From NCBI RefSeq assembly GCF_014842255.1, contig NZ_JACYVH010000003.1, positions 186,001-250,000 of the forward strand: a stretch of 64,000 nucleotides of DNA. The letters run 5' to 3'. The notes beneath the pieces are model-generated. The model was not told the origin of the DNA. It saw nothing but the letters and a program-made list of their open reading frames with translations, and searched no databases. This DNA is from Frigoribacterium sp. CFBP 13712 (lineage in GTDB: Bacteria; Actinomycetota; Actinomycetes; Actinomycetales; Microbacteriaceae). Positions 1 to 64,000 of this stretch are shown piece by piece. The translations under genes were made by a program, and so were the position numbers. The stretch's first letter is position 1. Every line of letters begins with the position of its first letter.

Positions 1-1
1 C

Positions 2-115
2 ATGGCGATGATCGTGCGCGGCTTCATCGAGCCCATCGCCCGAGAGCTGCCCATGGAGTACGCGCTCGAACTCAACAAGCTCATCGAGATGAGCATGGAA
101 GGATCCGTCGGCTAG
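2..115 (+). CDS. sufB: SufB, Fe-S cluster assembly scaffold (C-terminal end only)
   Basis: Only the last 37 residues are in the window; the gene begins upstream of position 1. The tail reads [21 protein letters not shown] and ends in MEGSVG, a typical SufB C-terminus. SufB is the scaffold on which Fe-S clusters are built by the SufBCD complex in the cytosol. The TAG stop (113-115) is directly abutted by the sufD ATG at 116, so the two genes are almost certainly co-transcribed and translationally coupled. Identification rests on the short tail plus sufD and sufC immediately downstream. Confidence 0.9.
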
Positions 116-1336
116 ATGTCTGCCGCAGCACCCACCACCACAGACAGCAGCACCTCCGAACGCGTCCAGCACGGCGCCGGAGCCCACACCGACGGCGGAT
201 GGGGTCTCGTACCGGTCCAGACCCGGTCAGGTCGCTTCTCGTCGACCGATCCCGCGGCCTTCCCCGACGTGACCGGTCGCGAGGTCGACTGGAAGCTCAG
301 TCCGGTCGCGCGCCTCCGTCCCCTCATCGACGGTCCTCTCGACGGTTCCCCCTACGCCTATCTCGCCCGCGAGACGGGCGGGGTGACGGTCGACTGGGTC
401 GACGCGTCCCATGCACGGGTCGGCACCGCCGGAACCCCCGAAGACAAGGCCTCGGCGAACGCCTGGGCGAGCGTCGAGAAGGTCCTCTTGGTCGAACTGA
501 CCGGCGAGGAGCCCTCCACGGTGACCATCGGTCGCTCGGGGCTCGACCGTGAACCGCGCGCCGGTCACACCGTCATCCACGCCGCCGCCCACACGACCTC
601 TCTCGTCGTTCTGCGGAACACGGGCTCGGCGCGACTCGTCGAGAACGTCGAGATCGTGGTCGACGACGGCGCCCACCTCACCGTGGTGACGCTCCAGGAG
701 TGGGACGACGACGCGGAGCACCTCGCCAGTCACTTCGCCACGATCGGGCGCGACGCGCAGTTGAAGCACTTCGTCGTCAGCCTCGGCGGGTCCATCGTGC
801 GGGTCAACCCGTCGGCGCATCTCGCCGGCCAGGGCGCCGACACCGAGCTCTACGGTGTCTACTTCGCCGACGCGGGCCAGCACCTCGAGCAGCAGGTGTA
901 CGTGAACCACGACGCGCCGAATTCGCGGAGCCGGGTCAACTACAAGGGCGCGCTCCAGGGCGAGGGCGCCCGGACGGTCTGGATCGGCGACGTCCTGATC
1001 GGGCGCACCGCACCGGGCACCGACAGCTACGAGCAGAACCGCAACCTCGTGCTCAGCGAGGGCACGCGGGCCGACTCGATCCCCAACCTCGAGATCGAGA
1101 CGGGTGACATCCAGGGCGCGGGTCACGCCAGCGCCACGGGTCGCTTCGACGACGAGCACCTGTTCTACCTGCAGTCGCGCGGCATCTCCGAAGACGAGGC
1201 ACGTCGCCTCGTGGTCCTCGGGTTCCTCAGCGAGGTCGTCCAGAAGATCGGCGAGCCCGAGCTCCAGGATCGTCTGATCGCGGCTCTCGAGGTCGAGCTC
1301 ACCTCGGCTCCCGGAACCGGGGCGGTCACCCGATGA
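116..1336 (+). CDS. sufD: SufD, Fe-S cluster assembly protein
   Basis: 406 residues, normal for SufD. The C-terminal two thirds is the SufBD beta-helix core, with stretches such as GQGADTELYGVYFADAGQ, followed by the closing helical part (FLSEVVQKIGEPELQDRL). The N-terminal ~35 residues are Ser/Thr-rich and poorly conserved. SufD pairs with SufB and the SufC ATPase in the assembly complex. The start is the ATG directly after the sufB stop. Its TGA overlaps the next ATG in an ATGA junction, so it is the second gene of the suf operon. Confidence 0.95.
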   Translation: MSAAAPTTTDSSTSERVQHGAGAHTDGGWGLVPVQTRSGRFSSTDPAAFPDVTGREVDWKLSPVARLRPLIDGPLDGSPYAYLARETGGVTVDWVDASHARVGTAGTPEDKASANAWASVEKVLLVELTGEEPSTVTIGRSGLDREPRAGHTVIHAAAHTTSLVVLRNTGSARLVENVEIVVDDGAHLTVVTLQEWDDDAEHLASHFATIGRDAQLKHFVVSLGGSIVRVNPSAHLAGQGADTELYGVYFADAGQHLEQQVYVNHDAPNSRSRVNYKGALQGEGARTVWIGDVLIGRTAPGTDSYEQNRNLVLSEGTRADSIPNLEIETGDIQGAGHASATGRFDDEHLFYLQSRGISEDEARRLVVLGFLSEVVQKIGEPELQDRLIAALEVELTSAPGTGAVTR

Positions 1337-1671
1337 GCGTCAAGATCTGCGGAGTCGACGACGTCACGCCGTCACAGGCGCTGCGCGTCGTCGTCGACGG
1401 GGTCGCCATCGCCGTCGTGAAGGACAGCGCCGGCACGATCCACGCGATCGGCGACACCTGCACCCACGGAGACATCTCCCTGGCAGAGGGTTTCGTCGAG
1501 GACGACACCCTCGAGTGCTGGGCCCACGGCTCCAAGTTCGAGCTCACGACCGGCAAGCCGCTCACCCTCCCCGCCTACGAACCCGTCCCGGTCTTCGCCG
1601 TCTCCGTCGTCGACGGCGACGTCTACGTCGACACCAGTGCCACGCCTTCGCCGGCGGGCGTCGCACAGTAA
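1333..1671 (+). CDS. Rieske-type [2Fe-2S] ferredoxin of the suf operon
   Basis: 112 residues with both Rieske cluster-binding boxes visible: Cys43-Thr-His45 and Cys62-Trp-Ala-His65, the spacing expected for a small non-heme-oxygenase-type ferredoxin. It overlaps sufD by four bases (ATGA) and precedes sufC by 12 bases, where AGGAAA serves as ribosome site. Rieske genes at this position are common in actinobacterial suf operons. The likely role is electron supply to, or acceptance of a cluster from, the SufBCD machine; the exact partner is not known from sequence. Confidence 0.9.
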   Translation: MSVKICGVDDVTPSQALRVVVDGVAIAVVKDSAGTIHAIGDTCTHGDISLAEGFVEDDTLECWAHGSKFELTTGKPLTLPAYEPVPVFAVSVVDGDVYVDTSATPSPAGVAQ

Positions 1672-1683
1672 GGAAAACGCATC

Positions 1684-2466
1684 ATGTCCACACTCGAGAT
1701 CCGAGACCTCAAGGTCAGCATCGACACCGATCAGGGTGTCAAGCCCATCCTCAAGGGCGTCGACCTGACGATCAACGAGGGCGAGATCCACGCCGTCATG
1801 GGGCCCAACGGCTCCGGCAAGTCCACCCTCGCCTACACGATCGCCGGCCACCCGCGCTACAACGTCGACGGCGGCTCCATCCTCCTCGACGGCCGCGAGG
1901 TGCTCGACATGACCGTCGACGAGCGCGCCAAGGCCGGTCTGTTCCTCGCGATGCAGTACCCCGTCGAGATCCCCGGCGTCACGGTCGCGAACTTCCTCCG
2001 CACGGCCAAGACCGCCCTGGACGGCGAAGCGCCTGCAATCCGGAGCTGGGTCAAGGACCTGCGGACGCACATGTCGGACCTCAAGATGGACCCGTCGTTC
2101 GCCGAGCGCAACGTCAACGAGGGGTTCTCCGGCGGCGAGAAGAAGCGTCACGAGATCATGCAGCTCGAGCTTCTCAAGCCCAAGTTCGCGGTACTCGACG
2201 AGACGGACTCCGGTCTCGACGTCGACGCTCTGAAGATCGTCTCCGAGGGTGTCAACCGGGCCAAGGCCAACACGGGTCTCGGGCTGCTGATGATCACGCA
2301 CTACACGCGCATCCTCCGCTACATCAAGCCCGACTTCGTGCATGTCTTCGTCGACGGTCACGTCGCCGAGCAGGGCGGGCCCGAGCTCGCCGACCGCCTC
2401 GAGGACGAGGGCTACGACCGTTACGTCACCGCAGCCGCCGCCGCGGCCGCTGCGGCGGTGAACTGA
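1684..2466 (+). CDS. sufC: SufC, ATPase of the Fe-S assembly complex
   Basis: 260 residues with a complete ABC ATPase core: Walker A GPNGSGKST (40-48), signature FSGGEKKR (148-155), Walker B FAVLDETDSGLD (168-179). The DETDSGLD form is characteristic of SufC rather than transporter ATPases, and there is no membrane partner nearby. It powers SufBD conformational change during cluster assembly. The C-terminus ends in a run of nine alanines, an odd low-complexity tail encoded by GC-rich GCN codons. Followed two bases later by the MIP18-family gene. Confidence 0.96.
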   Translation: MSTLEIRDLKVSIDTDQGVKPILKGVDLTINEGEIHAVMGPNGSGKSTLAYTIAGHPRYNVDGGSILLDGREVLDMTVDERAKAGLFLAMQYPVEIPGVTVANFLRTAKTALDGEAPAIRSWVKDLRTHMSDLKMDPSFAERNVNEGFSGGEKKRHEIMQLELLKPKFAVLDETDSGLDVDALKIVSEGVNRAKANTGLGLLMITHYTRILRYIKPDFVHVFVDGHVAEQGGPELADRLEDEGYDRYVTAAAAAAAAAVN

Positions 2467-2468
2467 CC

Positions 2469-2801
2469 ATGGCCGTCGCACTGGCACCCGAGAAGTTCGA
2501 CGAGGTCGCCGAGGCCCTGAAAGAGGTCGTGGACCCCGAGCTGGGTGTCAACATCGTCGACCTCGGTCTGATCTACGACCTCGCCATGGACGAAGAGCAC
2601 GAGAACGCGCTCATCATCAGCATGACGCTGACCTCCGCCGGATGCCCCCTCACCGACGTCATCGAGGGCGACACGGCGAACGCCCTCGACGGCGTCGTCG
2701 ACGCGTTCCGCATCAACTGGGTGTGGATGCCGCCGTGGGGCCCCGACCGGATCACCGACGACGGTCGCGACATGATGCGCTCGATCGGCTTCTCGATCTG
2801 A
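2469..2801 (+). CDS. MIP18/DUF59 family metal-sulfur cluster assembly factor (SufT-like)
   Basis: 110 residues of the DUF59/MIP18 fold: VVDPELGVNIVDLGLIYD near 20-37, the conserved cysteine in TSAGCPLTD, and the closing WMPPWGPDRITDDGRDMM. Members help deliver or mature Fe-S clusters. The ATG at 2469 lies two bases after the sufC stop, so it is the last gene of the suf operon; the strong hairpin at 2811-2858 follows. Longer in-frame upstream starts lie inside sufC and are rejected. No sufS or sufU lies between sufC and this gene. Confidence 0.92.
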   Translation: MAVALAPEKFDEVAEALKEVVDPELGVNIVDLGLIYDLAMDEEHENALIISMTLTSAGCPLTDVIEGDTANALDGVVDAFRINWVWMPPWGPDRITDDGRDMMRSIGFSI

Positions 2802-2810
2802 TCCACGACG

Positions 2811-2858
2811 ACGACGAAGAACCCCTGACCACTGTGGTTGTCAGGGGTTCTTCGTCGT
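2811..2858. terminator. Bidirectional terminator hairpin after the suf operon
   Basis: A perfect 19-bp stem (2811-2829 pairs with 2840-2858) with a 10-base loop lies 9 bases past the suf operon stop, between convergent suf and bioY genes. There is no long T tract, as is common in GC-rich actinobacteria, but stem length and position support transcription termination from both sides. Confidence 0.85.
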
Positions 2859-2884
2859 CCGGGGAGAACCCGACGTGCCTCCGG

Positions 2885-2917
2885 GGAGGCGCGGGTCGCG
2901 CCCCGCAGGACGCCTCC
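2885..2917. repeat. Degenerate inverted copy of the GAGGAGGCGCG element
   Basis: GGAGGCGCGGG starting at 2885 faces CGCCTCC at 2911-2917, where it touches the bioY stop codon. It is a weakened form of the dispersed element seen at 7628, 36378, 54331 and 63808, again between convergent genes and at a gene 3' end. Confidence 0.6.
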
Positions 2918-3522
2918 TAGCGGTCGCGTCGTCCGAGCACCCGCCACGCCACCGGCAGCGCTGCGGCGGCGATGAGCCACTTGGCCACGCCGCCGACGAT
3001 GAACGGGTAGAGGCCCGCGGCCAGCACGCTCTGCAGGTCGGCGGGGAATCCGAGCTGACCGAGCACGACGGCCAGGTAGGGGAGTCCGACGACGAAGGGG
3101 ACGAGGCTCGCGGCGAAGAACGCGGCCGCCGAACGGAACCACTTCTTGTCCCAGTCGCGCTCGGACAGCCAGCCGATGAGGCCGGCGGCGAGCACGAAGC
3201 CGATGATGAAGCCGAAGCTCGGCTTCAGGACGCTGAGCGGACCGCCGGAGAACTCGGCGAAGATCGGCAGCCCCGCCACACCCAGCACGAGGTAAGTGAG
3301 CAGCGAGAGCGCGCCGCGGCGGGCGCCGAGGCTCGCACCGACGAGCATGACCCCGAGCGTCTGACCGGTGACGGGCACGGGCCAGAGGGGGACCTGGACC
3401 TGAGCGAGCACCGAGACGACGGCGACGCCACCGAGCACGAGAGCCGCATCGGTCGCTCGGCTGGAGGTCACGAACCGGTCGGCGAGCACCGGTCGTGAGG
3501 TCGATGCGGTGGCGTTCGTCAT
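2917..3522 (-). CDS. bioY: BioY, biotin-binding S component of an ECF transporter
   Basis: 201 residues with about six hydrophobic segments and the BioY hallmarks QVPLWPVPVTGQTLGVMLVGASLG and LPIFAEFSGG. BioY captures biotin at the membrane and can work with a shared ECF ATPase/T module. No ecfA or ecfT genes are next to it, so it would have to use a module encoded elsewhere. The ATG at 3522 is preceded by AGGAGA; the longer frame back to 3591 has no ribosome site. A TAAAAT box at 3606-3611 on the minus strand may be its -10, giving a leader of about 80 bases. Confidence 0.93.
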   Translation of the reverse strand: MTNATASTSRPVLADRFVTSSRATDAALVLGGVAVVSVLAQVQVPLWPVPVTGQTLGVMLVGASLGARRGALSLLTYLVLGVAGLPIFAEFSGGPLSVLKPSFGFIIGFVLAAGLIGWLSERDWDKKWFRSAAAFFAASLVPFVVGLPYLAVVLGQLGFPADLQSVLAAGLYPFIVGGVAKWLIAAAALPVAWRVLGRRDR

Positions 3523-3670
3523 GCAGTCTCCTAGAATGGGTAGGTTGATCGGCCTGAGGGCGGGTCGACGCCCATGCGCACGGCCCCTCACGACACGATG
3601 TGATCATTTTAGGGGCGACCCAACGGCGGGCGGCGTTGTGGACATCTCCCCAATCGATTGGACTTCTGCT

Positions 3671-5269
3671 GTGCTTTCCGTGCACGACCTCGAGATTCGC
3701 GTCGGCGCGCGCCTGCTGATGGAAGATGTGACGTTCCGCGTCGACAAGGGCGACAAGATCGGCCTGGTCGGTCGCAACGGCGCCGGCAAGACGACCATGA
3801 CCAAGACGCTGGCCGGCGAGACCCTGCCGACCGGGGGCTCCATCGAGAAGACCGGCGAGATCGGCTACCTCCCTCAAGACCCTCGCAGCGGCAACCCGGA
3901 GGACCTCGCCCGCACGCGCATCCTCGACGCCCGCGGCCTCGGCCAGATCCTCCTGGGCATCCAGGAGGCCTCGATGGAGATGGGCAGCGACGACCCGGCG
4001 GTCGCGGCCCGGGCCATGAAGCGCTACGGCGATCTCGACGATCGCTTCAACGCGCTCGGCGGATACGCGGCCGAGGCGGAGGCCGCATCGATCGCCAGCA
4101 ACCTCAGCCTGCCCGACCGCATCCTCGAGCAGCCGCTGTCGACCCTCTCGGGCGGTCAGCGTCGACGCATCGAGCTGGCGCGCATCCTCTTCTCCGCGGC
4201 CGACACGATGATCCTCGACGAGCCGACGAACCACCTCGACGCCGACTCCGTCGTCTGGCTCCGCGAGTACCTCAAGACGTACCAGGGCGGCGTGATCGTG
4301 ATCAGTCACGACATCGAGCTCGTGGAGGAGGTCGTCAACCGCGTGTTCTACCTCGACGCCAACCGCCAGGCGATCGACATCTACAACATGGGTTGGCGCA
4401 ACTACCAGCGCCAGCGCGCCGCCGACGAGGAGCGCCGCAAGAAGGAGCGCTCGAACGCCGAGAAGCAGGCGAGCGCGCTGCAGAAGCAGGCGGCTCGATT
4501 CGGCGCGAAGGCGTCGAAGGCCGCCGCGGCCCACCAGATGGTCGCCCGTGCCGAGAAGCTGCTCGCGGGCCTCGACGAGGTCCGCGCGGTCGACCGTGTG
4601 GCGAAGCTGCGGTTCCCGACACCGGTCGCCTGCGGCAAGACCCCGCTGATGGCCTCGAACCTCTCGAAGAGCTACGGCTCGCTCGAGATCTTCACCGCCG
4701 TCGATCTCGCGATCGACCGGGGCTCGAAGGTGGTCATCCTCGGGTTGAACGGTGCGGGCAAGACCACGCTGCTGCGCATCCTCGCGGGTGTCGACGAACC
4801 CGACACCGGGCAGCTGGAGCCGGGTCACGGTCTCCGTGTCGGCTATTACGCCCAGGAGCACGAGACGATCGACGTCAAGCGCAGCGTCCTCGAGAACATG
4901 GTCTCGTCCTCGCCGAACATCACCGAGATGGAGGCGCGGCGCGTGCTCGGTTCGTTCCTCTTCACGGGAGACGACTCGGCGAAACCGGCCGGGGTGCTCT
5001 CGGGCGGAGAGAAGACCCGACTCGCCCTCGCGATGATCGTCGTCTCCGGCGCCAACGTCCTGCTGCTCGACGAGCCCACGAACAACCTCGACCCCGCCAG
5101 CCGACTCGAGATCCTCGACGCCCTGGCCAACTACGAGGGCGCCGTGGTGCTGGTCAGTCACGACGAGGGCGCCGTCGAGGCGCTGAATCCCGAACGCGTG
5201 CTCATCATGCCCGAGGGCACCGAAGACCACTGGACGCCCGACTACAGCGAGCTCATCAACCTGGCCTGA
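3671..5269 (+). CDS. ABC-F family ATPase (ribosome-associated, EttA/Uup-like)
   Basis: 532 residues with two ABC cassettes on one chain and no membrane domain. Cassette 1 has GRNGAGKTT (34-42), LSGGQRRR and MILDEPTNHLDADS; cassette 2 has GLNGAGKTT, LSGGEKTR and LLLDEPTNNLDPAS. A charged helical linker rich in Arg/Lys (about 245-300) joins them, as in ABC-F translation factors. I chose GTG 3671 (VLSVHDLEIRVGARLL), the usual start of this family; GTG 3638 is a possible 11-residue extension. Divergent from bioY. Target (translation or antibiotic protection) cannot be read from sequence. Confidence 0.9.
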   Translation: MLSVHDLEIRVGARLLMEDVTFRVDKGDKIGLVGRNGAGKTTMTKTLAGETLPTGGSIEKTGEIGYLPQDPRSGNPEDLARTRILDARGLGQILLGIQEASMEMGSDDPAVAARAMKRYGDLDDRFNALGGYAAEAEAASIASNLSLPDRILEQPLSTLSGGQRRRIELARILFSAADTMILDEPTNHLDADSVVWLREYLKTYQGGVIVISHDIELVEEVVNRVFYLDANRQAIDIYNMGWRNYQRQRAADEERRKKERSNAEKQASALQKQAARFGAKASKAAAAHQMVARAEKLLAGLDEVRAVDRVAKLRFPTPVACGKTPLMASNLSKSYGSLEIFTAVDLAIDRGSKVVILGLNGAGKTTLLRILAGVDEPDTGQLEPGHGLRVGYYAQEHETIDVKRSVLENMVSSSPNITEMEARRVLGSFLFTGDDSAKPAGVLSGGEKTRLALAMIVVSGANVLLLDEPTNNLDPASRLEILDALANYEGAVVLVSHDEGAVEALNPERVLIMPEGTEDHWTPDYSELINLA

Positions 5270-5300
5270 TCCGCAGCGTCGCGACGGGGGAGGGCGAGCG

Positions 5301-6167
5301 TCAGCGACCGACGGCGTCGAGGATCTCGTCTTCGACGTCGTCGTCGTGGCGCGGCCGGGCCGCGCGACGTCGGCGTCGTTCGTCGGCTCGCTCGTCGTCG
5401 CCGTCCTCCAGCGCCTCCTCGGCGTCGGCCCGGGTGTTCCGCTGCTCCTGGCGGATCACGTAGAAGAGGAACAGGAACGCCCCTGCGGCGAACATGATCC
5501 ACTGCACGAAGTACGACAGGTTGAGACCGGTGTCGATCTCGGGTTCGGCGTACTTGACGGGAGCCGTCGCCGGCGTCGGGCTCTCAGCCATGAGCTGGCC
5601 GTACGCGGCCGAGTAGATGGCCCCGTCGACCTGCTTCTGCACCTCGCTGAGCTGGATGGTGGCGATCTGGTTCGTGCCTGCGACCGCGGTGCGATCGCCG
5701 ACCGCCGGCTCGCCGGGCTTGAGCCGCGCCGTCACGGTCACCTCGCCCGACGGCGGCGCGGGGATCTCGTCGGGGGCGTCCTGGTCGTTGCCGGTGGGCA
5801 CCCAGCCGCGGTCGACGACGAAGACGTCGCCGCCGTCGATGCGGAACGGCACGAGGACGGCGAACCCCGGCTGGCCGTTGTACGGCCGGTTGCGGACGAG
5901 CAGGGTCTCGTCGACCAGGTAGCGACCCGTCATCTCGACGGGCTGCCACTCGTCGGCCGCATCGTACGAGTCGAGCGACGGCAGAGCCTCCGCCACGGAC
6001 ACGGGCGCCGCGTCGTAGCGCTGCTCGAGCTGATGGACGACCGCCATCTTCTCCTCGTGCCGGTTCCACTGCCAGTTGGCGAGCATGGCGCAGATCAGGG
6101 CGAAGGCCACGACCACACCGAGGTATCCGAGCCACTTCTTCGAGAGGACCGCGCGCCAACCGGTCAC
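5301..6167 (-). CDS. SURF1 family protein (cytochrome oxidase biogenesis)
   Basis: 288 residues with SURF1 topology: a transmembrane helix near 10-30, a large outside domain carrying RNRPYNGQPGFAVLVPF and VDRGWVP, and a second helix (FVQWIMFAAGAFLFLFYVI) near 205-228. SURF1 helps insert heme into cytochrome c oxidase. The C-terminal ~50 residues are an unusual highly charged Arg/Asp/Glu tail. The GTG start at 6167 overlaps the upstream stop in a GTGA junction, so it is the last gene of a three-gene operon with the small Cys protein and DUF3099 protein. Confidence 0.9.
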   Translation of the reverse strand: MTGWRAVLSKKWLGYLGVVVAFALICAMLANWQWNRHEEKMAVVHQLEQRYDAAPVSVAEALPSLDSYDAADEWQPVEMTGRYLVDETLLVRNRPYNGQPGFAVLVPFRIDGGDVFVVDRGWVPTGNDQDAPDEIPAPPSGEVTVTARLKPGEPAVGDRTAVAGTNQIATIQLSEVQKQVDGAIYSAAYGQLMAESPTPATAPVKYAEPEIDTGLNLSYFVQWIMFAAGAFLFLFYVIRQEQRNTRADAEEALEDGDDERADERRRRRAARPRHDDDVEDEILDAVGR

Positions 6168-6406
6168 GACGCGGCTCCGACAGAGTCGACGGTCACACCC
6201 GCTGCCGTGACGACGACGGGGAAGTCGCGCGCCAGGAGGAAGTCGCTGAGATAGTCGACGTGCTCGTCGCAGGCCGACCAGACCTTGACGCGTTCGAGAC
6301 CGTGGATCTTGGGGTTCCGCCAGTTGACCGACCGGGTCGCCACCGCGGTGCAGCCGGCACGCGAGCACTGGACGCGATCGGGCCCGACATCACCGAGACC
6401 GAGCAT
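6164..6406 (-). CDS. Small conserved Cys/His protein, function unknown
   Basis: 80 residues. Cys14 and Cys19 (QCSRAGC) are followed by WRNPKIH and then SACDEHVDYLSDFLLARDFP with Cys46 and His49, an arrangement that could bind one zinc ion. It resembles a conserved actinobacterial small protein; no function is known to me. The ATG (6406) overlaps the DUF3099 stop in a TGATG junction and its own stop overlaps the SURF1 start, so it is the middle gene of a tightly coupled operon. Co-location with SURF1 hints at respiratory chain biogenesis, but that is inference. Confidence 0.8.
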   Translation of the reverse strand: MLGLGDVGPDRVQCSRAGCTAVATRSVNWRNPKIHGLERVKVWSACDEHVDYLSDFLLARDFPVVVTAAGVTVDSVGAAS

Positions 6407-6774
6407 CAGGCCGTGCCTCCGCGGCCCCGCCGCTCGGATCCGTCGTCGCTGCTCGGCTCGTGCCAGCTGGGTGTCGCGGTGGGAGGTGCCCACGGCTGCT
6501 CGGGCTGACGATACGTCTCGATTGCGCCGGGCCGCTCGACGTTCTGACCGGGGTCGTGGCCCACGTTCACGAGCACCACGGCGAAGTAGGGGATGAGCAC
6601 GGCTCCCGCGACGGGGAGCAGCGTCCACCAGCTGAGGGGGATCACGAAGCACAGCGCGATGCAGACGATGCGGATGCCCATGGCCACCAGGTAGCGGATC
6701 ATGCGGGCATGGCGATCGTCGGCCGGCGACGGCGGTAGCGAGGTGATCGGTTGCGATGTCTTCAATTCACTCAC
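6406..6774 (-). CDS. DUF3099 domain membrane protein
   Basis: 122 residues. Matches the DUF3099 pattern: a short Ser/Pro-rich N-terminus, then DDRHARMIRYLVAMGIRIVC, two hydrophobic helices (about 29-51 and 53-73) and a hydrophilic Pro/Glu-rich C-terminal tail. Function unknown; small inner-membrane protein of actinobacteria. First gene of the operon with the Cys/His protein and SURF1, divergent from fabG. Confidence 0.85.
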   Translation of the reverse strand: MSELKTSQPITSLPPSPADDRHARMIRYLVAMGIRIVCIALCFVIPLSWWTLLPVAGAVLIPYFAVVLVNVGHDPGQNVERPGAIETYRQPEQPWAPPTATPSWHEPSSDDGSERRGRGGTA

Positions 6775-6834
6775 GGACTCTGTGTGCGTCTCGGGCGGGC
6801 GCCTCGAGCGATCTTAAGCCCTGTAGCCGACAGT

Positions 6835-6840
6835 AGGCTG
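6835..6840 (+). promoter_or_regulatory. Probable -10 box of fabG
   Basis: TAGGCT lies about 65 bases before the fabG ATG in the divergent DUF3099/fabG gap. Unlike the leaderless genes here, fabG has its own ribosome site, consistent with a leadered transcript. No convincing -35 is visible. Confidence 0.4.
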
Positions 6841-6904
6841 GTGGGCGGTCCGGGCATCATCGGCCTGCGGACCACCCCCTTCAGCTCGCCCCGAGGAGAC
6901 TCCC

Positions 6905-7615
6905 ATGACCACGCCCCGTACCGTCCTCGTCACGGGAGGCAACCGCGGCATCGGCTACACGATCGCCGAGGAGTTCGTCGCCGCCGGGCACCGCGTGGCC
7001 GTCACCGCCCGCAGCGGGTCCGGCCCCGAGGGCTCCCTCACCGTCGTCGCCGACGTGACCGACCCCGAATCGGTCGACGCGGCGTTCACGACCGTCGAGG
7101 CCGCGCTCGGCCCGGTCGAGGTCGTCGTCGCGAACGCGGGAATCACGAGGGACGTCCTGTTGATGCGCATGACGGAAGAGGACTTCTCGTCGGTCGTCGA
7201 CACGAACCTCGGCGGGGCCTTCCGCGTCGTCAAGCGCGCGTCGAAGAACATGCTCAAGGCGCGCTTCGGCCGCATCGTGCTCGTCTCGAGCGTCGTCGGT
7301 CTCTACGGCGGCGCCGGTCAAGCGAACTACGCCGCGTCGAAGAGCGCGCTCGTCGGCTTCGCGCGCTCGCTCACCCGCGAGGTCGGCGCCCGGGGCATCA
7401 CGGCCAACGTCGTCGCCCCCGGCTTCGTCGAGACCGACATGACGGCCGTCCTGGCGCCCGAGAAGCAGGCCGAGTACAAGAAGTCGATCCCCGCCGGGCG
7501 TTACGGGACGGCGACCGAGGTCGCCCGCACGATCACCTGGCTGGCCGGCGACGACGCCGCGTACATCTCCGGTGCGGTCATCCCGGTCGACGGCGGTCTC
7601 GGCATGGGTCACTGA
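6905..7615 (+). CDS. fabG: FabG-like 3-oxoacyl-[ACP] reductase (SDR)
   Basis: 236 residues, classical short-chain dehydrogenase. NADPH motif TGGNRGIG (10-17), ANAG near 76-79, catalytic Asn101, Ser129, Tyr142 and Lys146 (QANYAASKSA), and the C-terminal ISGAVIPVDGGLGMGH. It would reduce 3-oxoacyl-ACP in fatty acid synthesis. The start is supported by GAGGAG 6-8 bases upstream. It is transcribed alone toward serB and ends at an inverted repeat. Assignment to fatty acid synthesis rather than another SDR role is likely but not proven. Confidence 0.88.
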   Translation: MTTPRTVLVTGGNRGIGYTIAEEFVAAGHRVAVTARSGSGPEGSLTVVADVTDPESVDAAFTTVEAALGPVEVVVANAGITRDVLLMRMTEEDFSSVVDTNLGGAFRVVKRASKNMLKARFGRIVLVSSVVGLYGGAGQANYAASKSALVGFARSLTREVGARGITANVVAPGFVETDMTAVLAPEKQAEYKKSIPAGRYGTATEVARTITWLAGDDAAYISGAVIPVDGGLGMGH

Positions 7616-7627
7616 CCGGAGCGCAGA

Positions 7628-7669
7628 CCGAGGAGGCGCGGCTCGGATACCGGCACCGCGCCTCCTCGG
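7628..7669. repeat. Full inverted copy of the GAGGAGGCGCG element, likely a bidirectional terminator
   Basis: CCGAGGAGGCGCGG (7628-7641) and its exact complement CCGCGCCTCCTCGG (7656-7669) form a 14-bp stem with a 14-base loop. It fills the gap between the convergent fabG and serB stops; outer bases TGACC/GGTCA at the two stop codons could extend the pairing. Confidence 0.85.
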
Positions 7670-7673
7670 CTGG

Positions 7674-8315
7674 TCAGCGGCCCGACAGGCCCATGACCGC
7701 GAGCACCTGCGAGAGCTCCGGGTCGGCCACCACGAGGTCGGCCTGCGCCCGCACCCGGGGCTTGGCGTTGAACGCGATCGAGAGCCCCGCGGCGCGCATC
7801 ATCTCGAGGTCGTTGGCCCCGTCGCCGACGGCGATCGTCTGACCGAGGGGGATGCCGAACTCGGTCGCCCAGGCCGTCAGGCACTCCGCCTTGACCGCGG
7901 CGTCGACGATCGGCCCGGTCGTCTCGCCGGTGAGCCGCCCGGAGGCGACGTCGAGTCGGTTCGCGCGCCACCGGTCGAGACCGAGCGACTCGGCCAGCGG
8001 GTCGAGGGTCTCGTGGAACCCGCCGGACACCACGGCCACACGACTGCCGTGCCGGTGCAACCCGGCCACGAGCTCGGCCGCGCCCGGAGTCGGACGCACA
8101 CGGGCGACGACGTCGTCGACGACCGAGACCGGCAGGCCCTCGAGCGTCTTGACGCGGGCGGCGAGGCTCTCGGCGAAGTCGAGCTCGCCCGCCATCGCGC
8201 TCTCGGTGATGCGGGCGACCTCGTCTCGCGAGCCCGCGGCCTCGGCGAGGAGGTCGATGACCTCGTCGCGGATCAGCGTGGAGTCGACGTCGAGGACGGT
8301 CAGGAAGCGCGGCAC
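7674..8315 (-). CDS. serB: Phosphoserine phosphatase SerB
   Basis: 213 residues of the HAD phosphatase family. DVDST at 9-13 holds the nucleophile Asp9 and acid Asp11, VVSGGF is the Ser motif, a conserved Lys lies in AVKAECL, and GDGANDLEMM is the Mg site. The order and the substrate-cap sequence fit SerB, the last step of serine synthesis; the protein lacks the N-terminal ACT domain found in some homologues. It starts with GTG at 8315. It ends at the inverted repeat shared with fabG. Confidence 0.9.
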   Translation of the reverse strand: MPRFLTVLDVDSTLIRDEVIDLLAEAAGSRDEVARITESAMAGELDFAESLAARVKTLEGLPVSVVDDVVARVRPTPGAAELVAGLHRHGSRVAVVSGGFHETLDPLAESLGLDRWRANRLDVASGRLTGETTGPIVDAAVKAECLTAWATEFGIPLGQTIAVGDGANDLEMMRAAGLSIAFNAKPRVRAQADLVVADPELSQVLAVMGLSGR

Positions 8316-8352
8316 CCGCTCAGCCTAGGGGTGCCGCCAGCGTGCTCGTCGC

Positions 8353-9594
8353 CTACTGGTCGACCCGCACGCCCTTGCCGACGACGGTGATGCCGGACGG
8401 GGTCACCGTGAAGCCGCGGGCCCGGTCGGCCTCGTGGTCGACGCCGACCGACGCGCCCTCGGCGATGACGACGTCCTTGTCGAGGATCGCGCGGTTCACC
8501 GTCGCGTTCGGCCCGATGTGGGCCCTCTCGAACACGACCGAGTCGATGACCTTCGAGCCGGAGTCGAGCGTGCTCCACGGCCCGAGCACGCTGCGTTCGA
8601 CGTGCGCGCCGGAGAGGAGCGAGCCGAGCGAGACGATGGAGTCGATGGTCGTGCCGAGGTTGCCGTGCCCGTCGCGCACGAACTTCGCCGGAGGCGAGTT
8701 CAGCTGCTGACTGAAGATGGGCCAGTCGGTGTTGTAGAGGTTGAAGATCGGCAACGCCGAGATCAGGTCGCGGTGCGCGTCGTAGAACGAGTCGATCGTG
8801 CCGACGTCGCGCCAGTAGTAGCGGTCGCGCTCCGTCGAGCCGGGGACCTCGTTGCGGTTCAGGTCGTAGACGGCCGCGTCGCCCCGCGAGACGAAGTCGG
8901 GGACGATGTCGCCGCCCATGTCGTGGTCGGAGTCGGCGTTCTCGCCGTCGCGCAGCACCGCGTCGATCAGGACGTCGGCGTCGAACACGTAGTTGCCCAT
9001 CGACGCCAGGATCTCGTCGGGGGAGTCGGGCAGACCGACCGCGTCCCTCGGCTTCTCGAGGAAGCGCCCGATGCGCGTCGGGTCGTCGGAGTCGACCTCG
9101 ATGACGCCGAACTGGTCGGCGAGGGAGATGGGCTGGCGGATCGCCGCCACCGTGACGCCGGCACCCGAGGCGATGTGCGCCTCGATCATCTGGGAGAAGT
9201 CCATGCGGTAGACGTGGTCGGCCCCGACGACGACGACGATGTCGGGCTTCTCGTCGCGGAGGAGGTTCAGGCTCTGCAGGATGGCGTCGGCGCTGCCGGC
9301 GAACCACCGCTTGCCGAGACGCTGCTGGGCGGGGACGGAGGCGACGTACGCCCCGAGGAGCCCCTCGATGGACCAGGTCTGCGAGACATGCCGGTCGAGG
9401 CTGTGCGATTTGTACTGCGTCAGCACGACGATCTGACGGAGACCCGAGTTGATCAGATTCGACAGGGCGAAGTCCACCAGACGGTAGTTGCCGCCGAAGG
9501 GCACGGCGGGCTTCGCCCGGTCGGCCGTCAGGGGCATGAGTCGCTTGCCTTCGCCGCCGGCGAGGACGATGCCGAAGATCTTCTTTGATGCCAT
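8353..9594 (-). CDS. glgC: Glucose-1-phosphate adenylyltransferase GlgC
   Basis: 413 residues. The N-terminal nucleotidyltransferase domain shows [26 protein letters not shown] and GADHVYRMD; the C-terminal part is a left-handed beta helix. It makes ADP-glucose from glucose-1-phosphate and ATP for glycogen and maltose-1-phosphate synthesis. It is divergently paired with the glycogen synthase gene glgM 47 bases away, so the two share a promoter region. A conventional actinobacterial glgC with intact substrate loops. Confidence 0.95.
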
Positions 9595-9628
9595 GAGGTC
9601 AGAATGGCACGTTTCGTCGCGGCACGAC

Positions 9629-9634
9629 TACGGT
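9629..9634 (+). promoter_or_regulatory. -10 box for leaderless glgM
   Basis: TACGGT ends 7 bases before the preferred GTG start (9642) and no Shine-Dalgarno intervenes. The spacing matches other genes in the window and supports 9642 rather than GTG 9633 as the start. Confidence 0.5.
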
Positions 9635-9641
9635 GACTCTC

Positions 9642-10826
9642 GTGCGAGTCGATGTCATCACCAAGGAATATCCGCCGAACGTCTACGGAGGCGCCGGCGT
9701 CCACGTCGTCGAACTCGTCAAGGCCCTGCGCGAGTCGATAGACGTGCGTGTGCGCGCCCTCGGCGACGTCGACGACGAGCCGGGCACGACGGGCTACCCC
9801 GAGATCCCCGCCCTCGCGTCGGCGAATCCCACTCTGCGGACCCTCGGCAGCGACCTCCTCGCCGCCCAGGACGTCGCCGGTGCCGACGTCGTGCACAGCC
9901 ACACCTGGTACGCCAACGCGGCCGGCCAGCTGGCGCAGATGCTGCACGACGTGCCGCACGTGCTGACCGCTCACAGCCTCGAGCCCCTCCGCCCCTGGAA
10001 GGCCGAGCAGCTCGGCGGCGGCTACCGCGTGTCGAGCTGGATCGAGCGTCAGGCCTACGAGACCGCCGATGCGGTCATCGCGGTGAGCGAGGGCATGCGC
10101 CGCGACATCCTGCGGTCGTACCCCACCATCGACGAGGGCAAGGTCAGCGTCGTCTACAACGGGATCGACCTCGACGCCTGGCGCCCCGTCACCGACCACG
10201 ACGTCGTCCGGTCGCTCGGCATCGACCCCGACCGCCCGTCCGTGGTCTTCGTCGGTCGCATCACGCGGCAGAAGGGTCTGCCGTATCTGCTCCGCGCCGC
10301 GCGCCTCCTGCCTCCCGAGGTCCAGCTCGTCCTCTGCGCCGGAGCCCCCGACACCCCCGAGATCATGGCCGAGGTCACGGCCCTCGTGCACGAGCTGCAG
10401 GAGGCGCGGACCGGCGTCGTCTGGATCGATCGCGTGCTCCCGCGGCACGAGCTCAGCGCCGTGCTCACCTCGGCGACGACCTTCGTCTGCCCCTCGATCT
10501 ACGAGCCGCTCGGCATCGTGAACCTCGAGGCCATGGCCTGCGGCGTGCCCGTCGTCGGCTCGGGCACCGGCGGCATCCCCGAGGTCGTCGCCGACGGACT
10601 CACCGGGCGCGTCGTCCCCCTCGACCAGGCGCAGGACGGCACGGGGACGCCCACCGACCCCGATCGCTTCGTCCGGGACCTCGCCGGGATCCTCACCGAC
10701 GTCGTGTCAGACCCGGGCCTCGCGAAGCTGATGGGTCGAGCCGGCCGGATGCGCGCCGAGGCGGAGTTCTCGTGGTCGCGGATCGCCGAGCGGACCCTCG
10801 GGGTCTACGCCGGACTCCGTCGATAG
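9642..10826 (+). CDS. glgM: ADP-glucose-dependent glycosyltransferase (glycogen/maltose-1-phosphate synthase, GlgA/GlgM type)
   Basis: 394 residues of GT4 fold. The N-terminus VRVDVITKEYPPNVYGGAGVH is that of the Corynebacterium/Mycobacterium GlgA family, and the C-terminal nucleotide-sugar site shows EPLGIVNLEAMACGVPVVGSGTGGIPEVV. Mycobacterial members make maltose-1-phosphate from ADP-glucose, so either glycogen extension or maltose-1-phosphate synthesis is possible. The GTG at 9642 is chosen from the family N-terminus and the TACGGT box. Its TAG stop overlaps the -10 box of the next gene. Confidence 0.85.
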   Translation: MRVDVITKEYPPNVYGGAGVHVVELVKALRESIDVRVRALGDVDDEPGTTGYPEIPALASANPTLRTLGSDLLAAQDVAGADVVHSHTWYANAAGQLAQMLHDVPHVLTAHSLEPLRPWKAEQLGGGYRVSSWIERQAYETADAVIAVSEGMRRDILRSYPTIDEGKVSVVYNGIDLDAWRPVTDHDVVRSLGIDPDRPSVVFVGRITRQKGLPYLLRAARLLPPEVQLVLCAGAPDTPEIMAEVTALVHELQEARTGVVWIDRVLPRHELSAVLTSATTFVCPSIYEPLGIVNLEAMACGVPVVGSGTGGIPEVVADGLTGRVVPLDQAQDGTGTPTDPDRFVRDLAGILTDVVSDPGLAKLMGRAGRMRAEAEFSWSRIAERTLGVYAGLRR

Positions 10827-10829
10827 GCT
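10824..10829 (+). promoter_or_regulatory. -10 box for a leaderless ABC ATPase gene, overlapping the glgM stop
   Basis: TAGGCT begins at the TAG stop of glgM and lies 6 bases before the ATG at 10836. No ribosome site is present, so the ATG itself is the likely transcript 5' end. Confidence 0.55.
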
Positions 10830-10835
10830 GGGGTC

Positions 10836-11621
10836 ATGCCTACCGTCCTGAAGCTGTCCGATGTCTCGATCGTCCGGGGCGGCAAAGCCGTCGTCGACAC
10901 CGTCAGCTGGAGTGTCGAGTCCGACGAACGCTGGGTCGTGCTCGGCCCCAACGGCGCCGGCAAGAGCTCGCTGCTGCAGGTCGCCGCGGCGCAGTCGCAC
11001 CCGTCCTCCGGCACCGCCGAGGTGCTCGGCGGAGACCTCGGCTCCGTCGACCTCTTCGACCTCCGCCCCCGCATCGGGTTCGCGTCGACGACGATCGCCC
11101 GTCGGATCCCGCCGAAGGAGAAGGTCGTCGACGTCGTCCTGACCGCCGCCTACTCGGTGACCGGCCGGTGGAACGAGGAGTACGAGAACGTCGACGTGCG
11201 CCGTGCCCATCGCGTCCTCGACGAATGGAACCTCGATCACCTGGCGGATCGCACCTTCGGCGAGCTGAGCGACGGCGAGCAGAAGCGGGTGCAGATCGCC
11301 CGGGCCGTGATGACCGACCCCGAGCTCCTCCTGCTCGACGAACCCGCCGCGAGCCTCGACCTCGGCGCCCGTGAGGAGCTTCTCCAGATGCTCTCCGGGT
11401 ACGCGCAGTCGCACGACGCGCCTGCCATCGTCATGGTGACGCACCACGTCGAGGAGGTGCCCCGCGGTTTCACCCACGCGCTCCTCCTCGATCACGGCTC
11501 GGTCGTCGCGGCCGGGCCGCTCGCCGAGGTCCTCACGGCCGAGACGCTCGGTGCGACGTTCGGCGTCTCGCTCGAGGTCGAGGTGCGCGACGGGCGATAC
11601 TCGGCGCGCGCGGCCGACTGA
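10836..11621 (+). CDS. Stand-alone ABC ATP-binding protein (YlmA-like)
   Basis: 261 residues, one ABC cassette: GPNGAGKSS (about 34-42), ELSDGEQKRVQIARAVM signature (Asp replaces the usual Gly in LSGGQ), LLLLDEPAASLD Walker B and the switch His in VTHHVEEV. No transporter membrane protein lies nearby, and the family (YlmA-like) is often found alone. Substrate unknown. Expression is probably independent of glgM from a leaderless promoter. The substituted signature residue is tolerated in this family and does not suggest a dead enzyme. Confidence 0.82.
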   Translation: MPTVLKLSDVSIVRGGKAVVDTVSWSVESDERWVVLGPNGAGKSSLLQVAAAQSHPSSGTAEVLGGDLGSVDLFDLRPRIGFASTTIARRIPPKEKVVDVVLTAAYSVTGRWNEEYENVDVRRAHRVLDEWNLDHLADRTFGELSDGEQKRVQIARAVMTDPELLLLDEPAASLDLGAREELLQMLSGYAQSHDAPAIVMVTHHVEEVPRGFTHALLLDHGSVVAAGPLAEVLTAETLGATFGVSLEVEVRDGRYSARAAD

Positions 11622-11622
11622 C

Positions 11623-11633
11623 CCGCGCCTCCT
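11623..11633. repeat. Single arm of the GAGGAGGCGCG element
   Basis: CCGCGCCTCCT starts two bases after the TGA stop of the ABC ATPase gene. No facing arm is visible. Position directly behind a stop codon matches other copies. Confidence 0.5.
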
Positions 11634-11754
11634 GCGTTCCCGGCCTCTCGTCTGGTATCGTTCATAGCTGGTCCGAGACTCAGGTCTCGTGGCCGCCGAC
11701 GGAAACGTCCCCAGACATCCACTCCATCACTCGTTCGCTAGACCTAGGACAATC

Positions 11755-12003
11755 ATGAAGACCGACACCCACCCCGAGTACAAGCCGATCGTCTTCCGCG
11801 ACCTCGCATCGGGCGCCACGTTCCTGACGCGCTCGACGACGACGAGCGACAAGACCATCGAGCTCGACGGTGAGACCTACCCGGTCATCGACGTCGAGAT
11901 CTCGTCCGAGTCGCACCCGTTCTACACGGGCAAGCAGCGCATCCTCGACTCGGCCGGTCGCGTCGAGAAGTTCAACTCGCGCTACAAGAACTTCGGCAAG
12001 TAG
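11755..12003 (+). CDS. rpmE2: 50S ribosomal protein L31 type B
   Basis: 82 residues: [20 protein letters not shown], then the RSTTTS loop and the closing [29 protein letters not shown]. It lacks the CxxC zinc-binding pairs of the C+ L31 form, so it is the zinc-independent type. The ATG at 11755 follows AGGACA; the longer frame from 11689 has no support. A TATCGT box at 11656-11661 would give a leader near 85 bases. C- L31 genes are often zinc-regulated, but I see no obvious Zur palindrome here. Confidence 0.95.
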
Positions 12004-12023
12004 ACCTCGATCTCTTCCGCCTG

Positions 12024-12055
12024 ACGGGGCGGTCCACTTCGGTGGGCCGCCCCGT
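12024..12055 (+). terminator. Rho-independent terminator of rpmE2
   Basis: A 14-bp stem (12024-12037 with 12042-12055, one T-G wobble) closed by a TTCG tetraloop and followed by TTTC lies 20 bases after the rpmE2 stop. One of the clearest terminators in the window; it also separates rpmE2 from the convergent exonuclease gene. Confidence 0.9.
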
Positions 12056-12138
12056 TTCGCGCGCCTGGGGACGGCCTTCTGCGGATGCGGCCGCTCGTGC
12101 AGGTCGCGGCGCCCGCAGTCGGAGTGTCGGCGGCGGAC

Positions 12139-12939
12139 TCAGCCGCTGATCGGCCGCTGCGGCCAGTCGCCCCAGGCGACGAACGTCGGGTCTTTGCTGC
12201 GACGCATGTACTGCTGGAAGCTCTCGGCCTGGGTCTGGCACCAGTCGATCTGGAGATCGTGCAGCCGGGTCGACGGGACCGCCAGCTGGTCGGGGAACTT
12301 CTCGGCCATGGCCTGGGCCACCCGGCCGGCCGCGATGGCATCCGCCCCGGCATCGTGGGCGTCGTCGAGGGTGACGCCGTACACGCCGGCGGCGGCCTCG
12401 AGCGTGCGCTTCCCCTTGCGGTACCGGTCGACGGCCTTGTCGATGACGAGCGGGTCGACGACGCACCCGATGGTGCTGACGTCGCCCAGCGGCTCGATGC
12501 CGTGCCGACGCGCCTCACGGTCGAGGAGGGTCAGGTCGTACGGCGCGTTGTAGACGACCAGCGGGACACCACGGGCGAACACCGCACGGACCGCGGCGAC
12601 GACCTCGGCGACGACCTCGGCCGCGGGGCGCCCCTCGGCACGGGCCTGCTCGGTGGAGATGCCGTGCACCGCGCTCGCCTGCTCGGGGATCTCGACACCC
12701 GGGTCGGCGAGCCAGGCGCCGTGCGCGATGCTCGTGCCGTCGGCGTCGATCAGGCCGACGTGAGCCGTCACGATGCGAGCCGTCTCGACGTCGATTCCGG
12801 TCGTCTCGAGGTCGAAGACCCCGAGCGCCTTCCACCACTCGGACGGCACCGGCCCGGCCGCGAACCCGCCGCCAGCGGATCCGTCGCCGGAGACCGCCTC
12901 GTCAGACGGTGCGTTCGGGGAGAGGTCGGTGTCGGTCAC
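12139..12939 (-). CDS. 3'-5' exonuclease, DnaQ/epsilon-like
   Basis: 266 residues with a DEDDh exonuclease domain: Exo I FDLETTGID (about 42-50), Exo II VVYNAPYDLTLL with the conserved Asp, and Exo III HDAGADAIAAGRV near the end. The first ~35 residues are Ser/Gly/Asp-rich linker. It could proofread for a polymerase or act in repair; actinobacterial genomes carry several such genes, so it need not be the replicative epsilon subunit. Starts at GTG 12939. The last ~25 residues (GDWPQRPISG) are outside the domain. Confidence 0.88.
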   Translation of the reverse strand: MTDTDLSPNAPSDEAVSGDGSAGGGFAAGPVPSEWWKALGVFDLETTGIDVETARIVTAHVGLIDADGTSIAHGAWLADPGVEIPEQASAVHGISTEQARAEGRPAAEVVAEVVAAVRAVFARGVPLVVYNAPYDLTLLDREARRHGIEPLGDVSTIGCVVDPLVIDKAVDRYRKGKRTLEAAAGVYGVTLDDAHDAGADAIAAGRVAQAMAEKFPDQLAVPSTRLHDLQIDWCQTQAESFQQYMRRSKDPTFVAWGDWPQRPISG

Positions 12940-12948
12940 GCCTCGAGT

Positions 12949-14688
<1,740 letters not shown>

Positions 14689-14746
14689 GCGTGCAACTCT
14701 ACGGTGGCTCGCGTCCCTTCGCGCGCCGGGTTCAAGGTGCGGCTCG

Positions 14747-14752
14747 TAGACT
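14747..14752 (+). promoter_or_regulatory. -10 box for a leaderless hydrolase gene
   Basis: TAGACT lies 6 bases before the GTG at 14759, with no Shine-Dalgarno between, in the gap divergent from treS. Confidence 0.5.
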
Positions 14753-14758
14753 CGCGGG

Positions 14759-15664
14759 GTGATCGTCCGAGAGCCCCGCGTCCCGTCGCCCTACCGTTCG
14801 CGCCTCGCGGCGTTCGATGTCGAGGAGCGGGTCGCCGAGGTCGCCGGCAGCTCGACCCGCTACTGGACGTACGAGCCCGTGGGCCCCGAGGAGGCGCGGG
14901 TCACCGTCGTCGCCGTCCACGGCTTCCGCGGCGATCACCACGGTCTCGAGCCCGTCGTGGCGCATCTCACCGGGGTCCGGGTGATCATGCCCGACCTTCC
15001 CGGCTTCGGCGAGTCGTCGCCGCTCGCGAGCGAGCACAGCGTCGAGGCCTACGCGGCCTGGCTGACCGCGTTCGTCGAGTCGATCGGTCTCGGCGACGAC
15101 GTCGTCGTGCTGGGTCACTCCTTCGGGTCGATCGTGACGTCGGCCGCCGTCGCCTCCGGGCTCCGCGCCTCCCGGCTCGTCCTCGTCAATCCGATCGCGG
15201 CGCCGGCGCTGCAGGGCCCGAGGGGCGTGGTGACGCGCCTGGCCGTCTTCTACTACTGGGCGGGGGCCGCACTGCCCGAGCGCTCCGGGCTCGCCGCCCT
15301 GCAGAGCCCTCTCGTCACGCGGTTCACGAGTCTCGCCATGGTCAAGACGCACGACCGCGGTCTGCGGCGCTGGATCCACGACCAGCACGACTCGTACTTC
15401 TCGCGGTTCTCCGACCGCCGCGTCGTGCTCGACGCCTTCCGCGCCTCCGTCTCGAGCGATGTCAGCACGTACGCGGCTGGCGTCGACGTGCCCACGTTGC
15501 TCGTCGCGGCCGATCGCGACGACATCACGGCTCTGCCCGCGCAGCACGAGCTCCGGGCGCTCTTCCCCGACGCGACCCTCGCCGTCATCGACGGGGTCGG
15601 TCACCTCATCCACTACGAGAAGCCCCGCGAGGCCGCCGCCGCGGTCGAGGCGTTCGTGCGATGA
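14759..15664 (+). CDS. Alpha/beta hydrolase
   Basis: 301 residues with an alpha/beta hydrolase fold: oxyanion HGFRGDHHG (about 54-62), nucleophile elbow GHSFGS with Ser121, acid Asp in AADRDDIT and final His in VGHLIHYEKP. The substrate is not predictable; an ester or lipid is possible. The GTG start at 14759 follows a TAGACT box by 6 bases. Its TGA overlaps the glycosyltransferase ATG (ATGA), so the two form an operon. PEEAR at 43-47 is encoded by a copy of the GAGGAGGCGCG 11-mer, possibly by chance. Confidence 0.85.
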   Translation: MIVREPRVPSPYRSRLAAFDVEERVAEVAGSSTRYWTYEPVGPEEARVTVVAVHGFRGDHHGLEPVVAHLTGVRVIMPDLPGFGESSPLASEHSVEAYAAWLTAFVESIGLGDDVVVLGHSFGSIVTSAAVASGLRASRLVLVNPIAAPALQGPRGVVTRLAVFYYWAGAALPERSGLAALQSPLVTRFTSLAMVKTHDRGLRRWIHDQHDSYFSRFSDRRVVLDAFRASVSSDVSTYAAGVDVPTLLVAADRDDITALPAQHELRALFPDATLAVIDGVGHLIHYEKPREAAAAVEAFVR

Positions 15665-16740
15665 GGGTCGTCGTCGACTGCCGTTACATCCGGGTCGGGC
15701 GCCATGACGGCATCAGCCGCTTCACCGCGGGGGTGGTCGGGGCCCTGGCGACGACCCACGACGTGACCCTGCTCGTGAGCGACCTCCGGCAGCTCGACAA
15801 GCTGCCCGATCGACCGCACGTGCTCGTCAGCGCGCCCACGAGTCCCCTCGAGCCCCTCGTGGCGCTGCAGGTGAACCGTCTGCGACCCGACGTCGTGTGG
15901 TCGCCCATGCAGACGATGGGTTCGTTCGGGCGCCGCTACCCGCTCGTGCTCACGCTGCACGACCTCATCTACTACACCAACCGCACGCCGCCCCCCGAGT
16001 TCGCCCTGCCGATCCGGCTGCTCTGGCGGCTGTACCACCTCGCCTGGTGGCCGCAGCGACTGCTGCTGAACCGTGCCGATGCCGTCGTGACCGTCAGCCG
16101 GACGACCCTCGACGAGATGCGCCTCCATCGACTCACCCGCCGACCCGTCACGGTCGTGACCAACGCGGCGGACCCGGTCGAGGCCGCGCCCCCACGCGCG
16201 GCGCCTCGTCACCGCGACCTCGTCTACATGGGCTCGTTCATGCCGTACAAGAACGTGTCGGCGCTGGCGAGGGCGCTTCCGCTGCTCGACGGGTACCGGC
16301 TGCATCTGATGAGCCGGGTGTCGGAACGCGAGCGCGCCTCCTTGTCGGCCCTGGCCCCCGCCGGGTCGCTGGTGTTCCACGACGGCGCGAGCGACGACGA
16401 GTACCGCGACGTCCTGCTCGGTGCGACGGCGGTCGTGACGGCCTCGCGTGCTGAGGGCTTCGGCATCCCCCTGGTCGAGGGGATGGCGCTCGGCACCCCG
16501 GCCGTGGTCAGCGACATCCCGATCTTCCGCGAGATCGGCGGCGAGGCCGCGGTCTACTTCGACCCCGAGTCGCCGGCCTCGATCGCCGCGGCGGTGCGTC
16601 GGCTCGAGCGCGAGTGGGCCGCCCGGTCGACCGCCTCGATCGCCCAGGCCGCGCGATTCTCCTGGGACGCTTCGGCGTCGGCCCTCGCCGACGTGCTCGA
16701 GTCGGTCTCGGCGGCGCGCGGCACCACGACCCGCAGCTGA
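15661..16740 (+). CDS. Glycosyltransferase family 4 (mannosyltransferase-like)
   Basis: 359 residues, GT-B fold. The N-terminus VVDCRYIRVGRHDGISRFTAG and VLTLHDLIYY form the acceptor half; the donor-sugar site shows SRAEGFGIPLVEGMALGTPAVVSDIPIFREIGG (its Glu-rich EX7E motif is characteristic of GT4). Donor and acceptor are unknown; a cell-envelope sugar or polysaccharide step is plausible. Start overlaps the hydrolase stop by four bases. The much longer open frame back to 12085 runs antisense over treS and is not a gene. Confidence 0.87.
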   Translation: MRVVVDCRYIRVGRHDGISRFTAGVVGALATTHDVTLLVSDLRQLDKLPDRPHVLVSAPTSPLEPLVALQVNRLRPDVVWSPMQTMGSFGRRYPLVLTLHDLIYYTNRTPPPEFALPIRLLWRLYHLAWWPQRLLLNRADAVVTVSRTTLDEMRLHRLTRRPVTVVTNAADPVEAAPPRAAPRHRDLVYMGSFMPYKNVSALARALPLLDGYRLHLMSRVSERERASLSALAPAGSLVFHDGASDDEYRDVLLGATAVVTASRAEGFGIPLVEGMALGTPAVVSDIPIFREIGGEAAVYFDPESPASIAAAVRRLEREWAARSTASIAQAARFSWDASASALADVLESVSAARGTTTRS

Positions 16741-16745
16741 CCCCT

Positions 16746-16760
16746 CCGAGGAGGCGCCGG
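16746..16760. repeat. Variant single arm of the GAGGAGGCGCG element
   Basis: CCGAGGAGGCGCCGG, one base different from the core, sits between the convergent stops of the glycosyltransferase and the histidine phosphatase genes. No second arm. Confidence 0.5.
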
Positions 16761-16761
16761 C

Positions 16762-17406
16762 TCAGTCGCGCCCGCCGGCCTCCGACTCGAGGGCGTTCTG
16801 ATAGTCGAAGTCGAACGTGCCGGGTCGCTCGGACTCGACCTCGATCGGGTCGTCGAACTCGCGCAGCACCAGATCGCCCCCGTCGGAGGCGAACGAGTGG
16901 ATCGATCCGTTGCGGATCGGGATGCCCGCATGCGCCTCCGTGTCGGGGGAGACGTGGTTGACCACGGCGCGGATGACCGCTCCGTGCGTGGCCACGACGA
17001 CGAGCCCGCCGTCGTGCCTGCGGGCGATGTCGGCCAGGGCGGGCAGCACCCGGGCCACCAGGTCGGTGCGGCTCTCGCGTCCGGGCACGGGGGTGCCCGC
17101 CGGGAAACGGGCTTCGACCTCGGTTCCGGTCAGGCCCTCCGCCTCGCCGTAGCGGCGCTCGGCGATCGCGGGGACGTGCAGGGGAGCAGGGAGCCCCAGG
17201 ACGTCGGCGATGATCGCGCCCGTCTCGGCGGCGCGCACGAGGGGGCTCGCCACGACCGCGGTCACCCGCCTCCGGGACAGGAGGTCGCCGGTCTCGCGGG
17301 CCTGCGACCGCCCCAGGTCGTTCAGGGGGATGTCGGTCGCGCCCTGGATGCGCCGCGCGCGGTTCCAGTCGGTCTCACCGTGTCGCACCAGGTACAAGAG
17401 GGTCAC
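16762..17406 (-). CDS. Histidine phosphatase (phosphoglycerate-mutase-like) family protein
   Basis: 214 residues. The N-terminal YLVRHGETDWNRARRIQG holds the catalytic RHGE and conserved Asn, and THGAVIRAVVNH carries the second catalytic His. Such enzymes dephosphorylate varied small substrates; cofactor-dependent mutase activity is less likely for a family member with this loop arrangement. GTG start at 17406. Lies 30 bases downstream of the sirtuin gene on the same strand, so the two are probably one transcript. Confidence 0.87.
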   Translation of the reverse strand: MTLLYLVRHGETDWNRARRIQGATDIPLNDLGRSQARETGDLLSRRRVTAVVASPLVRAAETGAIIADVLGLPAPLHVPAIAERRYGEAEGLTGTEVEARFPAGTPVPGRESRTDLVARVLPALADIARRHDGGLVVVATHGAVIRAVVNHVSPDTEAHAGIPIRNGSIHSFASDGGDLVLREFDDPIEVESERPGTFDFDYQNALESEAGGRD

Positions 17407-17436
17407 CGTCGTTCCTCCGATCGGCGGAACGACCCG

Positions 17437-18303
17437 TCAGGGGATCAGACGCTCCGCGAGGGCCGCCAGCGTCTCTGACGTGCCGGAGTTCAGCTTAACC
17501 GCGGCCCGACCGTCGCCCTTCGTGACGCCGCGGTTGACGACGACGACGGGCAGACGTCGACGCGTCGCCTGGTCGAGCAGGCGGATGCCCGAGTTGACGA
17601 CCAGCGACGAGCCCGCCACGAGCAGCGCGTCGGCGGCGACGACGAGCGAGCGCGCCTCGGCGAAGCGCTCGACCGGGACGAACTCGCCGAAGAAGACGAC
17701 GTCGGGTTTCAGCATGCCGCCGCACACCGTGCAGACCGGCACCTCGAACGAGTCGATGTCGTCGACCTCGACGTCGCCGTCGGGCGCGAGCCGGACGCTC
17801 TCGGGATGCTCGAGCCAGGGGTTCGCCGCCGCGAGTCGGGCGGCGACCATGTCGCGCGCGAACGACTGGCCGCAGGTCAGGCAGATCACCCGGTCGACCG
17901 TGCCGTGCAGATCGACGACCCGACGCGAACCGGCCCGCACGTGCAGGTTGTCGACGTTCTGCGTCACCACGCCGTTGATCACCCCGGCGCGCTCGAGGTC
18001 GGCCAGCGCGCGGTGGCCGGTGTTCGGCTCGGACGACCGGAAGGACTTCCAGCCGAGGTGGCTGCCGGCCCAGTAGCGCTTCCGATAGCGGTCGCTCGAG
18101 AGGAACTGCTGGAACGTCATCGGGTTGCGCGGGGGAGCACCCGCACCGCGGTAGTCGGGGATGCCCGAGTCCGTGCTGACACCGGCGCCCGTCAGCACGG
18201 CGACGCGGCGGCCTCGGAGGACCTCGACGGCGGCGTCGAGCGAGGCGGCATCGGCGGCGGGCTCGACGGCGCTGCTGCTCGAGGACGTGGCGTCCGGCAC
18301 CAT
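17437..18303 (-). CDS. Sir2-family NAD-dependent protein deacylase
   Basis: 288 residues with a complete sirtuin core: GAGVSTDSGIPDYRG for NAD binding, TQNVDNLH, the catalytic His in DLHGTVDR, a zinc site of two CxxC pairs (ICLTCG and VCTVCGG), and VAGSSLVVNSG. It would remove acyl groups from lysines, for example on acyl-CoA synthetases. The first ~25 residues are a Ser/Ala-rich extension. ATG start at 18303. Precedes the histidine phosphatase gene on the same strand. Confidence 0.92.
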   Translation of the reverse strand: MVPDATSSSSSAVEPAADAASLDAAVEVLRGRRVAVLTGAGVSTDSGIPDYRGAGAPPRNPMTFQQFLSSDRYRKRYWAGSHLGWKSFRSSEPNTGHRALADLERAGVINGVVTQNVDNLHVRAGSRRVVDLHGTVDRVICLTCGQSFARDMVAARLAAANPWLEHPESVRLAPDGDVEVDDIDSFEVPVCTVCGGMLKPDVVFFGEFVPVERFAEARSLVVAADALLVAGSSLVVNSGIRLLDQATRRRLPVVVVNRGVTKGDGRAAVKLNSGTSETLAALAERLIP

Positions 18304-18404
18304 CGGGGCTCCTTCGGGTCGGTGGACGTTAGCCTAAACGTCGTCACCCCCCGTTTTCCTTCCGCCGGCCGGCCACGGCCCGGACCTCACCGCCCCGGAG
18401 CACC

Positions 18405-19229
18405 GTGCGCATCACCCGCATCACCGATCTCGACCACCCGGCTCTGGCCGACTACCGCCGACTCACCGACGTCGCGCTCCGCCGGGTGACCGAGCCCGAG
18501 GGCGGCCTCTACATCGCCGAGTCGTCGAAGGTGATCGAGCGGGCCCTCCGGGCGGGTCACGTGCCCCGGTCGGTGCTCATGACCGACCGCTGGCTGGCCG
18601 ACATCGAACCGCTCGTGGCCGACCTCGAGGGCGAGATCTTCATCGGCGACGCCGCCCTGCTCGAGACGCTGACCGGCTACCACCTGCACCGCGGCGCCCT
18701 CGCGGCCATGCACCGCCCCGCGCTGCCCGAGATCGCCGACGTCCTCGCCGGCGCCCGCCGGGTCGTCGTGCTGGAGGACATCGTCGACCACACCAACGTC
18801 GGGGCGATCTTCCGGGCCGTGGCCGGGCTCGGCGCCGACGCCGTCCTCGTCACCCCCCGCTGCGCCGACCCGCTCTACCGCCGGAGCGTCCGCGTCAGCA
18901 TGGGCACCGTGCTCCAGGTGCCGTGGACGCGCCTCCCCGACTGGCCGGAGGGCGGAGAGCTGCTGCGCGCCGCGGGGTTCGAGGTGGCCGCCCTCGCCCT
19001 GTCCGATGACGCGGTGCCGCTCGACGCCTACGCCGCCGATCCTCCTGAGCGGGTGGCGCTCCTCCTCGGCACCGAGGGCGACGGACTCAGCCGCGCGGCC
19101 CTCCGATCGTCCGACGTGGTCGTGACGATCCCCATGCTGCACGGCGTCGACAGCCTCAACGTCGCCGCGGCCTCGGCCGTGGCCCTCTGGGCCCTGCGCG
19201 TCCCGGCCGCCACGGTCGAGGGTCGATGA
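18405..19229 (+). CDS. SpoU/TrmH-family RNA 2'-O-methyltransferase
   Basis: 274 residues. The C-terminal SpoU knot domain has VLEDIVDHTNVGAIFRAVAG (motif 1), LLLGTEGDGLS (motif 2) and IPMLHGVDSLNVAAASAVALW (motif 3); the N-terminal part is an RNA-binding domain (ALADYRRLTDVALR, YIAESSKVI). It would methylate a ribose in tRNA or rRNA; the exact target is not readable. GTG start at 18405. Overlaps the next gene in an ATGA junction. Confidence 0.92.
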   Translation: MRITRITDLDHPALADYRRLTDVALRRVTEPEGGLYIAESSKVIERALRAGHVPRSVLMTDRWLADIEPLVADLEGEIFIGDAALLETLTGYHLHRGALAAMHRPALPEIADVLAGARRVVVLEDIVDHTNVGAIFRAVAGLGADAVLVTPRCADPLYRRSVRVSMGTVLQVPWTRLPDWPEGGELLRAAGFEVAALALSDDAVPLDAYAADPPERVALLLGTEGDGLSRAALRSSDVVVTIPMLHGVDSLNVAAASAVALWALRVPAATVEGR

Positions 19230-20464
19230 GCCGGCGCCCCGGGCGACCGCGCCGTCGTGTGGTCGCCGCGGCCGTCGCCGTGCTCGTCGTCCTGACGGGG
19301 TCGTACACGTCCCTCGCCCTCGCCGGCCCCACGTCGCCGCAGTCGGCCACCGCCTCCGTCTTCGAGGCCCCCCGTCAAGCCGCCCCGGCGCTGACGTTCC
19401 CCGATTACGGGGCCACGGCGGTCCAGGCGCTCGGCTACGACGACAGCCTGACGACGAGCGGCGACGACCGACCCCGACCGATCGCCAGCATCAGCAAGAT
19501 CGTCAGCGCCCTCGTCGTGCTCGACGCGAGACCCCTCGACGGCGGCGACGGGCCGGTCATCACCTTCGACGCCGACGATGCCGCGCTCTACGACGCGTAC
19601 CTCGCCCGGAACGGCAAGGTGGCGCCGATGCCAGCCGGTCTCCGTCTGACCCAGCGTCAGGCCCTCGAGGTGTCGCTGATCGAGTCGGCCAACAACTACG
19701 CCGACGCCCTGGCGCTGTGGGCCTTCGGCAGCACCGACGCGTTCGTCGCCGCGACCGACGCGTGGCTCGACGAGAACGGCCTGACCTCGACGACCATCGT
19801 CGAGCCGACGGGCATGTCGCCGGCGAACACGAGCACCGCGACCGACCTCGTCGCCCTCGGCCGACTCGCCCTCGCCGACCCCGTCGTCGCCGAGATCGTC
19901 CGCACCGACGCCGTGACCGTCCCCGGCGTCGGCGAGATCGAGAACTCGAACGAGCTGCTCGGACTCGACGGCGTCACCGGCATCAAGACCGGCACCCTCG
20001 ACGAGGCCGGCGCCTGTCTGCTCTTCTCCGCCGACTACGCGATCGACGATCAGACGGTCACGGTGGTGGGCGTCATGCTCGGCGGCGTCGACCACGACGC
20101 CCTCGACGTCGACGTGCAGGCCCTGCTCGCCAGCTCGGTCGCGCGCTTCCAGACCATCGACCTCGCGCGGGCGGGCGACTCGTTCGGACGGTACGACATG
20201 CCGTGGGGTGCCGAGGGCGAGGCCGTCGCCGCCGACGACGCCTCGGTGCTCGTCTGGGGCGACGAGGCGGTCGACGCCGTCGTGACGACGGAGCCGATCG
20301 GGCCCGACGCGGCGGGGGCCGAGGTCGGGTCCGTGCGCTTCACGGTCGACGACCAGGTCGTCGACGTGCCCCTCGAGCTCGATCGCGACATCCCCGAGCC
20401 GGGGGCGTGGTGGCGGTTGACGCACCCGCGTGAGATCGCGGCCGGGCTGAGCCGCACCTCCTGA
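19226..20464 (+). CDS. D-alanyl-D-alanine carboxypeptidase (S11, low-molecular-weight PBP)
   Basis: 412 residues. An Arg-rich start and hydrophobic helix (11-34) give an uncleaved signal anchor. The penicillin-binding motifs are all present: SISK with Ser88 and Lys91, SAN in ESANNYAD, and KTGT in IKTGTLDEAG. It trims the stem-peptide D-Ala of peptidoglycan outside the membrane. The C-terminal ~150 residues form an additional all-beta-like domain. Start overlaps the methyltransferase stop by four bases. Confidence 0.9.
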   Translation: MSRRPGRPRRRVVAAAVAVLVVLTGSYTSLALAGPTSPQSATASVFEAPRQAAPALTFPDYGATAVQALGYDDSLTTSGDDRPRPIASISKIVSALVVLDARPLDGGDGPVITFDADDAALYDAYLARNGKVAPMPAGLRLTQRQALEVSLIESANNYADALALWAFGSTDAFVAATDAWLDENGLTSTTIVEPTGMSPANTSTATDLVALGRLALADPVVAEIVRTDAVTVPGVGEIENSNELLGLDGVTGIKTGTLDEAGACLLFSADYAIDDQTVTVVGVMLGGVDHDALDVDVQALLASSVARFQTIDLARAGDSFGRYDMPWGAEGEAVAADDASVLVWGDEAVDAVVTTEPIGPDAAGAEVGSVRFTVDDQVVDVPLELDRDIPEPGAWWRLTHPREIAAGLSRTS

Positions 20465-20470
20465 ATCGCA

Positions 20471-20494
20471 CCGCGCCTCCTCGACCTCTCGAGG
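20471..20494. repeat. Single arm of the GAGGAGGCGCG element merged with a short hairpin
   Basis: CCGCGCCTCCTCG starts at 20471, 7 bases after the carboxypeptidase stop. Its last bases join CCTCGA (20479-20484) and TCGAGG (20489-20494), making a small hairpin between convergent genes; a plausible weak terminator. Confidence 0.6.
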
Positions 20495-20515
20495 CATGCC
20501 GGGGGAGGGCTGACC

Positions 20516-21304
20516 TCAGGGCTCGTCGCGGTGGACGACCATGACGGCGTCGGGCCGCTTCGCCTGCCGACCGTCACCCGACGACTGGTGCCGGATCCGA
20601 CGGACCACCCAGGGCACGAAGTACTCGCGCGCCCAGCCCATGTCCTCCGAGCGCGCCTGCCGCCACGGGCGCCGCGCGAGCGGCTCGGGCCGGTAGGGCT
20701 CGAGATCGTTCTCGACGGCGAGGGAGGCCAGGACCATCCGCGCGATGGTGTGATGACCCAGCGGGCTGAAGTGCAGCCGGTCGGGCGCCCACATGCCCGG
20801 CCCGGAGAGCTCGCGGAGCGCCCACATGTCGGCCACCACGGCGTCGTGCCGCGCCGCGATCGAGTGCACGTGCTCGTTGTAGATCGCGACCTTGCCGCGC
20901 AGTCGGCCGAGCACGGGGGTGGACCCGATGTCGGGCCCGGTGAAGACGACGACCGTGGCCCCGTCGCTGCCGAGACGCTCGACGAGCCCCTCGAAGCCGG
21001 CGGCGACCCGGTCGGGGTCGGTGCCCGGGCGGATGATGTCATTGCCCCCGGCCGAGACCGTGACGAGGTCGGGGCGCAGCGCGAGCGCGGCGTCGGCCTG
21101 CTCGTCGATGATCTGCTGCAGCAGTCGGCCGCGGACGGCCAGGTTGGCGTACGCGAAGTCCTCCGTCGACGACCCGAGGACCTCGGCCACCCGGTCGGCC
21201 CAGCCCCGGTGCCCGCCCGGCGAGCGTTCTTCGGGATCGCCGATGCCCTCCGTGAACGAGTCGCCCAGGGCGACGTAACGAGACCACGGATGTTGCTGCG
21301 ACAT
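20516..21304 (-). CDS. SGNH/GDSL-type esterase
   Basis: 262 residues of SGNH hydrolase: block I ALGDSFTEG with the nucleophile Ser, Gly in AVRGRL, block III SAGGND with Asn, and block V DRLHFSPLGHH with Asp and His. No signal peptide is obvious, so it is probably cytoplasmic. The real start is the ATG at 21304 (MSQQHPWSRYVALGDS); the longer antisense frame to 23611 is an artefact. Divergent from the acyl-CoA dehydrogenase gene with only 39 bases between starts. Confidence 0.9.
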   Translation of the reverse strand: MSQQHPWSRYVALGDSFTEGIGDPEERSPGGHRGWADRVAEVLGSSTEDFAYANLAVRGRLLQQIIDEQADAALALRPDLVTVSAGGNDIIRPGTDPDRVAAGFEGLVERLGSDGATVVVFTGPDIGSTPVLGRLRGKVAIYNEHVHSIAARHDAVVADMWALRELSGPGMWAPDRLHFSPLGHHTIARMVLASLAVENDLEPYRPEPLARRPWRQARSEDMGWAREYFVPWVVRRIRHQSSGDGRQAKRPDAVMVVHRDEP

Positions 21305-21331
21305 GCCCACCACGTTACCCGCCGGGCGGAT

Positions 21332-21337
21332 TACTCT
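21332..21337 (+). promoter_or_regulatory. -10 box for a leaderless acyl-CoA dehydrogenase gene
   Basis: TACTCT lies 6 bases before the GTG at 21344 with no ribosome site, in a 39-base divergent gap. Confidence 0.5.
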
Positions 21338-21343
21338 CGACCC

Positions 21344-22537
21344 GTGCACGAACCAGGCCCCGTCTCGCCCATCACCCGCGGCACCACGCCCGAGGAGGCG
21401 CTGCCCGACGAGCTCCTCGAGCGCTTCCGGCAGCGGGCGGCCGTGTCCGATCACGAGAACGCGTTCCCGGTCGACGACCTCGACGAGCTCAGGTCTCGCG
21501 GCTGGCTGCGACTGTTCGTCCCGGAGGACCGAGGAGGCGCGGGTCTCGGACTCGAGGCCGTCGCGGCCCTGCAGAGTCGCCTGGCCACGGCGGCCCCGGC
21601 GACCGCGCTGGCCGTCGGCATGCACCTGGTGTGGACGGGCTGCGCCGCACTGCTGCACGCCCGCGGCGACGACTCGCTCGGGTACGTGCTCGACGAGGCC
21701 GGCCGCGACGAGATCTTCGCCTTCGGCGTCAGCGAGCCGGGCAACGACCTGGTGCTCTTCGACTCGGTCACGAGGGCCGAGCCCGACGGCGAGGGCGGCT
21801 ACCGGTTCACCGGCACCAAGATCTTCACCTCGCTCTCGCCGGTCTGGACCCGCCTCGGCGTGTTCGGCCGCGACGACGGCGACCCCGACGCCCCTGCGCT
21901 GGTGCACGGGTTCCTGCGACGCGAGGACGGCGGACACGAGTCGCTGGGGGACTGGGACACCATCGGCATGCGGGCCACCCAGAGTCACACCACGCGTCTC
22001 GAGCAGGCTCCCGTCGCGGCGTCGCGCATCGTCCGTCGTCTGCCGGTCGGACCGAGCGCCGACCCGTTCGTCTTCGCCGTGTTCGCGGTCTTCGAGACGC
22101 TGGTGTCGGCGGTGTACCGGGGGATCGCCCGGCGTGCCGTCGAACTGGCCGTCGAGTCGGCCACGACCCGGGGGTCGCGTCGAGCCGGCGGGGCGCCGCT
22201 CTCGGACGACGCGATCGTCCGCTGGCGGATCGCCGACGCGGCCATCGCGCTCGACGGCATCGAGCCGCAGGTCGACTCGATCGCCCGCGACGTCGACTCG
22301 ATGGTCGACCACGGAGCGTCGTGGTTCCCCCGTGTCGTGGGGCTGAAGACCCGCACGACCGAGACCGCCCGCGCCGTCGTCGATCAGGCCGTCTCTGTCG
22401 CCGGCGGCGCCTCGTACCGCAGGTCGTCCGAGCTGGGACGCCTGCAGCGGGACGTGCTCGCCGGCAGGTTCCACCCCTCGAGCACCGACTCGGCGCACGC
22501 CACGACGGCGGCCTGGCTGCTCGGGCCCGTCTCCTGA
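21344..22537 (+). CDS. Acyl-CoA dehydrogenase family protein
   Basis: 397 residues with acyl-CoA dehydrogenase architecture: N-terminal helical domain ending VPEDRGGAGLGLEAVAAL, a beta domain with FAFGVSEPGND and YRFTGTKIFTSLSP, and a C-terminal helical domain with QAVSVAGGASYRRSSELGRLQRD. It would use FAD to oxidise an acyl-CoA or a related substrate; the usual catalytic Glu region cannot be placed with confidence, so a flavin monooxygenase variant is possible. GTG start at 21344. EDRGGAG is encoded by a copy of the 11-mer, but the residues are family-conserved. Confidence 0.82.
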   Translation: MHEPGPVSPITRGTTPEEALPDELLERFRQRAAVSDHENAFPVDDLDELRSRGWLRLFVPEDRGGAGLGLEAVAALQSRLATAAPATALAVGMHLVWTGCAALLHARGDDSLGYVLDEAGRDEIFAFGVSEPGNDLVLFDSVTRAEPDGEGGYRFTGTKIFTSLSPVWTRLGVFGRDDGDPDAPALVHGFLRREDGGHESLGDWDTIGMRATQSHTTRLEQAPVAASRIVRRLPVGPSADPFVFAVFAVFETLVSAVYRGIARRAVELAVESATTRGSRRAGGAPLSDDAIVRWRIADAAIALDGIEPQVDSIARDVDSMVDHGASWFPRVVGLKTRTTETARAVVDQAVSVAGGASYRRSSELGRLQRDVLAGRFHPSSTDSAHATTAAWLLGPVS

Positions 22538-22573
22538 GCAGCGGATGTCGGAGGCCCGTGTGAGGATGCACGG

Positions 22574-23902
22574 GTGAGCAAACAGGACGGCAGCGGGCGG
22601 CTGGTCACCACCGTGCCCACCGACGATGCGACCGCGCCGATCCTCCACGTCGACATGGACGCCTTCTTCGCGTCGGTCGAGCTGCTCGACCGCCCCGATC
22701 TGCGCGGACTCCCGGTCGTGATCGGTCACCGGTCGGACAGGTCCGTGGTCACGGCGGCGACCTACGAGGCCCGCAAGTACGGCGTCAACTCGGCCATGCC
22801 CATGGCGATCGCCCTGCGGCGCTGCCCGCAGGCGATCGTCCTCGAACCGCATGGCGAGAAGTACCGGCACTACTCGTCGATCGTCATGTCGATGTTCGAC
22901 GACGTCACGCCGATGGTCGAACGGCTGGGCATCGACGAGGCCTTCCTCGACGTCTCGGGGTCGATCCGACTGCTCGGGTCCGTCTTCGACATCGCGACGG
23001 AGCTCCGTCGGCGCGTGCACGCCGAGACGGGTCTGCACTGCAGCATCGGCGCCGCGTCGACCAAGTTCGTCGCGAAGCTCGCCTCGAGCGTCGCCAAGCC
23101 CGACGGTCTGCTCATCGTGCCGCACGAGGCCACACTCGCGTTCCTGCACCCGCGTCCGATCAGCGGGCTCTGGGGGGTCGGCGGCAAGACGGAAGAGACC
23201 CTGCTCAATCTCGGCCTGCGGACGATCGGCGACGTCGCCAACGCACCCCTCGACACCCTCGTCCGAGCCGTCGGGCCGGCCGGCGGCGCCAAGCTGCACT
23301 CGCTGGCCTGGGGCCGCGACCCCCGCTCCGTGACGACCACGGCCGAGGAGAAGAGCGTCGGGCACGAGGTCACCTTCTCGACCGACGTCACCGACCCCGT
23401 CGAGATCCGGCGCGAGCTCCTCCGCCTCAGCGACAAGGTCGGCGTGCGACTGCGCGCGGCGGGGATGAGCGGCCGCACCGTCGTGCTCAAACTGCGCACC
23501 ACAGACTTCGCCACGATCACCCGGTCGAAGACGCTGGCCGAGCCGACCGACCTCGGGCGCCGCATCTACGACGAGGTGCGCGCCGTCTACGAGGCGACGG
23601 GCAAGCAGCACGAGCGCATCAGACTGGTCGGGGTGCGCGTGGAGCAGCTCGTACCCGGCGGGGGCGGCGGGCTCTCGCTCGGCCTGTGGGACGACGACGC
23701 CGACTGGCGCGAGGCCGAGTCGACGATGGACGCCCTGCAGGCCCGATTCGGTGCGGCCATGCTGACGCCGGCGTCGCTGCTCCGCCAGGGCACCGGTCGA
23801 CCGGGCTCGGGCCGACCCGGCTCGGGTCGTCCGCCGCGGGGCCGTCCGGGGCCTTCGCCGGTCGAGCCGTCCGTCGACCCCGGGTACAGTGGGGTCGAGT
23901 GA
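22574..23902 (+). CDS. dinB: DNA polymerase IV (Y-family)
   Basis: 442 residues. Palm motif HVDMDAFFASVE with Asp27 and Asp29, and LGIDEAFLDVS with Asp121 and Glu122 give the metal site; HhH region GLWGVGGKTEETLLNLGL and a little-finger domain follow. It performs translesion synthesis. The expected clamp-binding peptide is degenerate (LSLGLW at about residues 380-385), and the C-terminus carries an unusual Gly/Arg/Pro repeat (GRPGSGRPGSGRP). GTG start at 22574; its stop overlaps the helicase start (GTGA). Confidence 0.92.
   Translation: MSKQDGSGRLVTTVPTDDATAPILHVDMDAFFASVELLDRPDLRGLPVVIGHRSDRSVVTAATYEARKYGVNSAMPMAIALRRCPQAIVLEPHGEKYRHYSSIVMSMFDDVTPMVERLGIDEAFLDVSGSIRLLGSVFDIATELRRRVHAETGLHCSIGAASTKFVAKLASSVAKPDGLLIVPHEATLAFLHPRPISGLWGVGGKTEETLLNLGLRTIGDVANAPLDTLVRAVGPAGGAKLHSLAWGRDPRSVTTTAEEKSVGHEVTFSTDVTDPVEIRRELLRLSDKVGVRLRAAGMSGRTVVLKLRTTDFATITRSKTLAEPTDLGRRIYDEVRAVYEATGKQHERIRLVGVRVEQLVPGGGGGLSLGLWDDDADWREAESTMDALQARFGAAMLTPASLLRQGTGRPGSGRPGSGRPPRGRPGPSPVEPSVDPGYSGVE
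23885..23890 (+). promoter_or_regulatory. Possible internal -10 box for the helicase gene
   Basis: TACAGT inside the end of dinB, 8 bases before the helicase GTG (23899). Could allow separate leaderless expression in addition to operon read-through. Confidence 0.35.
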
Positions 23903-25758
23903 GCACAGCTAGCGTGGACGACCCTTCGGGGCCCGACGACATCCGCGACGACGGCACTCTCGATCTGACCGACGTCGGCGTCTCGGCCGGCAACTCGGCC
24001 GCCGAGCACCTCTCGCCCGCGTTCCCCGAGAGGGCGGCCTGGGGCACCGCCGCGAAGCTGCGCGCCTGGCAGGCCGAGGCCCTCGAGCAGTACTTCGCCA
24101 CCGACCCGGTCGACTTCCTCGCCGCAGCCACCCCCGGTGCCGGCAAGACGACGTTCGCCCTGCGTCTCGCCACCGAGCTGCTCTCGCGCGGGGTCGTCGA
24201 CCGGGTGGTCGTCGTCGCGCCGACGGAGCACCTCAAGCGCCAGTGGGCCGACGCGGCAGACCGGGTCAACCTCCGACTCGACCCCATGTTCAAGAACGCG
24301 GACGTCACCTTCGGTCGGCACTACCACGGTGTCGCGGTCACATACGCCCAGGTGGGCATGAACCCCGAGGTCCACCGTGCGCTCACCGAGGCGGGTCGCA
24401 CTCTCGTGATCCTCGACGAGGTCCACCATGGCGGCGACGCCCTCAGCTGGGGCGACGGGATCCGCGAGGCCTACGGCAAGGCGACGCGGCGACTCTCCCT
24501 CACCGGAACCCCCTTCCGATCGGACACCGCGGCCATCCCCTTCGTCACGTACTCGGCCGACGAGCACGGCATCCGGACGTCGCGGTCCGACTACGCCTAC
24601 GGCTACGGTCGCGCCCTCGCCGACGGGGTCGTCCGGCCGGTGCTGTTCATGGCCTACGCCGGGCAGATGCGGTGGCGGACGCGCATGGGCGACGAGATGA
24701 GCGCCTCCCTGGGCGAGGCCGTGACCAAGGACATCACCGCGCAGGCCTGGCGGACGGCCCTCTCGCCTCAGGGCGACTGGATCCCGGCCGTGCTCTCGGC
24801 CGCCGACAAGCGCCTCACCGAGGTGCGTCGCGGCGTCCCCGACGCCGGCGGGCTGGTCATCGCCACCGATCACACGGTCGCGCGTCAGTACGCCGCCGTG
24901 CTGCAGAAGATCACCGGCGAACGCCCGACCGTGGTCCTCTCCGACGAGAAGGCGGCCAGCGACCGGATCCAGGCGTTCTCCGAGAGCGAGAGCCGATGGA
25001 TGGTCGCGGTCCGCATGGTCTCCGAGGGCGTCGACGTGCCGCGGCTGGCGGTGGGCGTCTACGCGACCTCCGCATCCACGCCGCTGTTCTTCGCCCAGGT
25101 CGTCGGTCGCTTCGTGCGTGCCCGTCGTCGGGGTGAGACCGCGTCGATCTTCCTGCCGAGCGTCCCGAGTCTGATGGCGCTGGCCGGGCAGCTCGAACTC
25201 GAACGCGACCACGCGCTCGACCGCCCGACGAACGCCGACGACGGCATCTTCGCCCCCGAAGAGGACATGATGGCGGCCGCCAACCGAGAGGAGAAGGCGT
25301 CGAGCCTGCTCGAGCAGCAGCCCTTCGAGGCCCTCGACTCGCAGGCCTCGTTCGACCGTGTCCTCTACGACGGCGGCGAGTTCGGCACCGGCGGCGAGAT
25401 CGGGAGCCTCGAAGAGCTCGATTTCATCGGGATCCCCGGCCTGCTCGAACCCGACCAGGTGCGCGACCTGCTGCGGCAACGGCAGGCGACGCAGGCACGT
25501 CGTTCGTCGAAGACGGGCTTGCCGACGGTCGCCGCCCCCGTCGAGACGGCCCGTCCCCTCTATCAGACGATCAAAGAGCAGCGTCAGGAGCTCAGCCGGC
25601 TGGTCTCCATCTGGTCGCGTCACTCCAACGAACCGCATGGTCTCATCCACGCCGACCTGCGGCGCATCAGCGGCGGCCCCTCCGTGGCGCAGGCCAGCAC
25701 CGAGCAGATCCAGAAACGCATCGACGTGCTGCGCGGCCGCATCGGCAACCGCAAGTGA
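23899..25758 (+). CDS. DEAD/DEAH-box helicase (SF2)
   Basis: 619 residues. Q-like region RAWQAEALEQYF, Walker A ATPGAGKTT (77-85), DEVH box (173-176), SLTGTPFRSD motif III, and VVGRFVRARRRGE motif VI, giving a full SF2 helicase core; the last ~200 residues are a helical domain of unknown role. It resembles a helicase widespread in actinobacteria whose substrate is not known to me. The GTG start overlaps the dinB stop by four bases, suggesting a joint role in DNA damage tolerance. Confidence 0.87.
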   Translation: MSTASVDDPSGPDDIRDDGTLDLTDVGVSAGNSAAEHLSPAFPERAAWGTAAKLRAWQAEALEQYFATDPVDFLAAATPGAGKTTFALRLATELLSRGVVDRVVVVAPTEHLKRQWADAADRVNLRLDPMFKNADVTFGRHYHGVAVTYAQVGMNPEVHRALTEAGRTLVILDEVHHGGDALSWGDGIREAYGKATRRLSLTGTPFRSDTAAIPFVTYSADEHGIRTSRSDYAYGYGRALADGVVRPVLFMAYAGQMRWRTRMGDEMSASLGEAVTKDITAQAWRTALSPQGDWIPAVLSAADKRLTEVRRGVPDAGGLVIATDHTVARQYAAVLQKITGERPTVVLSDEKAASDRIQAFSESESRWMVAVRMVSEGVDVPRLAVGVYATSASTPLFFAQVVGRFVRARRRGETASIFLPSVPSLMALAGQLELERDHALDRPTNADDGIFAPEEDMMAAANREEKASSLLEQQPFEALDSQASFDRVLYDGGEFGTGGEIGSLEELDFIGIPGLLEPDQVRDLLRQRQATQARRSSKTGLPTVAAPVETARPLYQTIKEQRQELSRLVSIWSRHSNEPHGLIHADLRRISGGPSVAQASTEQIQKRIDVLRGRIGNRK

Positions 25759-25760
25759 GT

Positions 25761-25797
25761 CGGACCCGGCCGAGGGCGCAGCTCCCCGCCGGGTCCG
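25761..25797 (+). terminator. Hairpin terminator after the helicase gene
   Basis: CGGACCCGGC (25761-25770) pairs exactly with GCCGGGTCCG (25788-25797), 10 bp, two bases after the helicase stop. No T tract. Confidence 0.7.
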
Positions 25798-25830
25798 AAC
25801 GGCTACGCAGCCGCTGGCGCTCCCGCCGCG

Positions 25831-25836
25831 TACGAT
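25831..25836 (+). promoter_or_regulatory. -10 box for a leaderless small gene
   Basis: TACGAT lies 6 bases before the ATG at 25843, without a Shine-Dalgarno. This conserved layout is a main reason to accept the short gene. Confidence 0.5.
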
Positions 25837-25842
25837 CGGGGG

Positions 25843-26097
25843 ATGCTGGATGAGATCGGTCACGATCGGTGGTTCGTCCGCCGCGACGCCGACGCTGCAC
25901 CTCAGGCCCTGATCGAGCGGTTCGGCGGCGGGTACCGCCTGACGCTGTGGTCGCTCGTCGAGACCGAGCAACGGCCGCTGGGTGTCTTCACCTCGGCCGA
26001 GCAGGCGCAGATCGCGTGGTGGCGTCATCTCGACCGGGAGCGGGGTCAGCGCAGGGGGAGCACCTCCGCGAGGGCCAGGCGCCTCGGCGAAGACTGA
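25843..26097 (+). CDS. Small hypothetical protein
   Basis: 84 residues, not recognised. The N-terminal ~65 residues look like a compact globular domain (DEIGHDRWFVRRDADA, RFGGGYRLTLWSLVETEQRPLGVF); the C-terminus is Arg-rich. It has its own leaderless promoter layout and follows a hairpin. Its last 52 bases overlap the 3' end of the convergent gene ending at 26046, so one of the two may be shorter in reality or the overlap may be genuine. Confidence 0.6.
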   Translation: MLDEIGHDRWFVRRDADAAPQALIERFGGGYRLTLWSLVETEQRPLGVFTSAEQAQIAWWRHLDRERGQRRGSTSARARRLGED

Positions 26098-26576
26098 CCA
26101 CGGGTCTGTCGGGCCACCGCCCTGCTGATCACCCGGGCCCGTTCGTCGCTCTGGTCGGACGTCCGTGCTCCCTCGGCGGACCACGATGTCACGCCGTCGT
26201 CCGAACAGCCCAGCACGGACCGTACGACCAGACCGCCCGTGGCGCTCAAGGCGAGCAGGGCGTCGCGCCACGCGAGATCCGACTCGCTCGCCGTCGACGC
26301 GCCCGGTCGTTCGACCACGAAGGCGAGCCACGCCACGTGGAACTCGGCCACGACGGCCTCGAGGGCGACGCCCCAGTCGTCGACGGCGCGAGGTGACGGC
26401 CACTCCGAGATCCCCTCGAAGGGGACCATCATGGGCAGCTGCACATCGTCGGCGTCGAAGAAGAGCGTCCACAGCTGACGCCGGATGGCCACCGGCAGCA
26501 GCTCGGACGCCCGGGCGGCGAGGGCCGCCTCGTCCGGCACGGGGCGGTGAGGATCCGGGGGTGTTCGACAGGTCAT
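26046..26576 (-). CDS. Conserved hypothetical protein
   Basis: 176 residues, function unknown. Features include VAIRRQLWTLFFDADDVQLPMMVP near 30-53 and a helical middle; no catalytic motif or membrane segment is clear. The start is the ATG at 26576 (MTCRTPPDP); longer open frames run antisense to other genes. The C-terminal ~35 residues are Arg/Ser-rich and overlap the convergent small gene. Similar proteins occur in actinobacteria, often unassigned. Confidence 0.7.
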   Translation of the reverse strand: MTCRTPPDPHRPVPDEAALAARASELLPVAIRRQLWTLFFDADDVQLPMMVPFEGISEWPSPRAVDDWGVALEAVVAEFHVAWLAFVVERPGASTASESDLAWRDALLALSATGGLVVRSVLGCSDDGVTSWSAEGARTSDQSDERARVISRAVARQTRGQSSPRRLALAEVLPLR

Positions 26577-26668
26577 GGCACCAGCGTGCCGAGGCGCGGA
26601 CGTCGTCAGGACGCCGTCCACAGCCCGGACACGTGGGGGAGTCACCCGACCGAGGTGGGGAGGGAACG

Positions 26669-27718
26669 TCAGGGGCGGGTGACGAAGCCCTTGTCGACCA
26701 TCCAGTCGAAGGCGACGTCCGCAGGCTCCTCGCCTTCGACGTCGACCCGCAGATTGAGCTGGCGGAGCTCCTCGTCGGTCAGCTCGGGCGAGATCTGGTC
26801 GAAGACGTCCGCGAGCCCGGGGTACGTCTCCAGCGTCGCGGCCGACAGCACCGGGGCCGCGTTGTAGGCGGGGAAGAACCCCTCGTCGTCCTCCAGCACG
26901 GTGAGGTCGAGCGCGTCGATGCGGCCGTCGGTCGTGAAGATCTCGCCGAAGTTGCAGTTGCCCCGGTCGGTCGCCTCGTAGACCGTCCCGGTGTCGAGGA
27001 TGCTGACGTTGTCGGTCGGCACGCCGTCGGGGGCGCCCAGCTCGAGTCCGTAGCGCTCGAGCATGGGCTTGAACCCGTCGGCACGCGAGTTGAACTCCGC
27101 CTCGACGCAGAACGTCCGCTGCTCGACCGGGAGGGCCGCGATGTCCGAGAGCGTGGCGACGTCGCCCAGCTCGGCCACCGCCTCCGACCGGACCGCCATG
27201 GCGTACGTGTTGTTCAGCGGTGCCGGCTCGAGCCAGGTCAGGCCGTTGGCGACGTCGGCGTCGCGCACGGCCTCGTACTGCTCCTCCTGGTCGGGGATCC
27301 CCTCCGCCTCGCCGAGGTACGTGAGCCACGCGGTGCCGGTGTACTCGTACGTCATGTCGGCGTCGCCGTCGAGCATGAGCTGCCGCACGGCGACGCTGCC
27401 GGGCACGTTCGTGAGGTCGGTGACCTCGAAGCCCGCCGCCTGCGCCGCGAGGACGGCGATCTTGCCCAGCACGAGCTGCTCGGTGAAGTTCTTCGCCGTG
27501 ACGGTGAGCGCGGCGTCGTCGGGCAGACCCTCGATCGCCTCGATCGAGCCGGGTGCCACGGCGGGGACGAAGGCCGTCGCCGGCTGCAGACCGCATCCGG
27601 TCAGTCCGGCCACGGTCGCGACCGCGACGAGGCCGGCGGCCGTTCCGCGGACGACCCCGAGGCGTCGCAGGCGGCGAGGTGTCACGAGGGCTGGGCGCCC
27701 GGTGGGGGTCGATGCCAT
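26669..27718 (-). CDS. Osmoprotectant (glycine betaine-type) ABC transporter substrate-binding lipoprotein
   Basis: 349 residues. An Arg-rich start and hydrophobic helix end in the lipobox LTGC (lipidated Cys42). The mature part has OpuAC/ProX features: TVTAKNFTEQLVLGKI, a YEYTGTAWLTYLG ligand region and FPAYNAAPVLS. It would capture a quaternary amine such as glycine betaine or choline outside the membrane and deliver it to the two permeases encoded upstream. Last gene of the four-gene operon, 3 bases after the second permease stop. Confidence 0.9.
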   Translation of the reverse strand: MASTPTGRPALVTPRRLRRLGVVRGTAAGLVAVATVAGLTGCGLQPATAFVPAVAPGSIEAIEGLPDDAALTVTAKNFTEQLVLGKIAVLAAQAAGFEVTDLTNVPGSVAVRQLMLDGDADMTYEYTGTAWLTYLGEAEGIPDQEEQYEAVRDADVANGLTWLEPAPLNNTYAMAVRSEAVAELGDVATLSDIAALPVEQRTFCVEAEFNSRADGFKPMLERYGLELGAPDGVPTDNVSILDTGTVYEATDRGNCNFGEIFTTDGRIDALDLTVLEDDEGFFPAYNAAPVLSAATLETYPGLADVFDQISPELTDEELRQLNLRVDVEGEEPADVAFDWMVDKGFVTRP

Positions 27719-27721
27719 GGG

Positions 27722-28492
27722 TCAGAGTCCCTTCGGACGGGCGACGTGCTCGACGAGTCGCCCCAGCCAGTCGATGAGCAGTGCGAGCAGTGCGATGAGG
27801 ATCGCACCCGAGACGAGCACGCGCGGGAGGAAGAGGTTGACGCCCGTGGTGATCAGCAGCCCGAGCCCGCCCGCCCCGATGAACGTGGCCAAAGCGGCCG
27901 AGCCGACGAGCAGCACGAGAGCCGTCCGGATGCCCGACAGCATCACCGGCACGGCCAGGGGCAGCTCGACCTTCATCAGGACGGAGAACGCGCTCATGCC
28001 CATGCCCCGGCCCGCCTCGACGAGGCGGGCGTCCACGCTCTGCAGGCCGATCATCGTGTTGCGCAGCACGGGGAGGACCGCGTAGAGCACGAGGGCCACC
28101 ACCGCCGCCCGGAACTCGAAGCCGAGCCAGAACGCCAGGAGGACGATGAGGCCGATGGCGGGGGCGGCCTGCCCGAAGTTCGCGACCGCGAGGATGCCGC
28201 CGCTGACCTTCACGAACGGCTTCCGTGTGAGGAGGATGCCGAGCGGGATGGCGATGACGAGCACGATGAGCGCCGAGACGAACGTCAGCGCGAGGTGCTC
28301 GCGCATCAGCGACAGGAGGGTGTCGGTGTTCAACGTGGTGCGTTCGCCGGCGGTGAGGTCGGCGACCGACAGCCAGACCGCGAAGGCGACGAATCCGAGG
28401 AGGACCGCGATCGGCTGGGGCAGGAGGGCCAGCCAGGCCCGGCGTGGTCGCCCGCGCGCGCCGGCGACGGGGGCGGCGGCCGCGGCGCTCAC
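27722..28492 (-). CDS. Osmoprotectant ABC transporter permease (second)
   Basis: 256 residues, about six to seven membrane helices, with the inner-membrane EAA loop (GLQSVDARLVEAGRGMGMS) that contacts the ATPase. It pairs with the 216-residue permease at 29786-30436. An extra N-terminal helix and Ala/Arg-rich leader make it longer than its partner. GTG start at 28492 overlaps the ATPase gene stop by four bases. Confidence 0.9.
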   Translation of the reverse strand: MSAAAAAPVAGARGRPRRAWLALLPQPIAVLLGFVAFAVWLSVADLTAGERTTLNTDTLLSLMREHLALTFVSALIVLVIAIPLGILLTRKPFVKVSGGILAVANFGQAAPAIGLIVLLAFWLGFEFRAAVVALVLYAVLPVLRNTMIGLQSVDARLVEAGRGMGMSAFSVLMKVELPLAVPVMLSGIRTALVLLVGSAALATFIGAGGLGLLITTGVNLFLPRVLVSGAILIALLALLIDWLGRLVEHVARPKGL

Positions 28493-29799
28493 GGTCGGCC
28501 GCCGTCGGCAGGACGCGCGTCGCCGCCCGGCGCCGCCTCGGAGTCCGCCGTGGGGAGTGAGCCCGCCGTCGACGTCGGCAGGGCGTCGAGGGGGCCCGTG
28601 TTCGTGCCCACGGGCGTGTAGTCGGCTGCGACGGCGGCGGCCTTCCGCGCCCTCGTGATGGCCTCCATCACGACCTCGACCGTGATGACGCCGATGAAGG
28701 AGTCCCGGCGCCCGGTCACGAGGGCCGCGCCGGCGCTCGAGACGAGCATGGTGTCCAGGGCGTCGTTCAGGGTGGCGCCGCTGCCGATGACGGGCAGGTC
28801 GTCGTCGACGGTCGACGGCACCGTGGTGAGTCGCGAGAGCTGCCTCGTGGAGGGCCAGGCGATGGGCCGGTTGCGCTCGTCGACGACGACGGCGTGATTG
28901 TGACCGGCGGCCTTCGCACGGGCGAGCACCTCGGCGCCGGACTCGCCGGGGGAGGCGACCACCGCCTCCTCGAGATCCACGTCGCCGACGCGGCTGAGGG
29001 TCAGCTGCTTCAGCCCCGCACCGGAGCCGATGAAGTTCTCGACGAACTCGTTCGCCGGCTCGGCGAGGATGCGCTCGGGGGTGTCGTACTGGACGATGTG
29101 CGCGCCCTCCGAGAAGACCACGATCCAGTCGCCGAGCTTCACGGCCTCGTCGAAGTCGTGGGTGACGATGACGATCGTCTTCTGCAGCTCGTGCTGGATG
29201 TTGATCAGCTCGTCCTGGAGGCGCTGGCGGGTGATCGGGTCGACCGCGCCGAAGGGCTCGTCCATGAGGAGCACGGGCGGGTCGGCGGCCAGGGCGCGCG
29301 CCACGCCGACGCGCTGCTGCTGCCCGCCGGAGAGCTCGCGGGGGAACCGGTCGCGGTACGTCGCAGGATCGAGCGAGACCAGCTCGAGCAGCTCGTCGAC
29401 GCGGGCCGCGATCCGCTCCTTCGACCAGCCGAGCATCTTGGGCACGATCCCGATGTTCGTCGCCACCGTCATGTGCGGGAAGAGCCCGCCGGCCTGGATC
29501 ACGTAGCCGATGCGACGTCGGAGATCGTCGCCGTCGATGTCGGTGACGTCGTCGTCCCCGAGCACGATGCGGCCCTCGGTGGGCTCGATCAGGCGGTTGA
29601 TCATCTTCAGCGTCGTGGTCTTGCCGCAGCCGGACGGGCCGACCAGCATGACGATCTTGCCCGCCGGGATCTCGAGGGTGATGCCGTCGACGGCCGGGGA
29701 CGCCTGACCCGGGTACCGCTTGGTCACCTGCTCGAGTCGGATCGCCTTGCCGGACACGTCTCCGGTGGACGGGACGGCGGGGGAGTCAGTTCTGGACAC
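28489..29799 (-). CDS. Osmoprotectant ABC transporter ATPase with CBS domains (ProV/OpuCA-like)
   Basis: 436 residues. Walker A GPSGCGKTT, signature LSGGQQQR, Walker B VLLMDEPFGAVD and switch His VTHDFDEA; two C-terminal CBS domains (roughly 255-400) are typical of ProV/OpuCA and sense ionic strength. The last ~35 residues are a low-complexity tail. GTG start at 29799 overlaps the first permease gene by 14 bases, so translation is coupled. Drives uptake through the two permeases. Confidence 0.92.
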   Translation of the reverse strand: MSRTDSPAVPSTGDVSGKAIRLEQVTKRYPGQASPAVDGITLEIPAGKIVMLVGPSGCGKTTTLKMINRLIEPTEGRIVLGDDDVTDIDGDDLRRRIGYVIQAGGLFPHMTVATNIGIVPKMLGWSKERIAARVDELLELVSLDPATYRDRFPRELSGGQQQRVGVARALAADPPVLLMDEPFGAVDPITRQRLQDELINIQHELQKTIVIVTHDFDEAVKLGDWIVVFSEGAHIVQYDTPERILAEPANEFVENFIGSGAGLKQLTLSRVGDVDLEEAVVASPGESGAEVLARAKAAGHNHAVVVDERNRPIAWPSTRQLSRLTTVPSTVDDDLPVIGSGATLNDALDTMLVSSAGAALVTGRRDSFIGVITVEVVMEAITRARKAAAVAADYTPVGTNTGPLDALPTSTAGSLPTADSEAAPGGDARPADGGRP

Positions 29800-30436
29800 G
29801 GATACCTCGCGAGATGGTCAGGCGGCCGAGGCCGACGAGCAGGAGATCGAGCACGGCGGCGAGGACGACGACGCCCACGACCCCGGTGACGACGGAGGCG
29901 AGCGCGTTCGCTCCGCCGGTTCGGGACAGACCCGAGAAGATGAAGCCGCCGAGACCCGGCCCGAGGCTGTAGGCCGCCACGGCGGCGATCCCCATCACCA
30001 TCTGCGCGCTGACGCGGACGCCGGTGAGGATGATCGGCCAGGCCAGGGGGAGCTGCACCGTCAGCAGCGTGCGCATCGAGCCCATCCCCGCGCCGCGCGC
30101 CGACTCGAGCAGCGACGCGTCGACCTCGTTGAGCCCGACGACGGCGTTGCGCAGGATGGGCAGGGTCGCGAAGAAGGTGACGATGGCGACGGCCGGCGGC
30201 ACGCCGAATCCGAGGAACGGGATCAGGAGGCCGACGAGCGCGAACGACGGGAGGGTGAGACCCACGGCGGACACGCCGTTGGCCACGGCGCTCAACCAGG
30301 CGCTGCGGTGCACCAGCACCGCGATGACGACGGCCAGCACGACGGCCAGGACGACGCACTGCACCACGAGGGAGAAGTGCTGCCACGAGGCGAACCAGAT
30401 CTGGTCCCACCTCGCGGCCACGTAATCGAACACCAT
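29786..30436 (-). CDS. Osmoprotectant ABC transporter permease (first)
   Basis: 216 residues with five to six membrane helices and the EAA loop GLNEVDASLLESARGAGMGS. First gene of the operon; the -35/-10 pair at 30511-30539 lies about 75 bases upstream. Together with the second permease it forms a heterodimeric channel of the OpuC type. The start is ATG 30436 (MVFDYVAARWDQ). Confidence 0.9.
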   Translation of the reverse strand: MVFDYVAARWDQIWFASWQHFSLVVQCVVLAVVLAVVIAVLVHRSAWLSAVANGVSAVGLTLPSFALVGLLIPFLGFGVPPAVAIVTFFATLPILRNAVVGLNEVDASLLESARGAGMGSMRTLLTVQLPLAWPIILTGVRVSAQMVMGIAAVAAYSLGPGLGGFIFSGLSRTGGANALASVVTGVVGVVVLAAVLDLLLVGLGRLTISRGIRVQN

Positions 30437-30510
30437 CGTCGCCCGCCCCTCGTCTCGACGGGGCCTCGTGGCCCGTCACCCCACGACCGACGAGGACGCG
30501 AAGGTGTTCC

Positions 30511-30539
30511 ACCCTAACCAGGATGCGAGAGCCGTGTCA
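30511..30539 (-). promoter_or_regulatory. Promoter of the osmoprotectant operon
   Basis: On the minus strand TGACAC (30539-30534) and TAGGGT (30516-30511) are separated by 17 bases, a good match to a housekeeping sigma promoter, about 75 bases upstream of the first permease ATG. Confidence 0.55.
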
Positions 30540-30557
30540 TCGCGGGCTGGGCCCCCA

Positions 30558-31946
30558 CTACGAGGCCGTCGCCGCGCCTCCTACGGTGAATCGGGCTCCG
30601 TGGTGCTCGGCGGGCAGCCGGTCGCCGCGTCCGAAGAGCTTCTGGCGGAGCGTGCCCGGCTCGTACCCGGTCGGGTAGACGCCGCGGGCCTGGAGCACCG
30701 GGATCACGTGCTCGACGATGTCCTCGAACGTGCCGGGCGTGATGGCGTAGGCGAGGTTGAAGCCGTCGACGTCCGTCTCGTCCACCCACTCCTGGAGCTG
30801 GTCGGCGATCTCCTCGCCCGAGCCCACGATGCGCGGTCCGAGGCCGCCGATGCCCGCCGCCTCGGCGATGTCGCGGATGGTCCACTCCCTGCCCGTGTCG
30901 CCCGCCTGCGCCTGGAAGTTGGCCAGCGCCGACTGGATCGCATTGCTCTCGACGTCGCCGACCGGGTCGTCGAGCGAGTAGGTCGAGAGGTCGACGCCCA
31001 TCCAGCCCGACATGAGCGTGAGGGCGCCCTCGTGCGACGCGTACCGCTGGTACTCCTCGTGCTTCGCCGCCGCCGCCTCGGGCGTCGCGTCGGTGATGAT
31101 CGTCAGCAGCGTGTAGATGCGCGCCGAGTAGCGGTCGCGCCCCGCCGCCTCGAGGGCGTCGCGCAGCTTCGCGACGGTCGCCGCGAGGCGCTCCTTCGTG
31201 GGCGCGGCGACGAAGATCGACTCGGCGTTCCCGGCGGCGAACCGGATGCCGCGGGGGGACGCCCCGGCCTGGTAGATGACCGGCGTCCGCTGCGGGCTGG
31301 GCTCGGCGATGTGGATGCCGGGCACCTTGTAGTACGTGCCGTCGTGATCGATCGAGTGCACCTTCGACGGGTCGGTGAAGACGCCGCTCTCGCGATCGCG
31401 GACGACGGCGTCGTCCTCCCACGACCCCTCCCAGAGCTTGTAGAGCACCTCGAGGTACTCGTCGGCCTGGTCGTAGCGCGTGTCGTGGTCGAGCTGGTCG
31501 TCGGCTCCCATGTTGCGGGCCGCGCTCGGCAGGTAGCCGGTGACGACGTTCCAGCCGACGCGCCCCTCCGTCAGGTGGTCGAGCGTCGACATGCGGCGGG
31601 CGAAGGGCACGGGGTGCTCGTAGGCCGTGCCGGCGGTGATCCCGAAGCCGAGGTGCTCGGTCGCGGCCGCCATGGCCGAGACGAGCAGGATGGGGTCGCC
31701 GACGGGGGTCTGGGTTCCGTTCCGCAGCGCGGCGTCGTGGTTCCCGCCGTAGACGTCGTAGGTGCCGAGCACGTCGGCGATGAAGAGCCCGTCGAAGACG
31801 CCCTTCTCGAGGAGGCGCGCGAGCGAGGTCCAGTAGCTCAGCTTCGTGTAGTCCGCCGAACGGTCGTCGGGGTGGCGCCACAGCCCGGGGGACTGGTGCC
31901 CCACGCAGTTCATGTCGAAGGCGTTGAACCGGATTCGTCGAGTCAT
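30558..31946 (-). CDS. FMN-dependent monooxygenase, NtaA/SnaA/DmoA family
   Basis: 462 residues of luciferase-like barrel. RIRFNAFDMNCVGHQSPGLWRHP at the start and EGRVGWNVVTGYLPSAARNMG are signatures of the NtaA/SnaA/DmoA group, which needs a separate flavin reductase; none is adjacent. Likely oxidises a small nitrogen- or sulfur-containing organic molecule. Start at ATG 31946. The last residues (VGGAATAS) are encoded by a partial 11-mer element. It lies next to, but in opposite orientation from, the permease/racemase pair and downstream of the XRE regulator. Confidence 0.88.
   Translation of the reverse strand: MTRRIRFNAFDMNCVGHQSPGLWRHPDDRSADYTKLSYWTSLARLLEKGVFDGLFIADVLGTYDVYGGNHDAALRNGTQTPVGDPILLVSAMAAATEHLGFGITAGTAYEHPVPFARRMSTLDHLTEGRVGWNVVTGYLPSAARNMGADDQLDHDTRYDQADEYLEVLYKLWEGSWEDDAVVRDRESGVFTDPSKVHSIDHDGTYYKVPGIHIAEPSPQRTPVIYQAGASPRGIRFAAGNAESIFVAAPTKERLAATVAKLRDALEAAGRDRYSARIYTLLTIITDATPEAAAAKHEEYQRYASHEGALTLMSGWMGVDLSTYSLDDPVGDVESNAIQSALANFQAQAGDTGREWTIRDIAEAAGIGGLGPRIVGSGEEIADQLQEWVDETDVDGFNLAYAITPGTFEDIVEHVIPVLQARGVYPTGYEPGTLRQKLFGRGDRLPAEHHGARFTVGGAATAS
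30572..30582. repeat. Single arm of the GAGGAGGCGCG element inside the monooxygenase 3' end
   Basis: CCGCGCCTCCT lies within the last eight codons of the monooxygenase gene and encodes part of VGGAAT. The C-terminal tail is probably variable between relatives. Confidence 0.4.
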
Positions 31947-32025
31947 GCGTCCATTGTTCGGGCACTCGCGCGACGTTTCCCGGGCGGCGACACACGGCGT
32001 CACACAGTGCTCGGCGCCGGGCGGC

Positions 32026-32697
32026 TCAGGCCCCCGGGTGGACGATGAGCCAGGTGGCCACGGCGTCGACCGCGCCGAGGTTGCCGAGCCGGTGGGGCAG
32101 ATCGCACGGGAACGTCACGGAGTCGCCCGCCCCGACGACCACGCGCTCGTCGGGGAAGTCGATGGTGAGCTCGCCCGAGACGACGGTGCCGACCTCGTAC
32201 CCCTCGTGCGTGACGAGGTCGTTGACCCCGGTCGCCGAGGCTCCGGGCGGGTAGGTCGACTCGAAGAAGTCGACTCCGCGGAGGTGGCCGGGCGACAACC
32301 GCCGGAAGACCACCCCGTCGCCGAGCACGACCGGCCGGGTCTCGTCGGCCCGGGCGACGACCGGGCCCCGAGGAGGCGCGGTGTCGGTCTCGTCGAGCGC
32401 CCCCGCCGTCTCGGCCTCGAACACGTCCGCCAGCGGGACGCCCAGCACCTGCACGATGGTGAGCAGCCGGCTCACCGACGGCCGTCGAGCACCGCGTTCG
32501 AGCTGCGACACGGCGCTCGGCGAGATCTCGAGCCTGGCGGCGAGCGATCGCAACGACATGCCGCGGGCGAGGCGGAGCTCTCGGAGGCGCGACCCGAGCA
32601 CGGCCGCGTCGAGCTCGACGGGGTCGTGGGAGGGGCGGGGCAGGCGCGGAACGGTCACGGTTCGCCGATCGGTCGGGTGTGAAGCGACTGCTGTCAC
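32026..32697 (-). CDS. XRE-family transcriptional regulator with C-terminal cupin domain
   Basis: 223 residues. Helix-turn-helix at about 34-90 (LRELRLARGMSLRSLAARLEISPSAVSQLERG) and a cupin sensor at about 125-222 (TYPPGASATGV, HEGYEVGTVVSGELTID, GDSVTFPCDLPHRLGN). The linker TAPPRGPVV is encoded by a copy of the 11-mer element. GTG start at 32697 lies inside a TGTGAA-type palindrome, so it probably represses itself and the NCS1 permease gene read in the other direction. Ligand likely a substrate of that cluster. Confidence 0.9.
   Translation of the reverse strand: MTAVASHPTDRRTVTVPRLPRPSHDPVELDAAVLGSRLRELRLARGMSLRSLAARLEISPSAVSQLERGARRPSVSRLLTIVQVLGVPLADVFEAETAGALDETDTAPPRGPVVARADETRPVVLGDGVVFRRLSPGHLRGVDFFESTYPPGASATGVNDLVTHEGYEVGTVVSGELTIDFPDERVVVGAGDSVTFPCDLPHRLGNLGAVDAVATWLIVHPGA
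32368..32382. repeat. Single arm of the GAGGAGGCGCG element in the XRE-cupin linker
   Basis: CCGAGGAGGCGCGGT encodes, on the minus strand, TAPPR at the junction between the helix-turn-helix and cupin domains. A linker is a place where extra residues would be tolerated. Confidence 0.45.
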
Positions 32698-32699
32698 AC
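32677..32699. promoter_or_regulatory. Palindromic operator overlapping the XRE gene start
   Basis: GTGTGA (32677-32682) faces TCACAC (32694-32699) with an 11-base spacer, covering the start codon of the regulator gene. The sequence TGTGAAGC recurs in the second site at 32731. Likely autoregulatory binding site. Confidence 0.5.
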
Positions 32700-32730
32700 G
32701 CTCGTTACAAGCCGGAAACCGACGACGCCG

Positions 32731-32750
32731 TGTGAAGCCATAGATTCACA
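32731..32750. promoter_or_regulatory. Palindromic operator upstream of the NCS1 permease gene
   Basis: TGTGAA (32731-32736) and TTCACA (32745-32750) with an 8-base AT-rich centre containing TAGATT, a candidate -10. An operator over the -10 would repress the permease/racemase transcript. Confidence 0.55.
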
Positions 32751-32803
32751 GAACGACGAGGATCACCTCCCACTCACGCTACCTCGTCCCTCAGGAGGCA
32801 ATC

Positions 32804-34384
32804 GTGGCATCGAACACCGCACCGCCCGTCGAGACGGCAGCGCAGCACCCGTCGGGTTCGGCCACCACCGCGAAGGCGGGCTACCACCCCGATCTGACGA
32901 ACGACGACCTGGCGCCGCTCGCCCGGCAGACCTGGGGCGGCTACAACATCTTCGCCTTCTGGATGTCCGACGTGCACTCCGTCGGGGGCTACGTGACGGC
33001 GGGCAGCCTGTTCGCCCTCGGCATCGCCAGCTGGCAGGTGCTGGTCGCCCTCGTGGCCGGCATCCTCATCGTCAACGTCTTCACGAACCTCGTCGCCAAG
33101 CCCAGCCAGCGGACCGGCGTGCCCTACCCGGTCGTCAACCGAGCTGTCTTCGGGGTCCGCGGGGCGAACATCCCGGCGATCATCCGCGGACTCATCGCGA
33201 CGGCCTGGTACGGCGTGCAGACCTATCTGGCGTCGCAGGCCCTGACCATCGTGTTCCTCAAGTTCCTCCCCGCCAGCGCCGCTCTGCTCGGGCCGTCGTT
33301 CCTGGGTCTCGACGCCCTCGGCTGGATCAGCTACGGCATCCTCTGGGTGGCTCAGGCCGCGCTGTTCTGGCGGGGGATGGAGTCCATCCGCCGGTTCATC
33401 GACTTCGCGGGCCCCGCGGTCTACGTCGTCATGATCGTCTTGGCCGTCTACCTCGTCTCGCAGGCCGGCTGGGGCGCCATCAGCCTGAACCTCTCCGCGG
33501 GGCCGCCCCTGGAGTTCGGAGCCTCGATCCCGCTCATGCTCTCGGCGGTGGCGATCGTGGTCAGCTACTTCTCCGGTCCGATGCTGAACTTCGGCGACTT
33601 CGCCCGGTACGGTCGCAGCTTCCGCGCGGTGAAGAGGGGCAACCTCCTCGGTCTGCCCGTCAACTTCCTCTTCTTCTCACTGCTCACGGTGATCTGCGCC
33701 TCCGCGACCGTCCCGGTGTTCGGCCGTCTGATCACCGACCCCATCGAGACCGTCGACGCCATCGGGACGCCCTTCGCGATCCTGCTCGGCGGGCTGACGT
33801 TCATCACGGCCACCGTCGGCATCAACATCGTCGCGAACTTCATCTCGCCGGCGTTCGACTTCACGAACGTCAGCCCGCGTCGGATCAGCTGGCGCGCCGG
33901 CGGCATGATCGCGGCCGTCGGCAGCGTCGCCCTCACCCCCTGGAACTGGTACGGCGACGCGCAGGCGATCCAGTACTCCCTCGGGGTGCTCGGCGCGCTG
34001 ATCGGCCCGCTCTTCGGCATCCTCATCGCGGGCTACTACCTCGTCGGGCGGCAGCGCATCGCGGTCGACGACCTGTACACGATGGGCCCGGCCGGGCGGT
34101 ACTGGTATCGCGGGGGAGTGAATCCGAACGCCGTCCGTGCGCTCGTCGGGTCGGGTCTCGTGTCCGTGGCGATCGCCGTCGTCCCGGCCCTGGTCGTCGA
34201 CCTCGGCGGGCCGTCGGCGACCTGGATCAGCGACTACAGCTGGTTCGTCGGCTGCGGGCTCGGTCTCGTCTCCTTCCGGTTCCTCGAACGACGCCGGCCG
34301 CAGATGCCGTCGCTCGACGCCCACGACGAGACCGTCGACGACGGCACGACCGTCGACGACGGCACGATCGTCGCCACCGCCTGA
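32804..34384 (+). CDS. NCS1 family nucleobase/hydantoin/allantoin permease
   Basis: 526 residues with about 12 membrane helices. QTWGGYNIFAFWMSDVHSVGGYVTAGSL at helix 1 and PMLNFGDFARYGRS near helix 8 are typical of NCS1 carriers such as Mhp1 and the allantoin permease, which import nitrogen heterocycles with Na+ or H+. GTG start at 32804 follows AGGAGGCAATC. The tail carries a direct peptide repeat (TVDDGT twice, encoded by duplicated DNA). Followed 13 bases later by the racemase gene, so they form an operon under the XRE operators. Confidence 0.9.
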   Translation: MASNTAPPVETAAQHPSGSATTAKAGYHPDLTNDDLAPLARQTWGGYNIFAFWMSDVHSVGGYVTAGSLFALGIASWQVLVALVAGILIVNVFTNLVAKPSQRTGVPYPVVNRAVFGVRGANIPAIIRGLIATAWYGVQTYLASQALTIVFLKFLPASAALLGPSFLGLDALGWISYGILWVAQAALFWRGMESIRRFIDFAGPAVYVVMIVLAVYLVSQAGWGAISLNLSAGPPLEFGASIPLMLSAVAIVVSYFSGPMLNFGDFARYGRSFRAVKRGNLLGLPVNFLFFSLLTVICASATVPVFGRLITDPIETVDAIGTPFAILLGGLTFITATVGINIVANFISPAFDFTNVSPRRISWRAGGMIAAVGSVALTPWNWYGDAQAIQYSLGVLGALIGPLFGILIAGYYLVGRQRIAVDDLYTMGPAGRYWYRGGVNPNAVRALVGSGLVSVAIAVVPALVVDLGGPSATWISDYSWFVGCGLGLVSFRFLERRRPQMPSLDAHDETVDDGTTVDDGTIVATA

Positions 34385-34397
34385 GGAGCCCCGCACC

Positions 34398-35141
34398 ATG
34401 CACGTCCGCGTCGTCAATCCGAACACCAGCGTCGGCATGACCCGATCGATCGGCATCGCGGCGCGGGCCGCGGCCTCGCCGTCGACCCGCGTCACGGCCG
34501 TCAACCCGACCATGGGGCCGGCCTCGATCGAGAGTCACTACGAGGAGGCGCTGGCCGTGCCGGGCCTCCTCGAGCAGATCGCACTGGGCGAGCGCGACGG
34601 GGTCGACGCGTACGTCGTCGCGTGCTTCGGCGACCCGGGTCTCGACGCCGCCCGCGAGCTCGCCCGGGGCCCGGTGATCGGCATCGCCGAGGCCGCGTTC
34701 CATGCCGCCTCGTTCGTCGCGCGTCGGTTCGGGGTCGTGACGACGCTCGGTCGCACGACCGGCCGCGCCCGCGAGCTGGTCGACCGGTACGGCTTCGGGC
34801 CGGCCTGCGTCGAGGTCAGGGCCTGCGAGATCGCCGTGCTCGAGCTCGACGACCCCGCCTCGGAGGCGCGGCGGGTCGTCGCCGACGAGTGCCGCGCCGT
34901 GTTCGCCGCAGGGGCCGACGCGGTCGTCCTCGGCTGCGCGGGGATGGCCGACCTGTGCCACGACCTGAGCGACGAGCTCGGTGCCCCGGTCGTCGACGGC
35001 GTCGGAGCCGCGACCGCCTTCGCGGAGTCGCTCGTCCGGCTGCGCCTGCGGACGAGCACCCGCGGCGAGTACGCCGCACCGCCGCGCAAGGACTTCGCGG
35101 GTCTGCTCGCGCCGTTCTCGCTCGCGGGCGCGCGCGTCTGA
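34398..35141 (+). CDS. Asp/Glu/hydantoin racemase family protein
   Basis: 247 residues. Start VRVVNPNTSVGMT, catalytic cysteines Cys76 (VACFGDPG) and Cys180 (VLGCAGM) match the two-cysteine mechanism of hydantoin and allantoin racemases. With the NCS1 permease upstream it probably racemises an imported five-membered ring such as a 5-substituted hydantoin or allantoin. ATG at 34398 sits 13 bases after the permease stop. No hydantoinase or allantoinase gene is adjacent, so downstream steps must be encoded elsewhere. Confidence 0.88.
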   Translation: MHVRVVNPNTSVGMTRSIGIAARAAASPSTRVTAVNPTMGPASIESHYEEALAVPGLLEQIALGERDGVDAYVVACFGDPGLDAARELARGPVIGIAEAAFHAASFVARRFGVVTTLGRTTGRARELVDRYGFGPACVEVRACEIAVLELDDPASEARRVVADECRAVFAAGADAVVLGCAGMADLCHDLSDELGAPVVDGVGAATAFAESLVRLRLRTSTRGEYAAPPRKDFAGLLAPFSLAGARV

Positions 35142-35156
35142 CCGCGGCCGGGCACG

Positions 35157-35162
35157 TACCCT
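35157..35162 (+). promoter_or_regulatory. -10 box for a leaderless MFS gene
   Basis: TACCCT lies 6 bases before the ATG at 35169, without a ribosome site. Confidence 0.5.
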
Positions 35163-35168
35163 GAGGGG

Positions 35169-36416
35169 ATGTCGACCCCGGTGCCCGACGCCCCCACCGC
35201 CTCCCCCCGTGTCCGTCTCGGACGCGACGTCGTCGTGCTCGGCGTCATCGCCTTCTTCGTGATGGTCGGCTTCGGCGTCGTCGTGCCCGTGCTGCCCGTC
35301 TACGCCCGGAGCTTCGGGGTCGACAACACCCTGGTCGGCGCCGTCCTCTCGGCGTTCGCCCTGATGCGCCTCGTGGCGAGCCCCTTCGTCGGCAAGCTGC
35401 TCGACCGGGCCGGCGAGAGGCTGGTGCTCTCGGTGGGGATCGGCATCGTGGCCGTCTCGAGCGGTCTGGCCGGGCTGGCCGAGACGTACCCGCAGCTGCT
35501 GCTGCTGCGCGGACTCGGCGGCATCGGATCGGCCATGTTCAGCATCGCGGCCATGACCCTCCTGCTCGCCACGACGGCGCCCTCGCACCGGGCGCGCGCC
35601 ATCGGCTTCTACCAGGGCGGGTTCCTGGTCGGCGGCATGGCCGGGCCCGCTCTCGGCGGCGTGCTGGCGACGATCTCGCTGACGGCGCCGTTCTTCTTCT
35701 ACGCCGCCACGCTGCTGATCGCCGGTCTCGTGGGCGCCGTCCTGCTGCGCCCGGCGAGAGGGCGCACGTCGACGACCTCGACCGAGCCGCCCGTGCCGTT
35801 CGCCGTGGTGCTCCGCGACATCCGGTTCCGCGCCGCCTGCGTCGCGAGCTTCAGCCAAGGGTGGTCGTCGCTCGGCGTGCGGAGCGCGCTGGTGCCCGTC
35901 CTCGTCGTCGAGGTGCTCAAGGGCACGACCGCCTGGACGGGCATCGTATTCGCCGTGGCCGCCGTCGCGCAGACGCTCGCCCTCGCACCGGCGGCGAAGC
36001 TGGTCGACACGGTCGGTCGCCGCCCGGCGATGATCGGGGCGTTCGCCGTCGCGGCCGTGACCCTCGCGGCGGTGGCGTTCTCGACCGACATCGTGATGCT
36101 CGGCGTGCTGCTCGCGGTCTACGGCGTCGCGACGGCCTTCATGGGCACGGCCCCGGCGGCTCTGGTGGGCGACGCGGCGGGCGGCCGCGGCGGGCGCCCG
36201 GTGGCCGTCTTCTCGATGTGCTCGGACCTGGGCGCCATCGCGGGCCCGCTGGTGGCGGGGCTGCTCGTCGACACGACGTCGTACGCGGTCGCCTTCGGGT
36301 CGGCCGGGGCCCTGCTGGCCGTGAGCGCGATCATCTCGCTGCGCCTGCCCCGGGGTGCGGCACCGTCCCCGCAGACCGAGGAGGCGCGCCCCGGTTCCCC
36401 GGGACGCGCCTCCTGA
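35169..36416 (+). CDS. Major facilitator superfamily transporter
   Basis: 415 residues, 12 predicted helices. Helix 1 FFVMVGFGVVVPVLPVYARSFG, motif A-like SPFVGKLLDRAGERLVL after helix 2, and a second-half counterpart AKLVDTVGRRPAMIG. Probably a drug or metabolite efflux pump of the DHA1 type; substrate unknown. Its last 13 residues (TEEARPGSPGRAS) and stop codon lie in or touch a full inverted copy of the dispersed element, so the C-terminal tail seems to have been created by the element. Confidence 0.87.
   Translation: MSTPVPDAPTASPRVRLGRDVVVLGVIAFFVMVGFGVVVPVLPVYARSFGVDNTLVGAVLSAFALMRLVASPFVGKLLDRAGERLVLSVGIGIVAVSSGLAGLAETYPQLLLLRGLGGIGSAMFSIAAMTLLLATTAPSHRARAIGFYQGGFLVGGMAGPALGGVLATISLTAPFFFYAATLLIAGLVGAVLLRPARGRTSTTSTEPPVPFAVVLRDIRFRAACVASFSQGWSSLGVRSALVPVLVVEVLKGTTAWTGIVFAVAAVAQTLALAPAAKLVDTVGRRPAMIGAFAVAAVTLAAVAFSTDIVMLGVLLAVYGVATAFMGTAPAALVGDAAGGRGGRPVAVFSMCSDLGAIAGPLVAGLLVDTTSYAVAFGSAGALLAVSAIISLRLPRGAAPSPQTEEARPGSPGRAS
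36378..36414. repeat. Full inverted copy of the GAGGAGGCGCG element at the MFS 3' end
   Basis: AGGAGGCGCG (36379-36388) and CGCGCCTCCT (36405-36414) with inner CCCCGG/CCGGG pairing. Nearly identical over about 35 bases to the copy at 63808-63842. It contains the last MFS codons (stop 36414-36416) and separates the convergent MFS and NDH-2 genes. Confidence 0.85.
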
Positions 36417-36431
36417 TCGATCGCTCGAGCG

Positions 36432-37781
36432 TTACTTCTTCTTCTTGGCTCCGCCGTCGGCCGGGACCGACGGGGTTACCTTCAGGAAGCCCGCGCGCGG
36501 GTCGGCCATGCCGACCAGCGGCGTCTGATCGCGTCCGCCGAAGAAGTTGGTGATCCAGCCCGTGAGGATGCGCCACTTGCGATTGAGCGTCGGCATCGCG
36601 TACAGGTGGTAGCCCCGGTGGGCGAGCCAGGCCGGGACGTTCTTCATCTTGACGTCCTTGATGTTCGCCGCGCCCTTGCCGATGCCGAAGCTCGCGACCG
36701 TTCCGACGGACTCGTGACGGTACTCGGCGATCGGCTGACCCGAGAGCTGCGCGATGATGTTGTCGGCGACGGTCACCGCCTGTCGGACGGCGTTCTGCGC
36801 GTTCGGCGGGTAGTAGGCCGGCTGCTGCTCGCTGAGCAGATTCGGGACCTGGGCGCCGTCGCCGAGCGACCAGACGCCGTCGAGGACGTCGCCCTCGTCG
36901 GTCTGCACCTGCAGCGTGGCCGACACGTTGACGTGGCCGCGCGGCCCGAGGGGCAGACCGAGGTCGGCGAGCACGGGGTTCGGCTTGACGCCGGCCGTCC
37001 AGACGATGGTGCCCGCGGGGATGGTCTCGCCGTCGCTCAGGACGACGTCGCCGTCGATGCACGAGGGCATCGTCGTCTTGAGGCGGATGTCGATGCCGCG
37101 CGAGCGCAGGTGCCCGAGAGTCCACTTGGACAGCTCGGGGCCGACCTCGGGGGCGACGCGGTCGAGGGCCTCGACGAGGACGAAGCGGAGCTCGTCGCGC
37201 GACAGGTTCGGGAACGAGTCGACCGCGGCCTTCGCCGCGTCGTCGAGCTCGGCCATCGCCTCGACGCCGGTGTAGCCTCCGCCGACGAAGACGACGGTCA
37301 GGAGCTTGCGTCGCGTGGCCGGGTCGGACACGGAGGCCGCCTCGGCGATGTTCCCGAGGATGCGGTCGCGGACGTACTGGGCCTCCTCGACGCTCTTGAA
37401 CCCGACGCCGTTCTCGGCGAGCCCGGGGGTGGGGAACGTGCGGGTGACGGCGCCGAGGGCCACGACCAGCTGGTCGTAGGCGATGGTGCTCGTGACGCCG
37501 TCGCCGGTCGTCACCGACACGGTCTTCGCCGCGCGGTCGTGACCCGAGACGGCCGCCTCGACGACCTTGGTCTTACGGAGCGCCTTGCGGAGCGGCACGG
37601 TGACGTCGCGAGGCGCGATGTGGCCGCCGGCGACCTCGGGCAGGAACGGCTGGTACGTGAAGTACGGGGCCTGATCGACGAGCGTGATGCTCGCGTTCTG
37701 CGGGGGTCGGCGTTTCTGGAGCTCGAGAGCTGTGGTGAGCCCGGCGGAACCGCCGCCGAGAATTACGATGCGCGTTGTCAT
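36432..37781 (-). CDS. ndh: Type II NADH:quinone dehydrogenase
   Basis: 449 residues. FAD motif VILGGGSAGLTTALEL at the N-terminus, NADH motif VVFVGGGYTGVEAMAEL near 165-181, the quinone-side FAD stretch GDGAQVPNLLSEQQPAYYPPNAQNAVRQA, and an amphipathic C-terminal membrane anchor with lysine tail KKKK. Single-subunit, non-proton-pumping NADH oxidation in the respiratory chain. Strong ribosome site GGGAGGAAA before the ATG at 37781. Confidence 0.92.
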   Translation of the reverse strand: MTTRIVILGGGSAGLTTALELQKRRPPQNASITLVDQAPYFTYQPFLPEVAGGHIAPRDVTVPLRKALRKTKVVEAAVSGHDRAAKTVSVTTGDGVTSTIAYDQLVVALGAVTRTFPTPGLAENGVGFKSVEEAQYVRDRILGNIAEAASVSDPATRRKLLTVVFVGGGYTGVEAMAELDDAAKAAVDSFPNLSRDELRFVLVEALDRVAPEVGPELSKWTLGHLRSRGIDIRLKTTMPSCIDGDVVLSDGETIPAGTIVWTAGVKPNPVLADLGLPLGPRGHVNVSATLQVQTDEGDVLDGVWSLGDGAQVPNLLSEQQPAYYPPNAQNAVRQAVTVADNIIAQLSGQPIAEYRHESVGTVASFGIGKGAANIKDVKMKNVPAWLAHRGYHLYAMPTLNRKWRILTGWITNFFGGRDQTPLVGMADPRAGFLKVTPSVPADGGAKKKK

Positions 37782-37855
37782 AGATGTTTCCTCCCGCGTC
37801 GACCGTACCGTGCGTGATGCCCGGCGGTCCGACGCGCACGAAGTCCGTCGGGGAT

Positions 37856-37904
37856 CGACGACCCGGCGACCGCCGCGCGAGGCGCAGCGGTCGCCGGGTC
37901 GTCG
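37856..37904 (-). terminator. Strong hairpin terminator after the acidic-protein gene
   Basis: An 18-bp perfect stem (37856-37873 with 37887-37904) with a 13-base loop lies 6 bases beyond the stop of the gene at 37911 and 75 bases upstream of ndh, insulating the two same-strand genes. Confidence 0.85.
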
Positions 37905-37910
37905 TGGTGG

Positions 37911-38141
37911 TCAGCGGTCGGCGGGGATGTCCGAGTCGGTGAACTCGCCGTCGGCCTCGTCGGACTTCGCGCCGTGCGCCTCGTGCCCCTCGTCCCCGTC
38001 GGCGGGGATGTCGCTGTCCACGTACGAGCCGCTCCGCTCGGTCGTGGTCTCTTCGGTGCGCGTCACGGTCGCGTCGCCCGCACCGCCCGTCTTCTCCGTC
38101 TTCTCGGTGTGCTCGACGTTCTCGTTCGACTCGCTGCCCAT
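37911..38141 (-). CDS. Small acidic repeat protein, function unknown
   Basis: 76 residues, hydrophilic and strongly acidic with almost no hydrophobic residues, likely disordered. The heptapeptide DSDIPAD occurs twice (about residues 42-48 and 69-75), and Thr/Glu-rich stretches fill the rest. GGAGG sits 5 bases before the ATG and a strong terminator follows, so the gene is convincingly expressed as its own unit. It resembles small disordered stress proteins in composition only; no function is proposed. Confidence 0.75.
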   Translation of the reverse strand: MGSESNENVEHTEKTEKTGGAGDATVTRTEETTTERSGSYVDSDIPADGDEGHEAHGAKSDEADGEFTDSDIPADR

Positions 38142-38220
38142 GGTTGCCTCCGTCGGATGGTTCGCACGACGTGGTCGCCGCGCGTGTCGCTCACAGTAGG
38201 CCCGACCACGGGCCCGCGGG

Positions 38221-39198
38221 TCAGAAGCCCTCGTTCTCGCGCGTGACGTAGGGGGATTCGAGCGCGTCGAGCTCGTCGTCCGTCAGCCACAGGTCGACGG
38301 ACGCGACCGCGTCGTCCAGGTGCTGCATCTTCGTGGCTCCGACGATGGGGGAGGTGACGGCGTCCTGCTGCCGCACCCAGGCCAATGCGACCTGCGCGCG
38401 TGAGACGCCCCGCGCCTCCGCGACCTCCGCGACGGCGGCGGCCACCCGGCGGTCGCCCTCCTCGCGCTGACGGTAGAGGGTGCGGCCGAACTCGTCGGTC
38501 TCGCTGCGCGAGGTGGCGGCGTCCCAGTCGCGCGTGAGCCGACCGCGGGCGAGCGGCGACCAGGGCAGCACGCCCACGCCCTGGTCCACGCAGTAGGGGT
38601 GCATCTCGCGCTCCTCCTCCCGTTGGATGAGGCTGTATTGGTCCTGCATCGACACGAAGCGGGTCCACCCGCCGAGGTCGGCGGCGTGCTGCATCGACGC
38701 GAACTGCCAGGCCCACATGCTCGACGCGCCCAGGTACCGCACCTTGCCGGCGCGCACCAGGTCGTGGAGCGCCTCCATGGTCTCCTCCACCGGCACCTCG
38801 GGGTCGAAGCGGTGGATCTGATACAGGTCGATGTGATCGGTGCCCAGACGACGCAGGCTGTCGTCGACGGCGCTCATGATGTGACCGCGGCTGAGACCGG
38901 CGCCGTTCGGCCCGGGGCGCATCCGACCGTGCACCTTGGTCGCCAGGACCACCTCGTCACGCGTGGCGAAGTCGCGCAGGGCCCGGCCGACGATCTCCTC
39001 GCTGGTGCCGTCGGAGTACACGTCGGCGGTGTCGAAGGTCGTGACGCCGAGCTCGAGGGCGCGGCGGATGAACGGCCGGCTGTCGTCCTCGCCGAGCGTC
39101 CAGGCGTGCGAGCCCCGCTCGGGGACTCCGTAGCTCATGCAGCCGAGGGTGACGGCCGAGACCGTCAGGCCGCTGGTTCCGAGTCGTGCGTACTCCAT
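38221..39198 (-). CDS. Aldo/keto reductase
   Basis: 325 residues. Catalytic tetrad Asp56, Tyr61 (FDTADVYSDG), Lys88 (LATKVHG) and His129 (LYQIHRFD), plus the C-terminal NADPH-binding IVGATKMQHLDDAVAS. Resembles YajO/YghZ-type reductases, which act on varied aldehydes; physiological substrate unknown. Start at ATG 39198 (MEYARLGTSGLTVS) preceded by GAGAGGACCCCC; the longer frame from 39312 lies across the tRNA terminator. Confidence 0.9.
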   Translation of the reverse strand: MEYARLGTSGLTVSAVTLGCMSYGVPERGSHAWTLGEDDSRPFIRRALELGVTTFDTADVYSDGTSEEIVGRALRDFATRDEVVLATKVHGRMRPGPNGAGLSRGHIMSAVDDSLRRLGTDHIDLYQIHRFDPEVPVEETMEALHDLVRAGKVRYLGASSMWAWQFASMQHAADLGGWTRFVSMQDQYSLIQREEEREMHPYCVDQGVGVLPWSPLARGRLTRDWDAATSRSETDEFGRTLYRQREEGDRRVAAAVAEVAEARGVSRAQVALAWVRQQDAVTSPIVGATKMQHLDDAVASVDLWLTDDELDALESPYVTRENEGF

Positions 39199-39263
39199 GG
39201 GGGTCCTCTCGTCGTGTGCTGGCCCGAACCCTACGCCGGCGGCACCTGCGACCGCGGAAACCA

Positions 39264-39298
39264 GAAAGACCCGATCACCAGTGGTGATCGGGTCTTTC
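39264..39298 (-). terminator. Terminator of the tRNA-Leu gene
   Basis: A 16-bp perfect stem (39264-39279 with 39283-39298) and 3-base loop, followed on the minus strand by a T-rich stretch, lies about 50 bases past the tRNA 3' end. It also insulates the aldo/keto reductase gene. Confidence 0.9.
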
Positions 39299-39349
39299 GT
39301 CTGTCTCAACACAGACCGTGTGAAGTCCGCCTGAAAGGCTTGTCTTCGG

Positions 39350-39434
39350 TGTCCGAGGGGGGACTTGAACCCCCACGCCCTATACGGGCACTAGCACCTC
39401 AAGCTAGCGCGTCTGCCATTTCCGCCACCCGGAC
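39350..39434 (-). tRNA. tRNA-Leu, anticodon GAG
   Basis: 85 bases fold as a class II tRNA. The acceptor stem GTCCGGG pairs with CTCGGAC, the anticodon arm is CTAGC-TTGAGGT-GCTAG (anticodon GAG, reading CUC/CUU), there is a long variable arm GTGCCCGTATAGGGCGT, and the T arm contains GGTTCAAGTCC. No CCA is encoded (A is followed by CCG). A TAATGT box at 39465-39470 on the minus strand is the probable -10. Confidence 0.95.
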
Positions 39435-39464
39435 TGGATGGTGCCGGCCGAAGCCGACCACGAA

Positions 39465-39470
39465 ACATTA
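39465..39470 (-). promoter_or_regulatory. Probable -10 of tRNA-Leu
   Basis: TAATGT on the minus strand, about 30 bases upstream of the tRNA 5' end in the gap divergent from the M20 peptidase gene. No clear -35. Confidence 0.4.
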
Positions 39471-39553
39471 GCACGGCTCGAGAGGGCCTCTCGACCACAG
39501 GGCGGGTGGGCCGCTCGTCGCGGTCCGACGACAGGGCCGAGGAACCCTCCGGG

Positions 39554-39559
39554 TAGCGT
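39554..39559 (+). promoter_or_regulatory. -10 box for a leaderless M20 peptidase gene
   Basis: TAGCGT lies 7 bases before the ATG at 39567 with no ribosome site. Confidence 0.5.
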
Positions 39560-39566
39560 GGTCGCC

Positions 39567-40916
39567 ATGACGACGACACCTGCGCAGCCCCTCGACGGCG
39601 ACACCGCCGGTTCCGCCCCCGAGCCCGAATTGGACGAGACGGCGACGATCGCCCGCGACCTCATCCGCTTCGACACCTCCAACTACGGCGGGGGCCGGTC
39701 GAACGGCGAGGCCGAGGCGGCCGACTACGTCGCCGACCGGCTGCGGGCGCTCGGCGTCGAGCCCCAGCTGTTCGAGTCCGAGCCCGGGCGCGTCAGCGTC
39801 GTGGCCCGGATCGAGGGTCGCGACCGGGCCAAGCCGGGCCTCGTCGTGCACGGTCACCTCGACGTGGTGCCCGCCGATCCGGCCAACTGGTCGGTCGATC
39901 CGTTCGCCGGCGTGGTGCGCGACGGCATGCTCTGGGGCCGTGGTGCCGTCGACATGAAGAACATGGACGCGATGATGCTCTCGTCCATCGGCGACATCCT
40001 CCGGTCGGGCGAACGACCGGCGCGCGATCTGGTCGTCGGATTCCTCGCCGACGAGGAGGCCGGGGGAGTACTCGGGTCGCACTTTCTCGTGAAGGAGCAC
40101 CCCGAGCTCTTCGACGGGGCCACCGAGGCCATCAGCGAGGTGGGCGGCTACTCGACGTTCATCGACGGCCGACGGTCGTATCTGCTGCAGACGGGCGAGA
40201 AGGCCCTCATCTGGGTCAAGCTGATCGCCCGCGGAACGGCCGGCCACGGATCCCAGATGATCGAGGCGAACGCCGTCACCCGGCTCGCCGAGGCGGTCGC
40301 CGCGCTGGGGCGTCGACAGTGGCCGATCACGCTGACCGACACCACCTCCGCACTGCTGCGGCAGGTGGCGCGGATCCTCGACGTCGACGTCGAACAGGTG
40401 TCGCCCGACGAGCTCGTCCTCCAGACGGGCACGGCCAGGGGATTCATCCGGGGGTCGCTCCGCACGACCACGAACCCCACGATGCTGACGGCGGGTTACA
40501 AGCACAACGTCGTCCCGGACACCGCGGAGGCGCTGGTCGACATCCGCTGCATGCCCGGTCAGGAGGCGGCCGTCCTCGACGAGGTGCGCGACCTCGTCGG
40601 CGACGACATCGAGATCGTGACCATGCACACGGACATCGGGCTCGAGACGCCGTTCTCCGGGCCCCTCGTCGAGGCCATCGAGGCCACCCTGCACCGTCAC
40701 GATCCGGGTGCCCCGGTGCTGCCCTACCTTCTCTCGGGCGGCACGGACAACAAGGCGCTGAGCCTCCTCGGGATCGCCGGCTACGGCTTCGCCCCCCTGC
40801 GTCTCGACGAGGGCATGGACTTCCCCGCGATGTTCCACGGGGTCGACGAGCGCGTCCCCCTCGACGCACTATCCTTTGGCAGTCGCGTCCTCCGGGACCT
40901 CCTCGCGACGTACTGA
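39567..40916 (+). CDS. M20 family metallopeptidase
   Basis: 449 residues. Zinc-site motifs VHGHLDVVPAD, GRGAVDMKNMDAMM and the catalytic DEEAGG of the M20 clan are intact; a dimerisation domain follows at about 205-330. The family removes terminal amino acids or deacylates substrates; the exact substrate is open (dipeptide, N-acyl amino acid). The ATG at 39567 is chosen over upstream frame because the frame before it crosses the tRNA promoter. uppP starts 24 bases after its stop. Confidence 0.9.
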   Translation: MTTTPAQPLDGDTAGSAPEPELDETATIARDLIRFDTSNYGGGRSNGEAEAADYVADRLRALGVEPQLFESEPGRVSVVARIEGRDRAKPGLVVHGHLDVVPADPANWSVDPFAGVVRDGMLWGRGAVDMKNMDAMMLSSIGDILRSGERPARDLVVGFLADEEAGGVLGSHFLVKEHPELFDGATEAISEVGGYSTFIDGRRSYLLQTGEKALIWVKLIARGTAGHGSQMIEANAVTRLAEAVAALGRRQWPITLTDTTSALLRQVARILDVDVEQVSPDELVLQTGTARGFIRGSLRTTTNPTMLTAGYKHNVVPDTAEALVDIRCMPGQEAAVLDEVRDLVGDDIEIVTMHTDIGLETPFSGPLVEAIEATLHRHDPGAPVLPYLLSGGTDNKALSLLGIAGYGFAPLRLDEGMDFPAMFHGVDERVPLDALSFGSRVLRDLLATY

Positions 40917-40940
40917 GCACCACGCACCAGAAGGATCCCC

Positions 40941-41783
40941 ATGGAGCAACTCCTCCAGGCACTCCTCCTCGGCCTCGTCCAAGGCCTCACGGAGTTCCTG
41001 CCCATCTCGTCGAGCGCGCACCTCCGGATCGTCGGCCTCCTGTTCTCCGATCCGAACAGCACGGTCGAGTTCGACCCGGGGGCGACGTTCACGGCCATCA
41101 CGCAGCTGGGCACGGAGCTGGCGGTGGTCATCTACTTCTGGCGCGACATCAAGCGCATCGTGGTCCGCTGGTTCCAGGGCGTCACGGGCCGGATCCCGCG
41201 CACGGACCCCGACGTGCGGATGGGCTGGCTCGTCATCATCGGCACCATCCCGATCGTGGTCGTCGGATACGTCGCGCAGGAGTACATCCGCTCGGTCTTC
41301 CGGTCGCTCTGGATCGTCGCCGTCGTCCTCATCGTCTTCGGCATCCTCCTGGGTCTCGCCGACCACCTCGGCAAGAAGGCGGCGCGTTTCGAAGACATGT
41401 CGTACGGTCACGGCATCGCCGTCGGCGTCGCGCAGGTGCTCGCGCTGATCCCCGGCGTCTCGCGCTCGGGTGCTACCACGACCACGGCTCTCGCCCTCGG
41501 CTACACGCGGCCCGCGGCAGCGCGGTTCTCGTTTTTGCTCGCCGTGCCCGCGGTCTTCGGCAGCGGTCTCTACGAGCTCGTCCAGAGCTTCAGTGACCCC
41601 GGCCCCTACTCGCTGGGGCTCACGCTGGCGGCCACCGTCGTCGCGTTCGTCGTCGGGTTCCTCGTCATCGCGTTCTTCATGAACTACATCTCCCGCCGCA
41701 GCTTCATGCCCTTCGTCGCCTACCGGCTCGTCCTCGGCGTCGTGCTCATCGTGCTGCTCTCGACGGGCGTGGTGACGGCGTGA
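40941..41783 (+). CDS. uppP: Undecaprenyl-diphosphatase UppP/BacA
   Basis: 280 residues, eight or so membrane helices. Both active-site repeats are present: LTEFLPISSSAHL near 17-29 and PGVSRSGATTT near 170-180. It recycles undecaprenyl pyrophosphate to the monophosphate carrier needed for peptidoglycan. Its position directly before mshC is common in actinobacteria. Ribosome site AGAAGGA upstream; stop overlaps the mshC start in a GTGA junction. Confidence 0.95.
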   Translation: MEQLLQALLLGLVQGLTEFLPISSSAHLRIVGLLFSDPNSTVEFDPGATFTAITQLGTELAVVIYFWRDIKRIVVRWFQGVTGRIPRTDPDVRMGWLVIIGTIPIVVVGYVAQEYIRSVFRSLWIVAVVLIVFGILLGLADHLGKKAARFEDMSYGHGIAVGVAQVLALIPGVSRSGATTTTALALGYTRPAAARFSFLLAVPAVFGSGLYELVQSFSDPGPYSLGLTLAATVVAFVVGFLVIAFFMNYISRRSFMPFVAYRLVLGVVLIVLLSTGVVTA

Positions 41784-43120
41784 GGTCGTGGGCCCGCCCC
41801 CGAGTCCCCACGCTCCCGGGCGCCGGGCGTCTGCCGATGCTGCACGACACCGCCACCGGCAGGCGCCGCGCCCCCGCGATCGTCGACGGCACGGCATCGT
41901 TGTACGTCTGCGGCATCACCCCCTACGACGCCACCCACCTCGGGCACGCGTCGACCTACCTCGCGTTCGACACGCTCGTCCGCGTCTGGACGGACGCGGG
42001 CGTCGACGTCACGTACGCACAGAACACGACGGACGTCGACGATCCGCTCCTCGAGCGGGCGACCGCGACGGGCGTCGACTGGCGCGAGCTGGCGGCCTCC
42101 CAGACCGACCTCTTCCGCTCCGACATGGAGCACCTCGCCGTCGTGCCGCCGACGCACTACGTCGCCGTGACGGACGTCGTGACGGACGTCGCCCGAGCCG
42201 TGGCGCGCCTCCTCGACTCCGGATCCGCGTACCGCGTGCCCACCGAGGGCTCCGCGGTCGACGACGTCTACTTCGACGTCCGGGCCGCCGAACGCGACAC
42301 GTCGTGGCACCTCGGGCTCGAGAGCCGACTCGACCCCGAGACCATGGCGCGTTTCTCCGCCGAACGCGGCGGCGACCCCGGCCGCGCGGGCAAGCGCGAC
42401 CCGCTCGACCCCCTCCTGTGGCGGGGCGCCCGGGAGGGCGAGCCCTCCTGGGAGTCCCCGGTCGGCGAGGGGAGGCCCGGCTGGCACATCGAGTGCACGG
42501 TGATCGCCGAGCAGACCCTCGCCTCGCCGATCACGGTCAACGGCGGTGGCAGCGACCTGGTGTTCCCGCATCACGAGATGAGCGCGGCGCACGGCCAGGC
42601 GCTGACGGGGGGGCGCTACGCCGACCTGTTCGCCCACACGGGCATGGTGGCGTATCAGGGCGAGAAGATGAGCAAGTCGCTCGGCAACCTCGTGAAGGTG
42701 AGCGAGCTCGTCGCCGGCGGGGCCGACGCCAGGGCCGTGCGCCTCGCCGTGGCCGCGCACCACTACCGGTCCGACTGGGAGTGGTTCGACAGCGACCTCG
42801 TCGACGCCGAGGCCCGCCTGCGCGTCTGGGAGACGTGGGCCGACACCGCGCCGCCGCGGCCCGACGCCGCTGCGGACCACGCGACGACGTCGCCCCTCGG
42901 CGCGACCCCGGTCGAGTCCGTCCCCACCGGTCTGCTGACGAGCCTCCGCGCCGCCCTCGCCGACGACCTCGACACGCCGTCCGCGCTCGAGGCCGTGGAC
43001 CGCTGGATCGCCTCCGGCGCCGACGCGACGTCCGTCGACCTCGACGCCGTCACCGCTCTGCTCGGCGTGGACCTGCTCGGCGTCGACCTGCCATCCCGTG
43101 CTGACGAGGCCACTGCCTGA
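41780..43120 (+). CDS. mshC: Cysteine ligase MshC of mycothiol synthesis
   Basis: 446 residues, paralogue of cysteinyl-tRNA synthetase. Zn-ligand Cys44 in YVCGITPYDATHLGHAST, HIGH-like HLGH (53-56), and KMSKSLGNLVKV are visible, and there is no tRNA-binding C-terminal domain. It joins cysteine to glucosaminyl-inositol in the mycothiol pathway. GTG start overlaps uppP by four bases. Its presence supports an actinobacterial host. Confidence 0.93.
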   Translation: MRSWARPRVPTLPGAGRLPMLHDTATGRRRAPAIVDGTASLYVCGITPYDATHLGHASTYLAFDTLVRVWTDAGVDVTYAQNTTDVDDPLLERATATGVDWRELAASQTDLFRSDMEHLAVVPPTHYVAVTDVVTDVARAVARLLDSGSAYRVPTEGSAVDDVYFDVRAAERDTSWHLGLESRLDPETMARFSAERGGDPGRAGKRDPLDPLLWRGAREGEPSWESPVGEGRPGWHIECTVIAEQTLASPITVNGGGSDLVFPHHEMSAAHGQALTGGRYADLFAHTGMVAYQGEKMSKSLGNLVKVSELVAGGADARAVRLAVAAHHYRSDWEWFDSDLVDAEARLRVWETWADTAPPRPDAAADHATTSPLGATPVESVPTGLLTSLRAALADDLDTPSALEAVDRWIASGADATSVDLDAVTALLGVDLLGVDLPSRADEATA

Positions 43121-43163
43121 CTGATCCTCACCTAGGTCGCCGCTCTGGCAGACTGGCGTGGTC

Positions 43164-44510
43164 ATGTCGCCCCGCAGCTCCCGTCCCGCCGCACCCTCCG
43201 GCGCCGACGGCCCGTCCCGGGGCTCGATGCGGCGCGAGCGGGTCGTCGACTCCGCGCTGGCCGTCGGGTTCCTCGTGCTGGCGCTCGTCACCTCGGCGCT
43301 GGCGTCGGTGATCCTGAGCTCCGACGGGCACGCCATGCCCTCGACCCTCGAGACCCTGGCGGGCGCGGTGGCGGTGAGCCTGCCGATCGCGTTCCGCCGG
43401 AGGTTCCCGGTGTCGGTCATGATCATCGTCTCGACGGCGTTCATCGTGCTCGGGGTGAGGGGGCATCCCGACGACCTCCTGCCCTCCATCGCAGAGTTCC
43501 TCGTCGTGTTCTCCGCGAACGTCTGGTCGCCCTCGCGGCGCCGTGCGTTCGTCTGGAGCCTGGTGGTCGTCGTCGCCATGTTCACCTGGCTCGCCATCGA
43601 CATCGCGGCGCAGGTGAGCGACGACTCCGACTCCGCCGACGTCGTCCTGGCCTCCAGCCTCTACTCGGTCGTCCTGAACGCCCTGTTCTTCATCGCCGCG
43701 ATCCACTTCGGCCGCGTCTCGCGTGAGTCGAGGTCACGCCGGCGCGCGCTCGAGAGGTCCGACGCGGCCCTCCGTGCGGCCAACGACCGGATCGCCGAGC
43801 AGGCGATCGGCGACGAGCGCGCCCGCATCGCCCGCGAGCTGCACGACGTGGTGGCCCACCACGTCGCCGTCATCGGCATCCAGGCCGGTGCCGCGCGGCG
43901 CACGCTCGACCGCCCCGAGATCGCCCGTGGCGCACTCGCCGCCGTCGAGGACACCGCACGCACGACCATCGACGAGCTCGACCGCCTCCTGACCGTCATG
44001 CGCTCGCGCGACGGGCTGCCTCCCGAGCCCGTGGCCGGTCTGGCCGCCCTCCCCGACCTCGTGGCCGACACCCGCGCCCTCGGACTCGACGTCCGACTCG
44101 AGATCGACGGCGACACCCGCGACGTCCCCGACGGCGTCGGCTCCACGCTGTACCGGATCGCCCAGGAGGCGCTGACCAACACCCTGAAGCACGGCGCGGC
44201 CAGGTGCGCCGTCATCCGGGTCGTCCACGGCGAGGGGTCGGTCGGCCTCGAGGTCGTCGACGACGGACTCGGCTCGAGCGGGCATGCTGCACGCGCCGGG
44301 GGAGCCGGCCGAGGCGCGACCGGTGCGCTCGATCCGGCGGCGGCCCCCTCCGGTTCGGGTCTCGGGCACCGGGGGATGCGCGAACGGGTGGATCTGCACG
44401 GCGGTCGCCTCACCGTGGGCCCCCGCGAGGGAGGCGGCTACCGCGTCCGCGTCGACCTCCCCGTCGTGGCCCACCCTCCGAAGGGGGCTACCCTCTTCGA
44501 GGGGGAATGA
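43164..44510 (+). CDS. Sensor histidine kinase, NarL/DesK type
   Basis: 448 residues. Four to five membrane helices in the first ~185 residues, then a HisKA_3 dimerisation helix with phospho-acceptor His227 (RIARELHDVVAHH) and an HATPase domain (YRIAQEALTNTLKHG, DDGLG, GHRGMRERV). The ATP lid is expanded by a Gly/Ala-rich insert. The partner is the response regulator immediately downstream. Start could also be GTG 43158; CAGACT at 43149 is a poor -10. Signal unknown. Confidence 0.9.
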   Translation: MSPRSSRPAAPSGADGPSRGSMRRERVVDSALAVGFLVLALVTSALASVILSSDGHAMPSTLETLAGAVAVSLPIAFRRRFPVSVMIIVSTAFIVLGVRGHPDDLLPSIAEFLVVFSANVWSPSRRRAFVWSLVVVVAMFTWLAIDIAAQVSDDSDSADVVLASSLYSVVLNALFFIAAIHFGRVSRESRSRRRALERSDAALRAANDRIAEQAIGDERARIARELHDVVAHHVAVIGIQAGAARRTLDRPEIARGALAAVEDTARTTIDELDRLLTVMRSRDGLPPEPVAGLAALPDLVADTRALGLDVRLEIDGDTRDVPDGVGSTLYRIAQEALTNTLKHGAARCAVIRVVHGEGSVGLEVVDDGLGSSGHAARAGGAGRGATGALDPAAAPSGSGLGHRGMRERVDLHGGRLTVGPREGGGYRVRVDLPVVAHPPKGATLFEGE

Positions 44511-44512
44511 GC

Positions 44513-45229
44513 ATGGAGAAGACGAACGACCGGCCGGTGCGGGTGCTCCTGGCCGACGACCAGGATCTCGTGCGAGCGGGGTTCCGGATCATCCTCGAGA
44601 CCGCCAGGGGCGTGACGGTCGTGGGGGAGGCGCGCGACGGCGTCGAGGCCGTCGACCTGGCCGCGAGCCTCGAGCCGGACGTCGTCGTGATGGACATCGA
44701 GATGCCCGGCATCGACGGCGTCGAGGCCACCAGGCGCATCCTCGGGTCGTCGGGCGAGCACCGCCCGTCGGTGCTGATCCTCACGACCTTCGCCCGGGGC
44801 GACTACCTGTTCCGGTCGCTCCAGGCCGGGGCGAGCGGCTTCCTGCTGAAGACCGCCGGCCCGGAGGAGCTCATCGAGGCGATCGGCGTCGTCGATCGCG
44901 GCGACGCGCTCGTCTGCCCCGAGCTGACCCGTGCCGTCGTCACCCGGGCGCTCGTCGACACGACGGAGAACGCCGTCGTGCCGAACGCACGGCTGAGTCT
45001 CCTCACGGGCCGCGAACGCGAGGTGCTCGACGGCATGGCTCGGGGCGCCTCCAACGCCGAGATCGCACGCGGGCTGTTCGTCGGCGAGGCGACCGTGAAG
45101 ACGCACGTCTCGAACGTCCTCGCCAAGCTGGCGCTGCGCGATCGCACCGCTGCGGTCGTGTTCGCCTACGAGAACGGCGTCGTCGTCCCCGGCGAGCTGG
45201 GCGACGGAGGCGCGGCGGGGGTCGACTAG
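44513..45229 (+). CDS. Response regulator, NarL/LuxR type
   Basis: 238 residues. Receiver domain with phospho-acceptor Asp61 (VVVMDIEMPG), conserved Thr and Lys (ILTTFA, LLKTAG), and a C-terminal LuxR helix-turn-helix (LTGREREVLDGMARGASNAEIARGLFVGEATVKTHVSNVLAKL). The GAGGGGG ribosome site fits ATG 44513; ATG 44507, overlapping the kinase stop, is an alternative. Forms a two-component pair with the upstream kinase. Its last codons include a partial 9-mer of the dispersed element. Confidence 0.92.
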   Translation: MEKTNDRPVRVLLADDQDLVRAGFRIILETARGVTVVGEARDGVEAVDLAASLEPDVVVMDIEMPGIDGVEATRRILGSSGEHRPSVLILTTFARGDYLFRSLQAGASGFLLKTAGPEELIEAIGVVDRGDALVCPELTRAVVTRALVDTTENAVVPNARLSLLTGREREVLDGMARGASNAEIARGLFVGEATVKTHVSNVLAKLALRDRTAAVVFAYENGVVVPGELGDGGAAGVD

Positions 45230-45267
45230 GTCAGCCGCGTCGATGGGCGGCGCCCTCCGCCCGGCGC

Positions 45268-48110
<2,843 letters not shown>

Positions 48111-48213
48111 ACGGCGCCGATCTCCCCGCCCTCCCACCCCGACTAGGCTGTTCCCGCATCCGCGGCCCCGGCCGCTTCCCGGCCCGCCGGCCGCCGCAAC
48201 GAAATGAGTACCC

Positions 48214-49137
48214 GTGCGCAAGATCCCCGCACTCGTCGTGACCCTCGGCCTCGTGGCCTCCCTCTCGGCATGCGCGACCAGCGCCGCCCCCGGGTCGGCC
48301 GGCTGCCCGCCCACGGGCGACGCCGCCTCGGTCGTGACCACGACGGGTGCGTTCGGCGAGAAGCCCGAGGCGACCGTGCCGAGTCCGATCGTCACGACCG
48401 AGACCCAGGTCTCGACGGTGATCGAGGGCGACGGCGCCCGTCTGGTCGACGGCTCGCCCGTCCTCATCGACTACACGCTGTTCGACGGCAGCACGGGCAC
48501 GGAGGTCGAGAACAGCGGCTACGACGGTTCCATCGGCAACCCGGTGACCGTCGGCGGCTCGGCCCTCGCGCCCCTGGCCGACGCGTTGGAGTGCTCGACG
48601 GTCGGTTCGCGCGTGGTCGTCGCCCTGAAGGCCTCCGAGCTCCAGGCGTCGCTGTCCGGCTCGACCGCCCCCGCGAGCGACGACCCCGACGCCGCGTACA
48701 TCGCCGTGGTCGACATCCGCCAGTCGTTCCTGGCCAAGGCGAACGGACGCCTCGTCCCCGGGGCCGACGGCCTGCCCGCCGTGGTGACGGCACCCGACGG
48801 CGCCCCCGGCATCACCGTCCCCGTCGCCCCGGCGCCGACCACGCAGCAGACGCACCTCGTCCGCGAAGGAGACGGGTCGCGGCTGACCGCCGACTCGACG
48901 GCGGTCGTGCAGTTCACGGCGGTGACCTGGGCGGAGCCGTCGACCGTGGCCGGGTCGACGTGGACGAACGGCGACACCGCGACGACGGTGGCGCTCGACG
49001 ACCAGACCCTGCCCGCCGCGCTCCGCGACGCGCTGGTCGGTCAGACGGTCGGGTCGCAGGTCATGACGGTCGTCCCCGCCAGCGACGAGAACCCCAGCAC
49101 CTACGTCTACGTCTTCGACGTCCTGGGTTCGCTCTGA
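48214..49137 (+). CDS. FKBP-type peptidyl-prolyl isomerase lipoprotein
   Basis: 307 residues. Signal helix with lipobox LSAC (Cys20) marks a surface lipoprotein; two tandem FKBP-like domains (about 75-180 and 205-305) lack several of the usual catalytic aromatic residues, so isomerase activity may be weak. Assists folding of exported proteins. A TAGGCT box near 48144 gives a leader of ~60 bases; the GTG start at 48214 lacks a clear ribosome site. Upstream of pafB as in other actinobacteria. Confidence 0.82.
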   Translation: MRKIPALVVTLGLVASLSACATSAAPGSAGCPPTGDAASVVTTTGAFGEKPEATVPSPIVTTETQVSTVIEGDGARLVDGSPVLIDYTLFDGSTGTEVENSGYDGSIGNPVTVGGSALAPLADALECSTVGSRVVVALKASELQASLSGSTAPASDDPDAAYIAVVDIRQSFLAKANGRLVPGADGLPAVVTAPDGAPGITVPVAPAPTTQQTHLVREGDGSRLTADSTAVVQFTAVTWAEPSTVAGSTWTNGDTATTVALDDQTLPAALRDALVGQTVGSQVMTVVPASDENPSTYVYVFDVLGSL

Positions 49138-49193
49138 CCGGCACGTCGATCCACGCGCCGCGACGGCCGGGGCGCCCCACCCCGGCCGTGGCC

Positions 49194-49199
49194 TAGGCT
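49194..49199 (+). promoter_or_regulatory. -10 box for leaderless pafB
   Basis: TAGGCT lies 6 bases before the pafB GTG (49206), without Shine-Dalgarno. Confidence 0.5.
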
Positions 49200-49205
49200 C
49201 GACCC

Positions 49206-50231
49206 GTGTCAGCCGCCCGCGCCCCTCGCGTACCCGTCGAAGAGCGCCTCTTCAGCCTCGTCCTCGCCCTCCTCGCGACCGAGCCCGGCCTGACGAAGTC
49301 CGACATCCTCGCCACGGTCCAGGGCTATCGGCAGAAGTACTCGCCGAACGGCGACAACACCGCTCTCGAGCGTCAGTTCGAGCGCGACAAAGACGACATC
49401 CGCGAGCTGGGCGTGCCGCTCGAGACCCTCGACGACCCGGCGGCGTCGGGCAACAACCAGATGCTCCGCTACCGCATACCCCGCGGCGCCTACGAGCTTC
49501 CCCTCGACATCGCCTTCTCATCGGAGGAGACCGCGCTGCTGACCCTCGCCGCCATGGTCTGGCGCGAGGGGACGCTGTCGGGCGAGAGCAGACGCGCGCT
49601 CCTCAAGCTCCGCTCGCTCGGAGGCACGGCGACCGTCCCCGGGCTCGACTACGCCCCTCGCATCCGCTCGCGAGACGCCGCCTTCGAACCGCTGCGCGAT
49701 GCGCTCGACCGTGGAGTGCTCGTGCGGTTCCCCTATCTGAAGCCCGGCGAGTCCGAAGCGAGGAAGCGCGAGGTCGCTCCGTTCGCCCTCATCCAGCATC
49801 AGGGCCGCTGGATGGTCTCGTGCCTCGAGCCCGACACCGGCCGCCGGAAGACCTTCCTGCTGTCGCGCATCATCGGCCCGGTCGTCATCACCGCGATCGC
49901 CGTCGAGCGCCCCGTCGATGCGACGGCCGAGTCGGCCCTCGCGGCGCTCGACGAGGTCTGGCGCACCAGGACGGCGCTCATCCGCGTGGTCGCCGGCTCC
50001 GACGCCGAGACCAGACTGACCAAACGACGCTCGACGGTGGTCCGCGACGACTGCCTCCTCGAGATCCACTTCTCCGACGAGCAGATCGTCGCCGACGAGC
50101 TGGCGTCCTTCGGGCCCGAGGTGACCGTGCTCGAGCCCGCCTCGGTCAGGGACCTGGTGATCGCGCGGCTGCGTCGGCTCGTCGCCGTCCACACCGAGGT
50201 CCGCGCCGCCGGGGGGAGTCACCATGGCTGA
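49206..50231 (+). CDS. pafB: PafB, WYL-domain transcriptional regulator
   Basis: 341 residues. N-terminal winged helix (EERLFSLVLALLATEPGLTKSDILATVQGYRQKY) and a WYL domain (ALIQHQGRWMVSCLEPDTGRRKTFLLSRI) plus a C-terminal extension. With PafC it forms an activator of DNA-damage genes in mycobacteria. GTG start at 49206. Its end overlaps pafC by 8 bases. The name comes from a location beside pafA; that gene is absent here, but the regulator role does not require it. Confidence 0.9.
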   Translation: MSAARAPRVPVEERLFSLVLALLATEPGLTKSDILATVQGYRQKYSPNGDNTALERQFERDKDDIRELGVPLETLDDPAASGNNQMLRYRIPRGAYELPLDIAFSSEETALLTLAAMVWREGTLSGESRRALLKLRSLGGTATVPGLDYAPRIRSRDAAFEPLRDALDRGVLVRFPYLKPGESEARKREVAPFALIQHQGRWMVSCLEPDTGRRKTFLLSRIIGPVVITAIAVERPVDATAESALAALDEVWRTRTALIRVVAGSDAETRLTKRRSTVVRDDCLLEIHFSDEQIVADELASFGPEVTVLEPASVRDLVIARLRRLVAVHTEVRAAGGSHHG

Positions 50232-51210
50232 GAAGAGATCCGCCCTGCACGCCACCGACAAGCTGGCCTTCCTGCTCTCCCTGGTGCCGTACCTCATCGA
50301 TCGGGGGCGGGTCTCCGTCGCCGAGGCCGCCGAGCACTTCGGCGTGTCCGTCGGGGAGATCCGCCGGGCGGTCGAGCTGATCGCCGTATCCGGCGTGCCC
50401 GGCGAGACGAACCAGTACCAGCACGACGACCTCTTCGACATCGCGTGGGACGACTTCGAGCAGAACGACGTCATCGTCCTCACGCACATGGTGGCGATCG
50501 ACGAGTCGCCTCGCTTCTCGGCCCGTGAGGCCGCGGCGCTGATCGCCGGCCTGCAGTACCTGTCGTCGCTTCCCGAGAACGCCGATCGCGCCGCCATCGC
50601 CACCCTGATGTCCAAGCTCGCACGGGGCGCGTCGTCCGCTCCGAGCCAGGTCGCCGTCGACCAGCGCGAGACCAGCGACGTCCTGTCCCTCGTCGAGCTG
50701 GCCGTCGCCCAGGGTCGCCAGCTCGAGTTCGACTACGCGGGGGTCCGTGACGTCGTCGAGCGGAGGCGCGTCGACCCTCTGCGGGTCGAGTCCGTCGACG
50801 CCGACTGGTACCTGCGCGGCTACGACCATCTGCGACACGCGTTGCGGACGTTCCGGCTCGACCGGATCGCCCGACCGGCCCTGACCGACGAGCCGCTCGC
50901 GCACCGCGCGTCGGACGTCGTCCTGCCGGACACCCTCTTCGAGGGGTCGCCCGACGACGAGACCGTGACGATCGACATCGATTCGGCGGCCGCGCCCCTC
51001 CTCGCCGACTACGCCCCGGACGACGTCGAGCCCCTCGACGACGGTCGCTCCCGTCTGAGAGTGCGCGTCGGCCAGTTCGGGACGGTCGCGCGACTCGTGG
51101 CGGGCCTGCCCGGCGATCCCGAGGTCGTCTCGCCGATCGCCGCCCGAGCGGCCGTCGGCGACTGGGCCTCACTGGCGCTGGCCGGCTACGACGCCGACCC
51201 GCGTTCCTGA
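50224..51210 (+). CDS. pafC: PafC, WYL-domain transcriptional regulator
   Basis: 328 residues, same architecture as PafB: winged helix (TDKLAFLLSLVPYLIDRGRVSVAEAAEHFGV) and WYL domain (DADWYLRGYDHLRHALRTFRLDRIARP). The WYL residues bind a ligand, single-stranded DNA being the reported signal for PafBC. It overlaps pafB by 8 bases and precedes tatA by 79 bases. ATG 50224 follows GGGGGGAGTCACC. Confidence 0.9.
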   Translation: MAEKRSALHATDKLAFLLSLVPYLIDRGRVSVAEAAEHFGVSVGEIRRAVELIAVSGVPGETNQYQHDDLFDIAWDDFEQNDVIVLTHMVAIDESPRFSAREAAALIAGLQYLSSLPENADRAAIATLMSKLARGASSAPSQVAVDQRETSDVLSLVELAVAQGRQLEFDYAGVRDVVERRRVDPLRVESVDADWYLRGYDHLRHALRTFRLDRIARPALTDEPLAHRASDVVLPDTLFEGSPDDETVTIDIDSAAAPLLADYAPDDVEPLDDGRSRLRVRVGQFGTVARLVAGLPGDPEVVSPIAARAAVGDWASLALAGYDADPRS

Positions 51211-51250
51211 CGACCGCTCGGGCTTCAGCTCGGGGGAGTGGAGCCGGGGT

Positions 51251-51256
51251 TAGACT
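51251..51256 (+). promoter_or_regulatory. -10 box of the tatA operon
   Basis: TAGACT lies 33 bases before the tatA ATG, which has AAGGAG as ribosome site, so this transcript is leadered. Confidence 0.5.
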
Positions 51257-51289
51257 GAGACCTCCCCTGCCACGCAAGGAGAACACCTC

Positions 51290-51574
51290 ATGCTCGGAAA
51301 CCTCACCGGATTCCACCTCATCATCGTCCTGGCGATCATCCTCCTGCTGTTCGGCGCTCCCAAGCTGCCGGCGCTCGCGAAGAGCATCGCCCAGTCGATG
51401 CGCATCTTCAAGAACGAGGTCCGCGACGACGACAAGGCACCGTCCGACGACTACACCCGTCGCGACGAGGCCCGCCGTGACGAGTACAGCCGACGCGACG
51501 ACGCGACGGCTCGTCCGACCACCGACGGTCCGGTCGTCCGCCCGTCGCAGAGCGACCTCCCGCCGAAGTCCTGA
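51290..51574 (+). CDS. tatA: TatA, twin-arginine translocase subunit
   Basis: 94 residues. Single N-terminal helix (HLIIVLAIILLLFGAPKLP), hinge and amphipathic helix (ALAKSIAQSMRIFKNEVRD), then an Arg/Asp-rich disordered tail with repeats such as RRDEARRDEYSRRDD. Forms the pore of the Tat system for folded proteins. AAGGAGAACACCTC before the ATG. tatC follows 3 bases later; no tatB here. Confidence 0.95.
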   Translation: MLGNLTGFHLIIVLAIILLLFGAPKLPALAKSIAQSMRIFKNEVRDDDKAPSDDYTRRDEARRDEYSRRDDATARPTTDGPVVRPSQSDLPPKS

Positions 51575-51577
51575 TCC

Positions 51578-52405
51578 GTGGCCACGACGACGACTCGTGG
51601 CCGCAGCGGCGGAGAGCAGCAGCCGAGAAGCAGGGCCAAAGACGGTCGCATGTCTCTCGGGGCGCATCTCATCGAGCTCCGCAAGCGGCTGTTCCTGGCC
51701 GCACTCGCCCTCATCGTGGCGAGCATCGCCGGGTGGTTCCTCTCGCAGTTCGTCCTCGACTTCCTGCGTGAGCCCGTGACCCGCATCGCCGAGGCCCGCT
51801 CCCGCGAGGCGACCCTGAACTACCCCGGCGTCAGCTCCAGCTTCGACCTGCGCATCCAGATCTCGGTGACGGTCGGGGTCATCATCTCGAGTCCTGTCTG
51901 GCTCTATCAGATCTGGGCCTTCATCGTCCCCGCGCTCGTGCGCCGCGAGAAGCTGTACGCCATCGGCTTCATCGGCACTGCCATCCCGCTGTTCCTCCTC
52001 GGCTGCACGAGCGGACTCTTCGTCCTTCCGCACATCGTCGAGGTCCTCACCGGTTTCGCGGCGCAGCAGGACGCCGCCATCATCGACGCGAAGCAGTACT
52101 ACGACTTCGTCCTCAAACTGGTCCTCGCCGTGGGCATCGCCTTCGTCCTGCCCGTGTTCCTGGTCCTCCTGAACTTCGTGGGCGTCATCTCGGCCGTGTC
52201 GATCATCAGGGGCTGGCGGGTCGCGATCCTGCTGATCACCCTGTTCACGGCGATCGCCACCCCCGCGGCCGACGTCTTCTCCATGTTCCTCCTCGCCGTC
52301 CCGATGGTGGTCCTCTACTTCGCCGCCGCCGGCGTGGCCTGGCTGCACGATCGCCGGGTCGCGAAACGTGCGGCGGCCCTCGACGCCGAACTCGCGACAG
52401 GATGA
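51578..52405 (+). CDS. tatC: TatC, twin-arginine translocase receptor
   Basis: 275 residues. Six helices and the conserved start of the core, MSLGAHLIELRKRLF, which recognises the twin-arginine signal; FLLGCTSGLFVLP and FVLPVFLVLLNFVG are typical. The first ~24 residues, rich in Arg/Thr/Gly, extend the usual N-terminus. GTG start at 51578. It pairs with TatA immediately upstream; the helY gene begins 4 bases after its stop. Confidence 0.95.
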   Translation: MATTTTRGRSGGEQQPRSRAKDGRMSLGAHLIELRKRLFLAALALIVASIAGWFLSQFVLDFLREPVTRIAEARSREATLNYPGVSSSFDLRIQISVTVGVIISSPVWLYQIWAFIVPALVRREKLYAIGFIGTAIPLFLLGCTSGLFVLPHIVEVLTGFAAQQDAAIIDAKQYYDFVLKLVLAVGIAFVLPVFLVLLNFVGVISAVSIIRGWRVAILLITLFTAIATPAADVFSMFLLAVPMVVLYFAAAGVAWLHDRRVAKRAAALDAELATG

Positions 52406-52409
52406 CCTC

Positions 52410-54911
52410 ATGAGCACCGAAGCGAGCCCCGCCGAACGATTCGCCGCCTCGAAGAACAGGGTGCGCACGCCGCAGCTGCAGTCGTTCCGCTCCCGTCTCG
52501 GCTTCGCCCTCGATCCGTTCCAGATCGCCGCATGCGAGTCGGTCGAACAGGGCAACAGCGTGCTCGTGGCCGCCCCGACCGGGGCCGGCAAGACCCTCGT
52601 CGCCGAGTTCGCGATCCATCTCGCCATGCAGCAGGCCCGCGACAAGGTCTTCTACACGGCGCCGATGAAGGCGCTCAGCAACCAGAAGTTCCAAGAGCTC
52701 GTGGCCGAGTACGGTGCGTCCGAGGTGGGCCTGCTGACCGGCGACACGAACGTCAACTCCCGTGCGCGCATCGTCGTGATGACGACCGAGGTGCTCCGCA
52801 ACATGATCTACGCGGGGTCCGAGATGCTCGACGACCTCCGCTACGTCGTGCTCGACGAGGTGCACTTCCTGGCCGACCGGTTCCGGGGCGCCGTCTGGGA
52901 GGAGGTCATCATCCACCTCCCGCTCGACGTCCGTCTCGTGTCCCTGAGCGCGACGGTCTCGAACGCCGAGGAGTTCGGCGACTGGCTGCAGACGGTGCGG
53001 GGAGGCACCGACGTCATCGTCTCGGAAGACCGCCCCGTGCCCCTCGACCAGCACGTCCTGGTCGGCGGCAAGTTCCTCGACCTCTTCGACTCGAGCGGCC
53101 AGGCGGCCACGAACCGCGTCAACCCCGAGCTGCTGCGGGCCACATCCCTCTCGCGCAAGGGCGGGTCGGGTCGTCGAGGCGACGGCGGTTCGAGGCGTGG
53201 GCCGCGGGGCCATGTGATGGCCCCCATCCAGCAGGCTCAGGGCCGACTCGACCGCTGGAAGATCGTCGAGATGCTCGACGACCAGAATCTGCTGCCGGCC
53301 ATCTTCTTCGTCTTCAGCCGGGTGGGCTGCGATCAGGCGGTCAAGCAGGTCCTCCGATCCGGCATCCGACTGACGACCGCCGATCAACGCCAGGAGATCC
53401 GCGAGATCGTCGAGGCCCGGTGCCGCACGCTCCGCGACGAGGACCTCGCCGTGCTCGGCTACTGGCAGTGGCTCGACGGACTCGAACGCGGAGTGGCGGC
53501 GCACCACGCCGGTCTGCTCCCGGCGTTCAAGGAGGTCGTCGAAGAGCTCTTCCAGAAGAAGCTGGTCAAGGTCGTCTTCGCGACGGAGACCCTCGCCCTC
53601 GGCATCAACATGCCCGCCCGCACGGTCGTTCTCGAGAAGCTCGAGAAGTTCAACGGCGAGGCCAGGGTCCCGATCACCCCGGGGGAGTACACGCAGCTCA
53701 CGGGGCGTGCCGGTCGCCGCGGCATCGACGTCGAGGGCCATTCGCTCATCCAGTGGCAGCAGGGGCTCGACCCGCAGGCGGTCGCCTCCCTCGCATCGCG
53801 GCGCACGTACCCGATGAACTCCAGCTTCCGCCCGACGTACAACATGGCGGTCAACCTCATCGAGCAGTTCGGCCGTTCACGCACCCGTGAGGTGCTCGAG
53901 ACCTCGTTCGCGCAGTTCCAGGCCGACCGCTCGGTCGTCGATCTCGCCCGCAAGGTGCGCACGCAGCAGGCGAGTCTCGACGGCTACGCCGCGAGCATGG
54001 AGTGCCACCTCGGCGACTTCCGCCAGTACACGCTCATCCGTCGCGAGCTGGGCGACCTCGAGAAGCAGGGCGCGGCGCGGGCCGACGCCCAGTCGCGCAG
54101 CGAGCACGAGAAGCGTCAGCGCCGGCTGGGCGACCTGCGGCGTGAGATGCGTCAGCACCCGTGCCACGCCTGCCCCGATCGCGAGCAGCACGCCCGGTGG
54201 TCCGAGCGGTGGTTCAAGCTCAAGAAGCAGACCGATCAGCTGTCGGCGCAGATCCGCAGCCGCACGGGTGCGGTGGCGAAGGTCTTCGACCGGGTGACCG
54301 ACGTGCTGCTCGACCGGGGGTATCTCGTGCCCCGCGCCTCCTCGGAGTCCCGTCCGGCGTCGTCCCGAGGAGGCGCGGGTCGGCTCCCCGCGACCGTCGA
54401 GGTGGACGTCGCCCCGGCCGGGCGCACCCTTCGGCGCATCTACGGCGATCGCGATCTCCTGGTGGCCGAGTGCCTGCGACTGGGTCTCTGGAACATGCTC
54501 GACGTCCCCTCCCTGGCCGCGATGGCCGCCACGCTCGTCTACGAGCCGAGGCGTGACGAGGGGCAGCTCGCCGAGCGGTTCCTCCCGCGGGGCGAGTACC
54601 GGACGGCACTCGACGAGACGCAGAAGCTCTGGGCCGAGCTCGACGACCTCGAGCAGGAGCACCGGCTCCCGGGCAGCATCCCCCCGGCCCCCGGCCTCGC
54701 GCTGGCGATGCACCGGTGGGCACGGGGCGCCAGTCTCGACAGCGTCCTCGAGGACGCCGAACTGGCGGCCGGCGACTTCGTCCGCTGGACGAAGCAGACG
54801 ATCGACCTCCTCGACCAGCTGTCGGTGGTGGCCGATCTGCCGGTCGGTCCGACGGCGCGGCAGGCCCTCGACGCCGTCCGGCGCGGCATCGTCGCCTATT
54901 CGGCGGTCTGA
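52410..54911 (+). CDS. helY: HelY, Ski2/Mtr4-like DEAD/DEAH helicase
   Basis: 833 residues. Walker A APTGAGKT (55-62), DEVH (149-152), ETLALGINMPARTVV and TQLTGRAGRRGID give a Ski2-type SF2 core; a CHACPD cysteine pair lies near 590. RNA helicase of actinobacteria, probably in RNA turnover. Residues 641-657 (ASSESRPASSRGG region) are encoded by a perfect 15-bp inverted copy of the dispersed element inserted in frame, between the domain after the stalk and the final helical domain. ATG 52410, four bases after tatC. Confidence 0.93.
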   Translation: MSTEASPAERFAASKNRVRTPQLQSFRSRLGFALDPFQIAACESVEQGNSVLVAAPTGAGKTLVAEFAIHLAMQQARDKVFYTAPMKALSNQKFQELVAEYGASEVGLLTGDTNVNSRARIVVMTTEVLRNMIYAGSEMLDDLRYVVLDEVHFLADRFRGAVWEEVIIHLPLDVRLVSLSATVSNAEEFGDWLQTVRGGTDVIVSEDRPVPLDQHVLVGGKFLDLFDSSGQAATNRVNPELLRATSLSRKGGSGRRGDGGSRRGPRGHVMAPIQQAQGRLDRWKIVEMLDDQNLLPAIFFVFSRVGCDQAVKQVLRSGIRLTTADQRQEIREIVEARCRTLRDEDLAVLGYWQWLDGLERGVAAHHAGLLPAFKEVVEELFQKKLVKVVFATETLALGINMPARTVVLEKLEKFNGEARVPITPGEYTQLTGRAGRRGIDVEGHSLIQWQQGLDPQAVASLASRRTYPMNSSFRPTYNMAVNLIEQFGRSRTREVLETSFAQFQADRSVVDLARKVRTQQASLDGYAASMECHLGDFRQYTLIRRELGDLEKQGAARADAQSRSEHEKRQRRLGDLRREMRQHPCHACPDREQHARWSERWFKLKKQTDQLSAQIRSRTGAVAKVFDRVTDVLLDRGYLVPRASSESRPASSRGGAGRLPATVEVDVAPAGRTLRRIYGDRDLLVAECLRLGLWNMLDVPSLAAMAATLVYEPRRDEGQLAERFLPRGEYRTALDETQKLWAELDDLEQEHRLPGSIPPAPGLALAMHRWARGASLDSVLEDAELAAGDFVRWTKQTIDLLDQLSVVADLPVGPTARQALDAVRRGIVAYSAV
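54331..54379. repeat. Full inverted copy of the GAGGAGGCGCG element inside helY
   Basis: CCCGCGCCTCCTCGG (54331-54345) and CCGAGGAGGCGCGGG (54365-54379) are exact complements around a 19-base spacer, the longest arms in the window. The 49 bases stay in frame and encode a Ser/Arg/Gly-rich stretch in HelY. Confidence 0.9.
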
Positions 54912-54947
54912 CGACCACGGGCGGAGAGGCTCCCAGCCGGGTCGACC

Positions 54948-54953
54948 TAGAAT
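54948..54953 (+). promoter_or_regulatory. -10 box for leaderless lnt
   Basis: TAGAAT lies 6 bases before the lnt GTG at 54960, in the 48-base gap after helY. Confidence 0.5.
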
Positions 54954-54959
54954 CCTGAG

Positions 54960-56576
54960 GTGCCCTCCCGTGTGACCGAGCTCCGTCTGCCCCTCTGGTT
55001 GGCCCTCGTCGTGGCCCTGTTCGCCGGGCCAGTCCTCGACGCGGGGTTCCCCGACGGCGACGTCTGGGCGCTGACCTTCGTCGGCATCGGCCTGGTGCTC
55101 GTCGCGCTGAGGGGCCGCCGAGCCGGCAGCGCGTTCCTGGTCGGGCTGGTCGCGGGGCTGTCGTTCTATCTCATCCACATCCAGTGGGCCACGCTCTTCC
55201 TCGGCGTGGTGCCGTGGGCGGCGCTGGCGGGTCTCGAGGCGTTGTTCTTCGCCGGGGGAGCCGTGCTCATCACCCTGGCCTACCGCTGGGTGCCCGTCGT
55301 CTGGCCCGGCACGCTCGGGCGCGCGCTGCTGCTGCCCGTCGTCGTGGCCGGGCTGTGGACCCTCCGCGAGTTCATCGCCGGCAACTGGCCCTACGGCGGC
55401 TTCGCCTGGGGCAGGGTCGCCCTGAGCCAGTCCGAGAGCCCGTTCAAGGGTCTCGTCGCCTATCTCGGCATCTCGGGCCTGAGCTTCCTGATGGTCGCCG
55501 TCGTCGCCGTCCTGATCGAACTGGCGCTGCTCAGCACCGTCCGGGGTTCGACGCGGGTCCTGGCCGGTGCCACCGTGATCGCGGCGGCGCTGGCGGTCCC
55601 CGCGTGGCCGACCTTCACCGACGGCACGGCGACGATCGCGGGTGTCCAGGGCAACGGCAAGGCCGGCTACTTCGACTCGGCGGATCGCGCCTACGGCGAC
55701 CTGACCGACTCGCAGGTGCTGGCGATGCAGGGTCTCGACCCCGCCGCGAACGACCTCGACCTGATCGTCTGGCCCGAGGGCGGCAGCGACCGCGATCCGA
55801 CCCGGGACGAGTTCGGTCGCTACGTCTTCGACGCCATCAACCGGGGCTACGGCGCGCCGCTGCTGTCGGGGGTCATCACCGAGAGCCCCGACGGCGAGAC
55901 GACGTACAACTCGTCGATCCTGTGGGACGACGGCGAGGTCGTCGGCCAGTACGACAAGAAGCACCCGGTGCCCTTCGGCGAGTACGTGCCCGATCGCGCG
56001 TTCTGGCGTCCGTTCGCACCCGAGCTGATCGACCTGATCGGCCGCGACTACACGCCGGGCACGCGCGACGAGGCGATCGATGTGGGCGACTTCGTGGCGG
56101 GCATCTCCATCTGCTTCGACATCGTCGACGACCAGCTGATCACGAACATGATGGATCAGGGCGCCCAGGTCATCGTCGCGCAGACCAACAACGCCGACTT
56201 CGGGTCGAGACCCGGGCAGACCGACGAGAACGAGCAGCAGCTCGCCATCGCCAAGATGCGGGCCATCCAGACGGCCCGATCGGTCGTCAACGTGTCGACC
56301 GTCGCCTCCACCCGGGTCATCGACGCACACGGCGACGTCGTCGACGGGACGCGCGACTACGAGCCGGGCACGATGGTCACCACGGTCGATCTGGGCACGG
56401 GCACGACCCCTGCCGTCGTCGCGAGCCGGGCGATCGAACTGCTCGTGTCGTTCTTCGGCCTCGCCACGCTCCTGATGGCCGGTCTGTGGAGGGGCCGACG
56501 CCGGGCCGCCCGTGACACCGCGAACGGCCCCGTCACCACGATCCGTGGCGGTGACGGGGCCGTCCTGGTGCGCTGA
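54960..56576 (+). CDS. lnt: Apolipoprotein N-acyltransferase
   Basis: 538 residues. Seven or so membrane helices in the first ~220 residues, then a nitrilase domain with catalytic Glu273 (WPEGGS), Lys333 (YDKKHPVPFGEYVP) and Cys385 (GISICFD), and a last C-terminal helix. It N-acylates the lipid-modified Cys of lipoproteins at the membrane outer face, consistent with the lipoproteins encoded in this window. Its last 18 codons are made of a terminator-like inverted repeat. Confidence 0.93.
   Translation: MPSRVTELRLPLWLALVVALFAGPVLDAGFPDGDVWALTFVGIGLVLVALRGRRAGSAFLVGLVAGLSFYLIHIQWATLFLGVVPWAALAGLEALFFAGGAVLITLAYRWVPVVWPGTLGRALLLPVVVAGLWTLREFIAGNWPYGGFAWGRVALSQSESPFKGLVAYLGISGLSFLMVAVVAVLIELALLSTVRGSTRVLAGATVIAAALAVPAWPTFTDGTATIAGVQGNGKAGYFDSADRAYGDLTDSQVLAMQGLDPAANDLDLIVWPEGGSDRDPTRDEFGRYVFDAINRGYGAPLLSGVITESPDGETTYNSSILWDDGEVVGQYDKKHPVPFGEYVPDRAFWRPFAPELIDLIGRDYTPGTRDEAIDVGDFVAGISICFDIVDDQLITNMMDQGAQVIVAQTNNADFGSRPGQTDENEQQLAIAKMRAIQTARSVVNVSTVASTRVIDAHGDVVDGTRDYEPGTMVTTVDLGTGTTPAVVASRAIELLVSFFGLATLLMAGLWRGRRRAARDTANGPVTTIRGGDGAVLVR
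56524..56563. terminator. Terminator-like hairpin inside the end of lnt
   Basis: ACGGCCCCGTCACC (56524-56537) pairs exactly with GGTGACGGGGCCGT (56550-56563), a 14-bp stem. It lies within the last codons of lnt, between convergent lnt and rbpA, so either the reading frame has extended into the terminator or the terminator formed within the gene. Confidence 0.75.
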
Positions 56577-56588
56577 CCGGGCTGCGGC

Positions 56589-56954
56589 TCAGGCGCCGAT
56601 CTTCACCTGACCCTTGCGGGCCCGGAGGAAGTCGAGCCGCTCTTGCAGCAGCTCCTCGAGCTCGTCGCGCGTGCGACGCTCGAGCAGCATGTCCCAGTGC
56701 GACCTCGGAACCTTCACGTCGGCCTCGTCGATCTCGACGAGCTTCCCGTCGGCCGTCAGAAGACGCCCCTCCAGGCCGCTCTTCGGCGACTGCCAGATGT
56801 CGGGGATGTCCGCATCGGCGGCGAACACCATCTCGAACGTCGTGCCGTCGGTCGTCTGGTAGACGGCCTTCTTGCGGGGCGAGAATTCGACGCCCTCTTC
56901 GCTCTGCAGGCTCTGACTACCCAGTCTCATACCGCGCAAACTGCGATCTGCCAT
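56589..56954 (-). CDS. rbpA: RNA polymerase-binding protein RbpA
   Basis: 121 residues. Matches RbpA: N-terminal MADRSLRGMRLGSQSLQSEEGVEFSPRK, core RKKAVYQTTDGTTFEMVFAADADIPDIWQ and the sigma-interacting helix VKVPRSHWDMLLERRTRDELEELLQERLDFLRARKG. It stabilises the housekeeping sigma-RNAP complex. No cysteines, so the zinc site of some homologues is absent. Ribosome site GAGAGGAGACC. Two tandem TTCACAGTGC repeats lie 75-95 bases upstream. Confidence 0.96.
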   Translation of the reverse strand: MADRSLRGMRLGSQSLQSEEGVEFSPRKKAVYQTTDGTTFEMVFAADADIPDIWQSPKSGLEGRLLTADGKLVEIDEADVKVPRSHWDMLLERRTRDELEELLQERLDFLRARKGQVKIGA

Positions 56955-57028
56955 TGTGTGGTCTCCTCTCGCGGTGCAATCTCCCGTTGTAACCCGGAAT
57001 TCGGTGCGGTTGTTTCGCCCGACGGCCT

Positions 57029-57049
57029 TTCACAGTGCCTTCACAGTGC
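57029..57049. promoter_or_regulatory. Tandem TTCACAGTGC direct repeats upstream of rbpA
   Basis: TTCACAGTGC occurs at 57029-57038 and again at 57040-57049, an 11-base period that puts both on the same helix face. They lie between the GDPD stop and rbpA start, where an activator or repressor site would be expected. Confidence 0.45.
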
Positions 57050-57061
57050 GGAGATGCCTGG

Positions 57062-57841
57062 TCAACGCAGTTCTTCGAGTGCCAGATCCACCCGATCGGT
57101 GACGATCCCGGCGACCCCGAGCGCGACGAGGCGGTGCATGTCGACGGGGTCGTCGACCGTCCAGACATGGATCTCGACCCCGACCGAGGCGAGGTCCGCG
57201 ACCCGCCGGGCGGTCACGATCGTGACCGGCCCTCGCCGTTCGGGCACCTGGATCGCCCCGCAGCCCGCGAGCACCGTGGCGAGCAGACGGCGTCGGACGG
57301 ATCGGAGGGGGATCACCCCGATCAGGACGGCCGAGACGACGAGACGAGACGAGGCCGAGGTGGCGACACCCGGCAGCCCGGCCACCGTGCGGGCGCGGCG
57401 CGACTGGTCGAACGACGTCACCAGAACGCGATCGACGGCACCGGCCCGGCGGATGGCCTGGATGGTCGGCTCGACGGCGTCGTCCGACTTCACGTCGATG
57501 TTGAAACACGTCTCGGGGAACGCGTCGAGCGCCTCGACGAGGGAGGGCATGGTCTGGTCGTCGGGCAGGCGGATGCTGGAGACCTCCGACCAGTCGAGGT
57601 CGAGGAGGCGCTGGTCGCGACCTGCGAGTCGTCGCAGGTCGGCGTCGTGGCTGATGACCGCGACCCCGTCGCGCGTGGCGTGCACGTCGGTCTCGAGGTA
57701 GTCGGCACCGATGGCGATCGCCTGCGCGAATGCGAGCATGGTGTTCTCGGGCGCCGTGGTGTGCAGTCCGCGATGGGCGAGCAGGCGGGGCGTCTCGGGG
57801 TCGAACCACCGGGTGGGGCGATCAGCCGCGTGCGTCGTCAC
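57062..57841 (-). CDS. Glycerophosphodiester phosphodiesterase
   Basis: 259 residues. GDPD active site: LAHRGLHTTAPENT with His23, Arg24 and Glu32, LETDVHATRDG with Glu50 and Asp52, and VISHD with catalytic His65; the C-terminal VHVWTVDD-like box reads IHVWTVDDP. Cytoplasmic, no signal. Hydrolyses glycerophosphodiesters to glycerol-3-phosphate and alcohols. The GTG start overlaps the SPFH stop (GTGA), so it is the last gene of an NfeD-SPFH-GDPD operon. Confidence 0.92.
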   Translation of the reverse strand: MTTHAADRPTRWFDPETPRLLAHRGLHTTAPENTMLAFAQAIAIGADYLETDVHATRDGVAVISHDADLRRLAGRDQRLLDLDWSEVSSIRLPDDQTMPSLVEALDAFPETCFNIDVKSDDAVEPTIQAIRRAGAVDRVLVTSFDQSRRARTVAGLPGVATSASSRLVVSAVLIGVIPLRSVRRRLLATVLAGCGAIQVPERRGPVTIVTARRVADLASVGVEIHVWTVDDPVDMHRLVALGVAGIVTDRVDLALEELR

Positions 57842-58959
57842 GGTCGGTCGCTCGGGGGAGTCGCCGACCCGTCGTCCGATCCGTTCGGGGCGGCGGTCGG
57901 GCCGTCGGCCGATCCGCTCGCCGGGTCGACGGAGCCGGGCTCGGTCACGGTCGGGAATCCGAGGTCGGGTTCCGATCCGAGGTCGACCGTGCTCGCCAGA
58001 TCGGGTGTGGCGTCCATGTCCGCCACCGACGGCCCGGGCCGGGGCACCCAGCCCGGTGCGTCGGGGTTCTTGGGAGCGAAGAAGCCCGAGCCGATGCCCT
58101 TCAGGGCCTCGGTCAGCTCGCTCGGGATGATCCAGAGCTTGTTCGCCGACCCGTCGGCCAGCTTCGGGAGGGTCTGCAGGTACTGATAGGCCAGCAGCTT
58201 GGGGTCGGGATCGCCGGCGTGGATGGCGTTGAAGACGGTCTGGATCGCCTCCGCCTCGCCCTGGGCTCGGAGCACCTGCGCCTTCGCATCGCCCTCGGCT
58301 CGGAGGATCGCCGACTGACGCATGCCCTCGGCCTCGAGGATCTGCGACTGCTTCGTCCCCTCGGCCGTGAGGATGGCTGCACGTCGGTTCCGCTCGGCGC
58401 GCATCTGCTGCTCCATCGAGTCCTGGATCGACAGGGGCGGATCGATGGCCTTGAGCTCGACGCGGCCGACCCGGATGCCCCATTTGCCGGTGGCCTCGTC
58501 GAGGACCACCCGCAGCTGCCCGTTGATGTTGTCGCGACTGGTCAGCGCCTCCTCGAGGTTCAGACCGCCGACGACGTTCCGGAGGGTCGTCGTGGTGAGC
58601 TGCTCGACGGCCCCGAGGTAGTTGGCGATCTCGTAGGTGGCCGCGCGGGCGTCGGTCACCTGGAAGTACACGACGGTGTCGATCGACACCACCAGGTTGT
58701 CTTCCGTGATGACCGGCTGGGGCGGGAACGACACCACCTGCTCGCGCATGTCGATCAGCGGCCGGACGCGGTCGATGAACGGCACGAGCAGATTCAGACC
58801 CGGGTTGAGCGTCTTGTGATAGCGGCCGAGTCGTTCGACGACACCGGCGCTGGCCTGGGGGATGATCCGCACGGCCCGGAAGAGCACGACCAGGACGAGC
58901 ACGACGACGATGGCGACCACCACGATCGTGGCGACGGTGGCGGGGGTGACGGAATCCAT
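57838..58959 (-). CDS. SPFH/Band 7 membrane protein (QmcA/stomatin-like)
   Basis: 373 residues. N-terminal helix (about 10-30), then a Band 7 domain: QASAGVVERLGRYHKTLNPGLN, DMREQVVSFPPQPVITEDN, TTTLRNVVGGLNLEEAL. A coiled-coil Ala/Glu-rich region (AEGTKQSQILEAEG) follows, and the last ~80 residues are a Pro/Asp/Ser low-complexity tail. Forms membrane scaffolds; pairs with NfeD encoded 3 bases upstream. Confidence 0.9.
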   Translation of the reverse strand: MDSVTPATVATIVVVAIVVVLVLVVLFRAVRIIPQASAGVVERLGRYHKTLNPGLNLLVPFIDRVRPLIDMREQVVSFPPQPVITEDNLVVSIDTVVYFQVTDARAATYEIANYLGAVEQLTTTTLRNVVGGLNLEEALTSRDNINGQLRVVLDEATGKWGIRVGRVELKAIDPPLSIQDSMEQQMRAERNRRAAILTAEGTKQSQILEAEGMRQSAILRAEGDAKAQVLRAQGEAEAIQTVFNAIHAGDPDPKLLAYQYLQTLPKLADGSANKLWIIPSELTEALKGIGSGFFAPKNPDAPGWVPRPGPSVADMDATPDLASTVDLGSEPDLGFPTVTEPGSVDPASGSADGPTAAPNGSDDGSATPPSDRP

Positions 58960-58962
58960 GGG

Positions 58963-59442
58963 CTAGTCCCTTCGCACGGGGACGACGAGAGCGGTCGACC
59001 CCTGGATGGCGGTCACGACGACCGGCGCGCCGGTGTCGAGAGGTGTGATGGACTCGCCCGGCATCGGGGGAGTCGTGAGCAGTCGGGCGGTCCACGTGTC
59101 GCCGTTGGTCAGCTTGACCTGCCCGGCGTCGAGCCCGATGGGCACGACGACCGTGCCATGCAGCCCGAGCAGGGCCTCGATGTTGCTCGGCGTCGGATCC
59201 CCGCCCTTCTTCAGCGCCTTGAGCAGAGCCGGCCGCACGGTGAAGAGCAGGAGGACGGCGACGATGCCGCCGGTGACGATCTGCAGCCACCACGGTGCGC
59301 CGAGCAGACCGGAGACGAGTCCGCCGCCGCTCCCGATGGCGAGCATGAGGAACGTGAGCTCGAGGGTGGTGACCTCGATCACCACGAAGAGGAGGATCAG
59401 CGCGATCCAGATGATCCATGCGTACTGGGCGACGACGTCCAT
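58963..59442 (-). CDS. NfeD family membrane protein
   Basis: 159 residues. Four membrane helices (first near 7-27, WIIWIALILLFVVIEV) and a C-terminal OB-fold (LLGLHGTVVVPIGL, ALVVPVRRD). Works with SPFH proteins in membrane microdomains. Start ATG 59442 follows GGGAGG; a TACTTT box near 59475-59480 on the minus strand is a possible -10. First gene of the three-gene operon. Confidence 0.9.
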   Translation of the reverse strand: MDVVAQYAWIIWIALILLFVVIEVTTLELTFLMLAIGSGGGLVSGLLGAPWWLQIVTGGIVAVLLLFTVRPALLKALKKGGDPTPSNIEALLGLHGTVVVPIGLDAGQVKLTNGDTWTARLLTTPPMPGESITPLDTGAPVVVTAIQGSTALVVPVRRD

Positions 59443-59512
59443 CCCCGAACCTCCCTCAGTTCCCCTGTTATGGAAAAGTATCACCTCCCACCGACGTCGA
59501 GTAGGTGCTTGG

Positions 59513-59518
59513 TAGTCT
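59513..59518 (+). promoter_or_regulatory. Probable -10 of the SDR-Nudix operon
   Basis: TAGTCT in the gap divergent from nfeD. It would give a ~100-base leader that contains the imperfect element copy at 59535-59570. Confidence 0.4.
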
Positions 59519-59534
59519 CGGGGCTGGTCCTCAG

Positions 59535-59570
59535 GGAGGCGCGCTCCGTCGAGATCGACGTCGCACCTCC
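59535..59570. repeat. Imperfect inverted copy of the GAGGAGGCGCG element in an mRNA leader
   Basis: GGAGGCGCG (59535-59543) faces CGCACCTCC (59562-59570), one mismatch. Unlike the other copies it lies upstream of a gene, in the leader of the SDR gene. Confidence 0.6.
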
Positions 59571-59624
59571 TCGGCGCCCCGCAGCATCCGCACCCCGTTC
59601 CGCCCGCTCAGTCAGGAGTACGCC

Positions 59625-60392
59625 TTGTCCAACCCCCTCGCCGCCGGCTCGTTGTCCGGCGCCCGTGCCCTCGTCACCGGTTCATCGCGCGGCATCGGCG
59701 CCGACACGATCGCGTACCTGGCCGAGGCCGGTGCCAAGGTCGTCGTCAACTACCGCAATAAAGAGCGCCGGGCGCTGCAGCTCGTCGACAAGATCGAGGC
59801 CGCCGGGGGAGAGGCCATCGCGATCGGGGCCGACCTCACCGATCCCGAGAGCGTCCGGGGCATGTTCGCCACGGTGGGCGAGCGCTTCGGCGGGCTCGAC
59901 ATCCTCGTGATGAACGCCTCCGGCGGCATGGAGAGCGGCATGGCCGAGGACTACGCCCTCAAGCTCAACCGCGACGCCCAGGTGGAGCTGCTGACCGCCG
60001 CGCTGCCGCTGCTGGCCCCGGGTTCGCGGGTCGTCTTCGTCACCAGCCACCAGGCGCACTTCATCGAGACGACCGAGACGATGCCCGAGTACCTGCCCGT
60101 CGCCCTCAGCAAGCGGGCCGGCGAAGACGCCCTGCGCGCGATGATCCCGCAGCTCGAGGCGGCCGGCGTCGAGTTCGTCGTGGTCTCCGGCGACATGATC
60201 GAGGGCACCATCACGGCGACCCTCCTCGAGCGCTCGAACCCAGGCGCCATCTCGTCGCGCAAGGAGAGCGCCGGCAAGCTGTACAACGTCGCCGAGTTCG
60301 CGGCGGAGGTCGCATCTGCGGCCGTCGACCCGGTGCCGACCGATCACACCCGTTATGTCGGAGACACGAGCGACTTCGCGCCCCTGTCATGA
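59625..60392 (+). CDS. SDR family oxidoreductase with FabI-like active-site spacing
   Basis: 255 residues. FabG-like cofactor motif TGSSRGIG (18-25) and NASGG, but the catalytic Tyr156 and Lys163 are six residues apart (Y-x6-K, as in enoyl reductase FabI) instead of three. Ser141 precedes them. TTG start at 59625 with AGGAG six bases upstream; longer frame rejected. Overlaps the Nudix gene in an ATGA junction. Widespread in actinobacteria; reaction not established. Confidence 0.85.
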   Translation: MSNPLAAGSLSGARALVTGSSRGIGADTIAYLAEAGAKVVVNYRNKERRALQLVDKIEAAGGEAIAIGADLTDPESVRGMFATVGERFGGLDILVMNASGGMESGMAEDYALKLNRDAQVELLTAALPLLAPGSRVVFVTSHQAHFIETTETMPEYLPVALSKRAGEDALRAMIPQLEAAGVEFVVVSGDMIEGTITATLLERSNPGAISSRKESAGKLYNVAEFAAEVASAAVDPVPTDHTRYVGDTSDFAPLS

Positions 60393-60844
60393 CCGAGCGG
60401 GTCGTCCGGGCGACGTCTCGGTTGATAGTCGTCGACGACGACGGCCGGGTCCTGCTCATGCTGACCAAGGCCCCCGACACCAGCGGCGTCGCCCGCTGGA
60501 TCACACCCGGCGGGGGAGTCGACCCGGGTGAGACCCAGGCCGAAGCGGCCATCCGGGAGCTCCGCGAGGAGACCGGTCAGATCATCACCGACCCGGGCGA
60601 CGTCGTGTACGTCGAGGACTTCGTCGTCCCGTGGGACGACGCTGATCACACGCACGGTCACGCCGAGTTCTTCATCGTCAGACTGCCGCATTTCGAGATC
60701 GACGACGCCGGCTGGACGGACGACGAACGCGTCGACATCCTCGAGTCGCGCTGGTTCACGATCGACGAGCTCGACGGACTCGACGCGGCCGACGACGCCG
60801 TCGAACCGGCGGCGCTCGTGCCGCTGCTGCGCCGCATCCTCTGA
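60389..60844 (+). CDS. Nudix hydrolase
   Basis: 151 residues. Complete Nudix box GGGVDPGETQAEAAIRELREETG (residues about 43-65) and the substrate part EWD-like ESRWFTIDEL. Hydrolyses a nucleoside diphosphate derivative; specific substrate unknown. Overlaps the SDR gene by four bases and ends at a hairpin. Confidence 0.9.
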   Translation: MTERVVRATSRLIVVDDDGRVLLMLTKAPDTSGVARWITPGGGVDPGETQAEAAIRELREETGQIITDPGDVVYVEDFVVPWDDADHTHGHAEFFIVRLPHFEIDDAGWTDDERVDILESRWFTIDELDGLDAADDAVEPAALVPLLRRIL

Positions 60845-60881
60845 GTCGTTCCTCGACCGAGACCCCTTCTCGGCCGACTCA
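60842..60881 (+). terminator. Hairpin at the Nudix stop codon
   Basis: TGAGTCG (60842-60848, including the stop codon) faces CGACTCA (60875-60881), with an inner CCGAGA/TCTCGG stem (60857-60862 and 60868-60873). A bulged but stable hairpin likely ending the SDR-Nudix transcript. Confidence 0.65.
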
Positions 60882-60890
60882 GCACTGCGC

Positions 60891-60910
60891 TGATAATGCA
60901 CATTATGTCA
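60891..60910. promoter_or_regulatory. AT-rich palindrome, possible FUR-family operator
   Basis: TGATAATGCACATTATGTCA is an inverted repeat (ATAATG/CATTAT arms around CA) and unusually AT-rich for this chromosome. It includes GATAAT, a good -10, about 65 bases before the gene at 60963. Confidence 0.5.
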
Positions 60911-60935
60911 GCTTGCCGATCTCGAACACCCCTCT

Positions 60936-60948
60936 CGCGCCTCCTCGG
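60936..60948. repeat. Single arm of the GAGGAGGCGCG element upstream of the gene at 60963
   Basis: CGCGCCTCCTCGG lies 15 bases before the ATG; here the element is in a 5' leader. Confidence 0.5.
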
Positions 60949-60962
60949 TGTTGGCTCGACGC

Positions 60963-61466
60963 ATGACCAGCGCACCCCATGCACGCGACGCACACGACGA
61001 CGAGCGAGACGGCCCCGACGGTCGGCACCGCCGACCGGAGGGCCTCGACGACGCGACCGTCGACGCCCTCGGCGAGCTCTCGGCGGCCCTCGAGGTCGTC
61101 GAACAGGCCCGAGGGTTCCTCTACGGATTCCACCGGCTGACCGGCAAGGCCGACCTGGCCCTCGGCGACGCCGTCGAGAAGCTGCGGGCGGCCGGGCACG
61201 GCGAGATCGCCGACCAGCTCGACCGGGAGCTGATCGGACGCAACGTGATCGACGGGCGATGGACCTTCCAGATCGTCGAGGACTACGACGACGGCTACTA
61301 CGCGCTGTTCCAGGAGAGCGAGAAGAACGCTCGTGATGCTCTCGCCGGCGGCAGGAGACATCTGTTCGAGGCGGAGATGAAGGAGGCGCGGCGCACGCCG
61401 GGCCATCGCCACCATGCAGCGCTCCCCCACGACCCCGACGACGGGGAACCCCACGGTCCCGCCTGA
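60963..61466 (+). CDS. Conserved hypothetical protein
   Basis: 167 residues, mostly helical and charged, no membrane segment. N-terminal DAHDDERDGPDGRHRRPEGLDDATVDALGELSAALEVVEQARG and C-terminal FQIVEDYDDGYYALFQESEKNARDALAGGRRHLFEAEMKEARR resemble a conserved actinobacterial family of unknown function. ATG 60963 is preferred to TTG 60948. Its promoter region holds an AT-rich palindrome. Next gene folE begins 12 bases after its stop; whether it belongs with the folate genes is uncertain. Confidence 0.75.
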   Translation: MTSAPHARDAHDDERDGPDGRHRRPEGLDDATVDALGELSAALEVVEQARGFLYGFHRLTGKADLALGDAVEKLRAAGHGEIADQLDRELIGRNVIDGRWTFQIVEDYDDGYYALFQESEKNARDALAGGRRHLFEAEMKEARRTPGHRHHAALPHDPDDGEPHGPA

Positions 61467-61478
61467 GATGATGTCGGC

Positions 61479-62072
61479 ATGACGCCGATCGATCAGCCCC
61501 GAATCGAGGCCGCCGTCCGCGAGCTGCTGGCCGCCGTCGGCGAGGACCTCGCCCGTCCCGGCCTGGAGGCCACGCCGCGACGGGTCGCCGAGTCGTACGC
61601 GGAGTTCTTCTCCGGTGTCGGAGTGGACGCCGCGCAGGTCGTCCGCGACAGCGTCGTCGCCGCCGGAGCCGAGCAGTCGGGCGAGCTCGTGATCGTCCGC
61701 GACATCCGCTTCCGCTCGATGTGCGAGCACCACCTGCTCCCCTTCGTGGGCGTCGCCCACGTCGCCTACGTGCCCGGGCGCGAGATCGTCGGGTTGGGGG
61801 CGCTCCCCCGCCTGGTCGACACCGTGGCGTCGCGCGCCCAGCTGCAGGAGCGTCTCGGCGAGGAGATCGCGCAGGCGCTGAGCGACGGCGCCGAACCGAC
61901 CGGGGTGCTCGTCGTGCTCGACGCCGCGCACGGCTGCGTCACCACCCGCGGGCCGCGCCAGAGCGGCAGCAGCACGGTGACCCTGGCGAGCCGGGGCTCA
62001 CTGACCGACCCTGCGGCGAGGGCGGAGGCGATGGCGCTGATCGGCGCCCCGCACGACGGGCGCTCGGCGTGA
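61479..62072 (+). CDS. folE: GTP cyclohydrolase I FolE
   Basis: 197 residues. Zinc ligands Cys82 and His85 region (RSMCEHHLLPFVGVAHVAYVP) and Cys153 (HGCVTTRG), with LPRLVDTVASRAQLQERL. Makes dihydroneopterin triphosphate from GTP, the first step of folate synthesis. Starts ATG 61479; a weak GATGAT lies 6 bases upstream. Overlaps folP2-like gene by four bases (GTGA). Confidence 0.95.
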   Translation: MTPIDQPRIEAAVRELLAAVGEDLARPGLEATPRRVAESYAEFFSGVGVDAAQVVRDSVVAAGAEQSGELVIVRDIRFRSMCEHHLLPFVGVAHVAYVPGREIVGLGALPRLVDTVASRAQLQERLGEEIAQALSDGAEPTGVLVVLDAAHGCVTTRGPRQSGSSTVTLASRGSLTDPAARAEAMALIGAPHDGRSA

Positions 62073-63049
62073 CGGCGTCACCCGACCGGTGGGTCGAGGG
62101 CGCTACGGCCCCCTTCCTCCCCCCGCTGCACTCCCCCGTGCGACGGATCGGCCGGCGCACGTTCGACTTCTCCCGTCAGGTCGCGGTGATGGCGATCGTG
62201 AACCGCACCCCCGACTCGTTCTTCGACCAGGGCGCCACCTTCGCCCTCGACCGGGCCGTCGCGGCCGCCGTCCAGGCCGCCGACGACGGCGCCGACTGGG
62301 TCGACATCGGCGGTGTGCCGTTCGCGCCCGGGCCCGAGCTGCCCGGTGCTGAGGAGCTCGAGAGGGTCCTCCCGGTGGTCCGGGCCCTCTCGGCCCGCTC
62401 CGACGTCGTCGTCTCGGTCGACACCTTCCGGGCCGACGTCGCCGAGGCGGTCATCGCGGCCGGAGCCGGCGTGATCAACGACACCACGGGGCTGCACGAC
62501 CCGCGGCTGGCCGACGTCGTCGCCGACAGCGACGCGACGCTCGTGATCACCCACAGCCTGGCCGCACCGCGCCGTCCCCACCCGAGTCCGCACTACGACG
62601 ACGTGACCGTCGAGGTGATCGACTTCCTCCGCCGGCGGGTCGACCTCGCCCTCGAGCACGGCGTCCCCCTCGAGCGCATCGTGGTCGACCCGGGCCACGA
62701 TCTGAACAAGACGACGCGGCACACCCTCGACGTGACGCGCCGACTCGCCGAGGTCGCGGCTCTCGGCCACCCCGTGCTCGCCGCCGTGTCGAACAAGGAC
62801 TTCATCGGCGAATCGCTCGGGCGAGAGAAGCCCGACCGCCTGCCGGGTTCGTTGGCCGCGGCGACGGTGAGCATCATGCTCGGCGCCCGCATCGTCCGCA
62901 TGCACGACGTCAGAGCGGCCGTCGACGCCGTCCGCATGGTCGAGGCCATCGCGGGCTGGCGCGAGCCCGTCCGCGAGGTGCACAACCTGGGCCCCGAGTC
63001 CGCCCCTCGAGCCGGCGGGGTCTCCGACGCCGAGGAGGCGCGCTCATGA
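62069..63049 (+). CDS. Dihydropteroate synthase homologue of the FolP2 type
   Basis: 326 residues. The start of the barrel reads VAVMAIVNRTPDSFFDQGATF and DIGGVPFAPGPE, as in mycobacterial FolP2, rather than NVTPDSFSDGG and the ESTRPG motif of true DHPS. FolP2 of Mycobacterium lacks DHPS activity, so function here is uncertain. C-terminus SDAEEARS is encoded by a copy of the element. GTG start overlaps folE, stop overlaps the next gene (ATGA). Confidence 0.85.
   Translation: MTASPDRWVEGATAPFLPPLHSPVRRIGRRTFDFSRQVAVMAIVNRTPDSFFDQGATFALDRAVAAAVQAADDGADWVDIGGVPFAPGPELPGAEELERVLPVVRALSARSDVVVSVDTFRADVAEAVIAAGAGVINDTTGLHDPRLADVVADSDATLVITHSLAAPRRPHPSPHYDDVTVEVIDFLRRRVDLALEHGVPLERIVVDPGHDLNKTTRHTLDVTRRLAEVAALGHPVLAAVSNKDFIGESLGREKPDRLPGSLAAATVSIMLGARIVRMHDVRAAVDAVRMVEAIAGWREPVREVHNLGPESAPRAGGVSDAEEARS
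63031..63042. repeat. Single arm of the GAGGAGGCGCG element at the end of the folP2-like gene
   Basis: CGAGGAGGCGCG encodes EEAR in the last codons, 2 codons before the stop. Confidence 0.45.
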
Positions 63050-63807
63050 CCTCCCCGATCCTCACGAGGGTGCTCCCCGGCCCTCCCGAGCCGCTCGACC
63101 ACGAGGCGCTCGTGGCGCTCCTCTCCCCCGTCGACCGGAGCATCCCGCGGGTCGGCGCGAACGCCGTGTCCAGCATCGACGGCTCCGCCAGCGTCCACGG
63201 CCTGTCGGGAGGGCTCGGCAGCCCGGCCGATCTGCTCGTCTTCGATCTGCTCCGTCGCTTGTGCGATGTCGTGGTGGTCGGCGCCGGAACCGTGCGCTCC
63301 GAGGGGTACGGCGCGATGCGTCTGCACGACGACGACGTGGCCTGGCGCCGGTCGCACGACCTGCCCGATCACCCGGTGTTCGCGATCGTGTCCCGGTCGC
63401 TCGACCTCGATCCGTCGAGCGCCGTGTTCGCCGAGGCCCCGGTGCGCCCCCTCGTCGTCACGACGGAATCCTCACCGCGCGACGCGAGGTCGCGACTCGA
63501 GGGCGTGGCCGACGTGGTGGTCTGGGGTGCGGACCGGGTCGACCCGCGCCTCCTCGTGGCCCTGCTCGTCGAGAGGGGTCTGCCGCAGATCCACACCGAG
63601 GGCGGCCCGAGTCTGCTCGGCGACCTCGTCGACGCCGATCTGCTCGACGAGCTCAACGTGACCGTGTCGCCGACGCTCGTGGCCGGCGAGGGCCCGCGCA
63701 TCGTCTCCGGCTCCGGCGCGGGGGCGGTCCGCGGGATGACCCTCGATCACCTGCTCGCCTCCGAGGATGTGCTGCTGGCCAGGTACTCGCGCCGCCGTCC
63801 GACCTGA
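63046..63807 (+). CDS. RibD C-terminal domain (pyrimidine reductase-like) protein
   Basis: 253 residues of the RibD_C/DHFR-like fold: VGANAVSSIDGSASVHGLSGGLG at the start, VVVVGAGTVRSEGYGAMR, and TEGGPSLLGDLVDADLLDELNVTVSPTLV. These enzymes reduce pyrimidines in riboflavin synthesis or, in Mycobacterium, can act as a dihydrofolate reductase. No deaminase domain. Third gene of the folE operon, overlapping the folP2-like gene by four bases. Ends in TGA followed by a full element. Confidence 0.87.
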   Translation: MTSPILTRVLPGPPEPLDHEALVALLSPVDRSIPRVGANAVSSIDGSASVHGLSGGLGSPADLLVFDLLRRLCDVVVVGAGTVRSEGYGAMRLHDDDVAWRRSHDLPDHPVFAIVSRSLDLDPSSAVFAEAPVRPLVVTTESSPRDARSRLEGVADVVVWGADRVDPRLLVALLVERGLPQIHTEGGPSLLGDLVDADLLDELNVTVSPTLVAGEGPRIVSGSGAGAVRGMTLDHLLASEDVLLARYSRRRPT

Positions 63808-63843
63808 AGGAGGCGCGCCCCGGTTCTCGGGACGCGCCTCCTC
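63808..63843. repeat. Full inverted copy of the GAGGAGGCGCG element, convergent-gene terminator
   Basis: AGGAGGCGCG (63808-63817) and CGCGCCTCCT (63833-63842) start directly at the TGA stop of the reductase gene and end 18 bases before the HPr stop. About 34 bases are almost the same as the copy at 36379. Confidence 0.85.
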
Positions 63844-63859
63844 GATCGCCCTCCCCGGG

Positions 63860-64000
63860 TCAGGCCCTCTCGCCGAACCCGTCGTCGATGAGTGCGATCA
63901 GCTCGTCGACCGCCGCCTCCGCGTCGGGTCCCGTGGCCATGATCGCGACGGTCGACCCCGCACCGACGTTCAGACCCATGATGCGGAGCAGGCTCTTGGC
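63860..64000 (-). CDS. HPr-family phosphocarrier protein (C-terminal part)
   Basis: Partial: only the last 46 residues are in the window; the start lies beyond 64000. The sequence AKSLLRIMGLNVGAGSTVAIMATGPDAEAAVDELIALIDDGF is the second half of HPr, the PTS phosphocarrier, including the conserved Ser of the AKSLL helix. The His15 phosphorylation site would be in the missing part. Converges on the reductase gene across the element. Confidence 0.9.
   Translation of the reverse strand, partial: AKSLLRIMGLNVGAGSTVAIMATGPDAEAAVDELIALIDDGFGERA

Follow-up and report, generated by a model that had tools for sequence, protein, structure and literature searches.

Self-specific uptake sequences are, to our knowledge, documented only in two Gram-negative families, and their evolutionary origin has long been disputed. 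The USS of the Pasteurellaceae has a short core with weaker flanks and is abundant and indifferent to orientation, and HIP1 of the cyanobacteria is a hyper-abundant, palindromic, lineage-specific word. Neisseria meningitidis and Neisseria gonorrhoeae carry about 1,900 DNA uptake sequences (DUS) in 2.2-2.3 Mb, for which inverted pairs and a bias toward gene ends are likewise stated (PMC3630211). Searches of the open-access PMC literature gave no description of uptake sequences in Actinobacteria, only unrelated titles for the word GAGGAGGCGCG itself, and no article on competence in Frigoribacterium; on repeats in this genus, PMC12823222 contained nothing relevant.

In the 64-kb window, which is the whole stretch of Frigoribacterium DNA analysed, the 11-mer GAGGAGGCGCG had 16 exact copies on the two strands (Table 1), compared with a mean of 0.46 and a maximum of 3 in 100 shuffles. 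With one mismatch allowed, 46 matches were found versus 11.4 expected, and those at 2883 and 59562 belonged to the two pairs earlier called degenerate. The preliminary description had listed 13 exact copies, all of them correct, and had overlooked those at 31809 (+), 42204 (-), and 63545 (-); the four inverted pairs that it named were present (7630/7657, 36378/36405, 54333/54367, and 63807/63833). The whole genome contained 879 copies (416 and 463 on the two strands) and 9 copies of a reversed-pattern control (4 and 5). A comparison with the Markov expectation had been proposed, and the count of 119 in a 452,173-base sample was far from it, at 2.96 under a third-order and 28.0 under a sixth-order model. 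The earlier observation was genuine, and it was understated. The ten-base core AGGAGGCGCG, which is not a palindrome, occurred 1,492 times in the 3.16-Mb genome (one per 2.1 kb). The extended 18-base consensus was ACCG-AGGAGGCGCG-GGTC, and most interior one-base variants of the word had counts at chance level. The dif/terminus region falls within the window, and one tRNA was the sole match there in an Rfam search at gathering thresholds.

Table 1. Copies of the word in the window; gene positions are from our own codon-model gene calls, uncurated.
Feature	Position	Strand	Context
Exact GAGGAGGCGCG, inverted pair, left arm	7630..7640	+	Convergent genes either side
Exact GAGGAGGCGCG, right arm, pair with 7630	7657..7667	-	
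AGGAGGCGCG core	10300..10309	-	Intragenic
AGGAGGCGCG core	10399..10408	+	Intragenic
AGGAGGCGCG core	11624..11633	-	Intergenic, directly 3' of stop codon
Exact GAGGAGGCGCG	14888..14898	+	Within alpha/beta hydrolase gene
AGGAGGCGCG core	16333..16342	-	Intragenic
Exact GAGGAGGCGCG	20472..20482	-	Convergent gap, about 8 bases past stop codon
Exact GAGGAGGCGCG with full 18-base extended consensus	21531..21541	+	Within acyl-CoA dehydrogenase-like gene
AGGAGGCGCG core	30573..30582	-	Gene 3' end
Exact GAGGAGGCGCG, absent from earlier list	31809..31819	+	Intragenic
Exact GAGGAGGCGCG	32370..32380	+	Intragenic
Exact GAGGAGGCGCG, left pair arm	36378..36388	+	3' end of MFS transporter gene, next gene convergent
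Core, right pair arm, partner of 36378	36405..36414	-	
Exact GAGGAGGCGCG, absent from earlier list	42204..42214	-	Intragenic
Exact GAGGAGGCGCG	47019..47029	-	Intergenic, about 27 bases past stop codon
Exact GAGGAGGCGCG, inverted pair	54333..54343	-	Within DSHCT/DEAD helicase gene
Exact GAGGAGGCGCG, partner of 54333	54367..54377	+	Within DSHCT/DEAD helicase gene
Exact GAGGAGGCGCG	60936..60946	-	Intergenic, adjoins dif-like site
Core	61381..61390	+	Intragenic
Exact GAGGAGGCGCG	63032..63042	+	Last bases of gene, directly 5' of next start codon
Exact GAGGAGGCGCG, absent from earlier list	63545..63555	-	Within RibD_C-domain gene
Core, left pair arm	63808..63817	+	Convergent genes either side
Exact GAGGAGGCGCG, right pair arm, partner of 63808	63833..63843	-	

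An analysis of other genomes revealed that the word was limited to one genus. All 16 Frigoribacterium genomes had 513-1,570 cores (control, 10-51). Among 398 genomes of the family, the 11-mer was found 315-879 times in 10 Frigoribacterium genomes and at most 116 times in each of the remaining 388, which narrows the word from the Microbacteriaceae, where a search had first been suggested, to Frigoribacterium. A 13-mer occurred 412 times in the source genome and no more than 14 times in any of the other 395 genomes of a 396-genome phylum set; a 20-mer scan of named genomes gave 35 stretches (23 from Frigoribacterium and 12 from other taxa), and viral sequences had one match each among the matches listed in a 15-mer scan. 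Another word, CGGATGCCGC, was hyper-abundant in many sister genera (2,628 copies versus 76 of the control in G345, the maximum; 2,441 versus 71 in G142; 1,702 versus 50 in G102; 1,358 versus 36 in G063) and at or below the control in 10 Frigoribacterium genomes (24-43 versus 35-66). The two words have a GGA-GC frame in common. In the two genomes inspected, CGGATGCCGC was mainly intragenic (8 of 10 and 10 of 12 copies) and had no inverted pairs, and any relationship between the two words is therefore only a guess. A de novo word search in 40-kb samples, one from each of 9 genomes that represent 8 other genera, showed no enrichment of AGGAGGCGC, longer repeats in two genera, and prominent GGATGCCGC-type words in G001 and G008; the power of this search was limited, as one of two 40-kb samples of the source genome missed the Frigoribacterium word among the top words.

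The copies were found both inside and between genes. Most had been placed 0-25 bases from a stop codon, which did not hold in the window: 8 of the 16 exact copies were well inside genes, including both members of the 54333/54367 pair, 6 were intergenic, and 2 (36378 and 63032) fell within the final 40 bases of a gene. Among sampled copies of the genome, 107/190 in one set and 147/240 in another were intragenic. The 107 copies comprised 48 in sense and 59 in antisense orientation and occupied several reading frames, and the extended consensus did not differ between coding and intergenic copies. The word could also be a by-product of codon usage, of base composition, or of Shine-Dalgarno sites, which AGGAGG matches perfectly, and the copy at 63032, directly before a start codon, could have a double role as a ribosome-binding site. 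The probability of such a by-product is negligible, since antisense copies were about as frequent as sense copies, only 6 of 74 start-codon distances were within 20 bases, and the counts in the 388 other family genomes were low (at most 116).

The density was highest directly behind genes, with 2.72 copies per kb in convergent gaps versus 0.61 in divergent gaps. The proposed association with gene ends was upheld outside the window, where 79 of 112 stop-codon distances of intergenic copies were 60 bases or less (71% versus 37% under random placement in the same gaps, a copy in a convergent gap being scored for both stops). Stretches of 70 bases at intergenic copies also folded more stably than random gap stretches (mean -33.9 versus -29.2 kcal/mol on the better strand). 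These results would suit a family of transcription terminators with the pairs as hairpins and the single copies as half sites, but inverted partners matching at 9 or 10 of 10 bases were found for only 18 of 93 intergenic copies, about a fifth, and also for 15 of 147 intragenic copies. The hairpin at each site behind genes that is expected of intrinsic terminators was present at a minority of copies only. Moreover, 147 of 240 copies were intragenic, the third codon positions in these were conserved as described below, and terminators do not require a single fixed word, all of which makes this explanation unlikely.

Comparison with the Frigoribacterium genome G330, from another species, revealed identical cores at 32 of the 45 coding places and at 12 of the 24 intergenic ones, whereas permuted 10-mers were identical at 142 of 788 and 26 of 99, respectively. 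Identity at third codon positions was 0.879 in the core, 0.689 in the flanks, and 0.637 in the controls. The core was kept far above the level of the flanks, beyond codon constraint. When 74 copies of the source genome were compared, 46 were identical, 16 had 1-2 substitutions, 4 had 3-4 substitutions, 3 had partial gaps, 5 had no orthologous DNA, and none was a clean insertion; the differences between species at the word were mainly substitutions. In contig C3 of the source genome, the 17.9 kb without a G330 counterpart had 0.22 copies per kb, compared with 0.28 elsewhere, and were thus not clearly depleted. The copies are dispersed, partly paired, and partly extragenic, as in a REP/BIME-like repeat family dispersed by a RAYT transposase, but the Y1 transposase domain PF01797 of RAYT was found in none of the 16 Frigoribacterium genomes. 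The absence of this domain, the substitutions in place of clean insertions, and the intragenic majority with its third-position constraint led us to reject a REP-like family, which the chance-level counts of most interior one-base variants also render hardly credible.

No replication polarity of the Chi/KOPS type was found in contig C1 (86 copies on the plus and 80 on the minus strand) or on either side of the terminus (15 and 22; 20 and 17), and the spacing was not even (coefficient of variation, 1.05 versus 0.98 for random placement). A Chi-like recombination hotspot would be abundant, exact, intragenic, and lineage-specific, as this word is, but known Chi sites are skewed along the replichores, and inverted pairs behind genes are foreign to Chi; this explanation is very improbable. 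As the main rival to uptake, the word may instead be bound by an abundant chromosomal protein peculiar to the lineage (a nucleoid organiser, an insulator, or a transcription roadblock) with no role in uptake; selection would then preserve its sites, most densely where they are least harmful. The abundance and conservation data also fit such a protein, the promoters are avoided (0.61 copies per kb in divergent gaps versus 2.72 in convergent ones), and a co-evolving protein is also compatible with lineage-specific words. On the other hand, a benefit per site is hard to see for about 1,500 places in both orientations and several frames, and the word has no polarity. We know of no actinobacterial nucleoid protein with a comparably long exact site, and this explanation is possible but doubtful.

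A foreign-looking block in genome G399 contained no core in 283 kb, whereas the adjoining 77 kb contained 35; this was the sole block studied, its edges were set post hoc after the counts were known, and the comparison left out L287-L289 (60 kb with 2 cores) as a transition. The first 100 kb of the block, picked for extra secretion-type ATPases before the block was lengthened, had 0 cores versus about 39 at the genome rate. No empty site was identified, as a probe taken from the right edge had no orthologous counterpart in five relatives. Among 10 scanned proteins of the block, 9 had Pfam matches, and none was an integrase or a transposase. The block had a word of its own, CATGCGCGGC, with 82 copies in 283 kb, of which 77 were intergenic; as a clue to the source of the block, it was enriched in none of the 398 family genomes in the table. 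Such a motif-free block would also fit any slowly accumulating chromosomal site. In the source genome, the small contigs L250, L251, and L252, considered as candidate accessory DNA, had 10 cores in 20 kb, 3 in 16 kb, and 0 in 5.3 kb, respectively.

Matches to the comEA family were found in all 16 Frigoribacterium genomes, 13 of them above the curated cut-off, and comEC was present in the source genome, to which that search was confined. A Tad-type ATPase was found in 16/16 genomes, the label being based on gene neighbours in the source genome and on a similar score only in the other 15. PilB/PilT-like type IV pilus ATPases were found in 13/16 genomes and were absent from the source genome, G330, and G357. 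These three genomes had 1,204-1,492 cores despite the absence, so the word is not generally read by a type IVa pilus. The comEA, comEC, and Tad genes, which were surveyed inside the genus, do not by themselves account for a genus-specific word. In Micrococcus luteus, which is also an actinobacterium, transformation uses comEA/comEC and Flp/Tad pili (PMC6370729).

We tentatively regard the word as a mark by which the whole genus recognises its own DNA. Most probably it serves as a DNA uptake sequence, and we give this reading slightly less than an even chance. This reading is suggested by the abundance, the exactness, the conservation beyond codon constraint, the indifference to strand and frame, the inverted pairs, the gene-end bias, the limitation to a single genus, the distinct word carried by sister genera, the large word-free foreign-looking block, and the comEA-type matches and Tad-type ATPase in 16/16 genomes. 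A DNA-binding competence component, either ComEA or a subunit of a Tad/Flp pilus, would read the duplex word, and word-bearing fragments would be preferentially taken up and then recombined. This bias would preserve the exactness of existing copies and let new copies build up where few substitutions are tolerated. We infer that Frigoribacterium is competent, that its DNA uptake is biased toward the word, and that the protein that reads it is a competence component. Of the three options of the preliminary description, the REP-like family fell, the terminator survived in part (18/93 intergenic copies with a partner), and the uptake motif appears to fit best, judged from sequence. Genus-specific uptake dialects across the Microbacteriaceae, with AGGAGGCGCG in Frigoribacterium, words of the CGGATGCCGC type in many of its sister genera, and a reader of the Tad/Flp competence type, are conceivable, at a distinctly lower than even probability. 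If DNA uptake is the correct reading, an uptake-sequence system would be known for the first time from a Gram-positive phylum and from outside the Neisseriaceae and Pasteurellaceae. An independent actinobacterial case, in hosts that lack an outer membrane and use another pilus, would allow receptor bias to be distinguished from selection for safe recombination. Even without a role in uptake, about 1,500 exact ten-base copies, kept genus-wide against codon constraint, demand a genome-wide reader, of which no description was found in the open-access PMC literature, and the sister genera have a replacement word.

The closest known kind is the DUS with dialects of the Neisseriaceae. The Frigoribacterium word resembles it in copy number, in occurring both inside and between genes, in what may be a core-genome location, in the different words of related lineages, and in the inverted pairs, which in Neisseriaceae are associated with terminators. 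It differs in the actinobacterial host, the unrelated sequence, the lack of a known ComP-like receptor, the absence of type IVa pilus ATPases from 3/16 genomes, and in being known here from sequence alone. With the USS of the Pasteurellaceae, it shares a short core, weaker flanks, abundance, and indifference to orientation, whereas the word and flank composition differ and the USS host is Gram-negative with demonstrated competence. Like HIP1, it is hyper-abundant, exact, coding and non-coding, and lineage-specific, but HIP1 is palindromic. Chi and KOPS are also over-represented short words found genome-wide, but they are skewed along the chromosome, whereas this word is unskewed. REP/BIME elements are likewise dispersed, partly paired, and close to gene ends; the Frigoribacterium word, unlike them, has no RAYT and no insertions, and more than half of its copies are inside genes.

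Counts on both strands of the window revealed 16 exact copies of the 11-mer GAGGAGGCGCG, against a mean of 0.46 and a maximum of 3 in shuffled sequences, and 46 one-mismatch copies against 11.4 expected. All 13 copies listed in the preliminary description were real, but three exact copies had been overlooked. The whole genome of Frigoribacterium sp. CFBP 13712 (3,155,852 bases in 40 contigs) contained 416 forward and 463 reverse copies, compared with 4 and 5 of the reversed control word. The comparison with a Markov background bore out the enrichment: 119 copies were found in a 452,173-base sample (the window and 20 stretches of contig C1), whereas third- and sixth-order models predicted 2.96 and 28.0, and the 9-mer with the top z-score in this sample was AGGAGGCGC. 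Coding and intergenic copies shared one consensus, roughly A-C/G-C-C-G-AGGAGGCGCG-G-G-T-C, with a weaker base preference continuing further 3'. The word was also held exactly, as CGAGGAGGCGCGG was present in 112 exact copies against 0.8 expected and its interior one-base variants were mostly at chance level. The 10-mer core AGGAGGCGCG occurred 240 times in a 652,173-base pool of DNA from this genome (7.8 expected), and its 30 one-mismatch words summed to 315 against 191 expected, an excess that fell mostly on the first and last positions. Single-base variants of the DNA uptake sequence (DUS) likewise outnumber its exact copies in Neisseria (PMC3630211).

Among 398 Microbacteriaceae genomes from 85 genera, the 11-mer reached 315-879 copies in the 10 Frigoribacterium genomes, and the top counts in the other 388 were 116 (G055, reversed control 33) and 78. 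The core was present in every one of 16 Frigoribacterium genomes (513-1,570 copies; reversed control 10-51). Across 396 genomes of the phylum, GAGGAGGCGCGGG was counted 412 times in our strain and at most 14 times in each of the remaining 395. A second word was found in sister genera. Samples of two of them (G001 and G008) were rich in GGATGCCGC-type words, and a count of CGGATGCCGC in the 398 family genomes gave very high numbers, on both strands, for many genera besides Frigoribacterium, with copies and reversed control of 2,628/76 (G345, the maximum), 2,441/71 (G142), 1,702/50 (G102), 1,696/40 (G371), 1,358/36 (G063) and 1,179/20 (G001); many further genomes had several times the control. 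Elsewhere it was at control level, for example in genera g5, g45 and g50 and in g11, g31 and g59, which have small genomes, and the 10 Frigoribacterium genomes had 24-43 copies against 35-66. In 40 kb sampled per genome, 8 of 10 copies (G001) and 10 of 12 (G008) were intragenic, in both orientations. The Frigoribacterium word and CGGATGCCGC have GGA-GC in common and may be two dialects of a single type of word. This fits uptake dialects and also a co-evolving chromosomal protein, and the odds of either reading were unchanged by it.

Gene positions were taken from our own codon-model calls. In the 652,173-base pool, convergent gaps had the highest core density (2.72 per kb), followed by tandem gaps (1.41), divergent gaps (0.61) and genes (0.25). 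Of the 190 cores in the 452-kb sample, 107 were intragenic (48 sense, 59 antisense), and AGG AGG was never in frame on the sense strand. An inverted partner matching at 9 or 10 of 10 positions lay within 45 bases of 18 of the 93 intergenic cores and of 15 of the 147 inside genes; when the partner word was shuffled, 1 core of 240 had a match. The 19 neighbour pairs closer than 60 bases in the 452-kb sample comprised 11 '+-', 4 '-+', 3 '--' and 1 '++'. Of the 56 cores in tandem gaps of the genome, 39 ran antisense to transcription and 17 sense, perhaps because AGGAGG on mRNA would act as a stray ribosome-binding (Shine-Dalgarno) site.

Positions 86001-350000 of contig C3 were compared with the congener G330; 92% of the stretch could be aligned, in blocks with 81-91% identity. 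The aligned part contained 70 cores, one of them neither coding nor intergenic. G330 had an identical core for 32 of the 45 coding copies and 12 of the 24 intergenic ones; for permuted 10-mers, the controls, the corresponding figures were 142 of 788 and 26 of 99. Third-codon identity was 0.879 in the core, 0.689 in same-site flanks and 0.637 in controls, and identity at coding copies was elevated over the 10-mer together with about 3 bases ahead of it and 8 bases behind it. When 74 copies were traced into G330, 46 were identical, 13, 3, 3 and 1 had one, two, three and four substitutions, 3 had partial gaps, 5 were without orthologous DNA, and none was a clean insertion. Conversely, 45 of 65 G330 copies were identical in our strain, 10 had 1-6 substitutions, 3 had partial gaps, 2 (one pair) had clean gaps and 5 had no orthologue. 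Relative to more distant congeners, sites were gained or lost through substitutions and small indels.

In the congener G399 (one contig of 3.71 Mb), a region was chosen for its extra secretion-type ATPases before motifs were counted there. These 100 kb contained no core, and neither did the extended block (3.9 expected from its composition), compared with 35 in the adjoining 76,766 bases and 110 in 15 other samples (300 kb); L287-L289 (60 kb, 2 cores) were excluded. The block may have been acquired, judging by a G+C content that is a little lower (0.64-0.70 per 10 kb in the profiled parts), an array of tRNA genes together with tmRNA, and a word of its own, CATGCGCGGC (82 copies, mostly intergenic; one copy in the 300 kb sampled elsewhere), which was not enriched in any of the 398 family genomes. 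The 10 proteins scanned included no integrase, and ordinary metabolic genes were present. CGGGGGAG was equally dense inside (14.1 per 100 kb) and outside (13.3-14.3), so the absence of cores is not a general absence of words.

The replication terminus lies within the window. CGGGGGAG resembled KOPS in its polarity: over 264 kb it always pointed toward the dif-like site, switching strand there (left 36+/0-, right 0+/25-), and it was mostly skewed in G399 samples also, with few exceptions there and on C1.

Positions of the features
Feature	Source	Position	Remark
Replication terminus	window	~60886-60913 and 60512-62130	
ACATTATGTCA	window	60900	dif-like site
TGTCCGTCGCGA array	L013	15499-17728	24 copies, many at 39-base spacing
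CGGATGCCGC and GGATGCCGC-type words	G001; G008	L234-L235; L222-L223	
Longer dispersed repeats	G045; G008	L230-L231; L222-L223	different repeats, in samples of two other genera
Region first chosen	G399	2.36-2.46 Mb	
Extended block	G399	2,180,001-2,463,234	
Foreign-looking block, extra secretion-type ATPases	G399, C1	~2.18-2.463 Mb	L290-L294, L264-L267, L244-L248, L268

The comEA family was found in 16 of 16 genus genomes (13 above the cut-off), as was a Tad-type ATPase, and comEC was present in our strain, where it was searched. PilB/PilT-like type IV pilus ATPases were found in 13 of the 16 and not in our strain, G330 or G357; loss of the type IV pilus in the clade of these three is suggested. 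The Tad locus of our strain encoded a T2SSE ATPase, a T2SSF protein and a TadE/G-like protein, and 4 of the 7 proteins scanned had no Pfam match.

Readings of the word as REP, Chi, KOPS or a pure terminator each failed a test. Given these failures and the sequence traits, with function read from sequence, the word is quite possibly an uptake or self-recognition sequence; that it is the site of another chromosomal protein is somewhat less likely. Within the text available from open-access PMC papers, searches for the word, for uptake sequences in Actinobacteria or Gram-positives, and for Frigoribacterium with competence or repeats brought up no description of it. As described in PMC3630211, DUS occurs about 1,900 times per Neisseria genome, at permissive sites within the core genome and commonly inside genes, is frequently paired as terminators, and has dialects. 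The DUS traits that can be read from sequence were present in the Frigoribacterium word, apart from the lack of DUS in foreign DNA, for which the match was partial.
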